A stretch of DNA of 64,000 nt from contig NZ_JAAQPI010000010.1 in the NCBI RefSeq assembly GCF_011683955.1, positions 1 to 64,000 on the forward strand, read 5' to 3'. The notes under the pieces were generated by a model. It did not search any database, was not told where the DNA came from, and saw nothing but the letters and a program-made list of their open reading frames with translations. The position numbers and the translations under genes were made by a program. This document shows, one piece after another, positions 1-64,000 of this stretch. Every line of letters starts with the position of its first letter. Position 1 is the stretch's first letter. The stretch is from Pseudomaricurvus alkylphenolicus. Its GTDB lineage: Bacteria; Pseudomonadota; Gammaproteobacteria; Pseudomonadales; Cellvibrionaceae.

Positions 1-879
1 ATTGATGGTAAAGCAACTGCCCAACAGCTGCGCGATAATATTGCCGCAGCGATAGACACATTGAAACAACAACACAACCTGCAGCCGGGGCTGGCGGTAG
101 TGCTGGTGGGCGAAGACCCGGCCAGCCAGGTGTATGTGCGCAACAAAGGCCGCCAAACCCTGGAAGTGGGCATGAACAGCCTGGAATTCAAACTGCCCGC
201 TGAAACCAGCGAGTCCGAGCTGCTGACAAGAATCGGCGAACTCAATGCCGACCCGTCCGTCAACGGCATCCTGGTGCAACTGCCGCTGCCTGATCACATT
301 AACGAAACAGCGATCATCGAAGCTATCGCCCCGGAAAAAGACGTGGACGGCTTCCACGCGGTTAACTCCGGCAAGCTGATGAACGGCGAGCAGGGGGCCC
401 TGGTGCCCTGTACCCCCCAGGGGTGTGTGATGCTGGCCAAACAGCATCTGGGCGACAACCTTTCCGGCAAACACGCGGTGGTCATCGGGCGCTCCAATAT
501 CGTCGGCAAGCCGGTGTCCATGCTGCTGTTGCAGGAAAGCTGCACGGTCACCGTGTGCCACTCCCGCACCCGCAACCTGGCAGAAATCTGTCGGCAGGCG
601 GACATTATCGTTGCGGCGGTGGGGCGCCCGCTGATGGTCAAGGGCGACTGGGTCAAGCCCGGTGCCACGGTGATCGATGTGGGCATCAACCGAATTGACG
701 CCGAGGATGGCAAGACCCGCCTGGTCGGTGACGTTGACTATAACGAAGCTGCAGAGGAGGCCGGTGGGATCACGCCTGTACCCGGCGGTGTGGGACCCAT
801 GACCATCGCCTGCTTGCTGCGTAACACACTGGTGGCCAGTTGCCTGCAAAATGGTGTGGATGTGCCCGCTTCCATTTGA
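1..879 (+). CDS. folD: Bifunctional methylene-THF dehydrogenase/cyclohydrolase FolD (5' end cut by window)
   Basis: FolD oxidises 5,10-methylene-tetrahydrofolate with NADP+ and hydrolyses the product to 10-formyl-THF in the cytosol. The frame is open from base 1, which reads [11 protein letters not shown]. coli FolD has the same IDGK a few residues after its start, so only about five residues are missing. Visible family signatures are the substrate-site segment [10 protein letters not shown] with the Tyr-x3-Lys pair, [16 protein letters not shown], the Rossmann motif [12 protein letters not shown] and the C-terminal [11 protein letters not shown]. The TTG at base 61 is internal and not the start. 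This is a housekeeping gene and marks the conserved side of the window. A hairpin follows the stop. Confidence 0.97.
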
Positions 880-1267
880 GGTGATTTGTTGTCGCAGTCC
901 GCTTCCATTGGCTGCGACTCAAGGAGGGGCGAGGCGATTGTTAAAAAGAGCAAGCGATGGGAAGTGGTCTGCTGGGTGAATGGGGGGACATGATCTCCGC
1001 GCGACAAACCAACGACACGGCCCGAAAAACCCTTATAAATCAACGGTCTTCAAGTCCGGCCTCCGGTACCAAACAAGCACACTTTTCCCTCCGGGTCTCC
1101 GATTAACGCTGTAATATAAGGGCTTTGATAATGTTGATAACATTCTAAGCCATGGGTCTTTACCTCTGCTTTTACATCCCGCCGGTTAGGATGCATGAGA
1201 TTGCTAGATTGGAACTCATATAGGGGGAGCTTAGTGATATCTTCCGATATCCAACAGGAAAAACCCT
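880..1267. other. Gene-free scar between folD and the IS110 remnant
   Basis: No plausible coding frame was found. Two near-identical direct repeats, GAAAAACCCTTATAAA (1024-1039) and the same with one extra T (1258-1274), bracket about 220 bases. Bases 1041-1071 resemble a tRNA 3' end, with a TTCAAGT T-loop-like string, a 7-base CTCCGGT acceptor-like strand and A-CCA. However, the T-stem does not pair properly (the position 53/61 pair fails) and no matching 5' acceptor half was found. It could be a decayed attachment site. Nothing else is supported. Confidence 0.3.
891..918 (+). terminator. Hairpin downstream of folD
   Basis: Perfect 7-bp inverted repeat GTCGCAG / CTGCGAC with a 14-nt loop, 11 bases after the folD stop. 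There is no T-run after the stem, so it is a candidate transcript end or stabilising hairpin rather than a classical intrinsic terminator. Confidence 0.35.
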
Positions 1268-1885
1268 TTATAAAAGCGGAGCATTTTTTTCAATTGACAA
1301 ACTGCAGGAGGGTAAATTCCTGTTGACAGTGGAACCAAGATCCTGCATGAATTCCCTTGATGATGGAGTAAGCTCATTCTGTCTATCCGCGACGATAGAA
1401 CACAGATGCTTCTTAACTTTTGCTGCGTCGACAGGAATGATAATTCCATATTCCAAATTAAGTCCGCGTATCTCATTGATTAATGCTGTTCGGTTTTTAA
1501 CTAATCTGCTACGTATTCGATGCAAAGATTGTATATCCTGTTGGTCGATTCGCTTGACCGGAACGAAATTCATTGATGATCTGCTCGCGGCTTCGACAAT
1601 TGCCTCAGCGTCATTAGCGTCATTTTTGTTTGTTTTCACAAACGGCTTTACGAACTGTGGGCTGATTAGCTTTACGTCATGACAAGACTTTGAAAAGACT
1701 CTTGCCCAATAGTTTGCGCCACCGCATGATTCCATGACAACTGTGCATGGCGGCATATTGGCCATATAGCACTCCAATTTATCACGAGATATGCGTTTCT
1801 TGAGGATCGCCATTCTCTTGTCATTAACTCCATGTAATTGAAAGGAGTTCTTGGCCAAATCGATACCTATTACGCCAATATTCAT
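1268..1885 (-). pseudogene. IS110-family transposase, 3'-truncated remnant
   Basis: IS110-family transposases are DEDD recombinases with an N-terminal RuvC-like domain and a C-terminal Tnp20 domain with the catalytic Ser, about 320-350 aa in all. Only the N-terminal part survives here. The start MNIGVIGIDLAKNSFQLHG carries the first Asp, VMESCGGANYW the Glu, and KNDANDAEAI the later Asp pair. Family-like sequence runs to about base 1339 (ELTPSSREFMQDL), then turns into unrelated residues and ends. The C-terminal domain is absent, so this copy cannot transpose. I start at the ATG at 1885 because it fits the family N-terminus. IS110 ends lack terminal inverted repeats, so the left boundary is not resolved. 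Confidence 0.85.
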
Positions 1886-2047
1886 AATTGAACCTCTCAT
1901 CCACTCAATTCAAATCTGCCAATTTGAATACTAGACATGCAGTGACGAATTGCGAGGCCGGTAGCGTGCCAGGCTCCATCGCAAGTTTTCATCCATACCA
2001 AAAATCAGTGGGAGAAACGTCGTTGCAACACCTTCGCAACTCTTTAA

Positions 2048-2401
2048 ACGTCAACCGATTCTCCCTCTATTCCCAGAGTATTCGTAAACAGCGTTCGATT
2101 TGCGGCCAAGAAGGGGGCATTCAACCTATTGGATAAAGATAGCCCGCTGTCGATCCACGAACGTGAGATCGTTATCCTTCGGGTGACGGCAAACAAGAAC
2201 TGTGAATACGAATCAGGTGTGCATGTTTCTGTGTTTTTAGGCGCAGCAGGGTTTTGCAAGGAACAGATTGCCGCCACCAGATTGGAGTCAAGCCGTGCGG
2301 TAAGCTGGAACGAACAGGATACAGTGTTGATCGAATGTGTGTATGACAACCAATTCGCGGCGCCGGTGTTTCCGTCTGGTGGTGTCGCGTCAGGGTTGTA
2401 G
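2048..2401 (+). pseudogene. Carboxymuconolactone decarboxylase-like (AhpD fold) fragment
   Basis: The frame is open from just after a stop at 2045, with no good ATG and no ribosome site. The segment LSIHEREIVILRVTANKNCE, followed by YESGVHVSVF, matches the conserved CMD core (Leu-Ser-x-x-Glu-Arg-Glu-Ile-x-Ile-Leu-Arg, then Cys-Glu-Tyr-Glu-x-x-x-His). After LIECVYDN the usual C-terminal helix (Asp-Glu-Leu-His type) is replaced by unrelated residues and a stop. Family members are typically about 180 aa and this piece has about 115. With the adjacent IS110 remnant it looks like deletion debris. The family call is good, but the exact ends are not certain. Confidence 0.6.
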
Positions 2402-2666
2402 ATGCGGTGCAACCACCAGGGTTGATATCTGGAATCAGCGGGGCAGGGAGATTTTGAGATGGCAGGAGTCCTGCTTCTTACTGATGCAGGCACAATAAGG
2501 CAGGAGGATAGCGTGCGCTCAGAATAGCTTGACCTTCCGAAGTGATTTGGCTAGTTTAAAAATCACGTGTAAAGGTTATAGGAAGGCCTCCTGTGGCGCA
2601 AAATATTACTAAGTCAGGTGGTTATAGAAACGCCGCATTCCGGGACTCCGCCCAGGGTGTTGAATC
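2402..2666 (+). other. Intergenic region upstream of AraC regulator
   Basis: 265 bases without a gene. It must hold the promoter of the AraC gene that follows, but I see no clear -35/-10 pair or repeat. Confidence 0.3.
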
Positions 2667-3677
2667 ATGATGCTCACACAGCCGCTGAGGAACACGGACA
2701 TAATCGAGGCCACGGGGGGCTGGATTCCCGAGGAGACGGTGCTGCTCAATGGCGAACTCTCCTGTGGCGGCAAGCTGCTGCGTATTTGCCCGGAGCTGGA
2801 CAAGCCTCATAACTATGTTGAGGCTTTTCAGCTGTCTGACGGCCTCTACTGCAGCGTCACCAACCTGTCCGAGGATGCCGACACAGAGGTGACTGTGGAC
2901 GGCACTGGGGTTCTGGGGCTGGCGGTCCAACTGCAGGGGGAATTTTATGAACCCGGTTCTGGCGTAAGGCTGACCAGTGCCAGGCAACCGGTCCAGACGA
3001 TGGCCTATGTCCCGGCTGGCACACAAATCACCGTGGGCTCCCAACTCGGGAAGGGGCTGAAGAGTGTCAGCATCTCTGCCCAAGCTGACTACCTGAGTCG
3101 TGCGCTGGGGTTGTCCAGCGACGAATTACCGGTACAACTGAGAGAATTCTTTACTGGATCGCTTGATCAGTTTGAACTAAAGCAAGTCAACGTGCCCATG
3201 GCTGCCATAGCCAGCGCCTCCAAGCTGCTGAATCATCCCGAAACAGGCGGTATGCGTTACCGCAACCTGACGCTTTTCGCCAATGAGTTGTTGCTGCATT
3301 TTCTGCAAGCCCTGTCGGAAGCTCCGCCGCAGGTAACCCGAGAACAGCGCCAACTGGCCAAAGTTCGAGAGATCATCGAGGCGAGCCCGGGGCAGCAGCA
3401 CACCCTGGATACGCTGGCCGACGCGGTGGGCTTGAGCCGCACGCGCCTGACGTCAGGCTTCAAGCGCCAGTACGGTGCCACGGTGATGGAATGGCTGCGT
3501 GAGACTCGCTTTAGGGAAGCCGAACGCCTGCTCAATACGACAGCGCTACCGCTTGCGGAGATCGCATTTGAGACTGGATTCAGCAGCCCTAGCAACTTCA
3601 CCAGTGCCTTTAAGAAGCGCTTCGGCGTCTCGCCCCGAGACAAGCGCCGTTTGTTGATAGCCGCCGCTGCGGGCTAG
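2667..3677 (+). CDS. AraC-family transcriptional regulator (locus 1)
   Basis: A 336-residue DNA-binding regulator. The last ~100 residues form the double helix-turn-helix of AraC/XylS proteins: HTH 1 around TLDTLADAVGLSRTRLTSGF and HTH 2 around PLAEIAFETGFSSPSNFTSA, ending in the typical FKKRFGVSP. The N-terminal ~220 residues lack a cupin signature that I can name; the overall plan is like PchR-type regulators that sit beside TonB receptor genes. It lies 214 bases upstream of, and codirectional with, a TonB receptor gene and most likely controls it. ATG codons at 2667 and 2670 are both possible. The effector is unknown. Confidence 0.9.
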   Translation: MMLTQPLRNTDIIEATGGWIPEETVLLNGELSCGGKLLRICPELDKPHNYVEAFQLSDGLYCSVTNLSEDADTEVTVDGTGVLGLAVQLQGEFYEPGSGVRLTSARQPVQTMAYVPAGTQITVGSQLGKGLKSVSISAQADYLSRALGLSSDELPVQLREFFTGSLDQFELKQVNVPMAAIASASKLLNHPETGGMRYRNLTLFANELLLHFLQALSEAPPQVTREQRQLAKVREIIEASPGQQHTLDTLADAVGLSRTRLTSGFKRQYGATVMEWLRETRFREAERLLNTTALPLAEIAFETGFSSPSNFTSAFKKRFGVSPRDKRRLLIAAAAG

Positions 3678-3891
3678 ATCTATTCTCTACTTTGCGCCTC
3701 TTTCATTATAGCTTTTGGTTATATTGGTGCTCGTTTTCCTCTTCCCCGCCTGCAAAATGGTCGCAGGTAACATTTTCCTGTCCGCTGCCAAAAGAATCCG
3801 CCGTCCAACCGCGATAGCCTGAACTCACCTTGAAAGAGCCAATCTGAACGGCTTCAACTATAACAAGAGTAGAACTACTGAGGAGTAGCTT

Positions 3892-6105
3892 ATGACAATC
3901 CGTCGGAGAGATGGTAACGGTCAGGCCAATATCGGGCGTGGTTTAGCGCTGCTGTCTGTACTGATCGCGGCGAACACGGCGAGTGCGCAGTCACAACAGG
4001 AAGAAGAATTTTTGCTTGAGGAAATTGTAGTCACCGCTTTGAGGCGCGCCGAGGGTACCAGCCTGATGGACACCTCCATCAGCATGGACGCCATGACCGG
4101 TGAAGATCTGGAAGCCAAGGGCGTTGGCTCGGTGATGGATGCCTTGTCCATGAGCCCGGGTGTTTCTGTGGCAAAATCCAGCGCCGTGGGTAACGCCGTA
4201 CAGATCCGAGGCGTGTCTGCCATTATTGGCGATGCGGTTGTGGGCTACTACATGGACGACCTTCCCTACACGCGCATTTCCGCCAATGTGGCGCCGGACA
4301 TGAATCCCTACGACCTCAACCGCGTTGAGGTCTTGCGCGGCCCTCAGGGTACACTTTTCGGGGCGGGTTCCCAGGGTGGTGTGGTAAGAATCATTACCCA
4401 GGACCCGATCATGAACCAGTTCGAAGGCAAGTTCACCGCGGGATACTCGGCTACTGGCGGTGGCAGCGACAGCCACAAGGTGCAGGGGGCGATCAATATT
4501 CCCCTGATTGAAGATACCCTGGCCATGCGCATTGTTGCCGCCCAAGTGGATTCCGGGGGATACATTGATCTGCCTTTGACGGGGGAGAATGACTTTAACG
4601 AACTGGATGATTCTTCTCACCGTGTCAAGCTGCTGTGGACGCCTACCGAGGAGTTGTCGATTACCGCGTCTTACTGGCATTCCGATCGCAATGGCCACGA
4701 AAACTGGGCCGAGGATGACCTCAAGGCTTATTACACCTTTACCAACTTCGACGCCGTGTTTGGATTGCCGGGGGCCACGGAGCTGACACAGCCGGTTGGC
4801 AGCGACAGTATGATCGCTGAAACCCGAAACGATCTCTATGGGCTCACGGTTGACTACGCCACCGACAGTTTTACCTTCGTCAGTACCACCTCGTACCTGG
4901 ATGGCGGCTACCGCAGCAGCCTGCCAATTCCGGCTGTGGGTGTTCGCTCCGCAAGAGAGTTTGAGGAGCTGGATACCTTCGCGCAGGAATTCAAACTGTC
5001 TTCCATCAATGAGGGCAGTTGGAACTGGACTGTTGGTGCTATCTATCTCGATATGGAAAATCGCGATGTCTCGATCTCCACACTGTTTGCTCAGGATCCG
5101 GCCAACTTTGCCATCCTGGCCGCATTTGGCGTCAACGAAAACACCGTCAGTGAACATGAACTCACCTCAAAGTCCTGGGCCGTATTTGGTGAATCTGTTC
5201 ATGAACTCGGCGATCAGTGGGAGTTGACTCTGGGGTTGCGCTACTTCGAAGACGAGCGCGAGGAGATTTCCCTGGATGGGAGCGGATACAAAGTTGACGG
5301 CTCCTGGGACCAATGGACCGGGCGAATCAACCTGGCCTGGCGCCCGGTGGAAGATTCCCTCTACTACATCAATATTGCCCAGGGCTTTCGTGCCGGTGGC
5401 CTGTTAGGTCCGCAGGCGATTGCCGATGCCGCCTCCCTCGGTGTTAACCTTCCGAGTCTGCTGGATCCCGATGAAGTCATCAGCTATGAAGTTGGCGGCA
5501 AGTGGACCCTGCTCAACGGGCGCCTGCAATTGGAATCTGCGATTTACCACCTTCAGTGGGACAGCATTCAAAGCTTTGTCACGGCGGTGACCCCACCACC
5601 GGAAAACCGGGCAACCGGATGGGCGGTCAATGGCAATGAAGCCAGTGGCACAGGTTTCGAATTCGGGGCGGCCTACCAGATCGAAGGCCTGGTGCTTTCG
5701 GCCTCAGGCAACTGGAGCAAGATGGAGTACGAAGGCAGCATTCCGGGTGCCGGCATTGAAGACGGCGCCACCATGATGCAGACGCCCGAGTTGACCTTGT
5801 CGGCGTCAGCATCCTATCACTGGCCCGTGGGTGAGTTTGAAGGAGTCGCTTTCCTGGGAGCCACCTACACCGACGAGCGCTCGGACTATTCTCCGCCGGA
5901 TCTGACCTACACATCGGATGCTTTCACATTGGTTAATGCCCGTGTGGGAGTAGTAGCAGAACATTGGTCGGTCTTTCTCACCGGTGAAAACATAACCGAC
6001 CAGAATCCGGAGGTCTCACAGTTGGCCGCGCTGATTCAATTTGGCGTGGATCCCGTGCGGATGCGCCCGGCCACCTACGGAGTTGAAGTCAACTACAAGT
6101 TCTAG
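3892..6105 (+). CDS. TonB-dependent outer-membrane receptor (locus 1)
   Basis: A 737-residue outer-membrane beta-barrel with periplasmic plug, driven by TonB-ExbBD. The N-terminus is a signal peptide (RRR, then a hydrophobic stretch, cleavage near TASA/QSQ). A TonB box EEIVVTA lies near residue 43. Plug-domain motifs include VQIRGVSAII, VEVLRGPQGTLFGAGSQGG and VRIITQDP. The C-terminus ends in aromatic Phe (EVNYKF), as expected for Bam-dependent assembly. It is strongly similar to the receptor at 24273-26492 (shared LLEEI, PYTRI, NPYDLNRVEVLRGPQGTLFG). No siderophore genes are near; ligase and esterase genes follow, so the substrate is more likely an organic acid or ester. The ribosome site is GAGGAG just before the ATG. 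Confidence 0.95.
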   Translation: MTIRRRDGNGQANIGRGLALLSVLIAANTASAQSQQEEEFLLEEIVVTALRRAEGTSLMDTSISMDAMTGEDLEAKGVGSVMDALSMSPGVSVAKSSAVGNAVQIRGVSAIIGDAVVGYYMDDLPYTRISANVAPDMNPYDLNRVEVLRGPQGTLFGAGSQGGVVRIITQDPIMNQFEGKFTAGYSATGGGSDSHKVQGAINIPLIEDTLAMRIVAAQVDSGGYIDLPLTGENDFNELDDSSHRVKLLWTPTEELSITASYWHSDRNGHENWAEDDLKAYYTFTNFDAVFGLPGATELTQPVGSDSMIAETRNDLYGLTVDYATDSFTFVSTTSYLDGGYRSSLPIPAVGVRSAREFEELDTFAQEFKLSSINEGSWNWTVGAIYLDMENRDVSISTLFAQDPANFAILAAFGVNENTVSEHELTSKSWAVFGESVHELGDQWELTLGLRYFEDEREEISLDGSGYKVDGSWDQWTGRINLAWRPVEDSLYYINIAQGFRAGGLLGPQAIADAASLGVNLPSLLDPDEVISYEVGGKWTLLNGRLQLESAIYHLQWDSIQSFVTAVTPPPENRATGWAVNGNEASGTGFEFGAAYQIEGLVLSASGNWSKMEYEGSIPGAGIEDGATMMQTPELTLSASASYHWPVGEFEGVAFLGATYTDERSDYSPPDLTYTSDAFTLVNARVGVVAEHWSVFLTGENITDQNPEVSQLAALIQFGVDPVRMRPATYGVEVNYKF

Positions 6106-6121
6106 CCTTTATGGTAGTCAG

Positions 6122-6164
6122 GGCAGCGAGACCAATGCTGATACGGGTCCGCTGCCTTTTTTTT
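6122..6164 (+). terminator. Intrinsic terminator after the locus 1 TonB receptor
   Basis: Stem GGCAGCG / CGCTGCC (6122-6128 with 6150-6156), extended inside by GACC / GGTC, followed immediately by eight T residues (6157-6164). This is a classical rho-independent terminator lying between the receptor stop at 6105 and the ligase start at 6186. It also argues against the longer ligase frame that begins at 6111. The equivalent junction in locus 2 has no such terminator. Confidence 0.85.
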
Positions 6165-6185
6165 CGCATGCAAAAGGTCAATACC

Positions 6186-7634
6186 ATGTCTGTTATCTCA
6201 TTTTCCCGCATCCTGGCTCACTGGGTGGAGATTCAACCCAACCAGGTTGCCATTGTTCACGAGGGCGACACAATTACCTGGTTGGCGCTGGAGGAGAGAA
6301 CCAACCAGCTGGCCCGCGCCTACGAAGACCTGGGTGTAAAGCAGGATGACTTTGTCACCATTGCGCTTCCCAACGGCATCGAATTTATCGCCGCATGCTT
6401 TGCCATCTGGAAGCTGGGTGCCACACCACAACCCATTTCCGCCAAGCTGCCAAAGATCGAGCGCGACGCCATCATTGAGTTGGCAAACCCGAGTCTGGTG
6501 GTGGGTGCCGTGGACGCCGATGCACGTTTTCCCTCCATTGCGGCACAATTCAGTCAATACGAAAACTATTCCACTGAACCGCTGCAAGAAAGAACGTCAA
6601 AAAATATCAAGGCGGTGACATCCGGCGGCAGCACAGGGCGCCCGAAACTGATTGTGATGCCGCAGCCGGCGGTTTGGGATCTGGATTTCACCTATTTTAT
6701 GATCCCTCATCAGTCATCCGTGTTGGTGCCGGGGCCGCTCTATCACAACGGGCCGTTTATGTGGGCGTTATGTGCCCTGTGCCAGGGTAACCGCACGGTT
6801 ATTGTGACTCGTTTTGATGCCGAAACTACACTGCAGTTGATCGAAGAAAATCGCATTGAAAATATGTACATGGTGCCCACCATGATGCAGCGCATCTGGA
6901 ACCTGCCAGATGAGTTGCGCCTGAAGTACGACCTGTCCTCGCTGAAGTCAGCGATACATATGGCGGCTCCTTGTCCCGCCTGGCTGAAAGAAGCCTTTAT
7001 CGAATGGCTCGGCCCCCAGGTAGTCTGGGAACTCTATGGTGGGGCGGAAGGCCAGGGCGGTACCACCATCACTGGCGAGGAGTGGCTGCAGCACCGAGGA
7101 TCGGTGGGCAAAGCCATTGAGGGGACGGAGATTCAAATCCTCGGTGACAGCGGTCAGCAACTGCCCCCGGGTGACATCGGTGAGATCTATATGCGCTTCA
7201 AGGAAAACGCGGGTTCCAGCTATGAATACATAGGCGCGGAAAGCAAAGAGATCGAAGGGGGCTGGGACAGCCTCGGGGATATGGGCTATCTGGACGAAGA
7301 TGGCTACCTGTATCTGGCCGACCGCCGTACCGACATGATTATCTGTGGCGGATCCAATATCTATCCCGCCGAAGTCGAAGCGGCAATCGATCAATTTCCA
7401 GGGGTTCGCTCTTCAGCGGTGATCGGTTTGCCTCACGAAGATCTGGGCAATGTGGTGCACGCTATTGTCGATGCCCCCGACGCTGCCATTACCGAGGACG
7501 ATATGTTGACCTTCCTGGCTGACCATTTGGTGCGCTATAAGCACCCCCGCTCTATCGAGTTCGTCAGCGAGCCGTTGCGCGATGATGCCGGCAAGGTTCG
7601 TCGAAAGGCACTGCGTGAAGCGCGAATCAATTAA
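6186..7634 (+). CDS. Acyl-CoA ligase, ANL superfamily (locus 1)
   Basis: 482 residues. The enzyme would activate a carboxylic acid via acyl-AMP to the CoA thioester. Adenylation core motifs: phosphate loop TSGGSTGRPK (145-154), YGGAEG (about 284-289, the A5 position), GDMGYLDEDGYLYLADRRTD with its Asp and Arg (A7/A8), then IICGGSNIYPAEVE, and GKVRRK with the A10 lysine near the end. The loop reads Gly-Gly-Ser-Thr rather than the usual Gly-Thr-Thr. I chose the ATG at 6186 because the paralogue at 26514 begins at the same point (SLSRILA against SFSRILA) and because a longer start would include the terminator hairpin. Substrate unknown. It is first in a long codirectional run reaching 14914. Confidence 0.93.
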   Translation: MSVISFSRILAHWVEIQPNQVAIVHEGDTITWLALEERTNQLARAYEDLGVKQDDFVTIALPNGIEFIAACFAIWKLGATPQPISAKLPKIERDAIIELANPSLVVGAVDADARFPSIAAQFSQYENYSTEPLQERTSKNIKAVTSGGSTGRPKLIVMPQPAVWDLDFTYFMIPHQSSVLVPGPLYHNGPFMWALCALCQGNRTVIVTRFDAETTLQLIEENRIENMYMVPTMMQRIWNLPDELRLKYDLSSLKSAIHMAAPCPAWLKEAFIEWLGPQVVWELYGGAEGQGGTTITGEEWLQHRGSVGKAIEGTEIQILGDSGQQLPPGDIGEIYMRFKENAGSSYEYIGAESKEIEGGWDSLGDMGYLDEDGYLYLADRRTDMIICGGSNIYPAEVEAAIDQFPGVRSSAVIGLPHEDLGNVVHAIVDAPDAAITEDDMLTFLADHLVRYKHPRSIEFVSEPLRDDAGKVRRKALREARIN

Positions 7635-7650
7635 CTCAGGGGCGTAAAAA

Positions 7651-9123
7651 ATGACACTGATCAATACTCGTCTTGGATCAGTCAAGGGCATCGAAAAAAA
7701 CAATGTCCAGAACTTTCTGGGCTTACCCTACGCCGCTGCGCCGGTTGGCAATCTGCGCTGGAAGTCCGCCCGGCCGGCTCCTGCCTGGCAGGGTACATTT
7801 GATGCCACCCGCTACCCCAATCGATGTGTGCAACCCCCTTATCCCGAAGACTTGATCGAGGGGGAAATTCCGGGCGAGCTGTCGGAAGATTGTCTCTACT
7901 TGAATGTGCATACACCCGCAGCGGATGACAAAAAGCGCCCGGTGGTCTGCTGGATTCATGGCGGCGGACTGATTCAGGGCAGCGCCAATGAATACGATGG
8001 CAGCATATTGGCACGACAGCAGGACTGTGTTGTTGTCGCCATCAACTATCGATTGGGTATTTTCGGTTTCTGCGATTTCAGCGCGCTGGGTGAGGAGTAT
8101 GCAGGCACGATCAGTCGCGGTTTCGAAGACCAGATAACGGCGCTTCGCTGGATACGTGACAATATCGCCGATTATGGCGGTGATCCCGATTGTGTCAGCA
8201 TCTGGGGCGAAAGCGGTGGTGGCGGTTCGGTGTTGGCCTTACAGGGGGCTCCGGCTGCGGAAGGTCTGTTCCACAGCTCCATCGCCTTCAGCCCCGGTGA
8301 TATCGAGCCGGGTAAGATGACGCCGATCAATGCGGCCAAAGTGCTGGCCGAACATCTGGATATCACCAGCGATCTGGAATCGCAACTGCTGGATATACCG
8401 CCAGCAGACCTGTTTGCGCATTTCCAGGAAGTGATTGTGCCCCTGGAACAAACGGCTGACAAATCGAAGACGGTTGACGGTACTATTATTACCCGATCTC
8501 CCCGCGACGCCATTGTCAGCAAGGGACCCGATGGACCTCCACTGTTGTCCGGAACCAACAAGGAAGAGGCGACTTACCTCAAATACCTGTGGGGTGATGA
8601 ACCCGGTTCTTCAGAGTTCCCGAAGAGCATCTTTGTTCCCCTGATCAATCAAACTGACCCTCAGGATTATCTCGCTTATCTAGACAGGCAGACCGAAGGC
8701 GCAACAGATGTCGATAAATCGGAGAAGATCTGGAACGATTGTTTTCGTTCGGCGGTGTTGAACAATGCTGAAGCGGCGACAAAGGCGGGAGCGGGCGGCT
8801 GGGTGTATAACTTCGAGGTGCCCACGGATAATCCCATGGGTATTACCCATGGCTGTGAGATCGCTTTTACCTTCAACATGTTCGAGCTGGAATCCTGTAA
8901 TTTGACGGCGTTTCACGAAAACACCGAAGAAAACCGGGCGCTGGCCAAACTCTGGGGATCTGTGCTGGTTGCATTTGTACGCAGTGCAAGCCCCAATGGC
9001 GAAGGACTTCCCGTCTGGCCGGCTTACGACGCCGGCAATCGCAGCTGCCTCGTGTTTGATCGTCAGCCGAATGTTGTGAGCGACCCGGATGGCGAAGACG
9101 CGAGAAAGGCCTACGGTTGTTGA
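7651..9123 (+). CDS. Type B carboxylesterase
   Basis: 490-residue serine esterase of the cholinesterase/type B family that hydrolyses carboxylic esters. Residues seen: oxyanion HGGG at 103-106, nucleophile elbow GESGG with Ser188, acid region GTNKEEATY near Glu305/306, and catalytic His400 in the ITHGCEIAF context. N-terminal family motifs FLGLPYAAAPVG and EDCLYLNVHTP are present. The elbow has Gly-Gly-Gly-Gly after the serine where Ala-Gly-Gly is usual. There is no signal peptide, so it should act in the cytosol after uptake. It starts 17 bases after the ligase stop with an AGGGG ribosome site, consistent with the same operon. The acid released could be the ligase substrate (inference). Confidence 0.93.
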   Translation: MTLINTRLGSVKGIEKNNVQNFLGLPYAAAPVGNLRWKSARPAPAWQGTFDATRYPNRCVQPPYPEDLIEGEIPGELSEDCLYLNVHTPAADDKKRPVVCWIHGGGLIQGSANEYDGSILARQQDCVVVAINYRLGIFGFCDFSALGEEYAGTISRGFEDQITALRWIRDNIADYGGDPDCVSIWGESGGGGSVLALQGAPAAEGLFHSSIAFSPGDIEPGKMTPINAAKVLAEHLDITSDLESQLLDIPPADLFAHFQEVIVPLEQTADKSKTVDGTIITRSPRDAIVSKGPDGPPLLSGTNKEEATYLKYLWGDEPGSSEFPKSIFVPLINQTDPQDYLAYLDRQTEGATDVDKSEKIWNDCFRSAVLNNAEAATKAGAGGWVYNFEVPTDNPMGITHGCEIAFTFNMFELESCNLTAFHENTEENRALAKLWGSVLVAFVRSASPNGEGLPVWPAYDAGNRSCLVFDRQPNVVSDPDGEDARKAYGC

Positions 9124-9152
9124 AGCAGCGACAAATAACAAGGAGATAAATT

Positions 9153-10022
9153 TTGCCGATAAACTCAAACCTTGTTGGAAAAAGTGCCGAGCCCGTAGAG
9201 CATCGAGTCGACGCTCGGGAGTTGATGGCTTACGCCGCCGGTATCAGCGATTTCAATCCCTGCTACTTTGATACTGACAAGATGACGGTATTGGCACACC
9301 CCATGTACTCGGTCTGCCTGGAGTGGCCTCTGGTGTCCAATCAGGCCGAGGTTGCGGGTATGGAGGAGTTTACCGCGGAGGAACGGCTGCGCGCTGTACA
9401 TGCCGCTCATGATATTCATTTTTTGCGCCCCATAAAGGCCGGTGATCGGTTGCAGACCCATTCGACCATGGCTGCTTTGGATCCCATCAAGCCGGGTGCA
9501 CTGGCGGTTTCGCGCCTGGATACGTTGGATGCCAACACCGGTGAATTGGTGTTGCGAACCTATCAAAGCGGTGTGTTTCGGGGTGTGGATATCATCGGTG
9601 AAACAACCAGCAGCGAAGAGATTCCCCCCTGGCCGCAGTTCTGTGACCCCTCAATGGACGGTATTGAAAAAACCATAGCCGTGTCGGCGGGCGCCGCCCA
9701 TGTTTACACCGAATGCACCAACATCTGGAATCCAATTCACACCGACAAAGCCGTAGCCTTGGCTTCGGGTTTGCCCGATCTGATTCTTCATGGCACGGCG
9801 ACCCTGTCCATGGCAGTTTCGTCCATTATCGATGAGTTTGCCGACGCCGACCCGACCCGAGTGACCCGTCTTGGCGGGCGGTTTACGGGCATGGTTTATA
9901 TGCCATCGATATTGACACTACAGGCAATTAAACACGGGAACGTCGTCTCCTTTCAGGTTAAGTCAGAAGAGGGCGGGGTTGCGATCAGCAACGGTTTCGT
10001 TTGTCTGACTGCTGGTAAATGA
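9153..10022 (+). CDS. MaoC-like double-hotdog dehydratase/hydratase
   Basis: 289 residues with two hotdog-fold halves, as in (R)-specific enoyl-CoA hydratases. The C-terminal half carries IWNPIHTD (191-198) with His196 and later LILHGTATL, both typical. The Asp usually five residues before that His is replaced by Ile191. The N-terminal half has ISDFNPCYFD (31-40), keeping an Asp-x-Asn-Pro but with Tyr in the His position. The complete Asp/His pair is therefore not present in either half. The start is TTG at 9153, supported by AAGGAG seven bases upstream and a frame that begins MPINSNLVGK. It sits directly before an SCP2-type thiolase, suggesting a side-chain beta-oxidation step. Confidence 0.85.
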   Translation: MPINSNLVGKSAEPVEHRVDARELMAYAAGISDFNPCYFDTDKMTVLAHPMYSVCLEWPLVSNQAEVAGMEEFTAEERLRAVHAAHDIHFLRPIKAGDRLQTHSTMAALDPIKPGALAVSRLDTLDANTGELVLRTYQSGVFRGVDIIGETTSSEEIPPWPQFCDPSMDGIEKTIAVSAGAAHVYTECTNIWNPIHTDKAVALASGLPDLILHGTATLSMAVSSIIDEFADADPTRVTRLGGRFTGMVYMPSILTLQAIKHGNVVSFQVKSEEGGVAISNGFVCLTAGK

Positions 10023-10078
10023 TCACAACAAATATTTGATAGCCGTAATTCTTCACACAATTTTAAGAGGTAAATTTG

Positions 10079-11260
10079 ATGAGTCGCAAGGTCTACGTTG
10101 CCGGTATCGGCATGGGCAAGTTCAAGAAACCCGGCGCCCACGATCCCTACGAGGTCATGGGCAGCCAGTCAGTCAAACTCGCCATTGAGGATGCAGGCAT
10201 ACAACTGGGTGATGTCCAGCAGGCTTATGCCAGCTACATCTATGGAGACAGCGCCTGTGGCCAGAAGGTGCTGTACGAACTGGGCTTGCCTGGCATTCCC
10301 ATTTTCAATGTCAACAATAACTGTTCTTCCGGCTCGTCTGCGATTTTTCTGGCAAGACAGGCGGTGGAGTCAGGTATGGTGGATTGCGCACTGGCCTACG
10401 GTTTCGAACAAATGCAGACAGGAGCCCTAGGCAGTCACTGGGATGACCGTACGTTCGCCGCAACTGATATCTTTAAGGCCTTGAACGATATTCGTCCACT
10501 GCCGGCTGAAGGGCCACCAGCCGCCATGTTATTTGGTTGCGCCGGCGAAGAGTATATGCAGCGCTACGATGCCAAGGCGGACCTGTTTGCCAAGGTGGCG
10601 GTCAAAACCCGGCGCCACGCGGGTCGAAATCCCTATGCGCTGTTTACCGATCCGTTGACGGTTGAAGAGGTGATGGCCTCGCCGGTGGTGTTCGGAGGTT
10701 TCCTGACACGTTTTATGTGTTGCCCGCCAACCTGTGGTGCCGCAGCGGCGGTCTTTGTGAGCGAAGACTTTGCCAAAAAGCACGGTTGTAACACGGAGGT
10801 TTTTGTTGCGGGTCAGGGCATGGGCACCGACAACGAGACCCTGACCGAAAGCGCCTGCAATGTGGTGGGGTATGACTATGTGCGTCGAGCGGCACTAACC
10901 GCCTACGAGCAGGCGGGGCTGGGGCCGGAGGATGTGGACGTGGTTGAGCTGCACGACTGTTTTACGCCCAACGAAGTGATCAGCTACGAAAGCCTGGGAC
11001 TCTGTGGCGAAGGTGAAGCCATGCGGTTCGTTGACGATGGCGACAACACCTACGGCGGTCGAGTGGTGGTTAATCCCTCCGGCGGTTTGATGTCCAAAGG
11101 GCATCCCATTGGCGCTACCGGTCTGGCCCAGTGTTTTGAGTTGGTGACGCATCTGCGTGGCACGGCTGGCGACCGACAGGTGGAGAATGCGCGCGTGGCG
11201 CTGCAGCACAATATCGGTGTGCCCGGCGCGGGTGTCGTGACGATTTACCAACGCTCTTAA
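10079..11260 (+). CDS. SCP2/sterol-carrier-type thiolase (locus 1)
   Basis: 393 residues, thiolase fold, lipid-transfer-protein type. The nucleophilic Cys is C82 in [18 protein letters not shown] (292-299) replaces the NEAFA motif of FadA-type thiolases, which is diagnostic of the SCP2 group; GHPIGATG (341-348) carries the catalytic His. Such enzymes cleave branched or ring-bearing 3-oxoacyl-CoA, and some catalyse retro-aldol cleavage of sterol side chains instead. It has the same neighbours as a thioester pathway and a close paralogue at 51373. I start at ATG 10079, eight bases after AAGAGG, rather than at the TTG just before it. Confidence 0.92.
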   Translation: MSRKVYVAGIGMGKFKKPGAHDPYEVMGSQSVKLAIEDAGIQLGDVQQAYASYIYGDSACGQKVLYELGLPGIPIFNVNNNCSSGSSAIFLARQAVESGMVDCALAYGFEQMQTGALGSHWDDRTFAATDIFKALNDIRPLPAEGPPAAMLFGCAGEEYMQRYDAKADLFAKVAVKTRRHAGRNPYALFTDPLTVEEVMASPVVFGGFLTRFMCCPPTCGAAAAVFVSEDFAKKHGCNTEVFVAGQGMGTDNETLTESACNVVGYDYVRRAALTAYEQAGLGPEDVDVVELHDCFTPNEVISYESLGLCGEGEAMRFVDDGDNTYGGRVVVNPSGGLMSKGHPIGATGLAQCFELVTHLRGTAGDRQVENARVALQHNIGVPGAGVVTIYQRS

Positions 11261-11283
11261 ACCCGTTAGAGAGAGGTTTCAGC

Positions 11284-11910
11284 ATGTTGACCGCGACAGA
11301 GTTCTACCCGGTAACGACAACGCTTTTGATTGTGCTGTGGATCGAAGCAATCATTTATTTGGGCACTGGGCTGTTTGAGATCTTCGATGATTTTTTTCGC
11401 AAGACTCCGGGCTGGGTGTTTAGAAACAAGCGCCTGAACCTCTATGCCTGGTATGCAGACACCAAGGGCCACAAAAGCCATGCCGTGCTTGCGATGATGT
11501 TGGGTCTTGTCGCATTGAATGGGGTTTTGGAGCAAAAGGTGACCCGCTTTGAAATTGAACTGATCTTTCTCAGCCTGGCAATGCTCAATGGCATGATTTT
11601 CGGACTTATTCCACCGGATAAACGTGCGGTACCTATGTGTCTGATCGCACCTGAATTTTATCTGCAGATTTCGATGTTTGTCTTGTTCAGCGACTTGATC
11701 AGACCTGAGGTTATCGGCCTTTGTGTGCTATTTAATGCCTGGGGGATCTTTGTTTTGGTCAGGAGGATTACGATGGCTGAAAAAGGTGTGTATAACTTCA
11801 AGCGGTTTAATGATGATAAAGTGGTCATCAAACAGGAGGCAAACCATGATCCTTTCCGCAATACGATAGATAGAAAACTGGACGAGGTTCCTGGTACCAG
11901 CAGGGTATAG
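11284..11910 (+). CDS. Uncharacterised polytopic membrane protein, copy 1
   Basis: 208 residues; I do not recognise the family. The sequence shows about five hydrophobic segments: roughly 12-32, 63-82, 88-108, 120-136 and 138-158. A conserved cytosol- or periplasm-facing stretch, RKTPGWVF then RLNLYAWY, lies between the first two, and the tail of about 45 residues is hydrophilic. It begins MLTATEF exactly like the next gene, with which it shares well over half its residues and its length. It lies 23 bases after a thiolase stop and in the same direction. A role as an inner-membrane transporter or membrane anchor for the pathway is possible but unproven. Confidence 0.8.
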   Translation: MLTATEFYPVTTTLLIVLWIEAIIYLGTGLFEIFDDFFRKTPGWVFRNKRLNLYAWYADTKGHKSHAVLAMMLGLVALNGVLEQKVTRFEIELIFLSLAMLNGMIFGLIPPDKRAVPMCLIAPEFYLQISMFVLFSDLIRPEVIGLCVLFNAWGIFVLVRRITMAEKGVYNFKRFNDDKVVIKQEANHDPFRNTIDRKLDEVPGTSRV

Positions 11911-11944
11911 GCCACAGGTCGACAAACGTTCGCGAGGTTTCAAT

Positions 11945-12571
11945 ATGCTGACAGCAACAGAGTTCATCCCCCTGACAAATCAGCTGCTTATTGTTTTATG
12001 GGTAGAGGTGATTATTTATTTGGGGACGGGGCTGTACAAGATCTGCGATGATTTTTACCGAAAAACACCTTCGTGGGTGTTTGTCGATGATCGCCTGAAC
12101 CTGTATGCCTGGTACATCGACATTAAAGGCAATAAGAGTAACGCCGCGCTCGCCATGTTGTTGGGACTCGTGGCGCTTAATGCTCTGCTGGAAGGTAAAA
12201 TCAATCGCTTCGAACTTGAATACATGTTCGTGACCCTGGCGATGCTGAATGCCATGATCTTCAGTCTGATACCCCCAGGCAGGCGTATGATCGCCGGCAT
12301 GTTTATCGCGCCGGAGGTGTATCTGCAAATTGCGGCGTTTGTCTGGTTTCGTGACCTGATCAGACCAGAGGTGTTAGGGCTCTGTATCCTGATTAATCTG
12401 TGGGGGTTGTTTGTGCTATGCCGAAGATTTTCCAAGGTTGATGATGGCAACTACAACTGGAAGCGATTGAATCAAGACAAAGCCGCTGCCAAAGAAGGTG
12501 GCAGAGTCAAGCCTTTTGGAGAAACAACAGATTCCGAGGGGAACCGTTCCCTTGGCGTCGGGGATGTTTAG
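11945..12571 (+). CDS. Uncharacterised polytopic membrane protein, copy 2
   Basis: 208 residues, a tandem paralogue of the preceding gene. Shared stretches include LLIVLW, IIYLGTGL, RLNLYAWY, LGLVALN, RFE, LAMLN, IAPE, YLQI and DLIRPEV. The same ~5 transmembrane segments and hydrophilic C-tail are seen. Differences concentrate in the tails and loops, suggesting an old duplication kept by selection, perhaps as two subunits of one complex (inference). A GAGG ribosome site precedes the ATG. About 135 bases separate it from the next hydrolase gene, so a promoter may lie there. Confidence 0.8.
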   Translation: MLTATEFIPLTNQLLIVLWVEVIIYLGTGLYKICDDFYRKTPSWVFVDDRLNLYAWYIDIKGNKSNAALAMLLGLVALNALLEGKINRFELEYMFVTLAMLNAMIFSLIPPGRRMIAGMFIAPEVYLQIAAFVWFRDLIRPEVLGLCILINLWGLFVLCRRFSKVDDGNYNWKRLNQDKAAAKEGGRVKPFGETTDSEGNRSLGVGDV

Positions 12572-12707
12572 GAGAACTCGCCAATATTATCACCACCATT
12601 TGTATAGCCAGGGATAACACTATTCTGTCCTGCATCAGAAGTTTGGAAAAGCCGTGAGCGATAGACTGAAGGTTCGAGACACGGAAAATATTGTAATAGG
12701 AAGAGAG

Positions 12708-13499
12708 ATGAATATCGAGAATACAAATACCCCTGAGGGTTGGAAAAGCTGCACCACAAATCGTCGCGGTCAGGATATTCACTATCTGGTGCGAGGTGAA
12801 GGGCCATTGATCGTTATGGCTCACGGTGGACTTGGCGATGGTGCAATGAATTTTATCGCCCCGGAGTTTGTGAAGGCCTTTGAAGGACACTTCACCATCG
12901 CCCTGCCGGATTCTCTCGGTCACGGTCTCAGTGGTAAACCCTCTGATCCGGCACTCTACACCTTGAAAGAGCGGGCCGCGGATCTGGTCGCGGTGGTGGA
13001 TGACCTGGGGAAGTCCGAAGCCTGGTATATGGGCTATTCCATGGGCGGCTGGACCGTCGCAGGTATCGCTAAATATTTCCCTGAGCGTTGTGCGGGTCTG
13101 GTGGTCGGTGGCTGGGATGTGGAAGAAGGCATGTACCGCAGCGCACCAAATTTTGGACTTACCGAAATCCGTTTTGAGGACCTGGTACGACTGGCAAGAG
13201 AAGAGGCCCCTCCTGAGTTGGCACCGGAATTTACCCCGGAGCAAGAGGCTGCGCTTCGACCAGCGATCAATGCCATCAACGATCTGGATGGGCAGGCAGA
13301 GGCGCTCGCAGTGATCAAAAAGCCAGTGCTGTTTTGGGTCGGCTATGATGATCCCTATCACGACCCGATGCTGGAATTCGCGCGGCGCAATGGGATTCCA
13401 TTTTTCTCCTCCGAGGGGGATCACCTTGAGGCAATGCTGCATTGCGCTGGTGCTGCGGCCGCCATCAGTGGTTATATCCGCCAACGGTCAGCGCTGTAA
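12708..13499 (+). CDS. Alpha/beta hydrolase
   Basis: 263 residues in the epoxide-hydrolase/haloalkane-like branch of alpha/beta hydrolases. Seen: MAHGGLGDG (oxyanion region), nucleophile elbow GYSMGG with Ser111, an Asp in VGYDDPYHD and the catalytic His in EGDHLEA. I use the ATG at 12708 with AGGAAGAGA just upstream; a GTG at 12654 would add 18 residues lacking family features. No signal peptide, hence cytosolic. It probably hydrolyses an ester, lactone or C-C bond intermediate of the locus 1 substrate. Confidence 0.88.
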   Translation: MNIENTNTPEGWKSCTTNRRGQDIHYLVRGEGPLIVMAHGGLGDGAMNFIAPEFVKAFEGHFTIALPDSLGHGLSGKPSDPALYTLKERAADLVAVVDDLGKSEAWYMGYSMGGWTVAGIAKYFPERCAGLVVGGWDVEEGMYRSAPNFGLTEIRFEDLVRLAREEAPPELAPEFTPEQEAALRPAINAINDLDGQAEALAVIKKPVLFWVGYDDPYHDPMLEFARRNGIPFFSSEGDHLEAMLHCAGAAAAISGYIRQRSAL

Positions 13500-13517
13500 T
13501 TCTACAAGTTAAAGCTT

Positions 13518-13937
13518 ATGTCATTCAAACTCTCGAAACAGGCCGTCGATGTGGGGCTGGTTACGGCTAATCCGGAACCGATGTTGCACTTCTACCGCGA
13601 AAAGCTTGGCCTGGAGGAAGCGCCCGGCGTCACCATGCCTGGCGTAACCACCCACAAATTTGTGTGGGGTGAAAGCGTGATTAAAATTGTCGTCCCGGAC
13701 ACTGATATCAAACCGCCACCGGTTGCCGACTCGATCGATTCACTGTTTCAGATATCGGGTTTACGTTATCTTACTCTGTATGTGTCCAGCCTGGATGACG
13801 CAATCCAGCGCTGTCAAGATGCCGGGGCGACTTTTGCGGCGCCGAAAACAGAGATCAGTCCCACGGTATCGGTATTTGTGATTCAGGACCCCGATGGCAA
13901 TTTTATCGAATTCAAGCAAGATCAAACAATCAGCTGA
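13518..13937 (+). CDS. VOC (glyoxalase/dioxygenase fold) protein
   Basis: 139 residues with the two beta-alpha-beta-beta-beta units of the vicinal oxygen chelate fold. The first begins DVGLVTANPEPMLHFYREKL and the second LRYLTLYVSSLDDAIQ; the final strand QDPDGNFIEF holds the usual Glu metal ligand. Members are glyoxalases, isomerases, epimerases (including methylmalonyl-CoA epimerase) or ring-cleavage enzymes. The sequence does not decide which. It sits 18 bases after the hydrolase stop in the same run. Confidence 0.85.
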   Translation: MSFKLSKQAVDVGLVTANPEPMLHFYREKLGLEEAPGVTMPGVTTHKFVWGESVIKIVVPDTDIKPPPVADSIDSLFQISGLRYLTLYVSSLDDAIQRCQDAGATFAAPKTEISPTVSVFVIQDPDGNFIEFKQDQTIS

Positions 13938-13972
13938 GTACCAAATCAGTCAGATAACAAGGGTACAAGACG

Positions 13973-14914
13973 ATGAAGCATGTTTATATCAATCCCCAAA
14001 CGCAAGTTGTTATTGACCAACTGGGGCAGCGAGGTCTGGATGAAGTCTCGGAGCACAGCATCGAGGAAATTCGCGAATCCGCGTCAAAGTTGTTTGCTGA
14101 ACTCGGGCCGGCCAATCGAGACGTCTACAAGGACGAATATATTTTCGTGCCTGGTCCGGAGGGAGACATTCGTTGCCGAATGATCGTACCACGGGAGCCT
14201 ACGGCTCCCATGCCCGTATTGTTGTACTTTATCGGTGGTACCTTTGCTCACAAAACCGCTTACGAGTTTGGCGGTACCCCCCACGTGTTGGCAACAGAAG
14301 CCAACTGCATCATGATCATTCCCGAACACAGGCTGCCCCCGGAGAATCGCTATCCGGCCGCCTTTGATGACTGCTATGCGGTTTACAAATGGCTGCTTCG
14401 GCACGCCGGAGAAATCAATGGCGACGTCCGACGCATTGCTGTGGGCGGAGGCAGTTCGGCCGGCAATATTGCAGCCACCGTTTGCCAGGATGCCAAGGCC
14501 GACGGTATTCCCCAGCCGGTGCTCCAGTGGCTGGACGTACCCTTGCTGGATCATATGTCCGAAACACCTTCCGTGCAGCAGATGGATTATCTGGTCGACC
14601 GAGATTCACTGCGCTTTGGTTCCGATATTCTGTTTGGCGATCAGGAATGGGCGCTGCGTGCTTCACCCTTGCGTGCGCCCGATGTGAGCGGTCTTGCTCC
14701 GGCCTATATCACTACCGCAGAACTTGATCCTCTGGTGGATGAGGCCAGGGCCTATGCGATCCGCCTGCGTAACGCCGGGGTTCCCACGACTTATATCTGC
14801 TATGAGGGCCAGATCCATGGGTTCTCAGGTATGGGTGGCATTATCGATGAAGGCCTGATGATGATTTACCAGGCGGCGGGTGTTCTGAGGTACGCGTTCA
14901 GCAAAGGTCGGTAA
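13973..14914 (+). CDS. Alpha/beta hydrolase fold-3 (HSL-type esterase)
   Basis: 313 residues of the hormone-sensitive-lipase family. Nucleophile motif GGSSAGN with Ser162, Asp251 in ELDPLVDEA and His281 in QIHGFSG complete the triad. PEHRLPPENRYPAAFDD is a strong family signature. The hallmark HGGG oxyanion motif is changed to FIGG (86-89), with Ile in place of His. It starts with GACG spacing after the VOC gene and ends the locus 1 run; the next gene is on the other strand. Likely substrate: a medium-chain or bulky ester. Confidence 0.9.
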   Translation: MKHVYINPQTQVVIDQLGQRGLDEVSEHSIEEIRESASKLFAELGPANRDVYKDEYIFVPGPEGDIRCRMIVPREPTAPMPVLLYFIGGTFAHKTAYEFGGTPHVLATEANCIMIIPEHRLPPENRYPAAFDDCYAVYKWLLRHAGEINGDVRRIAVGGGSSAGNIAATVCQDAKADGIPQPVLQWLDVPLLDHMSETPSVQQMDYLVDRDSLRFGSDILFGDQEWALRASPLRAPDVSGLAPAYITTAELDPLVDEARAYAIRLRNAGVPTTYICYEGQIHGFSGMGGIIDEGLMMIYQAAGVLRYAFSKGR

Positions 14915-14967
14915 CAACAATTCGTCGGCGATTGCTCTCGTATTGTTTGCTTTATCAGTTTGGAAGC

Positions 14968-15996
14968 TTATTCAATTTCCAATCCCTTGCGAAACTGAAG
15001 CGGCGTAAAACCGGTCCAGCTCTTAAAGGCCCGGATAAACGCGCTGGGTTCGGCGTAGCCGGCATAGACGGCAATCTGTTCAATGCTGGTTTCCGGGTCG
15101 CCCAGGTGATGGATAGCAATATCACGCCTTACTTGCGATTTGATGGTGTGAAAGCTCGTGCCTTCTTCGCCCAGGCGGCGTCTGAGCGTGTGGGGCTTGT
15201 ATTTCATTTGGGTCGCAATCTGCTCGAATTCCGGCGGCGCATTGTGCCTGGCAAAAGCCTGTTTGATCAGCGTCCTGACCGTCTGCGTGAGAACACCCCC
15301 GGCATCCATCGGCAGGTACAGGTCCAGCGGTGCGCGACGAGCATAACTTTCCGTGCTGGCCTCGTTCTGAACGATGGGGTGATCCAGATAACTGGTGTCA
15401 AAGAAGAAGGCATTGTGGGGCTGCTTGAACAGGACAGGCGCACCATAGTAAATATGCCGGTATTCTGCCCTGTAATCGGGGGGTGGAAAGTCGAGGGTGA
15501 CCTGGTTCAGAATGATTCGCTCGTTGCATAACCAGCCCACAACTCGATGAGCCACCAGCAACGCGGAGTCGATGGCGTGATCGTTTACGATTCGGTGCCC
15601 CGCTATACGTTCAATTCTGAATTCAACCTGATTGGCACCGATATTCATCGAATAGCGAAAGCTGTTGTCAAATAAATTGTAAATCTCTGTCAGTCGCTGC
15701 AGGGCGCATCCCAATGTCCGTGTCTGCAACAGCGACAGCGCCACGATACGAAAGTGCCCGAGCAGGAAAGGACGCTCCAGGGAACAATTGAGCTCGTCTT
15801 TGGCCTGGTATGAACACAGCCTTGCCAGCTTAACCACTTTTTCAACAGGGACGCGCGCCTTCGGTTTTTTCAGTTGCTTTTCCGAAATATCACATCGCTT
15901 GAGCAGGCTGGGGATATCATGACCCGCCTGCCTCATGCCTTCCAGAGAATGCACCACGATCATCGCACATACGCTGATTTTCTCGGCCGTACTCAA
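14968..15996 (-). CDS. AraC regulator with Arabinose_bd-type N-domain, copy 1
   Basis: 342 residues. The N-terminal domain has the layout of OruR/ArgR-like AraC proteins (segments around LGCALQRLTEIYNLF and GAPVLFKQPHNAFFFD). The C-terminal HTH pair includes [20 protein letters not shown] and ends [10 protein letters not shown]. It is divergent from the thiolase/FadB-like operon and a close paralogue (shared [29 protein letters not shown]) of the gene at 53236-54264, which is also divergent from a thiolase. The shared 153-base intergenic region carries the GTCATTGT element. It probably controls the divergent operon in response to an acyl-CoA or acid ligand (inference). Confidence 0.9.
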   Translation of the reverse strand: MSTAEKISVCAMIVVHSLEGMRQAGHDIPSLLKRCDISEKQLKKPKARVPVEKVVKLARLCSYQAKDELNCSLERPFLLGHFRIVALSLLQTRTLGCALQRLTEIYNLFDNSFRYSMNIGANQVEFRIERIAGHRIVNDHAIDSALLVAHRVVGWLCNERIILNQVTLDFPPPDYRAEYRHIYYGAPVLFKQPHNAFFFDTSYLDHPIVQNEASTESYARRAPLDLYLPMDAGGVLTQTVRTLIKQAFARHNAPPEFEQIATQMKYKPHTLRRRLGEEGTSFHTIKSQVRRDIAIHHLGDPETSIEQIAVYAGYAEPSAFIRAFKSWTGFTPLQFRKGLEIE

Positions 15997-16042
15997 ATCG
16001 GATTCCTCATCAGTACTGTCGTGGATTGTTAATTACTGCCTA

Positions 16043-16069
16043 TTTTTGCTGCCAGTGGCGGTCATTGTA
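16043..16069 (+). promoter_or_regulatory. GTCATTGT element, copy A
   Basis: TTTTT-G-CTGC, a variable spacer, then GGCGGTCATTGTA, 81 bases before the thiolase start. The same arrangement (TTTTT, a GC-rich middle, GTCATTGT) occurs at 28947-28973 and 54322-54347 at similar distances from other beta-oxidation operons. Two of the three lie between an Arabinose_bd-type AraC gene and a thiolase. A regulator operator is the simplest reading. Confidence 0.5.
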
Positions 16070-16149
16070 CCGCACTTGGGCCGGTGTAAGAATGAAACAC
16101 TGCTTTTATCGCCAACGGGCCGGTTTCGGTCCAGCCAAACGAGGTTGCC

Positions 16150-17358
16150 ATGACACACCAAGCGTATATTTACGATGCTATCCGTACTCCGCGGAGTAAG
16201 GGTAAAAAAGATGGGACTCTGCATGAAGTCAAACCGATTGAGTTGGGAGCCGGTCTGCTGCGTGAACTCCAGCGCCGCCATCAATTTGACACCGCCTATG
16301 TGGATGACGTCATGCTCGGTTGTAACAGTCCCGTCGGTGAGCAGGGGGCGGTGGTGTCCAAAGCCATCGTCCAGCACGCGGGCTGGGACGAGAGCATCGC
16401 CGCTGCACAGATTGACCGTTTTTGTGCATCGGGTCTGGAGGCAGTGAACTCAGCGGCACAAAACATTATGTCCGGTTGGAATCAGTTGATGGTGGCGGGC
16501 GGCGTTGAGTCCATGTCCCGGGTACCCATGGGCTCAGCCGGGGGCGCTCTGTTGGGCGATCCCGAGTTTGTGATGGCGCAGCGCATTGCTCCCCAGGGTA
16601 TTGGTGCCGACCTGATCGCCACCCTGGGCGGTTGGGATCGCGAGGACGTGGATGGTTTTGCCCTGTTGTCACAGCAGCGCGCGGCTCACGCCCAACAGAA
16701 TGGATATTTCGACAAGTCCGTAGTGCCGGTAAAGGACCGCAGTGGCATTACCATTCTGGAAAAGGATGATTTCCTCAAGCCCAATACCACCATGGAAGTA
16801 CTGGGCAAACTCAAACCCTCCTTCGAGGCTATGGGCGCTACCGGTATGGACGATATGATCCTGCCCAAATACCCACAGGTGGAGCGCATTAACCACGTGC
16901 ACACACCGGGTAATTCCTCCGGCATCGTTGACGGCGCCAGTGCGGTGCTGATCGGCAGCGAACAGGCGGGCAAGGACCTGGGCCTGACCCCGCGCGGTCG
17001 TATCGTCGCCGGTGCCGTACTGTCCACCGATCCGTCCATCATGCTGGTGGGGCCGGGGCCCGCGGCTGAAAAGTGCCTGAAGATCGCCGGTATGAAAAAG
17101 AGCGATATCGATCTGTGGGAAATCAACGAAGCCTTTGCCTCAGTGGTATTGCGCTATATGGACGACTTGGGCATCGATACCGAAGTCACCAACGTTGTCG
17201 GTGGCGCCATCGCCCTCGGCCATCCGTTGGGCGCGACCGGCGGCATGCTGGTGAGCATCATGCTCGATGAACTTGAGCGTCGTGGTCTTAAGCGAGCCAT
17301 GCTGTCCCTGTGCGTGGGCGGTGGTATGGGTATCTCCACCATTATTGAGAGAATCTAA
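16150..17358 (+). CDS. Acetyl-CoA C-acyltransferase (FadA-type thiolase)
   Basis: 402 residues. It cleaves 3-oxoacyl-CoA with CoA at the end of each beta-oxidation turn. The nucleophile is Cys92 in [26 protein letters not shown] with the His, and C-terminal CVGGGMG with the second Cys are all present. It lies one base upstream of the FadB-like gene, so the two should form one operon and an alpha/beta trifunctional complex. A close paralogue, broken after about 258 residues, is at 54441. Start ATG has CGAGG upstream. Confidence 0.95.
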   Translation: MTHQAYIYDAIRTPRSKGKKDGTLHEVKPIELGAGLLRELQRRHQFDTAYVDDVMLGCNSPVGEQGAVVSKAIVQHAGWDESIAAAQIDRFCASGLEAVNSAAQNIMSGWNQLMVAGGVESMSRVPMGSAGGALLGDPEFVMAQRIAPQGIGADLIATLGGWDREDVDGFALLSQQRAAHAQQNGYFDKSVVPVKDRSGITILEKDDFLKPNTTMEVLGKLKPSFEAMGATGMDDMILPKYPQVERINHVHTPGNSSGIVDGASAVLIGSEQAGKDLGLTPRGRIVAGAVLSTDPSIMLVGPGPAAEKCLKIAGMKKSDIDLWEINEAFASVVLRYMDDLGIDTEVTNVVGGAIALGHPLGATGGMLVSIMLDELERRGLKRAMLSLCVGGGMGISTIIERI

Positions 17359-17359
17359 G

Positions 17360-19510
17360 ATGAGTGTATTCAACTACGAAAAAGACAGCGACGGTATTGT
17401 CACGATTACCATGGACATGACCGGCCCGGTCAATGCCATGAACGCCGAGTACGCTGACGCCATGGGCAGCACCTTGGAAAAACTGGAAGCCGAATCCGGG
17501 CTGGCAGGTGTCGTTTTCTGCTCAGCCAAGGACACATTTTTCGCCGGTGGTGATATTAACGATCTGGTGAAAATCAGCGCGGATGCCGCTGAGGCGGTAT
17601 TCACACATGTGGAAACCTCCAAGCAATTCTTCCGACGTCTGGAGAAACTGCCGGTTCCAGTGGTCTCCGCCATCAAGGGCGCCGCGCTTGGTGGTGGCTA
17701 TGAGCTGTGCCTGGCCTGTAACTACCGTGTCGCTCTGGATGATAAACCCGTGCTGGTGGGGCTGCCTGAGGTGGGCTTGGGGCTATTGCCAGGTGCGGGT
17801 GGTGTTGTTCGTCTGATCAATCTGTTGGGTTTCGAAAAGGCCTTGCCGTACCTGATGGAAGGTAAAAAAGTCACTGCAAAGAAGGCACTGGCGCAAGGTC
17901 TGATCGATGAGACGGTTGTCAGTGTGGACAAGCTGCTGCCGCGAGCCAAGGCTTGGATACTCGAAAACAAAAACGACGAAGCTGCGTTCACCCAGCCCTG
18001 GGATCAAAAAGGCTTCAAAATTCCCGGTGGTAACAGCAAGAACCCTCGGGTCTCCCAGGCGGTAATGATGGCGCCACAGGTACTGATGCAGAAAACCCGT
18101 GGCTTGCTGCCGGCTCCCCAGCGTATTCTTGAGACCGCCTACGAGGCCATCACCGTCGACTTTGATAGCGCATTGCGCATTGAATCTCGCAATTTTGCCC
18201 GCCTGGCCACTAGCGACATAGCCAAGAACATGATGACAGCGTTCTTCTTTCAGATGAACCGGGTCAACAATGGTGCGAGTCGCCCCGAGGGCGTGGCTAA
18301 AAATCCCACCAGAAAAGTCGGGGTCATTGGTGCCGGCATGATGGGGCAGGGCATTGCCAACGTCTCGGCCATGGCGGGCATTGAGGTGGTGTTAAAAGAT
18401 GTTTCTCTACAGGCGGCCGAGAAGGGCAAAGCCTATACCGCCGCACTGCTGGACAAAGCCATTGCCCGCGGCCGCGCGGACGAAGCAAAAAAGGACGCGG
18501 TACTTGGCCTGATCAAGGCAACCGACAAGGACGCGGACCTGGAGGGTTGTGACCTGGTGATTGAAGCCGTGTTCGAAGACATGGATCTGAAAAACAAGAT
18601 CACCAGCAACACTGAAAACTGTCTGGTTGAGGGCGGCGTCTGGGGCACCAATACCTCGACCTTGCCGATCACTCAATTGGCCCAGGCCAGCACCAGGCCA
18701 CAGAACTTTATTGGTATCCATTTTTTCTCCCCGGTTGAAAAGATGCCGCTGGTGGAGATTATCTGCGGTGACAACACTAGCGATGATACCCTGGCGAAGG
18801 CGTTTGACTATGTGCAGCAAATCCGCAAAGTGCCGATCGTGGTTAACGACAGCCTGGGGTTCTTTACTTCCCGTACCTTCGGTCAGCAGCTGATGGAGTC
18901 GGCACAGATGATCGCCGAGGGCATCCACCCGGTTCGTATCGACAATCTGGGCAAGGCCATTGGCATGCCTGTTGGGCCTGTCACTGTCAACGATGAGGTC
19001 AGCCTGCAGTTGGGTGTCAGGATCAAGGATGCGCAGGTGGCACAGGGGCTGGTATCGGTGGAAGACGATAACCGGCCGATGGCAACCAAATTGCTCGACA
19101 CTCTGGTGAAGGAGCTTAACCGCGGTGGACGTTACCACGGCGATGGTGGCTACTACGACTACTCCAAAGACGGAAAAACCATCTGGCCGAAACTGCTTGA
19201 ACTCTACTATAAGCCGGAACTCGATATCAGCGACGAAGACATCAAGGATCGCCTGTTGTTCAGCAGCGTGATTGAAAGCCTGCGATGCCTGCAAGAAGGC
19301 GTATTGCGCTCAGTTGCCGATGGCAATGTGGGGTCTCTACTAGGTATTGGTGCGCCGGCTTGGACAGGTGGTTACCTTCAATTTGTTAACACCTATGGTC
19401 TGCAGAAATTTATTGACCGCTGTGACGAACTGGCAGACAAGTACGGAGAGCGCTACAGGGCACCGTCTATCGTTGCCGAGAAGTTGGCGGCTGGCGAGTT
19501 GTTCGAATAA
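17360..19510 (+). CDS. Enoyl-CoA hydratase/3-hydroxyacyl-CoA dehydrogenase, FadB/FadJ-like
   Basis: 716 residues. The N-terminal crotonase domain has Glu115 (ALGGGYELCLA) and Glu137 (LPEVGLGLLPG), the two hydratase glutamates. The NAD domain begins at about 319 with GVIGAGMMGQGIA, followed by the dehydrogenase catalytic region (GIHFFSPVEKMPLVEI, with the His) and C-terminal helical repeats. I use the ATG at 17360; a longer in-frame start at 17267 would lie inside the thiolase gene. The paired thiolase makes the full (S)-specific beta-oxidation core. A strong hairpin follows the stop. Confidence 0.95.
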   Translation: MSVFNYEKDSDGIVTITMDMTGPVNAMNAEYADAMGSTLEKLEAESGLAGVVFCSAKDTFFAGGDINDLVKISADAAEAVFTHVETSKQFFRRLEKLPVPVVSAIKGAALGGGYELCLACNYRVALDDKPVLVGLPEVGLGLLPGAGGVVRLINLLGFEKALPYLMEGKKVTAKKALAQGLIDETVVSVDKLLPRAKAWILENKNDEAAFTQPWDQKGFKIPGGNSKNPRVSQAVMMAPQVLMQKTRGLLPAPQRILETAYEAITVDFDSALRIESRNFARLATSDIAKNMMTAFFFQMNRVNNGASRPEGVAKNPTRKVGVIGAGMMGQGIANVSAMAGIEVVLKDVSLQAAEKGKAYTAALLDKAIARGRADEAKKDAVLGLIKATDKDADLEGCDLVIEAVFEDMDLKNKITSNTENCLVEGGVWGTNTSTLPITQLAQASTRPQNFIGIHFFSPVEKMPLVEIICGDNTSDDTLAKAFDYVQQIRKVPIVVNDSLGFFTSRTFGQQLMESAQMIAEGIHPVRIDNLGKAIGMPVGPVTVNDEVSLQLGVRIKDAQVAQGLVSVEDDNRPMATKLLDTLVKELNRGGRYHGDGGYYDYSKDGKTIWPKLLELYYKPELDISDEDIKDRLLFSSVIESLRCLQEGVLRSVADGNVGSLLGIGAPAWTGGYLQFVNTYGLQKFIDRCDELADKYGERYRAPSIVAEKLAAGELFE

Positions 19511-19521
19511 AACGATGGGGA

Positions 19522-19545
19522 CGGAGGTGACAGCTTCCACCTCCG
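19522..19545. terminator. Bidirectional hairpin between convergent genes
   Basis: Perfect 8-bp inverted repeat CGGAGGTG / CACCTCCG with an 8-base loop, between the FadB-like stop (19510) and the end of the opposing crotonase gene (19563). ATTTTT follows the stem on the plus strand after about 13 bases, so termination is plausible but not textbook. Confidence 0.5.
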
Positions 19546-19562
19546 ATCTGTTAGGAGATTTT

Positions 19563-20462
19563 TCAATCCCGCTCATACCCCCGCGGCTGCCACCAGGGGA
19601 AAAAGTCAGGCATATCACTGGAGACTTTATCCGGATACTGGGCGGGGCGTTTCTCCAAAAAACTGGCGATACCTTCCCGGGCATCCGCCGACTTTGAACG
19701 GCTGAAGATGCCGCGGCTGTCAATCTGGTGCCCTTCCATGGGATGGTCCGCGGTGGGTACCCGCCACAGCATATGACGCGTCAGTGCTACCGACACGGGA
19801 GCGGTATTGTCGGCGATTTCGCGGGCCAGCTCGTAAGCGGCATCCAGCAGCTGGTCCGGCGCATGTATCGATCGAACCAGACCGCCGCGCAGGGCCTCGT
19901 CGGCACCGAAGATGCGGCCGGTCATACACCATTCCAATGCCTGGGCGCGACCAACGATTTGCGGCAGGAACCAGGAGCAGGCCGATTCCGGCACGATACC
20001 GCGGCGGGCGAACAGATAGCCGTATTTGGAGTGCTCGCTGGCCAGGCGCATATCCATGGCCACGATCATGGATGCCCCAAAGCCCACGGCGGCACCGTTG
20101 ATCGCGCCGATAACGGGCTTCAGACAATCAAAAATACGCAGCGTCACCAAACCGCCAAAATCACGAACGGAGGCATGGTTGTAATTGACGCTGCCGTCGG
20201 GGTTGCGCGGAATAGTCTCACTGGCAAAGGGATTGTTGCCATCCTCGGGCGCCAAGTCCGCACCGGCACAGAAGGCCTTGCCCGCACCAGTCACCACCAC
20301 CGCCCGCACGTCGTCATCGGCATCGACCAGATCAAAGGCCTGCACTAACTCTTCGAGCATCTCTCCCGTCAGTGCGTTCATCTTCTCCGGGCGAGCCAGG
20401 GTGATGGTGGCGATAGCGTTTTCCACCGAATATTGGATATTTTGAAACTGATGTGTGTTCAT
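19563..20462 (-). CDS. Enoyl-CoA hydratase/isomerase family protein
   Basis: 300 residues, crotonase fold. Oxyanion-hole segments CAGADL and GAAVGFGAS are present. Of the two hydratase glutamates, the first position is Ser131 (GFGAS where GGGE is usual), while the second is kept as Glu159 in RRGIVPESA. It may therefore be an isomerase or other crotonase activity rather than a standard hydratase. I start at the ATG at 20462 (MNTHQFQNI), dropping a 21-residue extension that overlaps the upstream gene. It is cotranscribed with the acyl-CoA dehydrogenase at 20522. Confidence 0.9.
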   Translation of the reverse strand: MNTHQFQNIQYSVENAIATITLARPEKMNALTGEMLEELVQAFDLVDADDDVRAVVVTGAGKAFCAGADLAPEDGNNPFASETIPRNPDGSVNYNHASVRDFGGLVTLRIFDCLKPVIGAINGAAVGFGASMIVAMDMRLASEHSKYGYLFARRGIVPESACSWFLPQIVGRAQALEWCMTGRIFGADEALRGGLVRSIHAPDQLLDAAYELAREIADNTAPVSVALTRHMLWRVPTADHPMEGHQIDSRGIFSRSKSADAREGIASFLEKRPAQYPDKVSSDMPDFFPWWQPRGYERD

Positions 20463-20521
20463 ATCTGTTTTTCCGTAGGGCGAACTCTTGTAATGAGATT
20501 GCCGTACAACGAATATTTTTG

Positions 20522-21694
20522 TCAAACACCATACTGGCGCGAGGCCAGGTCACGCATAATTTCTTCCGAGCCGCCACCGATGGCCTGCACACGCACTTCG
20601 CGATAGATGCGTTCTACGCGGTTGTCGCGCAGGTAGCTGGCGCCGCCAAGAATCTGGCTGGCCTCACGGGCGCAGAATTCCATGGTCTGGCTGCACTGTA
20701 CCTTGAGTAGGGCGAGATCACCGGCGTTGACACTGCCCTCATTAATTTCGCGAGTACAGTGCTGGATCATCGCCTGACAGGCGTTGATTTGCTGCTTCAT
20801 TTCAGCAATCTTGTGGCGAATCACCTGGTGATCAGCCAGGCGCTTGCCGAAGGTGCGGCGTTCCTGGGCCCAGTTAACGGCCTCCTCCAGACACACGCGG
20901 GAATAGGCTTCCATCTGCACAATCATACCGAGGCGTTCGCTGTTAAAGTTGTTCATGATTACCTTGAAACCTTCGCCCTCCGCACCAATCAGGTTGCCGA
21001 CCGGGACCTTGACGTTGTCAAAGTAAATCGTGGCGGTATCGGAGCACCACCAGCCCTGTTTGCGATCCAGTGCAGTGCGGGATACGCCCTCCAGATCCAT
21101 GGGAATCAAAAGCATGGAAACACCAGCCGGGCCTTCACCGCCGGTACGCACCGCGGTGGAGGTCCAGTTGGCGTTCATGCCGCCGGAGATAAAGGTCTTG
21201 GAACCGTTAACGATATAGTAATCGCCCTCGCGTCGCGCGGTGGTTTGCAGGCTGGCGACGTCGGAACCGCCACTGGGTTCAGTGATGCCCAGAGAGATGC
21301 GTTTGCTGCCGCTCAAGACCGCCGGCACAACGTCATTGCGGATGGCGTCACTGGCAAAGTTGGCCACCGGTGGCAGTCCGATGCCATGCACCAGCAGAGT
21401 GGGAAAGATTCCGCCCACCCCCGGGCGTGACAGCTCCTCGGTCATGATATTGGCGTACCAGCTGTCGATACCTTCACTGATGCCGCCGTATTCTTCCGCA
21501 TACCCCAGGCCGAGGATGCCCACTTCCGCCGCCTTGGGCCAGAGATCATCCGGGATCTTGCCGGCTTCGTCCCACTCGGCGGCAAAGGGCAAAACCTCGC
21601 GTTCGACAAAGCGGCGTATCTGGGAGCGCCACTCTTCGTGCTCGGCGGTCAGGTAGGGGTTGGATAAACGGGCGCTGTCAAAATCCAGTGCCAT
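20522..21694 (-). CDS. Acyl-CoA dehydrogenase
   Basis: 390 residues, FAD-dependent; it makes the trans-2-enoyl-CoA. Domain order: N-terminal helices, beta-domain with SLGITEPSGGSDVASLQT and FISGGMNA, then C-terminal helical domain with RRTFGKRLADHQVIRHK and the terminal QAIGGGSEEIMRDL. ESACRE-type Asp/Glu placement of the base cannot be fixed by eye. It is the first gene of a minus-strand pair with the crotonase. The 145 bases to the divergent AraC gene at 21840 must hold both promoters. Confidence 0.93.
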   Translation of the reverse strand: MALDFDSARLSNPYLTAEHEEWRSQIRRFVEREVLPFAAEWDEAGKIPDDLWPKAAEVGILGLGYAEEYGGISEGIDSWYANIMTEELSRPGVGGIFPTLLVHGIGLPPVANFASDAIRNDVVPAVLSGSKRISLGITEPSGGSDVASLQTTARREGDYYIVNGSKTFISGGMNANWTSTAVRTGGEGPAGVSMLLIPMDLEGVSRTALDRKQGWWCSDTATIYFDNVKVPVGNLIGAEGEGFKVIMNNFNSERLGMIVQMEAYSRVCLEEAVNWAQERRTFGKRLADHQVIRHKIAEMKQQINACQAMIQHCTREINEGSVNAGDLALLKVQCSQTMEFCAREASQILGGASYLRDNRVERIYREVRVQAIGGGSEEIMRDLASRQYGV

Positions 21695-21839
21695 GTCTGA
21701 TTCTCCTGCGATTGAAGATATTGGTTGGATTCTAGTGAAATTCCTGGTTTCAACATTGGATATTACGCAGTCATAGCTAGAAAGTGCGCAGATTTCTGGG
21801 TAGGATGGCCTCTAGACTCAAGAAGAGGCCAGAACCACC

Positions 21840-22847
21840 GTGAGTGTCGTCTATGCCGGTTCTCTGAACATTCTGGACAAATTATGCGGTGCGCTGGGAT
21901 TGTCATTTGAAACACTGGCGCACAGGGCGGGTATCGACATCGGCTTGCTCAACCTGCCGGACGCAAGCCTGCCGGCGGAAAAGTACATTCGCCTGCACGA
22001 AGAAATACAACGGCAATCGGGCAATGACGATTTTGGTTTACTGAGCGGGCGTATTGGTTATATGGAGAACTTCCATATCTATATGTCGGTGGCCTCCGCC
22101 AGTGACACCTTTCGCGAATGGATTAACCTGCTGCCTGACATGGTTCCCGGTTTGGGTGATCTGGTAAAGATCGAGGTGAAACGCAAGGGTGACTACCTGA
22201 TTCTGGAATTTCACGTCGACAAGCCCGCCAGCCTGAAGCGCTGTTTGATCACCGACAGTCTACTGGCGTCCACGGCGATGTTGATGGACGGTTTCTGTAT
22301 GTTGCCCGTGAGGCCGGTGAAGGTGAATTTCACCTGCGCCCGGCCCGACGATACCAACATGCTCAACGACGTTTTTCGCGCGCCGTTATATTTCAAGCAG
22401 CCGGTCAGTGCGATCTATTATCACAAGAGTATTCTGGAACTGCCACAGCTGCACGTCTCCACGTCTCTGTATGACAATGTCAAGGAAGAGTTGGATGAGT
22501 TCCTGCGTCATTCAACCTGGGAGGCCGACGCCTTCACGGCAAACCTGTATTCCGTGATTCGACGCCAGTTACCCAGAGGCCAGTGTACGGTAAGCAGTGT
22601 CGCCGAGAAGTTGAATATGTCGAGCCGTACCCTGCAGGTGCGTTTGCAGGAGCGGGGTGCGCAGTTCCGTTTCTTCCTGCAGCAGGTGAAATCCACACTG
22701 GCGAAAAAGTACCTGCGGGACAGGAGTGTCAGTGTCATTGATATTGCATTGATGCTTGGCTATCGCGATCCCACATCTTTCTCTACCGCGTTCAAGACCT
22801 GGCATGGCTGCACGCCCAGCGAATACCGTAGAGACACGGCGGGCTGA
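21840..22847 (+). CDS. AraC regulator with Arabinose_bd-type N-domain
   Basis: 335 residues; the GTG start follows an AGAAGAGG ribosome site. The N-domain resembles that of the 14968 and 53236 regulators in layout (for example FRAPLYFKQPVSAIYYHKS) but is more distant. The C-terminal HTH has SVIDIALMLGYRDPTSFSTA and ends in GCTPSEYRRD. It is divergent from the acyl-CoA dehydrogenase/crotonase pair and the natural candidate to regulate it. Confidence 0.9.
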   Translation: MSVVYAGSLNILDKLCGALGLSFETLAHRAGIDIGLLNLPDASLPAEKYIRLHEEIQRQSGNDDFGLLSGRIGYMENFHIYMSVASASDTFREWINLLPDMVPGLGDLVKIEVKRKGDYLILEFHVDKPASLKRCLITDSLLASTAMLMDGFCMLPVRPVKVNFTCARPDDTNMLNDVFRAPLYFKQPVSAIYYHKSILELPQLHVSTSLYDNVKEELDEFLRHSTWEADAFTANLYSVIRRQLPRGQCTVSSVAEKLNMSSRTLQVRLQERGAQFRFFLQQVKSTLAKKYLRDRSVSVIDIALMLGYRDPTSFSTAFKTWHGCTPSEYRRDTAG

Positions 22848-22939
22848 GCGGCCGCTCCGATGCTCGGCCTGTCTATATGCTTGTAGGCACTAAGGTTGTA
22901 ATGTATAAACAAACGAACTCCAGTGTTTTTTGATGATGA

Positions 22940-24034
22940 GTGCCCATGCCCTCCGACAGAAATAAACCGGACCTGCGCCCGGCAATCGCCGGTGATGTAG
23001 AGAGTTTCAGTGATAAGGAATCACTGGAATCGCTGATGCGCGCGGAGCATCCATCTCCCGGTGCCGAAGACGCGGTTGCCATCAACGCAGAGGCTTCGCT
23101 GATCGCCGATGGCACCGCACTGCAGTACTCACTGAATCCGTCGCTGTGGGAAGGGGGCATTGAAATCTATCGCCCTTTTCCGGGAATATCCGTAGTCACC
23201 TGGAAGTTCACTCCCAAGGATCTGGAAACCGTGCGTCAACTGGCCCGCAGTATAGTCCCCAAATACGATGATATCGTGGTGCGACTTTTTCACACCGGTG
23301 ATGTCAGCTATCGGTTTGGTCGCCAGATTCTTCACAGCACTGAATCCGTGGGATTGGTTTCCTACAAACCCGATGCCGGCGACTTCGAGCAGCAGTGGCA
23401 GGAAGACCAGCAAGTGTGCGTAACCCATATCAATATCACGGAAGAGGGTGAGCGGGAGGTGTGGCACCGATTGGGTATTATGCCGCCCGCACTGTTTCAA
23501 AAGCTCAGAACTGCGGACACCACAGAAGACCGAGTCTATGAGTTACCCAATACGGAGCTGTTCAAGCACTTGTCCTTCGCACTGGTGAATTTGCCCAGTT
23601 CAGGGGTCGCACATACCATGATGCTGAGGCTGAAGGTGGGTGAACTTTTCTGTCTGCTGGGGGAGGAAACCATAGCTGCCAACGGGCACTGCGGCCGCGG
23701 GGATCTGCCCTTTGCGGAGATCAAAAAACTGTCTCAGGCACGCACGATCCTGGAAGAGGCGACCGGTACCATGCCGTCGATCGCCGAGTTGAGCGCGATG
23801 GTGGGTTTAAATCGTCGCAAATTGACGGAAGGATTTAAACAGGCTTTTGGTGAGACCGTAGCGGTCTATGCGCTGGAAGTGCGTATGAGAAAGGGGTACC
23901 AGCTCCTCAACGAAACTCAACTGTCCGTGCAGGAAATTGCAGAATACTGTGGTTACGGACATCCGCACAATTTTACCATTGCCTTTCAGCGTCGATTTGG
24001 TTGTAGCCCTTCTCAGATCAGGCAGCAGAAGTAA
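22940..24034 (+). CDS. AraC-family regulator (locus 2)
   Basis: 364 residues. The C-terminal HTH pair is visible (SIAELSAMVGLNRRKLTEGF; SVQEIAEYCGYGHPHNFTIA), ending FQRRFGCSP. The first ~80 residues are hydrophilic with no known motif. It lies upstream of, and codirectional with, the second TonB receptor, as in locus 1; the HTH regions of the two regulators are related. GTG 22940 and ATG 22946 are possible starts. Direct repeats and a conserved 68-bp block in the next intergenic region are candidate binding sites. Confidence 0.9.
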   Translation: MPMPSDRNKPDLRPAIAGDVESFSDKESLESLMRAEHPSPGAEDAVAINAEASLIADGTALQYSLNPSLWEGGIEIYRPFPGISVVTWKFTPKDLETVRQLARSIVPKYDDIVVRLFHTGDVSYRFGRQILHSTESVGLVSYKPDAGDFEQQWQEDQQVCVTHINITEEGEREVWHRLGIMPPALFQKLRTADTTEDRVYELPNTELFKHLSFALVNLPSSGVAHTMMLRLKVGELFCLLGEETIAANGHCGRGDLPFAEIKKLSQARTILEEATGTMPSIAELSAMVGLNRRKLTEGFKQAFGETVAVYALEVRMRKGYQLLNETQLSVQEIAEYCGYGHPHNFTIAFQRRFGCSPSQIRQQK

Positions 24035-24047
24035 GCTTAATATCCCG

Positions 24048-24076
24048 ATAGGGAATGGCTTATGCCTATAGGGAAT
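24048..24076 (+). promoter_or_regulatory. Direct repeats, candidate AraC-type operator
   Basis: ATAGGGAAT occurs at 24048-24056 and again at 24068-24076, exactly 20 bases apart (two helical turns). AraC proteins bind such tandem half-sites. It lies just after the regulator stop and about 200 bases before the receptor start, so it may be autoregulatory or act from a distance. Confidence 0.35.
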
Positions 24077-24161
24077 ATCCAGAGGTCATTCATATTTAAT
24101 CTTTCCGGTAGCCATGATCTACCCGGATCAAAGCTCAAAAACATCGTTCCTCATCAAAAAA

Positions 24162-24229
24162 GTGTCACTATCATAGATTCGATCACGCGGTCAGAGTGTG
24201 TTTGAGTTGAGAGCCTGTCATATTTTCTC
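24162..24229 (+). promoter_or_regulatory. Conserved 68-bp promoter block of locus 2
   Basis: Begins GTGTCACTATCA and ends CTGTCATATTTTCTC, with CAGAGTGT in the middle. An orphan copy at 37552-37619 has the same length and about two-thirds identity, concentrated in those three sub-blocks and preceded by the same A-run. It ends 43 bases before the TonB receptor ATG. Likely an operator/promoter array. Confidence 0.5.
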
Positions 24230-24272
24230 CCATAGACGCTGACAACCGAATCTATCCGAGGAGAGCTTGATA

Positions 24273-26492
24273 ATGATAAAGACAATACGCTGTTGCGCCC
24301 CGTTTGTTCTGCTGCCCCTGGCCATGGGGGTCGCCCAGGCCCAGGCTTCAGAGCCCGAAGAGGAGTTTCTGCTTGAGGAAATAATCATTACTGCCACTCG
24401 CCGAGCGGAAGGCACGTCGATTATGGACACCGGCCTCAGTGTTGACGCCATGACGGGGACAGAGCTGGAAGCCAAAGGATATACCTCGATTATGGAGGCT
24501 CTATCCAGCAGCCCTGGGGTCTCCGTGGCAGAAAATGTCAACGTCGGCCCGGCGATTCAGATCCGCGGTGTATCAGCTATCGTGGGGGCGGCGGTGGTCG
24601 GCTACTACCTTGACGATCTGCCCTATACCCGTATTACCGGCAACGTTGCGCCGGACCTGAACCCCTATGACCTCAATCGTGTTGAAGTGCTGCGAGGGCC
24701 GCAAGGTACCCTGTTCGGTGTGGGTGCACAGGGTGGGGTGGTGCGAGTCATCACCCAGGATCCCGTCATGAATGAATTTTCCGGCAAGGTCACGGCCGGC
24801 TATGCCACCACGGGCGGTGGCGATGACAGCAACAAACTCCAGGGAGCTATCAATATTCCGTTGATAGAGGATACGCTGGCCATGAGAGTGGTGGCGGCAC
24901 AAGTCAACGATGGCGGCTATATCGATCTGACAGCAAGCGGCGAAGACAATTACAATGAAACAGAAGATACCTCTTTGCGTGTCAAGCTGCTGTGGACGCC
25001 CACCGAAGAGTTGTCGGTGGTGGCTTCCTACTGGAGTTCAGAGCGTGAAGGCCACCAGAATTTTGCCGACGACAATCACCAGGCTGTCTATACGCTGACG
25101 AACTTCGATACTCTTTTTGATCTGGCGCTGGGGCCGGCGCTGTTGCCCGGCTATACGCCAATGTTAGGCGTGTCGGAATTTGCCCAGGTCGCTGGCAGCG
25201 AGCTGTTAAAGGCTGAAACCAGCAATGACCTCTATGGGTTGAAGATAGAGTATGTGACCGATACCTACACCTTCCTCAGTACTACCAGTTACCTTGAAGG
25301 CAGCAACCTTTCCGGCACAATATTCGATCTTCCGGGACTGGGCAGCGTTGCTTCACTGGTGGAATATCCCAAATTGGACACCTTTGCGCAGGAGTTCAAG
25401 CTTTCTTCCAGCAACGGAGGTTCCTGGAACTGGACCCTGGGCACGGTGTATCTGGATATGGAAAATCAGGACCAAACCACGACCTCGTTTGCGGCGGAGA
25501 ACCCCGCCAATTGGGTAGTCATCGGACCACTGCTCAGTCTGGCTCCGGAGGTGGTCAGCCCGTCAACGACCACCGATTCGAAGTCGTGGGCGGTATTTGG
25601 GGAGACCATCCACCAGATTGGCGAGCAATGGGAGCTGACCGTCGGGCTGCGCTACTACGAAGATGATCGCGATCAGAGTGGAGCCGAATCCAGCAGTTTT
25701 GATAAGGTCACCGGGCGAATTAACCTGACCTGGACTCCGACGCAGGACTCCCTCTATTACGCCAACATCGCAACGGGGTTCCGTTCCGGTGCCCTGAATG
25801 TTGAAACCCTGATCGCCGCGGCCGCCACTCAAACACAGCCCATCAACGTTCCCTCATCTATTGATCCAGATGAGGTGATCAGCTATGAAATTGGCGGCAA
25901 GTGGACGTTGCTCGATGGGCATCTGCAGCTGGAGACGGTGGCCTATTATCTCGAGTGGGATGATATTCAAACCCTGCTGTACGGAGTCATAAACAACTCA
26001 CTGGAAGGTTGGGCTGAGAATGCCAACAGTGCCGCAGGCGCCGGTTTTGAATTTGTTGCTACCTATCAATATGGTGGATTGAACTTGTCCGCTTCGGGCA
26101 ACTGGAATGGCATAGAGTACGAGGGTGATCTGCCGAGTGCCGGTATCAGTGACGGCGACGCCATGATGAATGTGCCCGAGCTGACCTGGAACGCTGCCGC
26201 CACTTACACTTGGCCGCTCGGCGAACTTACTGGCATGGCTTTTCTCAGCGCAACCTATACCGACGAGCGTTCCGATTATGGGCCAGGGATGTCCTACACC
26301 ACGGAAGACTTTACCGTGCTCAATGCCCGTATCGGGGTGGAGAGCCAGCAGTGGTCAGTGTTCTTAACCGGCTCCAATATTACCGACGAAAATCCGGAAG
26401 TCTCGCAGCTGGCAATACTGGCAAGCCTGGGGGCTGATCCCGTGCGCATGCGGCCTGCCACCTATGGTGTTGAGTTTAATTACAAGTTCTGA
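24273..26492 (+). CDS. TonB-dependent outer-membrane receptor (locus 2)
   Basis: 739 residues with signal peptide (cleavage near AQAQA/SEP), TonB box EEIIITA, plug motifs VLRGPQGTLFGVGAQGG and VRVITQDP, and a C-terminal Phe (EFNYKF). It is a close paralogue of the locus 1 receptor along its whole length; differences lie mainly in the extracellular loops (for instance around residues 270-310), as expected if ligands differ. I use ATG 24273 behind GAGGAGAG rather than TTG 24267. The ligase follows after only 21 bases with no terminator. Confidence 0.95.
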   Translation: MIKTIRCCAPFVLLPLAMGVAQAQASEPEEEFLLEEIIITATRRAEGTSIMDTGLSVDAMTGTELEAKGYTSIMEALSSSPGVSVAENVNVGPAIQIRGVSAIVGAAVVGYYLDDLPYTRITGNVAPDLNPYDLNRVEVLRGPQGTLFGVGAQGGVVRVITQDPVMNEFSGKVTAGYATTGGGDDSNKLQGAINIPLIEDTLAMRVVAAQVNDGGYIDLTASGEDNYNETEDTSLRVKLLWTPTEELSVVASYWSSEREGHQNFADDNHQAVYTLTNFDTLFDLALGPALLPGYTPMLGVSEFAQVAGSELLKAETSNDLYGLKIEYVTDTYTFLSTTSYLEGSNLSGTIFDLPGLGSVASLVEYPKLDTFAQEFKLSSSNGGSWNWTLGTVYLDMENQDQTTTSFAAENPANWVVIGPLLSLAPEVVSPSTTTDSKSWAVFGETIHQIGEQWELTVGLRYYEDDRDQSGAESSSFDKVTGRINLTWTPTQDSLYYANIATGFRSGALNVETLIAAAATQTQPINVPSSIDPDEVISYEIGGKWTLLDGHLQLETVAYYLEWDDIQTLLYGVINNSLEGWAENANSAAGAGFEFVATYQYGGLNLSASGNWNGIEYEGDLPSAGISDGDAMMNVPELTWNAAATYTWPLGELTGMAFLSATYTDERSDYGPGMSYTTEDFTVLNARIGVESQQWSVFLTGSNITDENPEVSQLAILASLGADPVRMRPATYGVEFNYKF

Positions 26493-26513
26493 GTGCGACA
26501 AAAGAGAATCACT

Positions 26514-27989
26514 ATGGCAATTGTTTCACTGTCTCGTATCCTGGCGTCCTGGGCTGAAAAGCAGCCAAACAATACCGCCATTGCACACGATGACGATTCC
26601 ATCAGTTGGGCCGAACTTGAAAAACGTACAAACCAATTGGCGCGTGCCTATATGAATCTGGGTGTCAAAGAGGGTGATCTGGTCACCATCGCCCTGCCCA
26701 ACGGTATCGAATTTGTCAGTGCGGTTTTTGCCACCTGGAAGCTGGGAGCGACACCGCAGCCGATTTCGTCAAAACTGCCCAAGATCGAGCGCGATGCCAT
26801 TATTGAACTGGCGAGTTCGTCTCTGGTCGTGGGGGTGGATACTGCAGATGTGGGTGAGAATTTTATCTCGGTGCCCGAGAACTATGCAGGCTATGAACAG
26901 CAATCCGCTGAGCCCCTTGAGGAGCGAACTGCCGAAAAAATCAAAGCGATGACCTCAGGTGGCAGTACCGGTCGTCCCAAGCTGATTGTTGCACCTACCC
27001 CCGCCGTATGGGATGACGAGGCGAGCGCGTTTATGATACCGCATCAGTCGCGCGTACTGGTACCCGGTCCGCTCTATCACAACGGCCCCTTTCTCTGGAC
27101 GCTGGCTTCCCTGTGCCAGGGTAACCGGGTTGTCATCGTGACCCGCTTCGATGCCGAGCAAACACTGCAACTGATCGAGGAGCATCAGGTCGAGCACATG
27201 TATGCCGTGCCTACCATGATGCAGCGGATCTGGAACCTGGCTGAGGACAGTCGCAGCCGCTACGATCTCTCCTCGCTGAAGTCACTGTTGCATACCGCCG
27301 CTCCCTGTCCGGTCTGGTTGAAGGAAGCCTTTATCGGTTGGTTGGGGGCCAGTGTTATCTGGGAGCTGTACGGTGGTACCGAAGGTCAGGGCGCTACTCT
27401 AATTAACGGTGAAGAATGGCTTGAGCACAAAGGCTCTGTTGGCAAGCCTATGGATGGTGTCTGCAGCATGAAAATCCTGGCCGAAAACGGGCAGGAGCTG
27501 CCGCCCGGAGAAATCGGTGAGATTTACATTAAGTCCACGGTGGATGGCAATGCCACCTATGAATATATAGGCGCCGAGTCCAACGTTATCGACGACGGCT
27601 GGGACAGCCTGGGTGATATGGGTTACATGGATGACGACGGTTATCTTTATCTCGCCGATCGCCGCACTGACCTGATTATCTGCGGCGGTGCCAATATTTA
27701 CCCGGCCGAAGTGGAGGCGGCTGTTGAGGCGCTCAGCGGTGTGCGTTCCTGTGCGGTGATTGGCTTGCCCCATGAAGATCTGGGCAATCAGGTGCATGCT
27801 ATTGTTGACGCCCCAGCCGGAAATATCAGCGAAGAGACATTGTTGGCGTTTCTGCAAAACCAGCTGGTGCGCTACAAGTTACCGAGGTCGGTTGAATTTG
27901 TAACCGTCCCTTTACGGGATGATGCGGGCAAGGTTCGGCGAAAAGCGCTGCGGGAAGCGCGTTTGCAACGCAGCACGGTCAGTGCATAG
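26514..27989 (+). CDS. Acyl-CoA ligase, ANL superfamily (locus 2)
   Basis: 491 residues, a full-length paralogue of the locus 1 ligase. The same unusual loop TSGGSTGRPK, YGGTEGQG at A5 (with the canonical Thr where locus 1 has Ala), GDMGYMDDDGYLYLADRRTD and GKVRRK are present. The start at 26514 matches the paralogue. It is directly coupled to the TonB receptor gene, which suggests that the imported compound, or its hydrolysis product, is CoA-activated. Confidence 0.93.
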   Translation: MAIVSLSRILASWAEKQPNNTAIAHDDDSISWAELEKRTNQLARAYMNLGVKEGDLVTIALPNGIEFVSAVFATWKLGATPQPISSKLPKIERDAIIELASSSLVVGVDTADVGENFISVPENYAGYEQQSAEPLEERTAEKIKAMTSGGSTGRPKLIVAPTPAVWDDEASAFMIPHQSRVLVPGPLYHNGPFLWTLASLCQGNRVVIVTRFDAEQTLQLIEEHQVEHMYAVPTMMQRIWNLAEDSRSRYDLSSLKSLLHTAAPCPVWLKEAFIGWLGASVIWELYGGTEGQGATLINGEEWLEHKGSVGKPMDGVCSMKILAENGQELPPGEIGEIYIKSTVDGNATYEYIGAESNVIDDGWDSLGDMGYMDDDGYLYLADRRTDLIICGGANIYPAEVEAAVEALSGVRSCAVIGLPHEDLGNQVHAIVDAPAGNISEETLLAFLQNQLVRYKLPRSVEFVTVPLRDDAGKVRRKALREARLQRSTVSA

Positions 27990-28031
27990 GACCAACCCGG
28001 TCTGACGACATTTATTCTATCAGGAAAAAAT

Positions 28032-28919
28032 ATGCTTGAAGCAAACGGTGAATCATCCCTGTTCAAGGACGAGCAGCAAAAGTCGGCCTTTATATCAGCC
28101 TATGACCGCATTATGACAGAGTGCTGGCCAGTGCCTTTTGAGGAGCGGGAGATAGCAACACGATTCGGAACGACCCATGTTATCTCCAGCGGTCCGGCCA
28201 ATGGCAAACCGTTGGTATTATTGCCCGGCGGTGGCGGCTGCTCACCCATGTGGCACAGCATCATTGCTCCATTGGTCGAGGCTGGTTACCGCTGTTATTG
28301 CCTGGATCGGGTCGGCGATGTAGGCAAAAGTACTTTTAGCGCAATACCCGATGATAGTCAGACTTTGGCAGACTGGTTGCTTGATTGTATGGATGTACTG
28401 CAGCTGGAAAAGCCGCCAATGATCGGGCTGTCATACGGTGGTTTTATGAATATCAATTTTGCTCGAATTCACCCTGAGCGGATCAGTTTGATTATTATGC
28501 TGACCCCCGGTGGTATTTTTGCCAGGCTGCGCCGGTGGTGGGTACTGCGCATGACCCTGAGCATCCTGTCGGGATTCCCTCCCTTAATCAGAAACGCCTA
28601 CTCCTATATCGCCGGTGGTCGCAAACCAGATCGGGACTTCTTCGAACTGGCGCGTTTGTCGTGGGTGATGTGGAAGGGCCCGGAGTTTATGCCGCCGGTT
28701 TACAGTGATGCTGAACTGCGCGCAGTCACTCATCCGTCTCTGCTGCTGGTCGGTGACAAGGAAGTTATCTACAACCCGCACAAGGTCTTGCAAAGGGCCA
28801 AAGACACCATGCCGGATGTCGAAGTCGAACTGATCCCCAATGGCGGCCATACCTTGTCACTGGATGAGCCGCAAGCGGTCAGCCGGCGAATCATCAAGTT
28901 TCTGGCGGACAGGGACTAG
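28032..28919 (+). CDS. Alpha/beta hydrolase (locus 2)
   Basis: 295 residues. Oxyanion region LLPGGGGCSP (63-72), nucleophile Ser134 in GLSYGG, an Asp in LLVGDKEV and the catalytic His in NGGHTLS near the C-terminus. No signal peptide. It is third in the receptor-ligase-hydrolase run of locus 2. A decayed copy of this same gene, with its first 20 codons joined to codons near the end, is at 37734. Confidence 0.9.
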   Translation: MLEANGESSLFKDEQQKSAFISAYDRIMTECWPVPFEEREIATRFGTTHVISSGPANGKPLVLLPGGGGCSPMWHSIIAPLVEAGYRCYCLDRVGDVGKSTFSAIPDDSQTLADWLLDCMDVLQLEKPPMIGLSYGGFMNINFARIHPERISLIIMLTPGGIFARLRRWWVLRMTLSILSGFPPLIRNAYSYIAGGRKPDRDFFELARLSWVMWKGPEFMPPVYSDAELRAVTHPSLLLVGDKEVIYNPHKVLQRAKDTMPDVEVELIPNGGHTLSLDEPQAVSRRIIKFLADRD

Positions 28920-28946
28920 CGTTCTGAGTCTGTCATTTAATGTCAA

Positions 28947-28973
28947 TTTTTACTGCTTCGGGACGTCATTGTC
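28947..28973 (+). promoter_or_regulatory. GTCATTGT element, copy C
   Basis: TTTTT-A-CTGC, then TTCGGGAC and GTCATTGTC; 27 bases, the same length as copy A at 16043. It lies 87 bases before the SDR start at 29060, with no AraC gene adjacent. This links the SDR/acyl-CoA dehydrogenase operon to the thiolase operons in one putative regulon. Confidence 0.45.
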
Positions 28974-29059
28974 GCGCGTCAGACTGAGTGTGAGAATGTA
29001 AAGCTGTTGCCCTTTGCCAATGGGCCAGGTGATCGAGTCAACCAGAGAAGAGAACTTAT

Positions 29060-29818
29060 ATGAATATTCAAGATAAAGTTATTGTCATTACCGGTGGCGG
29101 CCGCGGTATCGGTCGTTCCATCGCTGTTCACCTGGCGGAAAAAGGTGCAAAACTGGCGGTCCTGGACCTGGATGACACTGCCATGGCAGACACCCTGGCG
29201 TTGATCAAAGAAGCCGGTTCTGAAGGTCGCGCCTACAATTGTAACGTGGCCGATGAAGAGATCGTTGAAAATACCTTTAACCAGATCGTCAGAGACTTTG
29301 GTGCCATTCACGGACTGATTAACAACGCCGGTATTCTGCGTGATGCACTGCTGATCAAAGTCAAAGATGGCAAGGTCATTAAAAAGATGTCTGGTGACCA
29401 CTACAGCCTGGTGGTTGATGTGCACATGAAAGGTGCTTTTCTGTGCGCCCGTGAAGCCGCTGCCCACATGGTTGAGCAAGGTGTTGAAGACGGCTGCATT
29501 ATCAGCATGTCTTCAATTGCTCATCGGGGTAATTTCGGCCAGTCGAACTATTCAGCGGCCAAGGCCGGGATTATCGCCCAGACCCGTGTATGGACTAAGG
29601 AGCTCGGCCGCTATGGCATCCGGGCCATGGCGATTGCTCCGGGCACCATTGACACGGAAATGCTGCGCAGCATGCCGGCAGAGATTCTGGAGCAGTCGGC
29701 CAGACAGATTCCTGTTCAGCGCATCGGGGACGTCAGCAATATTGCCCAAACTGTGGTTCATATTTTCGAGAACGATTACCTGAGCGGTGATGTTATTGAA
29801 GTCAGTGGCGGTCTTTGA
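29060..29818 (+). CDS. Short-chain dehydrogenase/reductase
   Basis: 252 residues, classical SDR. Cofactor loop TGGGRGIGRS (11-20), NNAG (88-91), catalytic Ser151/152, Tyr164 and Lys168 (SNYSAAKAG), and terminal EVSGGL. Asp36/Asp38 after the second strand favours NAD(H). It probably oxidises a 3-hydroxyacyl-CoA or ring alcohol, given the two acyl-CoA dehydrogenases that follow at 19 and 54 bases. First gene of a three-gene operon. Confidence 0.93.
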   Translation: MNIQDKVIVITGGGRGIGRSIAVHLAEKGAKLAVLDLDDTAMADTLALIKEAGSEGRAYNCNVADEEIVENTFNQIVRDFGAIHGLINNAGILRDALLIKVKDGKVIKKMSGDHYSLVVDVHMKGAFLCAREAAAHMVEQGVEDGCIISMSSIAHRGNFGQSNYSAAKAGIIAQTRVWTKELGRYGIRAMAIAPGTIDTEMLRSMPAEILEQSARQIPVQRIGDVSNIAQTVVHIFENDYLSGDVIEVSGGL

Positions 29819-29836
29819 GATTAACGGGGTCTAGAC

Positions 29837-30958
29837 ATGAATTTTGAATTTTCCGATGAACAAAATATGCTGCGTGAACAGGCGCGGGCTTACTTGGCCG
29901 AACACTGCTCCACCGAAGTGGTACGCAAGGTTCTCGAAAGTGATCTCAGCTTTGACACCAAACTATGGCAGGGCACCGTTGAGATGGGCTGGACCTCAGC
30001 CGCCACCCCTGAGGAATACAGTGGTCTGGGCTTGAGCGAGATGGAATTGTGTGTCATCGCTGAAGAGCTGGGTCGCAGCCTTGCGCCCATACCTTTTGGT
30101 TCCAGTATCTACCTGGCGGCGCAGGCAGTGTTGTTGGCAGGGTCCGAAGCACAGAAACAGCAGTGGTTGCCCAGACTTTCCCACGGCGAGACCATTGGCA
30201 CGCTGGCCTTGTCGGAAGGCGCCGGCAGCCCGTCCTATGATTTGTTGCAGGCTCAGGTGCGGAACGGCAAGCTGACGGCGAAAAAAACGCCAGTTATCGA
30301 CGGTATGATTGCAGACATGGCGATCGTGGTCGCTAGAGGGGATTCCGGTAAACCCGGGTTGTACCTTGCAGATTTATCCGCCGCAGGCGTAGAGCGAAAG
30401 CTCCTGAGCAGCATTGACGAAAGTCGCCCGCAGGCCGAGATTATCTTTACAGACACAGCGGTTGAACTGCTCGGTGAAGGCCAGGCGTTAATCGAGCAGT
30501 TATTGGACCGCGCGGCGATTCTGTTTGCCTTTGAACAATTGGGCGGTGCGCAACGGGCGCTGGAGATGGCGGTGCAATACGCCAGCGAGCGCTTCGCCTT
30601 CGGTCGGCAGATCGGCTCCTTCCAGGCGATCAAGCACAAATTGGCTGACATGTTCGCCACTTTGGAAATGTGCAAGGCCAACTGCTACTACGCCGCCTGG
30701 GCATTGACGACGAGCTCCGATGACCTGCCCCTGGCGGCGGCCACGGCAAGGGTCAGTGCCAGCCAGGCCTACTACCAGTGCTCGAAGGAAAACATTCAGG
30801 TGCACGGCGGCTCGGGTTTTACCTGGGAGCTGGACGCCCACCTTTACTATCGTCGCGCCAAGGTGCTGAGCCTGGTGATTGGTGGCGAACGTCGCTGGAA
30901 GGAGCGCGTCGTCAGCCAATTGGAAACTGCTGAGGCGGGTGCCCCGACGGCGGCCTGA
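29837..30958 (+). CDS. Acyl-CoA dehydrogenase-like subunit (FadE-type, small)
   Basis: 373 residues, acyl-CoA dehydrogenase fold: N-terminal helices (DEQNMLREQARAYL), short beta-domain, and C-terminal helical domain with RFAFGRQIGSFQAIKHKLAD and QVHGGSGFTWE. The C-terminal region reads LVIGGERRWKER where catalytic family members have Glu-Gly-Thr, so the usual base position is not conserved. Immediately followed by a second, larger acyl-CoA dehydrogenase. This resembles heteromeric alpha2-beta2 dehydrogenases of steroid catabolism, where one subunit lacks the base (family knowledge); the assignment here is inference. Confidence 0.9.
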   Translation: MNFEFSDEQNMLREQARAYLAEHCSTEVVRKVLESDLSFDTKLWQGTVEMGWTSAATPEEYSGLGLSEMELCVIAEELGRSLAPIPFGSSIYLAAQAVLLAGSEAQKQQWLPRLSHGETIGTLALSEGAGSPSYDLLQAQVRNGKLTAKKTPVIDGMIADMAIVVARGDSGKPGLYLADLSAAGVERKLLSSIDESRPQAEIIFTDTAVELLGEGQALIEQLLDRAAILFAFEQLGGAQRALEMAVQYASERFAFGRQIGSFQAIKHKLADMFATLEMCKANCYYAAWALTTSSDDLPLAAATARVSASQAYYQCSKENIQVHGGSGFTWELDAHLYYRRAKVLSLVIGGERRWKERVVSQLETAEAGAPTAA

Positions 30959-31011
30959 TCAACACGCATTGAGCACAAGCGAAACAGAATCGACAAGGTG
31001 GGATAACGACC

Positions 31012-32235
31012 ATGGATTTTAACGATACCAAAGAAGAAGCTCAATTCCGCCAGCAGGCGAAGCAGTGGCTGGAAGAAAATATCGTCCAATTCAAGCAGGA
31101 ATTTCCTTTTGAAGTGGGTGATAACGTAACGGATTCCCAAGCGGCCGAGCTGGCCAAAGCCTGGCAGAAGCGCAAGTTCGAAGGTGGCTGGGGCTGTCTG
31201 ACCTGGCCCAAAGCCTTTGGTGGGCGAGAGGTCTCCATTATGGAAGCCACGATATTTGCCCAGGAGGAGGCCAAGGTGATGCCCCTGGCCGGCATGTACA
31301 TTATTACCTCGGGCATGGCAGTACCGACCATCATGACCCACGGAACCGAAGAGCAGTGCAAGCAATTGCTGCCCTCAATCGCGAATGGAGAAAGACTCTG
31401 GTGTCAGCTGTTCAGCGAGCCGGCGGCCGGTTCGGATCTGGCCGGTATCAAGACGCGCGCGGTGAAAGACGGCGACGACTGGATCATCAACGGCCAAAAA
31501 GTCTGGACCACTTTGGCACACGTATCAGATTGGGCCATCCTGGTCGTGCGCACCGATCCGACGGTGGCCAAACACAAGGGCCTGACTTACTTTGTGATTG
31601 ACATGAAGAGTCCAGGTGTCGAAGTTCGTCCCATCAAACAGGCGTCCGGCGAATCGGAATTCAATGAGGTATTTCTAACGGACGTACGCATACCGGACAG
31701 CCAGCGCCTGGATGCCGTGGGTAATGGCTGGCGGGTGGCCATGACCACCTTGATGAACGAGCGCGTGGCCGTAGGCGGTGCTTTTTCCGACAACGTTGAA
31801 GAGATACTGGAAGTTGCTCGCACCACCCCCCTGGGGCAGGGTCGCGCCATTGACGACTGCGGCGTGCGCCAGAGTATTGCCGACTGGTATGTTAAAGCAG
31901 CCGGATTGAAAAACATCGGTTTGCGCCAGCTTTCCACCCTGTCCAAGGGCGGTGTACCTGGCCCGGAGGCTTCAGTGTCAAAACTGGTGCTTGGAATTGG
32001 TCGGCAAGACCTGGCCGCCATGTCCCTGGATATTCTCGATATGGCCGGAGTGCTTGCGGAAGACGACGCCATGGGCTGGGGTAGTCACGATTTCTTCCGC
32101 ACCATCGGAAACCGGCTGGAAGGCGGTACCGACGAGATTCTGCGCAATATCATCTCCGAGCGGGTGCTGGGCTTGCCCGCAGAAATTCGAGTGGATAAAG
32201 ACGTTCCCTTTAACCAGGTGCCAAGCGGGGCGTAA
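31012..32235 (+). CDS. Acyl-CoA dehydrogenase (FadE-type, large partner)
   Basis: 407 residues. Seen: WCQLFSEPAAGSDLAGIKT (FAD/substrate loop), VWTTLAHVSDW, and C-terminal EGGTDEILRNIISERVLGLP. Compared with the gene before it, this one keeps the EGGT region and the FAD motifs. It is probably the catalytic half of a heteromeric enzyme with the 29837 product. Last gene of the SDR operon; a repeat-rich region follows. Confidence 0.93.
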   Translation: MDFNDTKEEAQFRQQAKQWLEENIVQFKQEFPFEVGDNVTDSQAAELAKAWQKRKFEGGWGCLTWPKAFGGREVSIMEATIFAQEEAKVMPLAGMYIITSGMAVPTIMTHGTEEQCKQLLPSIANGERLWCQLFSEPAAGSDLAGIKTRAVKDGDDWIINGQKVWTTLAHVSDWAILVVRTDPTVAKHKGLTYFVIDMKSPGVEVRPIKQASGESEFNEVFLTDVRIPDSQRLDAVGNGWRVAMTTLMNERVAVGGAFSDNVEEILEVARTTPLGQGRAIDDCGVRQSIADWYVKAAGLKNIGLRQLSTLSKGGVPGPEASVSKLVLGIGRQDLAAMSLDILDMAGVLAEDDAMGWGSHDFFRTIGNRLEGGTDEILRNIISERVLGLPAEIRVDKDVPFNQVPSGA

Positions 32236-32256
32236 TTCGCGGTTATTTATTCAAGC

Positions 32257-32580
32257 TCCTTCGAGGAATTGGTGAGTTGTTTTGCTTCAGGTTTGGAGGC
32301 TAGTTCTCTTTCGTGCCGTTTCCGGAGGTAGATCTGAGCGCTCTTCGAGCGCATTCGCCCTCGGAGCGGGCTCCTACAGGATTGCCCAACCACCTGTAGC
32401 AGCGTGCTCTGAGCGCGACGGGTTTTCTCCATACAAAATTCAAAACTCAGAACGTAGGGCGGATTAGAAGCGCTTCGCGCTTCGTAATCCGCCGTTCCGC
32501 TTCCGGTTCTGGCACTCCGCTGACTTTCACCAAATTAAAGCGCTTTCCGGGAACATCAAACCCACGAATTCCTCGGAGGA
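32257..32580. repeat. REP-like mosaic flanked by imperfect inverted repeats
   Basis: The ends, TCCTTCGAGGAATTGGTG (32257-32274) and CACGAATTCCTCGGAGGA (32563-32580), are inverted repeats matching at about 16 of 18 positions. Between them are several unrelated palindromes: GAGCGC-x5-GAGCGC near 32337, a REP-like CGGAGCGGGCTCCTACAGG near 32362-32380, and the hairpin at 32458-32493. No coding frame. It has the layout of a MITE or a REP cluster occupying the gap between two operons, and may also end transcription from both sides. Confidence 0.45.
32458..32493. repeat. Palindromic REP-like hairpin
   Basis: GGCGGATTA (32458-32466) pairs with TAATCCGCC (32485-32493), and inside AAGCGC pairs with GCGCTT around a 3-base loop. 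The GGCGGATTA...TAATCCGCC type is a common dispersed bacterial intergenic palindrome (general knowledge). Confidence 0.6.
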
Positions 32581-32588
32581 ACCTCTAT

Positions 32589-33503
32589 TCAATGCCGCAA
32601 AATCCAGTCATAAAATATCTGAGTGTTCCTGCTCAGGGGCTTTAGACTGGATTTCACCAGATAGTGGCCTCTGTGGCTGTGCAGCACACAATTGAGGGGG
32701 CAAATCAGAGAACCGTTCTCCAGGTTGTCTCCGACCAGGTGCCGCCACCCCAGCGCGATTCCCTGGCCATCAATGGCCGCTTGCTGAAGCAGGGGATAAC
32801 TGTTGGATCGCATGCCTCGCATTTTCAGCGGCGATTCAACGCCCTTTGCTCTAAACCAGAAGGCCCAGTCAATGGCTTCCCAGCTCAATCCATGCCAGTG
32901 TTCTTCATCGAGATGTAACAGGGTGTGACTAAGCAAATCGGCCGGTTCGCTGAGCTGTGGGTGTGCTTCCAGATAGGCGGGGCTGCACACCGGAAAGAGC
33001 TCATCATCGAACAGATGAACCGACTCCACGCCCGCCTGCTGTGAATCATCGCCACAACAAAAGGCCAGATCGATAGCCTCTGCCTGAATATCCACATCGC
33101 GATCAACCGCCAGTACGCGAATATCGATATCGGGGTGTTGTTTTTGAAACTCGGTAAGTTTCGGTTGCAACCACAAAGTGGCAAAGGCAACGGTAGCGGC
33201 AACCGTAAGATGCCCAAGTTGACTGTTGCTGCGAATCTCAGAAACTTCAGCGACAATGTGTTGCAAACCCATGCCTACCGCCTGCAGCAGTTTGGACGCC
33301 GGAGCCGTGAGGGCCAGACTGCGGTGCCCGCGTTCGAACAACTCGATACACAGATCCTCTTCCAGCGCCCGGATCTGCCGGCTGATGGCGGTCTGGGTAA
33401 CGTGCAGTTCCTTGCCGGCCTCGGTAAAACTCAGGTGACGGGCGGCCGCCTCGAACGCGATCAGGGAGCTGAGAGGTGGCAGTTTCTGTTTCAGGTTCGG
33501 CAT
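32589..33503 (-). CDS. LysR-family regulator (GcvA-like)
   Basis: 304 residues. N-terminal winged HTH, LIAFEAAARHLSFTEAGKEL then HVTQTAISRQIRALE, is typical; the C-terminal periplasmic-binding-like effector domain fills the rest. The PPLSSLIAFEAAARH start is characteristic of the GcvA group. It is divergent from the oxidoreductase gene at 33730 and, by LysR habit, probably regulates it. The 226-base gap holds both promoters. Confidence 0.92.
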   Translation of the reverse strand: MPNLKQKLPPLSSLIAFEAAARHLSFTEAGKELHVTQTAISRQIRALEEDLCIELFERGHRSLALTAPASKLLQAVGMGLQHIVAEVSEIRSNSQLGHLTVAATVAFATLWLQPKLTEFQKQHPDIDIRVLAVDRDVDIQAEAIDLAFCCGDDSQQAGVESVHLFDDELFPVCSPAYLEAHPQLSEPADLLSHTLLHLDEEHWHGLSWEAIDWAFWFRAKGVESPLKMRGMRSNSYPLLQQAAIDGQGIALGWRHLVGDNLENGSLICPLNCVLHSHRGHYLVKSSLKPLSRNTQIFYDWILRH

Positions 33504-33729
33504 CGGTTGTCGACTCCAAGTGTCGAGCCCAAAGGTTCAATGGCTATTTTTGACCATACCAAAAGTTATGTCAAAGAGGGCGTTTTGGCAATTTTAAGCT
33601 CCAATGCGGTGTTTCGCATAACAATTTCTCATGCCAGCCCGAACAATAATGTCGTTTGAGGCGATCTGAGCAATCTTGTCAAAATGGAAGCATCTATACA
33701 GGACGCCAACCGACAAAAGTATCCGCCTT

Positions 33730-35769
33730 ATGAACAGCAAAGACCCTCTGCTTCAGCCTTTTCAGCTCAAAAATCTGACGCTGAAAAACCGCATCATGAT
33801 CACCTCTCACGAGCCGGCCTACCCTGAAAATGGCATGCCCAAAGACAAGTACCGGGCCTATACCGTAGAGCGCGCTAAGGCGGGTGTAGCCCTGACCATG
33901 ACGGCAGGTTCGGCATCTGTATCCCGTGACAGCCCACCGGTGTTTAATAATATTCTGGCTTGGCAGGACGAGGTGGTCGGTTGGATGAAACAAATTGCCG
34001 ACGAGTGTCATGACCATGGCGCCGCGGTGATGATCCAGTTGACCCATCTGGGGCGTCGCACCCGTTGGGATAAAGGCGACTGGTTGCCCGTCGTTTCCCC
34101 CAGCCATGAACGTGAAGCCTCCCACCGTGCCTTTCCCAAGAAAGCCGAGGACTGGGATATCGCCCGTATCATCGAAGACTATGCCGACGCCGCCGAGCGG
34201 ATGCAGGCAGCGGGCCTCGACGGCATTGAGTTACAGGCCTATGGTCACTTAATGGACCAGTTCTGGTCGCGTTTGACCAATTCCCTGGATGCGCCCTATG
34301 GCGGTGACTTAAAAAATCGTCTTCGCTTTACCTTTGACACACTCTCCGCGATCAGAAAACGCGTCGGTGACGACTTTATTGTCGGGGTTCGCTATACCGC
34401 CGATGAGGCTCTGGCTGGCGGTTTAAATGCCGATGACGGTGTCGAGATTTCCAAACTGTTAGAGCAATCGGGGATGGTCGATTTTCTCAATGTGGTGCGC
34501 GGCCATATTGATACGGATCCTGGCTTGACCGATTTGATTCCAGTACAGGGCATGCGCAACGCCCCGCATCTGGACTTTGCCGGGCGAGTTAAAGAGGCGA
34601 CCAGTTTGCCGGTGTTCCACGCCGCTAAAATTCCCGATGTCGCCACGGCTCGTTACGCCATTGATAGCGGTAAGCTGGATATGGTGGGCATGACCCGCGC
34701 GCATATGGCGGATCCGCACATTATTCGTAAGATTACCTCGGGGCAGGAGCATCGTATCCGTCCTTGTGTCGGCGCTAACTATTGCCTGGATCGCATCTAT
34801 CAAGGTGGAGAGGCCTATTGCCTGCACAACCCGGCCACTGGTCGTGAACTGTCCATTCCCCACGAGATTGCGAAAGCCGAGCAGAGCAAAAAAGTGGTGG
34901 TCATTGGTGCCGGCCCTGGTGGTCTAGAAGCGGCGCGGGTGGCGGCGGAACGCGGCCATGAGGTCACTGTATTTGAAGTCGCCGACAAACCGGGCGGACA
35001 GGTATTGTTGACCTCGCAATCGCAGCGTCGTCACGAAATGATTTCCATCACTGACTGGCGCTATGACGAGTGTGTGGAAATGGGGGTCAAGTTTCAGTTT
35101 AACCATTTTGCCGACGCAGATTCTGTCCGTGAGCAAAATCCGGATGTGGTGATTGTTGCCACTGGCGGTATGCCTCACACCGAAGTGTTGCAAGAGGGTA
35201 ACGAACTGGTGGTTTCTGCCTGGGACATTATCTCTGGGGATATCAAGCCCGGTAACAATGTGCTGGTGTTTGACGATGCCGGTGATCATCCCGGCCTGCA
35301 AGCCGCCGAAATTATTGCCGCAGCCGGTGGCAAGGTTGAGGTGATGACGCCCGACCGCACCTTCGCCCCAGAAGTGATGGCCATGAACCTGGTGCCCTAT
35401 ATGAGGAGCCTGCAAGTACTGGATACCACCTTTACGGTGGGTTGGCGCTTGCAGAGTGTCAGCCGCGCCAATGGGGGTTTGACTGCAACGGTTGGCAGTG
35501 ACTATGGTGACTACACTCGAGAGCGCAGCGTCGATCAAGTGATTGTCAATCACGGTACCCGACCGCTGGATGATGTCTATACCGAGTTAAGACCCTTCTC
35601 CACAAACCGGGGAGCGGTGGATTATGAAGTTATGGTGGCTGGCAAGCCCCAGGCTATTGAGGTGAATGCCGAGGGTGAGTTTCAGTTGTTCCGCATTGGT
35701 GATGCGGTCTCGGCCCGCAATACCCATGCGGCCATCTATGATGCGCTGCGGCTGGTCAAGGATATTTGA
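33730..35769 (+). CDS. FMN/Fe-S/FAD oxidoreductase (old yellow enzyme-type, dimethylamine dehydrogenase-like)
   Basis: 679 residues. An N-terminal FMN TIM barrel (1 to ~340), an Fe-S linker and a C-terminal FAD/NAD domain starting VVVIGAGPGGLEAARVAAERG (near 390). Family members demethylate methylated amines or reduce 2,4-dienoyl-CoA. The cluster linker reads CVGANYC...C: Cys346, Cys352 and Cys364 are kept but the second ligand is Ala349. Start: ATG 33730 gives a family-like N-terminus (LLQPFQLKNLTLKNRI); TTG 33676 would add 18 residues. No strong ribosome site is visible for either. Divergent LysR upstream, hydrolase downstream. Confidence 0.9.
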   Translation: MNSKDPLLQPFQLKNLTLKNRIMITSHEPAYPENGMPKDKYRAYTVERAKAGVALTMTAGSASVSRDSPPVFNNILAWQDEVVGWMKQIADECHDHGAAVMIQLTHLGRRTRWDKGDWLPVVSPSHEREASHRAFPKKAEDWDIARIIEDYADAAERMQAAGLDGIELQAYGHLMDQFWSRLTNSLDAPYGGDLKNRLRFTFDTLSAIRKRVGDDFIVGVRYTADEALAGGLNADDGVEISKLLEQSGMVDFLNVVRGHIDTDPGLTDLIPVQGMRNAPHLDFAGRVKEATSLPVFHAAKIPDVATARYAIDSGKLDMVGMTRAHMADPHIIRKITSGQEHRIRPCVGANYCLDRIYQGGEAYCLHNPATGRELSIPHEIAKAEQSKKVVVIGAGPGGLEAARVAAERGHEVTVFEVADKPGGQVLLTSQSQRRHEMISITDWRYDECVEMGVKFQFNHFADADSVREQNPDVVIVATGGMPHTEVLQEGNELVVSAWDIISGDIKPGNNVLVFDDAGDHPGLQAAEIIAAAGGKVEVMTPDRTFAPEVMAMNLVPYMRSLQVLDTTFTVGWRLQSVSRANGGLTATVGSDYGDYTRERSVDQVIVNHGTRPLDDVYTELRPFSTNRGAVDYEVMVAGKPQAIEVNAEGEFQLFRIGDAVSARNTHAAIYDALRLVKDI

Positions 35770-35916
35770 TCGAAACCGGCGAAAATAAAATCAGGGCTCA
35801 GGCACCATGAATAATAACGAAGTAAGTCTGGCGGGGTTGGTTTATACGGGCCTAACACCGCACAGTAGTTTTGCCCTGATTGTCATCAGTTAACAGGATA
35901 TGGAGAAGATAAAAAT

Positions 35917-36732
35917 ATGTCGACACTAGCCAAAGGTATCTACAGCAACAGCATGGCCTGGGCAGCCATGGGCGATGGCGACAAGGTGGCGGTGATGATC
36001 CCAGGTGGGCCGGGTAACCCGCACCCCGGTGAGGGGATGGGTGCCAAAGCCTTGTTTAAACCCTATCGCGAATTGATGGCGGCGGGCTATAAAGTGATTT
36101 GTATTGCCCGCAAGCGCAATATGCCCCAGGGGTATTCGATCGAGCAAATGGCCAAAGATTATGCCGAGGTTATTGCAACCGAATTGGGCGGTCAGGTAGA
36201 TCTGGTTGTTGGCAGCTCCTACGGCGGTATGGTTGGGCAGTTTATTGCGGCAAACCATCCAGAGTGCACCAAGAAAATGGTGCTGCATGTAGCTGCCTGT
36301 CAAATTAACGAGCCCATCAAAAGTGTCGATGTGGCTTTCGGTAAGGCCATGGCTGAGGGCAAGAGCTTCAAGGCGGGGGCTTTATACGCCGAGGGTTTGT
36401 TCCCGAATATGCTGCCGGCACTGGCGAAATTTTTCGCGGGTACCATGATGTGGATGATGGGTGGCAGTGGCAAGCATGAGTATTACGCCAACGATGTGGT
36501 GGTGGAAGCTGAGGCCGAGGTAACCTTTGATACCCGTGAGGCGCTACCGAAAATTTCCATACCGGTGCTAATGATTTCCGGCGATAAGGATTATTGGTTC
36601 AGTGAAGCGCTGACTCTAGAGACCGCCGAACTGATCCCTGGATGCCAGTTAAAAATGTACCAGGGCAAAGGGCATCTGGATGCCGCCATGGATCCGCGCT
36701 CGGCGGAGGATATTCTGGAATTTATTGCCTGA
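35917..36732 (+). CDS. Alpha/beta hydrolase
   Basis: 271 residues. Oxyanion-like MIPGGPGNPHPG, nucleophile Ser101 in GSSYGG, an Asp in MISGDKDYW and His in GKGHLDAA. No signal peptide. It follows the oxidoreductase by 147 bases, in which a 28-codon frame (35807-35893) is open but has no ribosome site and no recognisable similarity, so I do not call it. Substrate unknown. Confidence 0.88.
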   Translation: MSTLAKGIYSNSMAWAAMGDGDKVAVMIPGGPGNPHPGEGMGAKALFKPYRELMAAGYKVICIARKRNMPQGYSIEQMAKDYAEVIATELGGQVDLVVGSSYGGMVGQFIAANHPECTKKMVLHVAACQINEPIKSVDVAFGKAMAEGKSFKAGALYAEGLFPNMLPALAKFFAGTMMWMMGGSGKHEYYANDVVVEAEAEVTFDTREALPKISIPVLMISGDKDYWFSEALTLETAELIPGCQLKMYQGKGHLDAAMDPRSAEDILEFIA

Positions 36733-36799
36733 GCTGAATTATTTTTACGGGTTGAATCCAGTGATTTGTTAAATATCAAATCATGTCGACAGGAAACCA

Positions 36800-37654
36800 A
36801 TGATGAGTGATACAACGACGCTGCCAGGCCTTTTCAAGAATCTTTCTCATCGGCTTATCAAGGCCGACAGCAACGGCATTGATTACAATGTCTGGATTGC
36901 GACACCACCAGGTTACGAGCAAAGCGAGGACCTTTACCCCATGGTAGTTGTCCTGGATGGGGAGTTCTTTATAGGCTCTGCTCTGGAGACGGTTGCCCTG
37001 CAGTCGTCCATCGGCGAGTCTAAACCGGTGATTGTCGTCGGCGTTTCTACCGCGCCTCCGGGAGTACACGCTATTCAGCGCAATATCGATTACTCGGCCG
37101 AGGTGCCCTCAGAGGCGTCCATGAGAGTACCACCGGGCAAGGAGTTCTCCTTCTGGAAGTTGATTGAAACCATGATCGAGGCCGGTGGACTGAAGTTTGA
37201 GGAAGGTTTCGGCGGTACTGACCAGTTCCACAGCTTTCTCAGTGATCAACTGCTGGAGCAACTCAAAGCCGACTATCGGATTGATCCGAAAGAGATTGGT
37301 CTGGCCGGACATTCGTCGGGTGGCGATTTCGCGGTCGACACGCTGTTGAGAAAACAGACTCCCTTCAGCAAATTTATTGTGGGCTCTTACGGCATCGACG
37401 TGCTGGAACGGAGACTGCCCGAGCGGGAAGCCGCTTTTGCCGAAATGCCGGCTATGGCACCTCTCCGCCAAAGCCTGAACCGGAACAATTCACAGATTCT
37501 CCCGAATACCCCAATTGAAATACCCAACTCTTCGCCTGTTTCAGAAAAAAAGTGTCAATATCAGATATTTGGACCTTTGCTCAGACTGTCTTTTCTATCG
37601 AATTCTGCCATATTTTCTCTCACTCATTTTCAGGTCATACACAAGCTTCAATAA
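36800..37654 (+). pseudogene. Alpha/beta-fold esterase, 3'-truncated
   Basis: The first ~220 codons encode an esterase D/ferri-siderophore-esterase-like protein: YNVWIATPPGYE, VVVLDGEFF, nucleophile elbow GHSSGG and VGSYGIDVLERRLPEREAAF. After about base 37470 the similarity stops; the rest of the frame is unrelated and runs straight through the orphan promoter block at 37552-37619. The region that would carry the catalytic Asp/His is therefore missing. This marks the left edge of a deletion. ATG 36800 or 36803, with AGGAAA upstream. Confidence 0.75.
37552..37619 (+). promoter_or_regulatory. Orphan copy of the locus 2 promoter block
   Basis: Same 68-base length and about two-thirds identity to 24162-24229: GTGTCAATATCA at the left, CAGACTGT in the middle, CTGCCATATTTTCTC at the right, preceded by an A-run. 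No TonB receptor follows; instead a hydrolase scar lies 115 bases downstream. It looks like the surviving promoter of a lost receptor operon. Confidence 0.5.
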
Positions 37655-37733
37655 CTGACGGCAAATCGAACATGAGCAGTGTTGGCTTTGCGCCCGGTTC
37701 GCAAAAACGTATCAACAATCGGTAACCACAAAT

Positions 37734-37865
37734 ATGTTAGAAGCAAATGGTGAGTCTTCACTATTCTGAAACGAAGAACAGAGGTCAGCATACCTGGCAC
37801 CGAATGTAGAAGTGGAACTTCTGCTGGGATCGGGCAACCGGTCAATTGTCTTGATAGCGACATGA
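37734..37865 (+). pseudogene. Scar of a locus-2-type alpha/beta hydrolase gene
   Basis: Reads MLEANGESSLF, stop, NEEQRSAY, then PNVEVELLLGSGN. The first part matches the start of the 28032 gene (MLEANGESSLFKDEQQKSAF), the last part matches its C-terminal PDVEVELIPNGG. So one premature stop and an internal deletion of about 240 codons have collapsed the gene to 44 codons. Not functional. Confidence 0.7.
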
Positions 37866-38044
37866 AAGAGCATTTTCGCGTTCATAGAGTATTACCTGGA
37901 ACCCCAGCTTACATAATGGCTATAGGTAGGACTGGTAGCCCGAAATAATATAATTAGTTGATTAAAACCTGTAATACAACTTACGATGCAATCTGGTGGG
38001 GCCAGATGCAAGGCCGAAAACGTTCGAGGGAGAAAATTAAGACA

Positions 38045-38858
38045 ATGTTGCAAATACTCAGTTGGTCTTTCGCGCGTCTGGCGGGAGTCGTGTGTTTCCT
38101 GGCAACACCGGTATCCGCTGCCAATGTCGGCGGAGGAAAGTGGCTTCACGGCGCTATTCGACGGCAAGTCGCTTCAAGGGTGGGAGGGTGACACAACCTA
38201 TTGGCGCGTAGAAGACGGAGCCATTGTTGGAGAGGTCACAGAGGCGACGTTGCTAAAGGATTACAACAGCTTCCTTATCTTCCGAGGGGGACCCGTTCGC
38301 GATTTTGAGCTGAGGCTAAAATATCGCATTTCTCCCCAGGGGAATGGCGGCGTGAATTACCGCAGTCAATCGCTCTACGAACCCAAGTGGACAATGCGAG
38401 GTTACCAGTTTGACATCGACGGCCCGCAGTGGAGTGCTCCGTTTACGGGTTGGTTACGAGCGACCGGGAAAAAAATTCCAGATTGGCAGAATCCGGGCAG
38501 TCTGATGGATCCTCCTTCGGGGTTGAGGGTAACCGGTCAGAATTATGACGAACTGGGGCGTCATATCCTGGCACTCCCCGGTGAGGTAGCTCGAGTGGGT
38601 GCCGGTGGCAGCAGCCGCGTGGAGGCTCTTCTCGGAGATCAAGAGCTGGTGAATTCTCTGGTAAACAGTGACTGGAATGAGTTGCGAATCATCGCCCGGG
38701 GCAATATTTTGATTCACATTGTCAATAATCATGTGGTGTCTATCGTGATTGATGACGACGTTGACAGCCGACACGACGAGGGCGATATCGGTATCCAGGT
38801 ACATGTAGGTCCGCCCATGAAGGCCGAATACCGAGACATTAGGCTTAAACGATTCTAG
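38045..38858 (+). pseudogene. Exported DUF1080 (3-keto-disaccharide hydrolase-like) protein, frameshifted
   Basis: DUF1080 proteins are exported jelly-roll proteins, some cleaving 3-keto-glycosides. From about 38130 to 38858 one frame encodes the domain: FTALFDGKSLQGWEG, WRVEDGAIVGE, FELRLKYRI, GNGGVNYRSQS, YQFDIDG and terminal EYRDIRLKRF. The signal peptide MLQILSWSFARLAGVVCFLA... ending VSA lies in a different frame starting at 38045, and the two meet near 38120-38140. One indel there would restore a normal exported protein. Alternatively, an ATG at 38124 could start a leaderless version in the cytosol. A sequencing error cannot be excluded. Confidence 0.75.
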
Positions 38859-38876
38859 ACATTGTGTTCAGATCAC

Positions 38877-39917
38877 TCAGGAATAACAGATTTTTCGATC
38901 AGCCGTTGGGGATTGTTGATAAAACTTTTTATAGGCACGGGTAAAACTCGACTGTGCGTTATAGCCAACGGCCAGGGCAACCTCCAGCATGTTCATCTTG
39001 CCCTGTCTGATCAACTCCCTGGCTTTTTCCATCCGCTGTGTCAGCAGGTATTCCGAAATGCCCACACCATAGGTGCTCTTGAACATCGACGACAGGTTGC
39101 TGCGACATATTCCAACCGCTTCCGCCAGTTGTTCAATGGATAAGGGGTCGCAGTAGTGCAAGTTCAGATGCTCAATGACCTTGGCCATGGCCGCAGATTT
39201 TCTCTTGCTAAGGTTGTTGTCCTGCAGGTAGGCGTTTTCCAGGTCATAGAGGTTGACAACGGTTTGACAGAGCAGTTCATCAAATTTTGCTCGCAGATAC
39301 TTATTGGCCATCTGTCCGGAAAAGGGATGGTGCAGCATTTCGGATGTGATCCGTTTGATGGTGCTGCTCATGGGAAAAGTAGCCGCGGTCGTTTCTTCCA
39401 CGGCAACGATGGGCTGTATGCTGCCGGGAACACGGTCGATTTCCAAACCATATTCCTTAATCAGACAAGAGGCGGGTATCCAAAGCGCTACGGACTTAAC
39501 CTGTTCTCCTGCGCGCAGTATTTTTGTCTGAAAGCCATTTTGGGAATAGCTGGAAAGGGTGATGCGGGCATTTTGTGCATTGAGGATACGGTGGTCTCCG
39601 TACCATTGTTCATAGCCACCCTCCAAAATGAATTCAAGACCAACAAAACCCTCTATGGGCGTCGACACTGAGTGGTTCTTCAAGGTCTGTTGGTCTCTGA
39701 TACTGACCAGGCATTCCTCGTACGGCTGCCATATGTCCAGTTTACCCGACAGATACGTCTTCGTTTCTGAGAATAGTGCACTGAGAGGAATAGGGCCTGG
39801 TGTTGTCTCCGCCCAGCGGGGGTAGGCCTGAATCTGAGACGCAGCACTCTGAGCGACAACGTTCTTTGGCGAGCAAACGTCAATCCCGGATGTACGTATA
39901 TCAATCATCACTTTCAC
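38877..39917 (-). CDS. AraC-family regulator (locus 3)
   Basis: 346 residues. C-terminal HTH pair: SIEQLAEAVGICRSNLSSMF and NMLEVALAVGYNAQSSFTRA, ending YKKFYQQSP. The N-terminal ~240 residues have no clear named motif. Divergent from the third TonB receptor across a 464-base gap and likely its regulator. Direct TCAGGGC repeats lie 42-71 bases upstream of its start. Confidence 0.9.
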   Translation of the reverse strand: MKVMIDIRTSGIDVCSPKNVVAQSAASQIQAYPRWAETTPGPIPLSALFSETKTYLSGKLDIWQPYEECLVSIRDQQTLKNHSVSTPIEGFVGLEFILEGGYEQWYGDHRILNAQNARITLSSYSQNGFQTKILRAGEQVKSVALWIPASCLIKEYGLEIDRVPGSIQPIVAVEETTAATFPMSSTIKRITSEMLHHPFSGQMANKYLRAKFDELLCQTVVNLYDLENAYLQDNNLSKRKSAAMAKVIEHLNLHYCDPLSIEQLAEAVGICRSNLSSMFKSTYGVGISEYLLTQRMEKARELIRQGKMNMLEVALAVGYNAQSSFTRAYKKFYQQSPTADRKICYS

Positions 39918-40381
39918 CTCTCAATTAAGCTGTTCTTATAGCGCTTGGTTATATTTGCTCAGGGCTATTATTGGTATCTGTTCAGGGCCGTTGAGGCCAG
40001 GGAATTAAATGACGACAAGTGGTAAAAACTCTCGGCGAATCTGCACAAGTTGAATCTATGCGGCGCCATACAATGGAACCTCGATCCGATGAGAAGAAGG
40101 TGTGCTGTATTGATGCCAAAAATCTCAATATCGGGTCTCCCAAAGCAGGAACTGTTGTGAGGGCCGAAACTATACTCAGAAAGCATTTATATAGAACGGC
40201 GATGATCTGATGACCTCACAGAAATCCGTCCATTGTCAGGCTCTCGCGAGTATCGCTAGGGCCCGGCTTTTGACGCATAATGAAACAAATATAGCATATA
40301 TACAATCAAGATATAATACAAGTTTGCGGGGTAATCCCAAGGTGTAAAAACCCCTGTAATCCCGCCTTCGAAGGAGAACTG
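39918..40381. promoter_or_regulatory. Divergent promoter region, AraC / TonB receptor of locus 3
   Basis: 464 bases without a gene. TCAGGGC appears at 39959-39965 and 39982-39988, 23 bases apart, a possible AraC operator. On the plus strand a very AT-rich tract holds TTGACG (40270-40275) and TATAAT (40312-40317); these are too far apart to be one promoter, but TATAAT is a fair -10. A 63-codon frame at 40019-40210 is open but has no similarity or ribosome site that I can support. Confidence 0.4.
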
Positions 40382-42514
40382 ATGATGAACACACAAAAAT
40401 CGTTAGCTGTGGCTGTCATGATGGCTGTTGCGGGCAATATAAGTGCCACCATGGCCGCTGAGGGCGGTGCTGAGGACTTCCGCTTGGAAGAAATAGTGGT
40501 CACGGCTCGAAAGATCGAGGAATCCCTGCAGGATGTACCGGCGGCGGTTTCCGCGATTGGCGCGAATGTCCTGGAAACCGGAAATCTCAGCAGTGTTGCT
40601 GATGTGCAGAATATCGTCCCGGGCCTGAGAATCAATTCCGACGGCGATCAGCGTGCTTTTGTACAAATTCGCGGTGTCGGGGTGACGCTGCAAACGACCA
40701 TTCAGCCAGGCGTGGGTCTGTTTATGGATGGCATCTACGTGCCTTACACCTCCTCAATTAACGACAGTTTCCTGGATACCGCCCAGGTTGAAGTGGTCCG
40801 TGGTCCCCAGGGAACCCTGTTTGGTAAAAACACCTTGGGTGGTGCGATAAACGTCATCAGTAAACTGCCCGGCGACGAGCTGGAAGCCAGCATATCCGGT
40901 TCCTGGACAGAAGAAGATGAGGCTCACAAGATTTCTGCGAGAGTGGCGGGTCCTATCATCGCAGATACCCTGTACGGCTCACTGGCCGCCTCCACCAGTG
41001 AATCGGATGGATTTTACCAACACAAAACAGTGGGCAGTAACTGGGATGCCCGCGAATCAGATGCGATTAAGGGTGCTCTGCGCTGGATCTACAGCGACCA
41101 GGGGGAATTCCGCCTGTCCGCGAGTTACGGGGATTACAGAGGCCCCGGCGTAGCCTATACACCGGTACCGGGTAACAATGTGGACGCTGATGATTTTGAC
41201 GGTGACTCCATTCTGTCGTTTCAGACATCTGCGGAGACTGAAATATTTCGCATGAATGGTACATTGACGCACTCGCTCAGCGACAGTACGGATCTGACAT
41301 TGACCCTTGGCTACGACAGCAGAGAGCAAGTGGGGAATGCAGACAGGGATTTTCTGCCCACTGATATCGTCCGTGGCAGGGTGTCTCTGGACGAAGACTT
41401 TACCCAGGCGGAGATACGATTTGAGACCCAATTCTCAGACACATTACGTGTTATGTATGCCGGTTTCTACAGCCGACAAAACAGCGATGAAATTTCTGAG
41501 AATATCGTCCCATCCGCGGGATTCAGCACATTTGGTACCCGCGATGTGGACGATGAAACCGTCTCCGTTTACGGCAATGCCTATTGGGAATTCAGCCCCA
41601 GCTGGGAGCTCGCCGTGGGCCTGCGATTTGATCGGTTCGAACAAACAGGAGTACTGGCGGAGTCAAGCGTTGTACTTGACCGATCAAATGCCATCAGTGT
41701 GGACCTGGAAGAAGACCCGGTAACCCCGATGATTTCCTTGTCCAAGGCCTGGTCTGATGAGTTAATGATGTACGCCACCTATTCCGAAGGCGTGCGCGCC
41801 GGCGGCTTTAACAATGGCGATGCTCCGGCTGGATTCGAAACCTGGGATGGAGACGAGGCGAAGAGCTACGAGCTGGGGTTCAAGTCTACATTGGCCGATG
41901 GCAGAGTTACCCTTAATGCGGCCGTCTATCATGTTGAGCAGGACGGCCTGATTCTCAATGAGCTGGTACCCGACGAAGAAACCTCTGCGCTGATTGTGGT
42001 TAACCAAAACCTCGGCGCGGTTGAAAACACTGGGTTCGAGGCCGAGTTCAATGCCGCCATTACCCCGGAGTGGGCACTGAATGCGGGTATCAGCTATGTC
42101 AGTGTCGACGTCGTTGATGATCCGAATAACGGTCTGGATTCCTACGATGGCAGCCTTCCTCTGCAGCCAGAGTGGTCTGGACATCTCTACACCCACTATG
42201 ACTTGTCTCTGGGTAAAGGTACTCTCAGGTCTTCAGTCGGCGTCTATTATACGGATGAAACCTTTGGGTTCGGTTCGGTCGCACCGGATTTTACGACATC
42301 CCCTCAACTCGATGACTATGTACTGGTGAATTTATCCGCTGATTATTCCATTGGCTCATTCTCGGTCGGTGTGTTCGCCGAGAACCTGACCGATGAAGGC
42401 TACTGGAATGCCTATATTGCCGAGGATGTGTTGCGGTCGTTGGGTGTTACTCAGGCAATTGGTGTCCGTGCCAAGCCACGAAATGTAGGCATCCGCTTGC
42501 GTTACGACTACTGA
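40382..42514 (+). CDS. TonB-dependent outer-membrane receptor (locus 3)
   Basis: 710 residues, signal peptide (cleavage near MAA/EGG), TonB box EEIVVTA near residue 37, plug motifs VQIRGVG, VEVVRGPQGTLFGKNTLGGAINVIS, and barrel ending RLRYDY with terminal Tyr. It is clearly a different lineage from the two receptors at 3892 and 24273, matching the common sphingomonad-type receptors for plant or aromatic compounds (family impression only). AAGGAG precedes the ATG. A perfect hairpin follows the stop. Confidence 0.95.
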   Translation: MMNTQKSLAVAVMMAVAGNISATMAAEGGAEDFRLEEIVVTARKIEESLQDVPAAVSAIGANVLETGNLSSVADVQNIVPGLRINSDGDQRAFVQIRGVGVTLQTTIQPGVGLFMDGIYVPYTSSINDSFLDTAQVEVVRGPQGTLFGKNTLGGAINVISKLPGDELEASISGSWTEEDEAHKISARVAGPIIADTLYGSLAASTSESDGFYQHKTVGSNWDARESDAIKGALRWIYSDQGEFRLSASYGDYRGPGVAYTPVPGNNVDADDFDGDSILSFQTSAETEIFRMNGTLTHSLSDSTDLTLTLGYDSREQVGNADRDFLPTDIVRGRVSLDEDFTQAEIRFETQFSDTLRVMYAGFYSRQNSDEISENIVPSAGFSTFGTRDVDDETVSVYGNAYWEFSPSWELAVGLRFDRFEQTGVLAESSVVLDRSNAISVDLEEDPVTPMISLSKAWSDELMMYATYSEGVRAGGFNNGDAPAGFETWDGDEAKSYELGFKSTLADGRVTLNAAVYHVEQDGLILNELVPDEETSALIVVNQNLGAVENTGFEAEFNAAITPEWALNAGISYVSVDVVDDPNNGLDSYDGSLPLQPEWSGHLYTHYDLSLGKGTLRSSVGVYYTDETFGFGSVAPDFTTSPQLDDYVLVNLSADYSIGSFSVGVFAENLTDEGYWNAYIAEDVLRSLGVTQAIGVRAKPRNVGIRLRYDY

Positions 42515-42557
42515 TAAAGCCTCGTTGTTTTGGTTCGGACCTAACTCCTTTTAGCCT

Positions 42558-42590
42558 GACAGGAGCTGTTCTTGGTGGACAGCTCCTGTC
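42558..42590 (+). terminator. Perfect 12-bp hairpin after the locus 3 receptor
   Basis: GACAGGAGCTGT (42558-42569) and ACAGCTCCTGTC (42579-42590) are exact inverse complements around a 9-base loop. No T-run follows, and the amidohydrolase start is 25 bases later. It may attenuate, protect the receptor mRNA 3' end, or separate expression of receptor and downstream enzymes. Confidence 0.5.
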
Positions 42591-42615
42591 GGTGCTGCAT
42601 AATTCAGGATTCAGC

Positions 42616-44241
42616 GTGAAGTATTCCAATCTTATCTATAGTCTATTCCTATCGGCAATAGTCGTCAGCCATGGTGCCGTGTCTGCTCAGGTTGAACCCG
42701 GTGAGGAAATTATCAGCAAGGTCCCCGAGTCTTTCCCGCCGGCTAAAAAGAGTCCCGCCAGGGGGGCGGAAAGCGAAGGTCCGTTTGACAAACTGATTAT
42801 CAAGAATGTCTTTCTGATCGATGGCACGGGTGCTCCCAATCAGGGGCCCGTTAACATTGTGATTGAAAACGACCGGATCACGGCGATTGAGGGCACTGGT
42901 GTTGGTACGATAGTTTCTGACAAAAAACAGAACTCAGCCGGAATCAAGGTGATTGACGCCAGCGGTCAGTATGCCATACCTGGCATGATCGATGCCCACG
43001 CCCATCTTGGCTCTCCCTACCACGCATTTTCAGGTTCTTTGACCGATGCTGAGTATGTTAACAAATTGTGGCTCGCCCACGGGGTAACGACGGTGAGAGA
43101 TGTCGGCGCTCTTCTGGGATTGTCGTGGACGCTGGAGAATAAACGACGCAGTGCCAATAATGAGATTACCGCTCCCAGAATGGTTGTGTTTGCACTTTTC
43201 CCCGAACAAACGGCGACGGAAAAAGCGGCGAGGAAATGGGTTCGCGCGGTTAAGAAAAGGGGAGCAGACGGCATCAAGCTTCTCGGGGCGGCCCCTAAAG
43301 TAGTGGAAGCTGCGATCAAAGAGGCCAAAAAGCTGGGGATGAAAACGACTCAGCACCATTCCCAGGTTACGGTAACCCGCTTGAATGTGCTCGACACCGC
43401 CCGTATGGGGCTGGACAGCATGGAGCACTGGTACGGTTTACCGGAGGCCATGTTTGAAGATCGAATCATTCAGGATTATCCCTACGATTATAACTTTAAC
43501 AATGAGCAAGATCGCTTCGGTCAGGCGGGGCGCTTGTGGTTACAGGCGGCGGCTCCCGGATCCGAGAAGTGGAACGCCACAATTGATGAACTTATCGGTC
43601 TCGACTTTACCATTGATCCCACGTTCACAATCTATGAAGCCAATCGGGATCTGATGCGAGAACAGCGCGCGGTATGGCACGACGAATACACAATGCCCTA
43701 TATTGCCCGTTCGTTTCAAGCCGATCCCCATACCCATGGTTCTTATTTCTTTAATTGGACGACCGCCGATGAAATAGCCTGGAAAAAGAACTACCGGCGC
43801 TGGATGACATTTATCAACGACTATAAGAATAAGGGGGGTAGGGTAACCGTGGGATCCGATTCCGGATTTATCTGGAAAATCTATGGCTTTGGCTATATTC
43901 GTGAACTGGAGTTGCTGCAGGAAGCGGGTTTTCACCCCTTGGAAGTGCTGAAGTCGGCCACCATTAATGGAGCTGAACTGCTTGGAATGGACGACCAAGT
44001 AGGCAGTATTCAGGTGGGTAAGAAGGCGGACATCGTTATTGTCAATGAAAACCCAATCGCAAACTTTAAGGTGCTATACGGCACCGGCCACCAGATGCTT
44101 GATAGCGACCAGGGCAAAATGGTAACCAGCAAGGGGATTCTATACACCATCAAGGATGGAATCGTGTACGACGCCAAAAAAATGCTGGAGGATGTCCGCG
44201 AGCTGGTCTTCGAGCAGAAAGTTAAGGAAGCCAAGCAGTGA
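42616..44241 (+). CDS. Exported amidohydrolase
   Basis: 541 residues. Metal-dependent amidohydrolase superfamily, imidazolonepropionase/prolidase-like branch. Signal peptide MKYSNLIYSLFLSAIVVSHG with cleavage near VSA/Q. Metal motif HAHLG (in GMIDAHAHLG), later His residues (TTQHHSQ) and Asp in VGSDSGF; C-terminal composite-domain strand KADIVIVNENP. I take GTG 42616 since GTG 42592 would put eight hydrophilic residues before the leader. It should hydrolyse an amide or ester in the periplasm after import by the adjacent receptor. It overlaps the next gene by four bases. Confidence 0.9.
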   Translation: MKYSNLIYSLFLSAIVVSHGAVSAQVEPGEEIISKVPESFPPAKKSPARGAESEGPFDKLIIKNVFLIDGTGAPNQGPVNIVIENDRITAIEGTGVGTIVSDKKQNSAGIKVIDASGQYAIPGMIDAHAHLGSPYHAFSGSLTDAEYVNKLWLAHGVTTVRDVGALLGLSWTLENKRRSANNEITAPRMVVFALFPEQTATEKAARKWVRAVKKRGADGIKLLGAAPKVVEAAIKEAKKLGMKTTQHHSQVTVTRLNVLDTARMGLDSMEHWYGLPEAMFEDRIIQDYPYDYNFNNEQDRFGQAGRLWLQAAAPGSEKWNATIDELIGLDFTIDPTFTIYEANRDLMREQRAVWHDEYTMPYIARSFQADPHTHGSYFFNWTTADEIAWKKNYRRWMTFINDYKNKGGRVTVGSDSGFIWKIYGFGYIRELELLQEAGFHPLEVLKSATINGAELLGMDDQVGSIQVGKKADIVIVNENPIANFKVLYGTGHQMLDSDQGKMVTSKGILYTIKDGIVYDAKKMLEDVRELVFEQKVKEAKQ

Positions 44242-45278
44242 TATACACCGCTATTGTGCAACGGGCTCTGCTATGGGCAGCCGTGCTGGTAATGCTGTCG
44301 AATACATCCCAACTGGCAGCAGGAGAGCATCTTGCCTGTCGAGAGGACAGTCCCCTAAATACAGCTTCCGACTGCGTTACGCCAATTTCCACGCTGAAGG
44401 ACCCAGCGCGGAGACTCGAGATCAGCAAGCAAGCCCGTAAACGCTATTTGATTAATCTGATCGTCGATAATCGCAATGGCGATTATCGATGGGGGCCGGA
44501 GTCCAGCCGGGGGAAGGATGTTCCAAAAGGCACGGTCAAACAATACGAATGGAATACAAGCGGTATATTCCCAAATACACATAGAAATTACTGGGTATAC
44601 GTACCCGCTCAATATCGATCCGACGAGCCTGCGGCCCTGATGGTGTTTCAGGATGGCGATCGATTTTTGAATGAAACCAATATGCCAACGCTCGCCGTGA
44701 TGGAAAATCTTATCCACAAGGGTGAAATGCCGGTTACCATTGCGGTCTTCGTTGAACCCGGTCGACCTCAAGGTAATGTGCAAGCGACAACCATTCGCAG
44801 CAGCCAGCGCCAGATAGAATACGATAAGCAGAATGACCACTACGCGCGTTTGCTATTGGAGGAGATTCTCCCCGAGGTACGCCGCTCGTACAATATCAGC
44901 GATGATCCCCGGATGCGTGCCATAGGTGGAGCCAGTTCCGGGGCAATGGCCGCCTGGAATGTCGCCTGGCAACGGCCAGATGCGTTTGGCAATGTGGTCT
45001 CATTTATCGGCAGCTATACTGATATTCACGGGGGGCATAACGTCCCCATGAACGTGCGAAGACACCCCACCAAACCCATACGGGTATTTATGCAAAGCGG
45101 ACTCTATGATTTTCAGCTGGAGTTTGGGGACTGGGCGCTGGCCAATCAAAGCATGGCCTCCGCGCTTGCTTATGCCGGTTATGACTATCGTTTCGTCTTC
45201 GGTGATGGCGGCCATGACACACAACACGCGGCCGCAATATTGGCCGACGCATTTCGTTGGATCTGGAAAGCAAATTAG
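44238..45278 (+). CDS. Exported alpha/beta-fold esterase (enterochelin esterase-like)
   Basis: 346 residues. Starts GTG in a GTGA overlap with the amidohydrolase stop, so translation is coupled. Signal peptide to about residue 28 (LAAG). Esterase motif with Ser233 in GGASSGAMAAW, Asp region HGGHNVP/MQSGLYD and His in DGGHDTQH. Family members hydrolyse siderophore esters or feruloyl-type esters. Together with the amidohydrolase it makes a two-enzyme periplasmic hydrolysis step. Confidence 0.9.
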   Translation: MIYTAIVQRALLWAAVLVMLSNTSQLAAGEHLACREDSPLNTASDCVTPISTLKDPARRLEISKQARKRYLINLIVDNRNGDYRWGPESSRGKDVPKGTVKQYEWNTSGIFPNTHRNYWVYVPAQYRSDEPAALMVFQDGDRFLNETNMPTLAVMENLIHKGEMPVTIAVFVEPGRPQGNVQATTIRSSQRQIEYDKQNDHYARLLLEEILPEVRRSYNISDDPRMRAIGGASSGAMAAWNVAWQRPDAFGNVVSFIGSYTDIHGGHNVPMNVRRHPTKPIRVFMQSGLYDFQLEFGDWALANQSMASALAYAGYDYRFVFGDGGHDTQHAAAILADAFRWIWKAN

Positions 45279-45293
45279 AGGGTTACGTCATAC

Positions 45294-46139
45294 ATGAACA
45301 TTGTCCAAGACAGCCAGGTTACAAAACGGGAGCTGATCGTCTTTTTCCTGCTCACGTTCAGCGTATCTACTGCGGCTGTGTTCCTGTCCGGTCCCATGAT
45401 AGAACAGGGCGTGGGTGACCAGATAGCGGCGTCGTGGTACAAAGAAAAAGCGCTGATCATCATCTGGATACCCATGCTGTCGGCACTGGTCACCGCTCTT
45501 TGTTTCCGTGGCAAACAGGGACTGTCCACGATCTTGAAGAGACTGCTGGTCTGGAAGGTGGGTTATCGTTGGTGGGCAGTTGCGTTGTTGTTGCCGATTG
45601 CAATGGTCGTTATCCCCGCAATGCTACAGGGCAAGCTGATTACTACCAATATCGGTGAACTTATTTTCATCTTTATTCAGAACTTCATGTTTATCGGTGT
45701 AATCATGATCGGAGAAGAGCTGGGTTGGCGAGGTTATGCGCTGCCAGCCCTTCAGGCTCACTTTACGCCTTTAAAAGCTTCCCTTCTTTTGGGATTCTTG
45801 TGGGGAGTCTGGCACTATCCGGTTTGGTACGGTCGGGCATTTGGCGGTGATGGCAGTACCGAAGCCATAATCATTATGCTCGCAGGCAGTACATTGATGA
45901 CGCTGGCACTGGCGTTGATATTTACGTGGCTGGCAAACCATACACAGGCAGCCATCCTGATTGCAATGGTGATGCACGGCGCCAATAACGCTTCCTTACG
46001 ACTGCTGAATGAGGAGTTTAACTTCGGAGTCTGGGTCATGGTCCTCATGGTGGTTGCGGCGGTGATTGTTGTATTGAATAGAAACATGTTTATCTCCAAA
46101 CCCGAAGGATTCCAGGTTACCTCGCAAGCATTGGGATGA
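45294..46139 (+). CDS. CPBP-family intramembrane protease
   Basis: 281 residues with about eight hydrophobic segments. The three CPBP (Abi/Rce1) motifs are present: Glu141-Glu142-x3-Arg146 (GEELGWRGYALP), His174 in FLWGVWHYP and His228-x3-Asn in MVMHGANN. Family members cleave prenylated or bacteriocin-like peptides or have no known substrate. It lies 15 bases after the esterase gene. Its role in a catabolic operon is unclear. A more distant CPBP gene is at 59850. Confidence 0.9.
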   Translation: MNIVQDSQVTKRELIVFFLLTFSVSTAAVFLSGPMIEQGVGDQIAASWYKEKALIIIWIPMLSALVTALCFRGKQGLSTILKRLLVWKVGYRWWAVALLLPIAMVVIPAMLQGKLITTNIGELIFIFIQNFMFIGVIMIGEELGWRGYALPALQAHFTPLKASLLLGFLWGVWHYPVWYGRAFGGDGSTEAIIIMLAGSTLMTLALALIFTWLANHTQAAILIAMVMHGANNASLRLLNEEFNFGVWVMVLMVVAAVIVVLNRNMFISKPEGFQVTSQALG

Positions 46140-46142
46140 AAT

Positions 46143-47156
46143 ATGATATACCGACTGGTTAGTATCCTGGTTGGCATTGCAGTGGTATTCGCTGTTGCGT
46201 TCTGGCTGGTGACCACCACAACCACCGATCCAGCTCTGGATCCCAATTGGCAAATTCAGGCAGCCAACTACGGCGGTGACAAAGAAGCTGTTACGGTACG
46301 ATTTACCGGCACATCGACCCTTCTATTCGACGATGGAGAAACCCGCTGGATGACGGATGGCTGGTTTACCCGTTTAAGCTGGCTGCAACTGCTGGGTGAT
46401 TTCGAGCCGGATCTGGCGGCCATAGAAGCTGGTCTGAAGGCCAACAATGTCGACAGTATGGAGGCGGTGATCCCCTTGCATTCACACTTTGATCACGCTA
46501 TGGACTCGGCCGCAGTTGCGGAGAGAACAGATGCGTTGCTGATGGGAACCCATTCCACGGCTAATCTGGGTCGTGGTTGGGGTTTGCCCGAATTTCGCAT
46601 CAAAGTGATGAACAGTCGTGAAGAAATTCCATTGGGGAAATTTACCATTACCCCGATATTATCCAAACACTATGAATTCCCAGGATCCGTTACTGGTAAC
46701 ACGGTTGAGACCATTGATGAACCGGTGGGCTCGCCCACGAATCTGGCCGCGTATAAAGAGGGAGGTTCCTGGGCTCTGCACGTGAGTCATCCTCGGGGCA
46801 GCTGGTTGATTATCGGGAGTGCCGGCTATATAGAGGGTGGGCTCGATGATTACAAGGCGGACACTGTTTTTTTGGGTATCGGTGGCTTGGGTGGACAAAC
46901 GCAAGAATACCGGGAACAGTACTGGCATGAGAGTGTTGAGACCGTTGGTGCCAAGCGCGTTATTCCCATTCACTGGGACTGCCTTGTATGCTCATTGAAC
47001 GAACCTTTTGAAGGACAAACTCTGTTCTTTCGCTACCTTTTTGAGCAAGATTTCTTGCTGCAGGCTGACAAAAAGTTGTTGCAGTTCCTTAAGACAAAAG
47101 AGGCCGATGTAGAATTCATAACTCTGCCTCGTTTTGATCCAGTGAAACTTTGGTAG
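46143..47156 (+). CDS. Membrane-anchored metallo-beta-lactamase-fold hydrolase
   Basis: 337 residues. N-terminal hydrophobic anchor or uncleaved leader (about 4-24) without a lipobox Cys. Metal-binding His113-x-His115-x-Asp117-His118 (LHSHFDH), and a later His in IPIHWDC. Probably periplasmic, facing the same compartment as the amidohydrolase and esterase. Starts three bases after the CPBP stop. Substrate may be a lactone or ester; not decided by sequence. Confidence 0.88.
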   Translation: MIYRLVSILVGIAVVFAVAFWLVTTTTTDPALDPNWQIQAANYGGDKEAVTVRFTGTSTLLFDDGETRWMTDGWFTRLSWLQLLGDFEPDLAAIEAGLKANNVDSMEAVIPLHSHFDHAMDSAAVAERTDALLMGTHSTANLGRGWGLPEFRIKVMNSREEIPLGKFTITPILSKHYEFPGSVTGNTVETIDEPVGSPTNLAAYKEGGSWALHVSHPRGSWLIIGSAGYIEGGLDDYKADTVFLGIGGLGGQTQEYREQYWHESVETVGAKRVIPIHWDCLVCSLNEPFEGQTLFFRYLFEQDFLLQADKKLLQFLKTKEADVEFITLPRFDPVKLW

Positions 47157-47208
47157 CCAAGCAATACTCCAGGCCTGCGAACAGAATCAGGGAACTTATT
47201 CAGGTAAT

Positions 47209-48528
47209 ATGTCAAAACAATTTACATCGACCCATTCAAACTATGATAAGTCGGGGTACAAGCATTATGTTCTTTTTATGCTCTTCCTGGTTTACATGTT
47301 CAACTTTGTGGACCGCCAGCTGCTGGTGATATTACAGGAGTCAATCAAGCAGGATCTTGGATTTTCGGATACTCAACTGGGTATGATGTCAGGCTTTGCG
47401 TTTGCCCTGCTGTACGTCTCCTTTGGTATTCCAATCGCACGAATGGCAGACCGCGGCAATCGTCGCAACATTGTTGCCTTGTCGTTAGGTATATGGAGCC
47501 TGATGACGGCGATATGTGGACTCAGTTACAGCTTTATACAAATGTTGCTGGCGCGCATGGGGGTTGCGGTGGGTGAAGCCGGGGGTGGACCTCCGGCCCT
47601 CTCGATGATTTCCGACTTATATTCAGAGAAGAATCGTGCCACAGCGATGTCCATCTATTCTTCGGGAATCTATGCGGGACTGATTGCCGGTTACGTATTT
47701 GGAGGCTGGCTGGGTGACACCTATGGTTGGCGCACGGCGTTTATCGTTATTGGTCTTCCGGGAGTACTGCTGGCCGCATTGCTCATGTACACGGTTGAAG
47801 AGCCCGCCAGATATAGACCAAATGGAGAAATTCAGGATACAGGTAAAAAACAGGAGCCATTCATTGAGACATTGCGAATGCTGTGGAATATCACTGCATT
47901 CCGCTATATCGCCATCGCCGGCGGCTTGTCGTGCTTTTCAAGCTATGGGATTGGCAATTGGATGCCATCCTACCTGCTTCGAAGTTTTGAGGTATCAACA
48001 GCTGAGGTAGGGTTATGGATGGGGCTGACTGCTGGCGTTGGTGGTCTGCTGGGTACTTTTGGAGGTGGAGTACTGGTCGATAAGCTGAAAACCAGCGACA
48101 AACGCTGGTATATCTGGCTGCCGGCGATTGCCATGCTGGGTACGATTCCGGTCGGGATGGTTATACTGACGACAAATAACGAAAATCTGGCGATCGCGCT
48201 CAATGGCTTAACGGTTTTGCTGTTTGCCACGTGGCTGGCACCCATCATTGCACTCAGTCATGAATTGGTGGGCCCGGAGAGAAGGGCCCAGGCGACGGCT
48301 GTTCTGTTTTTTCTAATCAATATCATTGGCATGGGGATGGGACCCGCGTCAGTAGGCATTCTGAGCGATGCAATGACCTCCGCCGAGGGGGTAGATTCCT
48401 TGAGTTACGCCATGATGGCCGCCCTGGTGTTTGGTGGTGGGTTCGGAGGATATTGCTTTTTGATCGCAGGTCGTAGTCTCGTTTGTGAAGTAAGCACTAC
48501 ACGGTATCAAATTTCACTAAACCAATAA
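47209..48528 (+). CDS. MFS transporter
   Basis: 439 residues with twelve predicted membrane helices. The N-half shows the NFVDRQLLVILQESIKQDLG start and loop 2-3 GIPIARMADRGNRRN (MFS motif A). VGEAGGGPPALSMISDLYSEKNRATA is typical of the spinster/hexuronate-like group often found beside TonB receptors. It would move the periplasmic hydrolysis product across the inner membrane. Last gene of the locus 3 run; ends eight bases before the opposing AraC gene. Confidence 0.92.
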   Translation: MSKQFTSTHSNYDKSGYKHYVLFMLFLVYMFNFVDRQLLVILQESIKQDLGFSDTQLGMMSGFAFALLYVSFGIPIARMADRGNRRNIVALSLGIWSLMTAICGLSYSFIQMLLARMGVAVGEAGGGPPALSMISDLYSEKNRATAMSIYSSGIYAGLIAGYVFGGWLGDTYGWRTAFIVIGLPGVLLAALLMYTVEEPARYRPNGEIQDTGKKQEPFIETLRMLWNITAFRYIAIAGGLSCFSSYGIGNWMPSYLLRSFEVSTAEVGLWMGLTAGVGGLLGTFGGGVLVDKLKTSDKRWYIWLPAIAMLGTIPVGMVILTTNNENLAIALNGLTVLLFATWLAPIIALSHELVGPERRAQATAVLFFLINIIGMGMGPASVGILSDAMTSAEGVDSLSYAMMAALVFGGGFGGYCFLIAGRSLVCEVSTTRYQISLNQ

Positions 48529-48535
48529 CGCCAGG

Positions 48536-49621
48536 CTATCTGTCTTTGGTCGGTGCCGAACCAAAGTAGCGCCGATACGCGGCGCTAAACGAGTTAACCT
48601 CCAGGTAATTCAGTTTATCGGATATTTCTGACACGCTGAGTTTGCCAAGCGAAATTTGTTCCCTGGCCCAGTTCATCCTGAGTTTTGTTTGCAGTTGATT
48701 GACAGTGGTGCCATAAAGCAGCTTGAAACCGTAGTGAAGCTTGTTACGATTGATATTGGCGGTTTTGGCGAGTTCATCGATAGTCTGTGGCTGGCAAAAG
48801 GAATCGCATACGTGCCGATAGAGACTCTCAATGCTGTCTATATCCTGGTCCGACAACCTGAATCTGTTTTTCGGCGTCGCCTCGGGTTTTTCGGAATTGA
48901 ACCAGTCTTCGAACAGCAAATAGAGCAGCTCCAGGCCTTTCGACTGCACAAGGATGTCGGAAAACAGGTTTTGGGAGATATTCATCAATAGATCATGGGC
49001 TATAGAAATCGTTTTGTCTGAAGCAACAAAGTGCCCATGGTCGTGAGGCAACGTAGAGTCTCGAAAAGCTTGTATCCGTCCGGGAAGTTGATCGATCCTG
49101 GCCGCTAATAAATCCATCAGCCTCTCGATCGAAATATACATCGCGATAAGTTCCATTTCCGGCTCACCGCCATAGCTGACCGTAAACATCTCCCCCGGCT
49201 TGACCAGTTGGAAGCTGCAGAGGGGCGCTTTTACGCCTGCTATGCACTGATCGTCGTAAATCTGATTCAAGGCTCCCTTGAACATCAATCGGATGGCAAT
49301 AATATTACCGGTAGATCGGCCGCCAAACGTAATGGCTTTTGAGTGATTGCTGTTGATATAGGAAATGACAATTCCCGCTGAAAGTTCTTTTAATCCACGC
49401 TCACTGTCATCAATAAGAACTTCAGAGCTTTCATTAATGCTGTCGAAGTTTTCAGGCCTGGCTTCCAGCAGTCCATCACTCAGACAGTAGAAGCTGTCCC
49501 CTCCAGAAACGGCGGGCAACGTCGACACCAGTTGCTCCATATTCTTCTTATTATTGCCTCGCTTACCCATGAGATCTACTTCCATCTGGATTGCAGTGAT
49601 AAATGGCCAACGGGTGTACAA
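48536..49621 (-). CDS. AraC-family regulator divergent from ligase 3
   Basis: 361 residues. HTH pair: TIDELAKTANINRNKLHYGF and SVSEISDKLNYLEVNSFSAA, ending RRYFGSAP. It belongs to the same broad PchR-like group as 2667 and 22940 (for example AMYISIERLMDLLAAR in the centre). Divergent from the ligase/thiolase/SDR run over 165 bases; no obvious operator there. Confidence 0.9.
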   Translation of the reverse strand: MYTRWPFITAIQMEVDLMGKRGNNKKNMEQLVSTLPAVSGGDSFYCLSDGLLEARPENFDSINESSEVLIDDSERGLKELSAGIVISYINSNHSKAITFGGRSTGNIIAIRLMFKGALNQIYDDQCIAGVKAPLCSFQLVKPGEMFTVSYGGEPEMELIAMYISIERLMDLLAARIDQLPGRIQAFRDSTLPHDHGHFVASDKTISIAHDLLMNISQNLFSDILVQSKGLELLYLLFEDWFNSEKPEATPKNRFRLSDQDIDSIESLYRHVCDSFCQPQTIDELAKTANINRNKLHYGFKLLYGTTVNQLQTKLRMNWAREQISLGKLSVSEISDKLNYLEVNSFSAAYRRYFGSAPTKDR

Positions 49622-49786
49622 AGTACCCGGTCTGACTAAATGTATGTGTGCGGATCTAAATAGTGAAAGTGATCATCTCATTATCGGCGTCTGTTTGTAA
49701 AACAGTAAAATCCTCTATGTCCGTAGTGGGGTTTCAATCCCATATCGCTCAATTTCCAGCTAACAGGCGTTCTAAAGGCATCAGAC

Positions 49787-51331
49787 ATGACTCAATTAAT
49801 CGAAAGCAATTTTGAGCTCCCTTTTGTTCACGTGGCCAGACAAGTCGCCATCCATGGGAAGTTCAAGCCAGAAGGGATAGCTTTTATCGAGGGGGATCGT
49901 GAAGTTACCTGGAAGCAATATGATCAAGAGGGTGACAAGATTGCCCATGCTCTTATGTCAGCCGGTATTCAGAAGGGCGACCGGGTGGCGATTTTGGTGG
50001 GAAACAGCCTGTGGGCTCACGAATTGATCCTGGGGATCTGGCGTGCAGGCGCGGCAGTGGTGCCCCTGTCACCACTGCTAACGGCAGAAGTGCTTAAGAA
50101 CATGCTGATTGACTCCGGGGCTCGCTATATGTTCGCGGATTCAAACTACTTTACCCTGGCGGAATACGCAGTGGAATCGCTCTCAATTCCTTTGTCTGGC
50201 CCATCATTTGAACTGCCATCGAGTAATCAGGAAGTGGCCAAGACGACACAGCCGGATATCAAGAAAGAGGACCTGGCAGTGATCATATATTCCTCAGGTA
50301 CCACTGGAACACCCAAAGGTATTGCCCACACCCATGAATCAAGACAGAACTTTGCCAAGTTGGCGCTAGCTCTGCTGACTTGTCATCAGGACTCAGTATG
50401 CTTGTCCATCATCCCGCCGCATTCCAACGGAGCCTGGTTGAGTTGGTTGCCGGCAAAGTTGATTGGCGCAACGACGGTTATCATGTCGCAATTTGACCCG
50501 GACCGGTTTCTGGAGGTGGTTCGCAGGCACCGACCAACCTACGGTTTTCTGGTGCCGGCTATCTGTGCGGTATTGTTGGAGCACCCAGAGATAGAGTCAG
50601 CAGGACTCGACTGTTTCGAATGCGCGATTACCGCCGGCGCACCGATGATGGCGCCAATGAAAAAAGAGATGCAGCGTCTGACCAATGGCGGACTCTACGA
50701 ACTGTGGGGGCTGACAGAAGGCATTGCAACCGCCATTACGCCAGAAGAGATGCGGGAGCGCCCGGCTTCGGTAGGACGTCCATTGACGGGCTGCGAGATT
50801 CGACTGATCAACGAAAACGATGAAGATGTTACCTGCCGCGGTACTGGAGAGATCGTCGGCTATTCTGAAGGCATGATGAGTGGCTATTGGAACCGCCCGC
50901 AAGACAACGAGGCACTGGTGTGGACGGATAAAGAAGGCCAGGTGTTTATACGCACCGGCGACATCGGCGAAATTGACGAAGCTGGATATTTGACCCTGCG
51001 CGGACGCTCCAAGGATATGATCATCAGCGGTGGACTCAATGTCTTCCCCATCGACATAGAAACGACAATTCAGCGCCATGAAGATGTGAGGGACGTTGCC
51101 GTTACCGGAGTCCCCCACGAAAAATGGGGAGAAACCCCAATCGCGTTTATCGTTGCCAAAAAGGGCATTCAGATTGATCCCCTGACGATGAAATCCTGGG
51201 CCAACGAACGACTGTCCAAGACACAGCGTATCAATGATGTGGTGGTACTCAGCCACGACCTGCCCCGCAACACTCTGGGCAAGGTGTTAAAGACCGAGCT
51301 CAAAGCCGATTACCTCGCAAACCATTCATAA
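49787..51331 (+). CDS. Acyl-CoA ligase (ANL), third copy
   Basis: 514 residues with canonical motifs: IIYSSGTTGTPKGIAHTH (loop), YELWGLTEG (A5), TGDIGEIDEAGYLTLRGRSK (A7/A8), ISGGLNVFPIDIE, and PRNTLGKVLK with the terminal Lys. It is a different subfamily from the two SGGSTG-loop ligases. It heads the run ligase - SCP2 thiolase - SDR and should activate the acid entering this branch. Confidence 0.93.
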   Translation: MTQLIESNFELPFVHVARQVAIHGKFKPEGIAFIEGDREVTWKQYDQEGDKIAHALMSAGIQKGDRVAILVGNSLWAHELILGIWRAGAAVVPLSPLLTAEVLKNMLIDSGARYMFADSNYFTLAEYAVESLSIPLSGPSFELPSSNQEVAKTTQPDIKKEDLAVIIYSSGTTGTPKGIAHTHESRQNFAKLALALLTCHQDSVCLSIIPPHSNGAWLSWLPAKLIGATTVIMSQFDPDRFLEVVRRHRPTYGFLVPAICAVLLEHPEIESAGLDCFECAITAGAPMMAPMKKEMQRLTNGGLYELWGLTEGIATAITPEEMRERPASVGRPLTGCEIRLINENDEDVTCRGTGEIVGYSEGMMSGYWNRPQDNEALVWTDKEGQVFIRTGDIGEIDEAGYLTLRGRSKDMIISGGLNVFPIDIETTIQRHEDVRDVAVTGVPHEKWGETPIAFIVAKKGIQIDPLTMKSWANERLSKTQRINDVVVLSHDLPRNTLGKVLKTELKADYLANHS

Positions 51332-51372
51332 GCCGATAGCGGCTTGATATAAACAAATCTCAGGAGTAAACG

Positions 51373-52548
51373 ATGACTGGAGTTCTCGTCGCCGGCGTAG
51401 GAATGACCAAATTCAAAAAGCCGGGCCAGAATGAGCCCTATCGCGTGATGGGGTCGACGGCAATTCAAACAGCGGTATCAGATGCAGGCATTGATCCGAA
51501 GCTGATAGAGCAGGCTTATGCCGGCTATGTGTATGGAGATTCCACCTCCGGACAGCATGCGCTCTACGACGCTTTTATGACAGGCATTCCGGTGATTAAC
51601 GTCAATAATAATTGCTCAACCGGTTCTTCGGCGCTGTTCCTGGCCCGTCAGGCCATCGCCAGCGGCGAGGCAGAGTGTGTACTGGCATTTGGTTTTGAAG
51701 AAATGCAGCCAGGTATGCTGACGAGCAAGTGGAATGATCGCGAAGCGCCGATGTCTACCAATTTTCTGCCTCAACTGCAGGGTTGGGGTTACGATACGAC
51801 ATTTCCGGCGGGGGCGAGCTTTGGCGGCGCCGGTCACGCCTATATGCAAAAATACGATGCCGGTCCTGAAATTTTTGCCAAGGTCGCCGTCAAGACCCGC
51901 AACCATGCCATTCACAACCCCTATTCGCTTTTCTCAACGCCGTTGACCCTGGAAGAGGTGTTGAACTCCCAAGTGGTCTTTATGGACTGGATGACCCGCC
52001 TGATGTGTTGTCCTCCCAGTTGCGGGGGCGCGGCAGCAATACTGTGCAGTCCCGAATTTGCCCGTAAACATGGGCTTACTGGAGGTGTGGAAATCGCTGC
52101 TCAAGCAATGACGACAGACACTCAAGAGACGTTTGATAACCCCATGAATCTCGCCGGCCGGGATATGACCAGGCGCGCGGCCGCTGCCGTTTATGAGCAA
52201 GCGGGACTTGGCCCGGAAGATATTGATGTGGTCGAGCTTCACGACTGTTTTACACCTAACGAAGTGGTTACCTACGAAGCGTTACAACTGTGCGGTGAAG
52301 GCGGCGCCACGGAAATGATCGAAAATGGTGATAACACCTACGGAGGACGATATGTTGTTAATCCTTCAGGTGGCCTGATGTCAAAGGGGCATCCATTGGG
52401 TGCCACGGGGCTCGCACAGTGTTACGAGCTGGTTCAACAGCTGCGCGGCTGTGCCGATAAGCGCCAGGTTGAAGGCGCAAATATCGCGCTGCAACACAAC
52501 CTTGGGCTCGGAGGCGCCGCCGTAGTTACCCTTTACAAGGCCCAATAA
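51373..52548 (+). CDS. SCP2-type thiolase, second copy
   Basis: 391 residues, full-length paralogue of the 10079 gene. Nucleophile Cys81 in [18 protein letters not shown], and KGHPLGATG with the His. Between about residues 120 and 145 the two paralogues differ most ([11 protein letters not shown] here), which may reflect substrate choice. CAGGAG ribosome site before the ATG. Probably acts on the CoA thioester from the ligase just upstream. Confidence 0.93.
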
Positions 52549-52562
52549 GAGACGTTTATACA

Positions 52563-53015
52563 ATGAGCAGATTGAGATTTGACGAACGTGTTGCCATTGT
52601 AACGGGTGCCGGTGGAGGATTGGGTAGGCAGTATGCTTTGGACCTTGCTGCTTGCGGCGCCAAGGTTGTGGTGAACGACCTGGGCGGCTCCGCGAATGGA
52701 GAGGGTGAAGCGGGTTCATCGATGGCGGACAAGGTCGTTGAAGAGATAGTGAGCTCCGGGGGTGAAGCGATTGCTGCCTATGAATCGGTCACATCCGGTG
52801 AGTCCATTGTTGCCAAAGCGGTGGAACGTTGGGGTCGTGTTGATATCGTAGTTAACAATGCTGGAATCCTTCGTGACAAATCCTTTGCCAGAATGAGCGA
52901 TAAGGACTGGGACCTGGTACAGCAGGTACATCTTAACGGTGCCTATAAAGTTACCAAAGCCGCGTGGCCACAAATGGTTGAGGGAGGCTATGGCCGAGTG
53001 ATCTGCCGAAATTGA
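52563..53015 (+). pseudogene. SDR (MFE-2/17-beta-HSD4-like), C-terminally truncated
   Basis: 150 codons: cofactor loop [28 protein letters not shown] and [14 protein letters not shown] are those of peroxisomal multifunctional enzyme-type SDRs. The frame stops at GRVICRN, just before the catalytic Ser, Tyr and Lys segments, so the product cannot be active. The next 220 bases contain no continuation. A deletion or rearrangement cut the gene near 53009. Confidence 0.8.
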
Positions 53016-53235
53016 CATAGCCGGCACGGGAGCGAAGATCGCTTAAAACACTCGAGTCATATTTCAATGGTAAATAGGATGACTTAAGAGAGATATATTC
53101 GTGTGCAAAAAACTGTATGTCTTTCTTGGCCGTTATTGCTCTGGGTCTACAGCACTGTAGACAGTCAAATGGTTGCTGAAACCCTAGCGGCTTACGCTGG
53201 ATCTTCGTTTAGCGTTTTGGTTTTTGTCGCTTCCC

Positions 53236-54264
53236 TTACGCAGCCTCCAACCCCTTACGAAATTGCAACGGCGTAAACCCCGTCCACGCCTTAAAGGCCC
53301 TTATAAACGCACTGGGCTCAGTATAACCGGTAAACGCGGCGATTTCCTCGATGCTGGAATCCAGATGCCCCAGGTGATGAATGGCAATGTCTCGCCTCAC
53401 CTGGGCCTTGATGGTCTGAAAACTGGTCCCCTCATCCTTCAAGCGCCGCCTCAGAGTCTGAAGGTGAAATCCCATGTCGGCGGCGATGTGTTCCAGTGAA
53501 GGCGGTTCGCTCTGTTTCGAAAACGCCTCTCGAACCAACTCCCGAACCTGAAGGGTAACCGCACCACCGGCATCCAGGGACAGATAGATGTCCAGCGGTG
53601 CCCGTCGAACATAGCTTTCCACACTGGCTTCACTCTGTACGATTTTGCGAGCGAGGTAGCTGGCATCAAAGCGAATGCTGTAGTGTTCCTGATTGAAAAA
53701 CACCGGCGCACCGTAGTACATGTACTTGAACTCCTCTTGGTAATCCGGAGCCGGAAAATCCACATTGACCTGGTTGAGGATAATGCGCTCATTACAGAGC
53801 CAGCCGACAAAGCGATGGATCACCGTCATCGCCGAGCTTAGTGCATAATTATCCAGAATCCGATGCCCTGGAATACGCTCAAGAATAAACTCGGCCTGGT
53901 TATCATTGACGACGAAATGATAACGCAAGCTGTTTTGCGGCAGGTTATAGAACTCCGCACAACGCTGCAAGGCCCGGCCCAGGGTACGGGTATGCACAAC
54001 GCAGAGTGCCATGAGTCTCAGGGTACCGATATAAGCCGGCTTTTCGAATAATCCGTTTATTTCGTCCTGCATGAGGGCGGCGCAATGGTTCTGCAGTTTT
54101 ATCGCCCTGTCCAGCGGTATTCTCACACCCGGTTGTTTGAGGGCCTCTTTGGGAATACCACACTTTCGAAACAGTCGATCGAGATCCAGACCCGCCCGCC
54201 GTGCACCCGCGAGGGAGTGATCTGTCATGCGGGCGCTGATACTGAGCTGTTGTGTCTTTTCCAA
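53236..54264 (-). CDS. AraC regulator with Arabinose_bd-type N-domain, copy 2
   Basis: 342 residues, same length as its paralogue at 14968-15996 and similar throughout (shared [43 protein letters not shown] against [20 protein letters not shown]). Divergent from a thiolase, as in the first copy, with the GTCATTGT element between. Its target operon is now broken, so it may act in trans on the intact copy. Confidence 0.9.
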
Positions 54265-54321
54265 AGCCTGATTCTCTCTCGATTGACGGTAGTCAGTCTG
54301 TAAATTGTCACTTTTTGTTTA

Positions 54322-54347
54322 TTTTTGCCTCTTCGGCCGTCATTGTC
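54322..54347 (+). promoter_or_regulatory. GTCATTGT element, copy B
   Basis: TTTTT-G-CCTC, TTCGGCC, then GTCATTGTC; one base shorter than copies A and C. It lies 94 bases before the broken thiolase and 58 bases upstream of the divergent AraC start. Confidence 0.45.
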
Positions 54348-54440
54348 CAGCCTCCCGGCGTGGCTCAATATAATTCCAGCGGATTGTTCCCGCAGCTTCC
54401 CCACAACGGCCTTACAGTGGCCCACAAAGACGAGGTAGTC

Positions 54441-55286
54441 ATGACCAACCAGGCTTATATCTTTGATGCGATCCGAACGCCCCGCAGCAAGGGCAAGAAG
54501 GACGGATCCTTACATGAAGTGAAACCCATTGAGCTGGGGGCCGGGTTGCTGCGGGAATTGCAGAGCCGCCATCAGCTGGATACCTCCTATGTAGATGACG
54601 TGATGTTGGGCTGTACCGGTCCGGTGGGCGAACAGGGGGCCGATATGGCCAAGGCGGTTGTGCAGTTTGCCGGTTGGGACGAAAGCGTCGCTGGCGTGCA
54701 GATGGACCGCTTCTGTGCTTCGGGCCTGGAGGCCGTTAACTCTGCCGCACAAAACGTGATTTCCGGCTGGAATCAGCTGATGGTTGCCGGTGGCGTTGAG
54801 TCCATGTCCCGCGTGCCTATGGGCAGTGCGGGTGGTTCGCTGTTGGGGGACCCGGAGTTTGTCATGAACCAGCGTACCGTACCCCAGGGTATCGGCGCGG
54901 ATCTGATTGCGACGATGGAAGGCTGGAGCCGCGAGGACGTGGACGCCTTTGCCCTGGAGTCACAGAAGCGGGCGGCATTTGCCCGTGACAATAGTTACTT
55001 CGACAAGTCCGTGGTGCCGGTGAAAGACGCCAATGGTCTCACCATCCTGGAGAAAGACGACTTTATCAAACCCGATACCACCATGGAGGGGCTGGGTGGC
55101 CTGAGAGCCTCCTTTGAGTCTCTGGGTGCCATGGGCATGGACGATATGCTGCTTTCCAAATACCCCCAGGTGCAGAAAATCAACCACGTTCATACGCCCG
55201 GCAATTCTTCTGGCATACCTGATCGGCACCTTCAACGTTGCCCGACTGGCTGCGGAACAGATGGAAAAGAACGAACCCACCAATGA
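54441..55286 (+). pseudogene. FadA-type thiolase, 3' part deleted
   Basis: Close paralogue of the 16150 thiolase (same [19 protein letters not shown] start, [12 protein letters not shown] with the active Cys). Thiolase sequence ends after HTPGNSSGI near base 55215. It then joins the 3' part of an SDR gene out of frame, adding about 21 unrelated residues before a stop at 55286. The catalytic His and second Cys domains are lost, so the enzyme is dead. No FadB-like gene follows, unlike the intact copy. Confidence 0.85.
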
Positions 55287-55647
55287 GCACGGTGGTCGCG
55301 GTGTTATTATCAATACCGCCTCGGTTGCTGCCTATGAGGGCCAGATCGGCCAGGTCGCCTACAGTGCTTCGAAAGGCGGCATCGTCGGCATGACCCTGCC
55401 AATGGCTCGCGATCTGGCGCCCATCGGTATCCGTGTTAATACGATTGTGCCCGGCTTGATCCACACGCCACTGTTTGATTCAGCGCCCGATAATGTGATC
55501 CAAGCCCTGAGTAAAATGGTGGTCAATCCCCAGCGATTGGGGCGTCCGGAAGAAATTGCCCATCTGTCTGTGATGATGGCGGAGAATGAGTACCTGAATG
55601 GCGAGTGCATTCGCCTGGACGGTGCGATTCGCATGCAGCCGCGCTAG
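55218..55647 (+). pseudogene. SDR (HSD10-like) 3' fragment fused to the thiolase remnant
   Basis: Begins inside the fold at [15 protein letters not shown] and continues with [18 protein letters not shown], catalytic YSASKGG, and terminal [13 protein letters not shown]. This is the C-terminal half of a 3-hydroxy-2-methylbutyryl-CoA/HSD10-type dehydrogenase; the NAD-binding half is missing. An in-frame ATG at 55114 lies within thiolase DNA, so any product would be chimeric. Confidence 0.85.
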
Positions 55648-55768
55648 GGTTTGCCCGTTACACATCACCCCTTTGAGTGGCCCGCAATACTTCTGTCGCC
55701 TCTCTTCTGTAATAGCGAGGAGTTCCGAGAAAGGACCAGGTGTTTATTCATAGTTAAAGACCAGCAAT

Positions 55769-55801
55769 GGTTCTGGTGGCATTGCTAAATGTCCCAGAAC
55801 C
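55769..55801. terminator. Hairpin between SDR remnant and reductase gene
   Basis: GGTTCTGG (55769-55776) pairs with CCAGAACC (55794-55801), and inside GGCATT pairs with AATGTC including a G-T pair, around GCT. It lies 63-95 bases past the end of the minus-strand reductase gene. No T-run on either side, so terminator function is tentative. Confidence 0.35.
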
Positions 55802-55863
55802 CATGGCCAGTCTCATTCTTCGATTAATGAATCTACGTTAATGGCTATCGATGCATCCAATCT

Positions 55864-57021
55864 TTACTGGATTTCAATGTCGATATCCCCGACCGCAAAT
55901 GTCACACAGCTGTGAACATACCCATACTGTTTGTCCGATTTTCGCACGTGGGCCTGTTTGGGTTCGAACACCTCCCCCTTGACTACCTTGCACCGACACA
56001 GGCTGCATTCACCTGATCGGCAGGCAGACTCCATTACGATGCCATTCCTTTCAAGGGCATTGAGCAGGGGCTCACCGGCTTCGGTTTCAAAGCTCTTTCC
56101 TCCCGTCACTGTCACCTTGACCTTTTTCGTTTTGTTTACATCTTCAGGCCAGCCGGGTTCCTGGGATGGGTCGGATGGTGGCCCATTGGCTTCAAACTTG
56201 ATATTGCGGCGCTTGATGTTGAGCTTGCGCAGCTCGGCTTCGGCGAAGCCGTACATAATCTGCGGTCCGCAGACAAAGAAGGTGTTGTCTTCAGGAGCCT
56301 CCAGAATGTCCTGTATGATGTCAGCGCTGATAAAGCCGCGATAGCCCTGGTAGTTCTCAGGAGGGTTGGTGACTACGTATTCGACTCGCACAGAGCTGTG
56401 TTCGTTGGCAAGCTGATCGAGTTCGTTCTTAAAGATAATGTCGTCCAGATTCATGGAGCCGTAGATAAGCGTAATGGTTTTATCGTCACCGTTTTCCACC
56501 AGCTCACGGATCATGCTCATGGCTGGCGCCACGCCTGAACCACCCGCCAGGAACACCACGTTCTTACTCTGGTAAATCGGGTTGTAATAAAAGTTACCCA
56601 TTGGCCCGGTGCTGATAAATTCCTGCCCCACCTGGACATCATTGACCAGATACTGGCTGATAAAGCCGTCTTTGATCTTGCGAATTGTCAGATCATAGTG
56701 ATTGAGCGTGTTGGGCGAGGACGAAATGGCAAATGCTCGACTGGTGGTGATCCCTTCGATATCAACAAACAGATTGATGTATTGTCCCGCCTGGAAAGGT
56801 GGCAAGTAACCATCGGTGGATACCAGGCGCAGAGTTTTGGAGGTGGCGGTCTCTGCAATGATTTCTGAGACACGCAGCTGCAGGCGTTTGGGGTGATACT
56901 CATTGATGACTTTGGCGGTTTCTGCCCAATAGTTATAGGGTACCGGATTGTTTTCTTCCAGGTTGTGAATCCGCTCAATGGTTTCTTTGTAGCCGGGAAT
57001 GGCGTCCTTGTAGTCACTCAT
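55864..57021 (-). CDS. Ferredoxin-NAD(P)H reductase with C-terminal 2Fe-2S domain
   Basis: 385 residues. FAD-binding RAFAISSSPN, NAD(P) loop AGGSGVAPAMSM and FVCGPQIMYG, then a plant-type ferredoxin domain with Cys-x4-Cys-x2-Cys-x29-Cys (ACRSGECSLC...VHSC). This is the domain order of phenol hydroxylase/PaaE-like reductases, which pass electrons from NAD(P)H to a partner. A ~45-residue N-terminal extension precedes the FAD domain. It starts 12 bases after the flavoprotein gene and is surely cotranscribed with it; no oxygenase is near, so the flavoprotein is the likely partner. Confidence 0.92.
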   Translation of the reverse strand: MSDYKDAIPGYKETIERIHNLEENNPVPYNYWAETAKVINEYHPKRLQLRVSEIIAETATSKTLRLVSTDGYLPPFQAGQYINLFVDIEGITTSRAFAISSSPNTLNHYDLTIRKIKDGFISQYLVNDVQVGQEFISTGPMGNFYYNPIYQSKNVVFLAGGSGVAPAMSMIRELVENGDDKTITLIYGSMNLDDIIFKNELDQLANEHSSVRVEYVVTNPPENYQGYRGFISADIIQDILEAPEDNTFFVCGPQIMYGFAEAELRKLNIKRRNIKFEANGPPSDPSQEPGWPEDVNKTKKVKVTVTGGKSFETEAGEPLLNALERNGIVMESACRSGECSLCRCKVVKGEVFEPKQAHVRKSDKQYGYVHSCVTFAVGDIDIEIQ

Positions 57022-57033
57022 AGTTGATACCCC

Positions 57034-58563
57034 TTATGCAAAAGTTCGTAGTATGCGGCGCGCCATGGTGCAGCCAGCCTGGAGGGTGGGCTGATAACCC
57101 TGGGTGGTGGTCCAGGTACCGGCGTGGTAGAGGCCCTGGATGTGATTTTCGTTTTCACGCACAAGTCGGTGTTCGGTCAGTTTCATATCGAAGCCGTATA
57201 TGGAACCGCGTGGGGTGTTGAGATAGCGCATGGCCGTCAAAGGGGTGGCGACTTCCGCTTCTTCGATATGGCCGCGGATCTGCGGGTAGGTTTTTTCCAG
57301 AAGCTTTAACATGGAGTCAGCGTAGCGGTATTTTTCCTTGGCGTAGTCTCTTGGGGAGAGTTTGAGCCAGGGGTCGGCATATTGCAGCGCGATCAACGAG
57401 GCGTTGGCACCACCCTTGGGTGCCGCAGTGGGATCGGCGAAATTGTAGCAGGTGAATCCCACGTAGCCAGCGGGCTCCAGGGTTTTGGCTCGACGATACT
57501 GTTCATCCACATCCGCGTTGGCGCCAATCATGGTGGTGGCCTGCGTAATACCGATGTCTTCCGGCTCGCAGTCCAACCCCATATACAGTGTGGTGGCGGA
57601 GACACCGGCAGTACGGCTGGAAAGGTCTTTAATGGCATCTTGTGGTACCTGTTCAGGCTCAATAAGGGTGGAGTAGCTGGTGATCGGACTGAAGTTACAG
57701 AACACGACCTTTGCCGTAATTTCTTCTCCGTGTTCAGTGCGCACCCCGTAGGCCTGGCCGTCCTTAACCAGGATTTGTTCTACCTGGCAGTTAAACCGGA
57801 TTTCACCGCCGGCTTCGGTAAAGGAATCGGTGATGGCATTAGAGAGCGCCTGGCTTCCACCTTCGATGTAATAGGGTTTGGTTTTGATATAGGCCCACAG
57901 GGTCATGGCCAAATCCTGGAAGCTGGTGTCGTGCAGTGGCACACCCAAGTAGCCCCAGTACACCGTCAAAGCGTATTTGAGTTCCGGGGAGCGAAAGTGT
58001 TCATTCAGTACTTTCTCGGCGCTGGTCAATCCATACTTCATAAAAGTGGGGAATTGCTGGTAAGCCGCTCGGATTCCTTCCTCGCTGTGCAGAAGTTTGC
58101 TGACACCGAACGATTCAATGGTCATGGTGTCCATCAATTTGAAAAAGCGTCGTATGCCCTCGCGCTCTTCAGGGAACTCTACACAAAGCACATTTTGTGC
58201 TTCCTCCCAATCGGCGGGGATGCTGACATCCAGAGCTCCGTCGATCACGGCGCGATAGATACTGGATTCTCCGTGCAGTGAAATCTTGTCGAGAATGCCC
58301 AACTGCCCAAACATCTGGCGCAGAGGCCCCGGTTGATCCTCAGTGCCCACGCCGCTTAATTGGTGCAGGGAGACTTCGAACTCATATCGTCCACGAGCAA
58401 AGGAAGTGGCGCAACCACCGGGAATGTTGTGGCGTTCGAGTAGCAGGGTTTTGACGCCGCTGCGCGCGAAACTGGCGGCTGCGGTCAGACCGGCATTACC
58501 GGCGCCGACAACGATTACGTCGTAGTCGACGCCCGCCGTGGTCAATGGGTTTTGGTTCGGCAT
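57034..58563 (-). CDS. FAD-dependent oxidoreductase, CrtI/RetSat-like
   Basis: 509 residues. N-terminal dinucleotide fold VIVVGAGNAGLTAAASFA and LLERHNIPGGCATSF, and C-terminal YHAGTWTTTQGYQPTLQAG. The family includes carotenoid desaturases/isomerases and retinol saturases, acting on polyene or other hydrophobic C=C substrates. First gene of a two-gene minus-strand operon with the 2Fe-2S reductase. No phytoene synthase or other carotenoid genes are in the window, so a catabolic reduction or desaturation is more likely than pigment synthesis (inference). Confidence 0.9.
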   Translation of the reverse strand: MPNQNPLTTAGVDYDVIVVGAGNAGLTAAASFARSGVKTLLLERHNIPGGCATSFARGRYEFEVSLHQLSGVGTEDQPGPLRQMFGQLGILDKISLHGESSIYRAVIDGALDVSIPADWEEAQNVLCVEFPEEREGIRRFFKLMDTMTIESFGVSKLLHSEEGIRAAYQQFPTFMKYGLTSAEKVLNEHFRSPELKYALTVYWGYLGVPLHDTSFQDLAMTLWAYIKTKPYYIEGGSQALSNAITDSFTEAGGEIRFNCQVEQILVKDGQAYGVRTEHGEEITAKVVFCNFSPITSYSTLIEPEQVPQDAIKDLSSRTAGVSATTLYMGLDCEPEDIGITQATTMIGANADVDEQYRRAKTLEPAGYVGFTCYNFADPTAAPKGGANASLIALQYADPWLKLSPRDYAKEKYRYADSMLKLLEKTYPQIRGHIEEAEVATPLTAMRYLNTPRGSIYGFDMKLTEHRLVRENENHIQGLYHAGTWTTTQGYQPTLQAGCTMARRILRTFA

Positions 58564-58623
58564 AGGAGAGACTCCTTGGGTGTTGGCAGGTAGAAGTGCT
58601 TGGTGTTGATTATTTTAAACACA

Positions 58624-58723
58624 CAATGTTACCATTGGCAACATTGAAAGATGAGGCACCATAACTGGCCCAAATCGGAGAGGTTCTTTTGCTACAATGT
58701 GACGCGGTATTGGACCAACATTG
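58624..58723. promoter_or_regulatory. Inverted-repeat operators between flavoprotein and TetR genes
   Basis: CAATGTT (58624-58630) / AACATTG (58640-58646) is a perfect 7-bp inverted repeat with a 9-base spacer holding ATTGG. A second pair, CAATGT (58695-58700) / ACATTG (58718-58723), has a 17-base spacer also holding ATTGG. Both lie in the 186-base divergent region, the natural place for TetR autoregulation. Confidence 0.5.
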
Positions 58724-58749
58724 ATTTCATCCGGAAGAAGAGGATAAAC

Positions 58750-59376
58750 ATGGCAAAGGCGGGACCCGATAAATCGACAACTAAGGGCGGCTCCTATCAC
58801 CACGGTGCTTTGCGCGAAGCCCTGGTGGACAAGGCACTGGAAATTCTGGCGAGTGACGGCGTGGACAACATCAGCCTGCGCTCAGTGGCCAAGGCCGTTG
58901 GTGTCAGTCATACCTCGACCTATCGTCACTTTGCCAATAAAGATGGCTTGTTGACGGCCGTTGCCACGGCGGGTTTTCTGGATCTCGCGGCGGAGATTGA
59001 AGAGGCTTACGGCACCGCTGCGACGCTTCAGGAGCAACGATTGGAAACCGCCGTTGCCTACTGCCGTTTTGCCTGTGCCAACCCAAACCTGTACAAGCTG
59101 ATGTTCAGTTCCTTCCTGAAGGATAAGGACGGCGAAGAGGCGTTGAATAACGCCATGAACGAAACCTTTCGGCGCTGCGAGCAGTTGGGACGTCAGGATG
59201 CTGAAGCCCGGGGCGCCGGCGCCGAGCAACAAGGGTTGGCTGGAGTGGCGGCCTGGGTGGTTGTACACGGCGCCGCGTCACTGGCCATAGAAGGCATTCT
59301 GGAAAAAGCCGCGAGCGGAAATGTCGAGCGAGATCGCCTGATTCGGCGGGTACTCCAGAGCCTCTACGAAATCTAA
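58750..59376 (+). CDS. TetR-family regulator (WHG-domain type)
   Basis: 208 residues. N-terminal HTH: YHHGALREALVDKALEIL, then ISLRSVAKAVGVSHTSTYRH and FANKDGLLTAVA, characteristic of TetR regulators with a WHG-type C-domain. I start at ATG 58750; the longer frame from 58651 would run through the operator repeats. Divergent from the flavoprotein/reductase operon, followed by a SnoaL-like and a CPBP gene. Probably a repressor of both directions. Confidence 0.92.
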   Translation: MAKAGPDKSTTKGGSYHHGALREALVDKALEILASDGVDNISLRSVAKAVGVSHTSTYRHFANKDGLLTAVATAGFLDLAAEIEEAYGTAATLQEQRLETAVAYCRFACANPNLYKLMFSSFLKDKDGEEALNNAMNETFRRCEQLGRQDAEARGAGAEQQGLAGVAAWVVVHGAASLAIEGILEKAASGNVERDRLIRRVLQSLYEI

Positions 59377-59403
59377 ACCCACACTCAACACACAGGTGAG
59401 TCA

Positions 59404-59823
59404 ATGAGCGAAAATACCCAACATCAACATCTGAAAACCTTTGTCGATATTCTGAAAGCCAGTGTCGATAATGGCAACCTCGATGCCGTAGATGCCCTGG
59501 TGGCCGAAGATATCGTGGTTAAATCACCTCGTCACGAACGCCCCTTTACAGGCAAACGCCACGCGCAGACGATTCTACGCGCGTTGTGCCACGTAATGCC
59601 CGACTTTGGTTACCACCGTAGCTGGTTTCAGGGCAACGAGGCTGTGGTTGAATTCAAGGGCACTTTGGATGAACAACCGGTTCAGGGGGTGGACGTCTTT
59701 ACTCTGGACAATAACGGACAGTTGATTGGGATCGAAGTCTTCGTCAAACTCACGGAAGGCTTTACGCAAATGGCCAAACGGGAAGATGCGTTTATTCGCC
59801 AGGCTCTTACTGCCAAAACATAA
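59404..59823 (+). CDS. SnoaL/NTF2-like protein
   Basis: 139 residues, single cone-shaped NTF2 fold: helix-rich start (HLKTFVDILKASVDNGNLDA), VKSPRHERPFTGK, and strand WFQGNEAVVEFKG. Members are isomerases (ketosteroid isomerase), cyclases or ligand binders. No clear catalytic Asp/Tyr pair can be assigned. It sits 28 bases after the TetR gene, in the same operon. Confidence 0.8.
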   Translation: MSENTQHQHLKTFVDILKASVDNGNLDAVDALVAEDIVVKSPRHERPFTGKRHAQTILRALCHVMPDFGYHRSWFQGNEAVVEFKGTLDEQPVQGVDVFTLDNNGQLIGIEVFVKLTEGFTQMAKREDAFIRQALTAKT

Positions 59824-59849
59824 CTCTCCTTAAACCGGAGGATCGCACC

Positions 59850-60800
59850 GTGAAATCGTCAGAGGCCAACTACACCTCCTTTTGGTCATTCTATGCCTTG
59901 GCCCTGGCATTTGCCTGCTTCGGAATTTACTGGATGGCGTTTTCTCTGCCGGCGGGGTATTCACCGTCGATGTTTATGGAAGTGCGCGATTCCATTGGGC
60001 TCAATCACTTCAGTATCCTGGTGCCTCTGGCGCTTACCGTGTCGTACCCGTTGGCGTTACCCTCCATATTGTTTCCCCTTGCCCCGACACTGGCAGCATT
60101 TCTGGGGAGTTTCGCCAAAGGGGGTATGCGTCAGGTTCGGCATCTGTGTTCGCGGCTGAGACCGTGGCGCGATGGTGTGGAAAAAACGGAAGGGCTCAGA
60201 ATTTACGCCATGGTGTTGGCATTGAACCTCGGTTTTCTGACGCTTTCGTACCTTGTTGTTGTCGTTGCGGGTTCGGCGGAAGACCAACATGTGCTGGAAC
60301 ATAATTTACGTCTGCACGCTCCGTTGTTGATGATATTGTTCTTTGTGATGACCAATTTTCTCGATACCGGCGGCCTATTGGAAGAACTCGGTTGGCGGGG
60401 ATATGCGTTGCCGCTGCTGCTGCGAAAAATGAATTCACCATTGACTGCTGCTGTCTTTCTGGGGGTATTCTGGGCGCTTTGGCATCTTCCTCGCGAGGTG
60501 GCTCCGCTGTTGATGGGCGCGGATGTTAGCGAATTTTTAATGAGTCAGTTGTTGTTTATGGCCAAATCCGTTGGCATGACGGTAGTGATCGTTTTTTTCG
60601 TCAATATCACCGGTGGCAGCGTGTTGCCGGCAATCATGATTCACGGAGTTTCCAACTACATTGCAGAGACGCTTCGAGCCACACCGGATTCCGCCTCTCT
60701 CGATGTCCTGTGGCTGATTCAGATGCTGGTTGGCGTGTTACTGGTCGTCCGCTATGGCGCTAATCTCGGCTATCGCGGACAGGAGCACCGCCAAGCTTAA
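59850..60800 (+). CDS. CPBP-family intramembrane protease, second copy
   Basis: 316 residues with several hydrophobic helices. CPBP motifs: Glu178-Glu179-x3-Arg183 (LLEELGWRGYALP), His212 in FWALWHLP and a His in IMIHGVSNY. GTG start behind GGAGG. More distant from the CPBP protein at 45294 except in the active-site helices. Last gene of the TetR operon; a terminator follows. Confidence 0.9.
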   Translation: MKSSEANYTSFWSFYALALAFACFGIYWMAFSLPAGYSPSMFMEVRDSIGLNHFSILVPLALTVSYPLALPSILFPLAPTLAAFLGSFAKGGMRQVRHLCSRLRPWRDGVEKTEGLRIYAMVLALNLGFLTLSYLVVVVAGSAEDQHVLEHNLRLHAPLLMILFFVMTNFLDTGGLLEELGWRGYALPLLLRKMNSPLTAAVFLGVFWALWHLPREVAPLLMGADVSEFLMSQLLFMAKSVGMTVVIVFFVNITGGSVLPAIMIHGVSNYIAETLRATPDSASLDVLWLIQMLVGVLLVVRYGANLGYRGQEHRQA

Positions 60801-60831
60801 CGCGGTTCATCGCTACCGCTTTCTACTGAAT

Positions 60832-60855
60832 AACCCGGTCTACACCGGGTTTTCG
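60832..60855 (+). terminator. Intrinsic terminator after the TetR-SnoaL-CPBP operon
   Basis: AACCCGGT (60832-60839) pairs with ACCGGGTT (60844-60851) around CTAC, followed directly by TTTC. A good rho-independent terminator 32 bases after the CPBP stop. Confidence 0.8.
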
Positions 60856-60912
60856 CAGATCCCCACTCATTAACTCTGGCCAAATCTGACTGAATCGAGT
60901 TCTCTCCAGCCG

Positions 60913-60956
60913 TTGACAAGTTGACGTATTTGAGGTTTTATATGACCCATAGGTCA
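60913..60956 (+). promoter_or_regulatory. Promoter and TGACC-GGTCA operator for the BKACE operon
   Basis: A consensus -35 TTGACA (60913-60918) is followed, about 18 bases later, by a TTTATA-like -10 (60937-60942). The palindrome TGACC-CATA-GGTCA (60943-60956) overlaps the expected start point. A bound regulator there would block initiation. The BKACE ATG is 33 bases further. No regulator gene is adjacent. Confidence 0.55.
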
Positions 60957-60988
60957 GTTAAGTCGCAACGTAAGGCTAGAGGATCATC

Positions 60989-61942
60989 ATGAAAAAGACG
61001 AATAAAGTTATTGTTACCAGTGCAACCACAGGTGCCATGCACCTGCCCTGTATGTCCCCATATCTCCCTGTCACACCGGACGAAATCGTGGCCGATTCCC
61101 TGTCCGCAGCCCGTGAAGGGGCCTCGATTATCCACCTGCACGCCCGCGATCCGGAACACGGCTTTCCAGTAACTGACCCGTCGGTCTATAAAATGTATAT
61201 CGAGCGGATTGTGGATGAGTCTGATGCCATCATCAATATCACCACCGGCCAGCCCAATATCGAGGCGCTGGGCAATTGGCCCGCAACCCTGGAGGCCCGA
61301 CTCGACGCCCCCAAAGCGCTGTCCCCGGAGATCTGCTCCTTCAACATGGGGCCTATGAATCCGGGGATCTGGATGCTCAAGGATAAGCTCAACTATCAGC
61401 ATGACTGGGAGCGCATGATGACTGAGGGCTCCAAGGACGCCACCATCATGAACACCGGAGCCTCGATGGAGCGCTTTGCCAAGGAGCTCGGGCAGGAGCG
61501 GGGTATTCGTTTTGAATACGAGTGTTTCGATATCGGCCATTTATACATGCTCGATACTTTGGCCAACCTGGGTTGGATTGAGCCGCCGTTTTTCATCCAG
61601 TCGATTTTTGGCTTTCCGGGTGGGCTGGGCACCGATGCCAGCCACATTGTCCACATGCGTGAAACCGCCGATAGACTGTTTGGCGATGACTATATCTGGT
61701 CGGTGTTGGCGGCCGGCAAGGACCAGATGAAGTGCACCACCATGTCAGCCATTATGGGGGGCAACGTTCGCGTGGGTCTCGAAGACAGCCTCTGGTACGG
61801 AAAAGGACAGCTGGCCAAGAACAGTGGCGAGCAGGTCAAACGCATAGTCTCCATTCTCAAGGAGTTGTCGCTGGAGATTGCCACGCCAGATGAAGCCCGT
61901 GAGATTCTCGGTACCAAAGGCCGCGCCAACACCAATTACTGA
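60989..61942 (+). CDS. Beta-keto-acid cleavage enzyme (BKACE, DUF849)
   Basis: 317 residues. The family (founder Kce, 3-keto-5-aminohexanoate cleavage) condenses a beta-keto acid with acetyl-CoA to give acetoacetate and a new acyl-CoA. Zn ligands are visible: His49 and His51 in IIHLHARD and Glu265 in VRVGLEDSLW. MNTGASMERF and FGFPGGLGTDA are family segments. First gene of a tight operon with an aminotransferase and a TIM-barrel protein, which together suggest catabolism of an amino or hydroxy acid that yields a beta-keto acid; the substrate is not evident. Confidence 0.93.
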   Translation: MKKTNKVIVTSATTGAMHLPCMSPYLPVTPDEIVADSLSAAREGASIIHLHARDPEHGFPVTDPSVYKMYIERIVDESDAIINITTGQPNIEALGNWPATLEARLDAPKALSPEICSFNMGPMNPGIWMLKDKLNYQHDWERMMTEGSKDATIMNTGASMERFAKELGQERGIRFEYECFDIGHLYMLDTLANLGWIEPPFFIQSIFGFPGGLGTDASHIVHMRETADRLFGDDYIWSVLAAGKDQMKCTTMSAIMGGNVRVGLEDSLWYGKGQLAKNSGEQVKRIVSILKELSLEIATPDEAREILGTKGRANTNY

Positions 61943-61956
61943 TTCGAGGATTTTTC

Positions 61957-63285
61957 ATGCAACCTGTTATACCCAACGCGCCCAAATCCGCCGCTCTGTT
62001 TGAGCGCTCCCGCCAGGTGATGCCATCGGGTTATACCCGGCAAATGACTGTGCAGAAGCCGCATCCACTTTATGCCCATCATGCTGAGGGTTGCTGGATC
62101 ACGGATGTGGAAGGGGGGCGCCGTGTTGACTATACCAACAACTTTACGGCACTCATTCACGGCCACGGCCGTCGGGAAATTCTTGAGGCCATCACCCAGC
62201 AATCGGGCAACCTGATATCCAGCATCATGCCCACCGAGCCCGAGGTGCAGCTGGCTGAGCTGCTGTGTGAGCGCATACCGAGCTGCGAAGAAGTGCGTTT
62301 TATGAATTCCGGTACCGAAGCGGTGATGATCGCCGTTAAGGCCGCTCGCGCGTTCACCGGCAAAAGTAAAATCGCGAAGGTGGAGGGTGGTTACCACGGG
62401 CAGTTTGACCTGACGGAAACCAGCTTTCAGCCATCACCTGAACTCTGGGGTGATCCAAAAGCCCCTAATGCCGTCAGCAATCAAGTGGGAACCCCTCAAA
62501 GTGTGCTCGACGAGGTGGTGGTATTGCCGCTCAACGATATTGAGTCCAGTCGTGCACTGCTCCGGCGCCACGCCGATGAATTGTCTCTGGTGATCATTGA
62601 TCCTTTGCGCATGCAAATGGGGCTGGTGGAGCCGGAACTCGACTACTTGACCATGCTGAGAGAGGAAACAGAAAGGTTGGGTATCGTTTTGATCTTTGAT
62701 GAGGTGATGTCCCTGCGCAGCAGTTACAGTGGCACTCAGGGGCTCAAAGGCATCACTCCGGATCTGACCACCATGGGCAAAATCATTGGGGGTGGCTTTC
62801 CTATTGGTGCGCTGGGTGGCAAACGTGAATTTATGTCGGTGTTTTCCATCGACGAGGGTGACCCCAAGGTCAAACACAGCGGAACCTTTACCGCCAACCC
62901 CATGTCCATGCACATTGGTCATGTGGCCATGGAACTGATGACGCCAGCCGCGTTTGATGAACTTGACCGCCTGGGGCAGCGTCTGCGTGGGGAGTTGGAG
63001 GAGATTCGTGCGCACTTCGGGATTCCCGGATACGTTGAGGGGGTGGGATCTGTCGGTGCCCTGATCATGAGCGAAAACCATATCGGCAACTACCGTGAGC
63101 TGGCGCTGGCGGCCAGAAACGGCTTGCTGGAGCGTATTGCGGTTTTCCAGAGTTTGCTGATGGAAGAGGGCCTGTCGACCATGCGAGGCGGATTTATTTT
63201 GTCCACGGCAATGGATGACGAGGTTATCGATTTTACCCTGCAGGGTGTACGCAATGCACTCGCTAAAATGAAATCCATGTTTTAA
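61957..63285 (+). CDS. Class III PLP aminotransferase (GSAM-like)
   Basis: 442 residues, fold-type I. MNSGTEAVMIAVKAAR (phosphate binding), IFDEVMSLR with Asp248 to the pyridine N, and TMGKIIGGGFPIGALGG with the Schiff-base Lys275. Similar to glutamate-1-semialdehyde aminomutases, but a biosynthetic HemL would not normally sit in a catabolic operon. Between a BKACE and a hydroxypyruvate-isomerase-like gene it more likely makes or removes a beta-keto acid by transamination (inference). Starts 15 bases after the BKACE stop. Confidence 0.92.
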   Translation: MQPVIPNAPKSAALFERSRQVMPSGYTRQMTVQKPHPLYAHHAEGCWITDVEGGRRVDYTNNFTALIHGHGRREILEAITQQSGNLISSIMPTEPEVQLAELLCERIPSCEEVRFMNSGTEAVMIAVKAARAFTGKSKIAKVEGGYHGQFDLTETSFQPSPELWGDPKAPNAVSNQVGTPQSVLDEVVVLPLNDIESSRALLRRHADELSLVIIDPLRMQMGLVEPELDYLTMLREETERLGIVLIFDEVMSLRSSYSGTQGLKGITPDLTTMGKIIGGGFPIGALGGKREFMSVFSIDEGDPKVKHSGTFTANPMSMHIGHVAMELMTPAAFDELDRLGQRLRGELEEIRAHFGIPGYVEGVGSVGALIMSENHIGNYRELALAARNGLLERIAVFQSLLMEEGLSTMRGGFILSTAMDDEVIDFTLQGVRNALAKMKSMF

Positions 63286-63316
63286 GTGATATCAGCCAAC
63301 GCATCGGGGAATCCCA

Positions 63317-64000
63317 GTGATAAAATTCAGCACCAGTGTTAATTTTCTTTTCAGCGAAAAACCGTTTCTGCAACGCTTTGCTGCCGCGCGTCAGGCTGGC
63401 ATCGAAGGCGTTGAGGTGCAATTAATGGAAGCGCCTGCAGCGGACATCGCCAACGCATCCCGCGAGGCTGGGGTTGAGGTGGTACTGATCAATGTTGATA
63501 TGGGAGATCTCTTGCAAGGTGGTCCTGGCTTGTCCGGGGTGCCCGGGCGGGAACAGGAATTTGCCGCAGCGGTTGAGCAGGCGGCTGAAAATGCCGACAT
63601 CACCGGATCGAGTTTTGTTCATCTCGGCCCGTCAAAAGTTCCCGATGGGACAAACCGCGAGCAATGTCTAGCGACCTATCTCAGCAATGTGGAAGCGTCA
63701 CTGAAGCTGGATATTTTTGCCAGTGGCAGATCGGTACCTTTGCTGGAACCGATGAACCCCGTTGATATGCCGGACGCTCTCTTTAGTGATATTGATGAGG
63801 CGGCCTCTCTATTACGACGGGAATTCGGAGGTGCGGTGGGTCTGCAATTTGATATTTATCATGTGGAGAAGTCTGGTAAAAATGCCGTCCAGGCTTGGCA
63901 CAACCACTATGACCAGATTCGACACGTGCAGTTCAGCGATACCCCAAATCGCCAGGAACCGGGTACCGGTGAAGTGGACTTCGAGGCGATATTCAAAACC
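63317..64000 (+). CDS. Hydroxypyruvate isomerase-like TIM-barrel protein (3' end cut by window)
   Basis: 228 codons open to the last base, starting GTG 63317 (MIKFSTSVNFLFSEKPFLQR). The xylose-isomerase-like barrel shows FAAARQAGIEGVEVQ, VPLLEPMNP with the Glu metal ligand, LQFDIYHVE and VQFSDTPNRQEPGTGEVDF, all typical of Hyi/OtnI proteins, which interconvert hydroxypyruvate and tartronate semialdehyde or related 2-keto sugar acids. About 30 residues are missing beyond the window. Third gene of the BKACE operon. Confidence 0.9.
   Translation, partial: MIKFSTSVNFLFSEKPFLQRFAAARQAGIEGVEVQLMEAPAADIANASREAGVEVVLINVDMGDLLQGGPGLSGVPGREQEFAAAVEQAAENADITGSSFVHLGPSKVPDGTNREQCLATYLSNVEASLKLDIFASGRSVPLLEPMNPVDMPDALFSDIDEAASLLRREFGGAVGLQFDIYHVEKSGKNAVQAWHNHYDQIRHVQFSDTPNRQEPGTGEVDFEAIFKT

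Follow-up and report, generated by a model that had tools for sequence, protein, structure and literature searches.

We analyzed a 64,000-nucleotide stretch of Pseudomaricurvus alkylphenolicus DNA (here, the window) in which genes for AraC-family regulators, TonB-dependent receptors, ANL adenylating ligases and hydrolases recur side by side. This arrangement raises the question of whether such groups form dedicated systems for the uptake and CoA activation of esterified hydrophobic acids, as suggested by an original prediction made from the sequence alone.

Four AraC-associated gene groups in the window

All genes described here are on the forward strand except where noted. Locus 1 begins with AraC-family regulator 1 (2667..3677), which has a Pfam HTH_18 domain and an N-terminal half lacking a Pfam match. 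It is followed by TonB-dependent receptor 1 (3892..6105; signal-like N terminus) and, starting 5 bp past the receptor gene, ANL ligase 1 (6111..7634; SGGSTG P-loop). Further downstream are a carboxylesterase (7651..9123; Pfam COesterase, no signal-like N terminus), a MaoC-type hydratase with two Pfam dehydratase-domain matches (9153..10022), and an SCP2-type thiolase (10076..11260) matching the NCBIfam "lipid-transfer protein" model PRK08256 (NF006102). The next two genes encode U208-1, a membrane protein without a family match (11284..11910), and its tandem paralogue U208-2 (11945..12571; 60% identity); the predicted U208 structure is of low confidence, and a structure search gave no match at E 0.001. 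Two Pfam-supported hydrolases follow, i.e., an alpha/beta hydrolase (12654..13499) and an HSL-type alpha/beta hydrolase (Abhydrolase_3; 13973..14914). Receptor 1 also contains a hydrophobic EIVVTA stretch, which we read as a TonB box.

Locus 2 has the same order of regulator, receptor, ligase and hydrolase. It comprises AraC-family regulator 2 (22940..24034; HTH_18), TonB-dependent receptor 2 (24267..26492), ANL ligase 2 (26493..27989; SGGSTG P-loop), which directly abuts the receptor gene, and an alpha/beta hydrolase (28032..28919; Pfam) with a 53% identical counterpart in another unit of the genome, C18. Downstream are an SDR of the 3-ketoacyl reductase type (29060..29818; PRK08217, above cut-off) and two acyl-CoA dehydrogenases, of which the first (29837..30958) has no middle-domain match and weakly resembles IpdE2, and the second (31012..32235) is by position its partner. 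With receptors that are 62% and ligases that are 70% identical, loci 1 and 2 are old paralogues, and their likeness is therefore partly due to descent. AraC proteins 1 and 2 match at the HTH end alone (42% over 103 aa). Based on a hydropathy heuristic, the hydrolases of both loci are without a signal-like N terminus, and neither locus has an obvious inner-membrane importer.

In locus 3, a divergent AraC-family regulator gene (38877..39917, reverse strand; Pfam) precedes TonB-dependent receptor 3 (40382..42514), which falls outside the clade of receptors 1 and 2. Next come an amidohydrolase (42592..44241; Pfam) and a PF00756 esterase (44238..45278), both with a signal-like N terminus by the same heuristic, a CAAX/Rce1-like membrane protease family protein (45294..46139; Pfam), a metallo-beta-lactamase-like protein slightly below the Pfam cut-off (46143..47156) and an MFS transporter (47209..48528; Pfam); this locus contains no ligase gene. 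Locus 4, which has no receptor gene, consists of a divergent AraC-family regulator (48536..49621, reverse strand; Pfam), ANL ligase 3 (49787..51331; SSGTTG, 25% identity to ligase 1) and an SCP2-type thiolase (51373..52548) with 59% identity to that of locus 1. The thiolases of loci 1 and 4 score 608.7 and 631.5 bits, respectively, against the PRK08256 cut-off of 436.

Receptors 1 to 3 have the plug (PF07715) and barrel (PF00593) domains of TonB-dependent receptors above the Pfam cut-off, ligases 1 to 3 have the AMP-binding and C-terminal domains together with the P-loop of ANL adenylating enzymes, and the regulators have the HTH_18 domain of AraC proteins. The four groups are accordingly present as originally described, including the third, with its apparently exported hydrolases and MFS transporter, and the fourth, with regulator, ligase and thiolase.

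A receptor clade is linked to ligase genes in this genome

The 8.9-Mb genome encodes about 189 receptors and 77 ANL proteins. Receptors 1 and 2 belong to a clade of eight members that are 41 to 77% identical. All eight are followed on the same strand, within 3 kb, by an ANL (acyl-CoA-ligase-type) gene, as are 6 of the 181 other receptors (Fisher P = 8.6e-11, with the 3-kb same-strand-downstream rule set after inspection of the receptor-ligase pair list). The ligases of these units come from six unrelated lineages. In six of the eight units, the receptor has an AraC gene no more than 6 kb away, and in five no more than 700 bp away. Among the nine loci of clade and outer members outside the window, seven have an AraC gene nearby compared to 0 of 20 random receptors (P = 2.3e-5, using window-derived labels; 2 of 20 controls with a broader AraC profile), and seven have a ligase gene compared to 2 of 20 (P = 7e-4). 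C11_269, one of three outer members, lacks a ligase gene within 6 kb, and C11_333, another of them, has one only beyond 3 kb. Beta-oxidation labels, partly taken from the units themselves, occur near 9 of the 11 units.

Hydrolase labels, also partly derived from the units, were found near 11 of 11 units and 6 of 20 controls; with window-only labels, this enrichment was gone (4/9 versus 5/20, P = 0.4). Hydrolase-type ORFs account for 17 of 48 ORFs in the units versus at least 7 of 83 control ORFs (25 families listed), counts that were obtained by differing methods; the 83 ORFs neighboring control receptors include four AMP-binding and four COesterase genes. M81/MlrC-family, serine-beta-lactamase-family, S9, S15, M14, M24 and amidase genes (Pfam) are present in or near clade units or outer members. 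M81 has four copies here; of 37 other relatives searched, one had it.

Considering all receptors, coupling to ligase genes is modest under a shift null, which gives weaker genome-wide adjacency than a Poisson expectation. Within 2 kb, there are 19 pairs on any strand (null 15.1 ± 3.2) and 15 on the same strand (8.6 ± 2.6), and within 5 kb there are 30 on the same strand (15.4 ± 3.4). Same-strand ANL genes lie downstream of the receptor in 14 pairs and upstream in 7; on the opposite strand, the numbers are 4 and 2. With the pairing seen in 8 of 8 clade receptors versus 6 of 181 others, the proposed coupling of receptor and ligase is stronger here than chance would give. The SGGSTG loop, which had been put forward as part of the signature, does not mark the units. 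It is indeed uncommon here, occurring in 3 of the 30 ANL genes that best match ligases 1 and 2, i.e., in these two and their nearest relative, and it tracks one ligase clade; ligases of other units have TSGTTG, TGGTTG, SGGTTG, TSGSTG or SSGTTG.

AraC and receptor diverge together and the ligase is exchanged

Locus 2 and the C18 unit have receptors that are 71% and AraC proteins that are 77% identical, while their ligases are 18% identical. Similarly, units C68 and C11_416 share 74% identity in the receptor and 26% in the ligase, and conversely, C18 and C11_296 have 77% identical ligases and 35% identical receptors. Distances between receptors correlate with those between AraC proteins (Mantel r = 0.62, P = 0.0035, n = 9); for receptors and ligases, the values are r = 0.21 and P = 0.09 (n = 10). 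The promoters of receptor 2 and the C18 receptor share a block (24156..24230, forward strand), a candidate AraC operator, with an alignment score of 109 versus a maximum of 50.5 in 200 shuffles. Its 25-bp core (24162-24186) has two sites in all in the genome at ≤3 mismatches, and the reversed control has none. Among seven promoter pairs compared, this pair and C11_257-C11_305 scored above their own shuffles; the remaining five had no shared block exceeding shuffles. Judged from these comparisons, the AraC-receptor pair is inherited together, diverging jointly, with the ligase swapped.

Among solved structures, the nearest sequence relative of ligases 1 and 2 is BaiB (4lgc; 279 bits for ligase 2, with the next match at 199, and 269 bits for ligase 1). 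Both remain under the cut-off of the BaiB model NF038344 (355.6 and 358.6 versus 650 bits), and the resemblances to BaiB, BaiCD and IpdE2 are each far below the NCBIfam cut-off. A BaiB-specific structure was considered and dropped: the model is of moderate quality (pLDDT 79), and the fold search places many other ANL enzymes above BaiB and also matches DhbE, PchD and EntE-type ligases.

Occurrence in other genomes

Relatives of the SGGSTG-ligase clade were present in 5 of 292 other genomes of the order and in 0 of 368 other genomes drawn from the class. The originally proposed check, co-occurrence of an AraC gene, a receptor gene and an SGGSTG-clade ligase gene within 5 kb in other genomes, came out negative at all five relative loci (0/5). 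Divergent receptors can escape BLAST labeling, as in one case where Pfam recovered a receptor that the labels had missed; a rescan of the five loci with profiles left the outcome unchanged. L071 is the locus nearest to the triad, its ligase gene being flanked by a receptor gene at a distance of 6.3 kb and, on the opposite side, by an AraC gene at 5 kb. The one large unlabelled ORF close to an AraC gene, also in L071, is sulfatase-like. In two other loci, the ligase relative lies beside Rieske and BVMO-type genes (L070) and beside an IpdE2-like dehydrogenase pair (L072).

A receptor-profile search of the order covered at most three candidates per genome (E 1e-150). In one genome of the order, an ANL gene lies downstream of 5 of 49 receptors on the same strand (0.63 expected), one of the five being a 1,536-aa NRPS-like ORF; a second genome, G032, showed no excess (1 of 47, 0.54 expected). 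Scanning contigs of other genomes with receptors 1 and 2 and narrow patterns gave no match. A wider scan with eight receptors returned 44 loci, with 34% identity for the best-scoring locus and best-segment identities up to 37%. The best-scoring locus (L076, from a Henriciella MAG) has the order AraC-receptor-SCP2 thiolase. Four of the 44 loci contain an ANL gene, which is directly 3′ of the matched receptor in L111, about 7 kb away in L115, and of NRPS size beside a different receptor in L105 and L113.

A model for the clade units and its alternatives

We propose that this genome has about eight catabolic units in which a receptor of a single clade is joined by a ligase, loci 1 and 2 among them, and that the clade units are inducible loci importing bulky carboxylates or their esters or amides, hydrolyzing them and charging the acids to CoA for beta-oxidation; we assign this explanation as a whole a probability of roughly 0.6. 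In this scheme, the AraC protein would sense the substrate and switch on the receptor promoter, in locus 2 possibly via the candidate operator block. The TonB-energized receptor would carry a bulky carboxylic acid, or its ester or amide, across the outer membrane; the hydrolase, presumably cytoplasmic in loci 1 and 2, would release the acid; and the ligase would form the CoA thioester, trapping the substrate. The thioester would then enter side-chain beta-oxidation by the MaoC hydratase, acyl-CoA dehydrogenase, SDR and SCP2-type thiolase. Esterified hydrophobic acids, as originally suggested, fit the gene content of the loci. For the substrate of loci 1 and 2, our preferred guess, at clearly less than even odds, is a polycyclic acid of terpenoid or steroid-like type; 9,10-seco steroid ring-opening enzymes (KstD, KshA, TesB type) were not seen among the annotated genes of the window.

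AraC-receptor pairs are a classic layout of siderophore loci. A system for siderophore or cofactor uptake, in which the ANL gene would encode an aryl-acid adenylating enzyme, would account for this layout, for the matches of the fold search to DhbE, PchD and EntE-type ligases, for the weak enterochelin-esterase likeness of a locus 3 protein (66 bits versus a cut-off of 222), and for the iron and siderophore receptors that are the best solved matches of the clade profile. The best NCBIfam match of receptor 1 is likewise a siderophore-receptor model (TIGR01783), at 155.8 bits and under the cut-off of 223.5. Also, a SAR86 study that reports BaiB homologues as well reads the TonB transporters of that order as siderophore importers (PMC11582366). 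However, the neighboring genes encode beta-oxidation enzymes and hydrolases, no NRPS is among the annotated genes of the window, and ligase 2 is closer in sequence to BaiB (279 bits) than to DhbE (117 bits). Moreover, the window, receptor promoters included, contains 0 Fur-box matches at ≤3 mismatches to the consensus and no Rfam match, which speaks against a B12 or siderophore reading. We consider iron or cofactor acquisition the least probable of the alternatives, and quite improbable.

A degradation-rich genome might also simply juxtapose its many receptor and ANL genes by chance or within shared catabolic islands, in keeping with the any-strand count within 2 kb, which is not clearly over the shift null, and with the hydrolases and ligases near control receptors. 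Against this, and making it unlikely, are the pairing in 8/8 clade receptors versus 6/181 others, the six unrelated ligase lineages and the same-strand downstream bias (14 versus 7). About equally unlikely is that the acids are linked by amide or peptide bonds rather than esters, such that some clade units break down conjugated natural products, lipopeptide-like or of another kind. The peptidase- and amidase-type genes in or near clade or outer units and the four M81 copies argue for this idea, whereas loci 1 and 2 have hydrolases of the esterase type and the M81 protein is far under the MlrC cut-off (185 versus 999). Import and CoA activation of bulky carboxylates is the reading that we favor.

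Relation to known systems and implications

Polysaccharide utilization loci (PULs) combine a regulator, a TonB receptor and dedicated hydrolases in many parallel copies. The comparison to PULs made originally holds for this layout, with a CoA ligase here in place of sugar-processing enzymes; it does not extend to SusC-SusD and CAZymes, as the annotated genes of the window include no SusD family member and no glycoside-hydrolase set, and one 3-keto-disaccharide hydrolase. Our proposal draws on gene clusters already known to combine uptake with degradation, and we found no description of the receptor-ligase arrangement in the open-access literature searched.

Among such clusters, as far as the accessible portions of the reports describe them, the bsd I cluster of Caenibius tardaugens, which is induced by cholate, resembles our units in its kinds of genes: a transporter-related gene, a regulator, an amidohydrolase, a dehydrogenase pair, a CoA ligase, MaoC and an alpha/beta hydrolase (PMC12882949). 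It and its Sphingobium Chol11 counterpart, which act on the cholate side chain (PMC12882949, PMC8399759), share the dehydrogenase alpha/beta pair with locus 2; the transporter-related and regulator genes are part of the bsd I cluster itself, and receptors encoded elsewhere are cholate induced. In contrast to our loci, bsd I has a TetR regulator and, in that portion, no ligase-swapping family, and the type of its transporter gene EGO55_16295 (TonB receptor, ABC or MFS) is left unspecified. In Novosphingobium tardaugens, the same species, the edc cluster includes a TonB receptor gene, edcT, alongside MaoC and acyl-CoA dehydrogenase genes in an operon that degrades a bulky, hydrophobic compound, and deletion slows growth on estradiol (PMC7793797); this case differs in concerning one receptor in an alphaproteobacterium. 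The ddvT/ddvK/ddvR system of Sphingobium SYK-6 similarly has a substrate-specific carbon-source receptor co-regulated with a catabolic gene, but its regulator is of the MarR type, its substrate is an aromatic dimer, and the text available mentions no CoA ligase (PMC6874591). TonB transporters of S. fuliginis were assigned to "lipid transport" by gene context (PMC7142613), on the view that receptors encoded among lipid-metabolism genes would transport such compounds; this is a review-level prediction that, in the part seen, ties no receptor clade to ligases.

It is conceivable, if still the less probable case, that this lineage has a modular platform for uptake and activation, comparable to PULs but based on acyl-CoA and directed at conjugated natural-product acids. 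Here, an AraC-receptor cassette would have been amplified in one genome and its copies joined by recombination to ligases, and hydrolases, from different lineages, the substrate range growing by ligase swap. A review on bile acids notes that little is known so far about how degraders take up these compounds (PMC8399759). If the receptor family predicts its CoA-activating partner, it would provide a handle for genome mining, in that the ligase can be assayed in vitro and its substrate would name the cargo of the receptor, and ligase swapping may serve as a natural experiment on substrate change in uptake loci.

Organization of the four loci

The P. alkylphenolicus genome comprises 8.88 Mb in 70 contigs, and the window is part of contig 1. 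The four gene groups claimed in the original prediction are all present as described in the gene annotation of the window. In locus 1 (AraC gene, 2667-3677; TonB receptor 1, 3892-6105; SGGSTG-loop ligase 1, 6111-7634; carboxylesterase, 7651-9123), 5 bp separate the receptor stop from the ligase start and 16 bp separate ligase and carboxylesterase, while in locus 2 (AraC2, 22940-24034; receptor 2, 24267-26492; ligase 2, 26493-27989; alpha/beta hydrolase, 28032-28919), receptor and ligase abut with a gap of 0. Given this tight packing, each gene set reads like a single transcript. The two loci are paralogues, with 65-70% DNA identity over the receptor and ligase stretch and protein identities of 62% (receptors) and 70% (ligases); their AraC proteins have only the DNA-binding end in common (23% identity overall). 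Ligase 3 of locus 4 is a different ANL (acyl-CoA-ligase-type) enzyme with 25% identity to ligase 1, and the SCP2-type thiolases of loci 1 and 4 are 59% identical to each other. By a heuristic, a signal-like N terminus is present on the hydrolases of locus 3 and on none of those of loci 1 and 2; a conjugate, if any, would thus be cut inside the cell at loci 1 and 2.

The window also contains two tandem 208-aa membrane proteins (11284-12571; 60% identical), for which we found no Pfam match for either and no NCBIfam match for the first. A relative occurs in 1 of 292 other genomes of the order (G199, 43% identical). Structure modeling gave a low-quality model (pLDDT 62), for which no PDB match at E 0.001 was obtained. 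At 52563-55647, an SDR frame looks split, with matches to an SDR N-terminal half at 52563-53015 and to a C-terminal half at 55114-55647. The intervening stretch carries portions of the AraC/thiolase-start block at 14978-16925 as a diverged second copy (68-75% DNA identity), in which the thiolase is cut after about 261 residues.

A receptor clade with downstream CoA ligases

Searching the same genome with a profile built from receptors 1 and 2 identified six further strong relatives, giving a clade of eight with 41-77% pairwise identity; three outer receptors have 31-40% identity to these eight. Neighborhood ORFs were labeled by BLAST against the Pfam-annotated proteins of the window and, later, also against Pfam-annotated neighbors. 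All eight clade receptors have a same-strand downstream ANL gene, which directly follows the receptor gene in loci 1 and 2 and in the unit at 257 kb of contig C11, while one or two ORFs intervene in the other five. After merging, at least about 189 TonB-dependent receptors (from searches in which 116 and 150 candidates were scored) and 77 ANL genes are counted in this genome among the matches listed; the genomes of five other species of the genus are 4.0-5.7 Mb. Using a rule of 3 kb, same-strand and downstream, which was chosen after the pair list had been seen, an ANL gene follows 8/8 clade receptors versus 6/181 others (Fisher P 8.6e-11, with paralogues being non-independent).

As controls, we used 20 random receptors from 143 eligible in this genome, and compared them with nine units, omitting the two window units and using window-only labels. 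A downstream ligase was present in 7 of the 9 units versus 2 of the 20 controls (P 7e-4), with both control matches side by side on C11. The same comparison gave 7/9 versus 0/20 for AraC (P 2.3e-5) and 8/9 versus 1/20 for AraC of any type; by profiles, 2 of 20 controls had AraC within 6 kb. Hydrolases were not enriched with these labels (4/9 versus 5/20, P 0.4). A hydrolase count of 11/11 units versus 6/20 controls is biased, as labels came partly from the units, and was not relied on. In a Pfam census of 83 control neighbor ORFs, esterases, amidohydrolases, and AMP-binding enzymes were common near receptors generally.

Genome-wide, there is a moderate same-strand receptor-ligase excess. Under circular shifts, for which the lengths of some contigs were approximated, 30 same-strand pairs within 5 kb compare with 15.4 +/- 3.4 expected (maximum of 1000 shifts, 28), 15 within 2 kb with 8.6 +/- 2.6, and 19 within 2 kb on any strand with 15.1 +/- 3.2. 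In G027 and G032, two other genomes, a downstream ANL gene follows 5/49 receptors (expected 0.63; one is an NRPS-like 1,536-aa ORF) and 1/47 (expected 0.54), respectively.

Ligases are exchanged behind related receptors

Pairwise identity tables of receptor, AraC, and ligase for 11 units place the eight clade ligases in six lineages with mutual identity of no more than 33%. The locus 2 unit and the unit on C18 have receptors 71%, AraC proteins 77%, and ligases 18% identical, and units C68_163 and C11_416 have 74% identical receptors and 26% identical ligases. The closest pair, C11_257 and C11_305 (receptors 77%), keeps the ligase at 74%, and loci 1 and 2 likewise keep a related ligase. Conversely, the C18 and C11_296 ligases are 77% identical with receptors at 35%. 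Receptor distances correlate with AraC distances (r 0.62, P 0.0035, n=9) and not clearly with ligase distances (r 0.21, P 0.09, n=10), which argues that the receptor-AraC pair is the module that is inherited, with repeated recruitment of ligases behind it. The tables also answer the non-independence of paralogues in the 8/8 test. This swapping is the strongest argument for receptor and CoA activation acting in one function.

Upstream of receptor 2 and the C18 receptor, we identified an alignable block (score 109; maximum of 200 shuffles, 50.5). The promoters of C11_257 and C11_305 (AraC 57%) scored 64.5 versus 43.5 in shuffles, and none of the other five promoter pairs compared scored above shuffles. 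The receptor 1 promoter, with its unrelated AraC, had nothing in common with either the receptor 2 or C18 receptor promoter. A 25-bp core at 24162-24186 has two sites in 8.9 Mb, namely these two promoters, while the reversed core as control had no match in this genome; we read it as a candidate operator of the AraC2 type.

The SGGSTG-ligase triad in other genomes

One relative of the SGGSTG ligases was found when this genome and 37 related ones were searched (38 in total; E 1e-120), and matches were found in five genomes besides this one among 293 of the order (E 1e-150); in a class draw of 369 genomes, only this genome matched. In the five neighborhoods (L068-L072; ligases 49-61% identical to ligase 2), none has an AraC-receptor-ligase unit within 5 kb, and rescanning with receptor, ANL, and AraC profiles left this unchanged. 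Thus, the predicted triad is not conserved. L071 comes closest: its receptor lies 6.3 kb to one side of the ligase and its AraC gene 5 kb to the other, with three ORFs between AraC and ligase (one sulfatase-like, one alpha/beta hydrolase, one small). This one-strand series (L071:689-16677; G274, same order) may represent a loosely organized catabolic cluster acting on a sulfated compound. Despite the missing triad, L070 (Rieske protein, two BVMO-type proteins, CoA transferase) and L072 (IpdE2-like dehydrogenase pair) are still informative as gene contexts, all matches being below NCBIfam cut-offs.

The receptor clade itself is likely absent from other genomes: the order search covered the best three or fewer candidates per genome, and in a GTDB scan with two short peptide patterns, the best-scoring match had 34% identity, with the best segments reaching 37%. 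A distant analogue of locus 1 occurs in a Henriciella MAG (L076): AraC, a receptor (34%), and an SCP2-type thiolase are accompanied by acyl-CoA dehydrogenase genes and an MFS gene, and the retrieved part of this locus contains no ligase.

Function and precedents

The families of the receptor, ANL enzyme, regulator, and beta-oxidation enzymes are established. We infer that the units import, hydrolyze, and CoA-activate bulky carboxylates. The nearest solved sequence relative of the ligases is BaiB. Near locus 2 there is an OYE-type reductase similar to BaiCD and mycofactocin-type OYEs, and the locus 2 dehydrogenase pair is similar to IpdE-type enzymes. Since all three resemblances are below family cut-offs, a polycyclic acid as the substrate of loci 1 and 2 is only a lead. 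Other clade units lie near acyclic-terpene genes (AtuA, carboxylase) or M81, S9, M14, and beta-lactamase-family hydrolase genes, and the clade as a whole therefore probably serves several substrate classes.

AtuA-type genes lie near three receptor units (L043, L044, and L052), beside carboxyltransferase and/or biotin-carboxylase-like genes. The genome has four M81 (MlrC-family) metallopeptidase genes, including those at C6:70312-72641, at C11:161157, and in L047 (C11:406000-424000), the last with a beta-lactamase-family hydrolase inside a receptor-ligase unit; among the 37 other relatives covered, M81 genes were found in 1.

Receptors for bulky carbon sources have precedents in EdcT, for estradiol (PMC7793797), and DdvT, for a lignin dimer (PMC6874591). 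SAR86 genomes are described as having BaiB homologues and many TonB transporters, the latter interpreted by the authors as siderophore importers (PMC11582366). The nearest functional likeness is to the bsd I cluster of Caenibius tardaugens, which is induced by cholate; its description gives a transporter-related gene of unstated type, a TetR regulator, an amidohydrolase, a monooxygenase, a dehydrogenase pair, the CoA ligase SclA, MaoC, and an alpha/beta hydrolase, and reports its hydrolases as being without secretion signals (PMC12882949).

The idea of a PUL-like uptake-and-activation system survives in changed form, as a clade of receptors whose CoA ligases are exchangeable, in place of a conserved triad. 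Receptor-linked catabolic loci were already known; the surprising aspect is repeated ligase exchange inside one genome.
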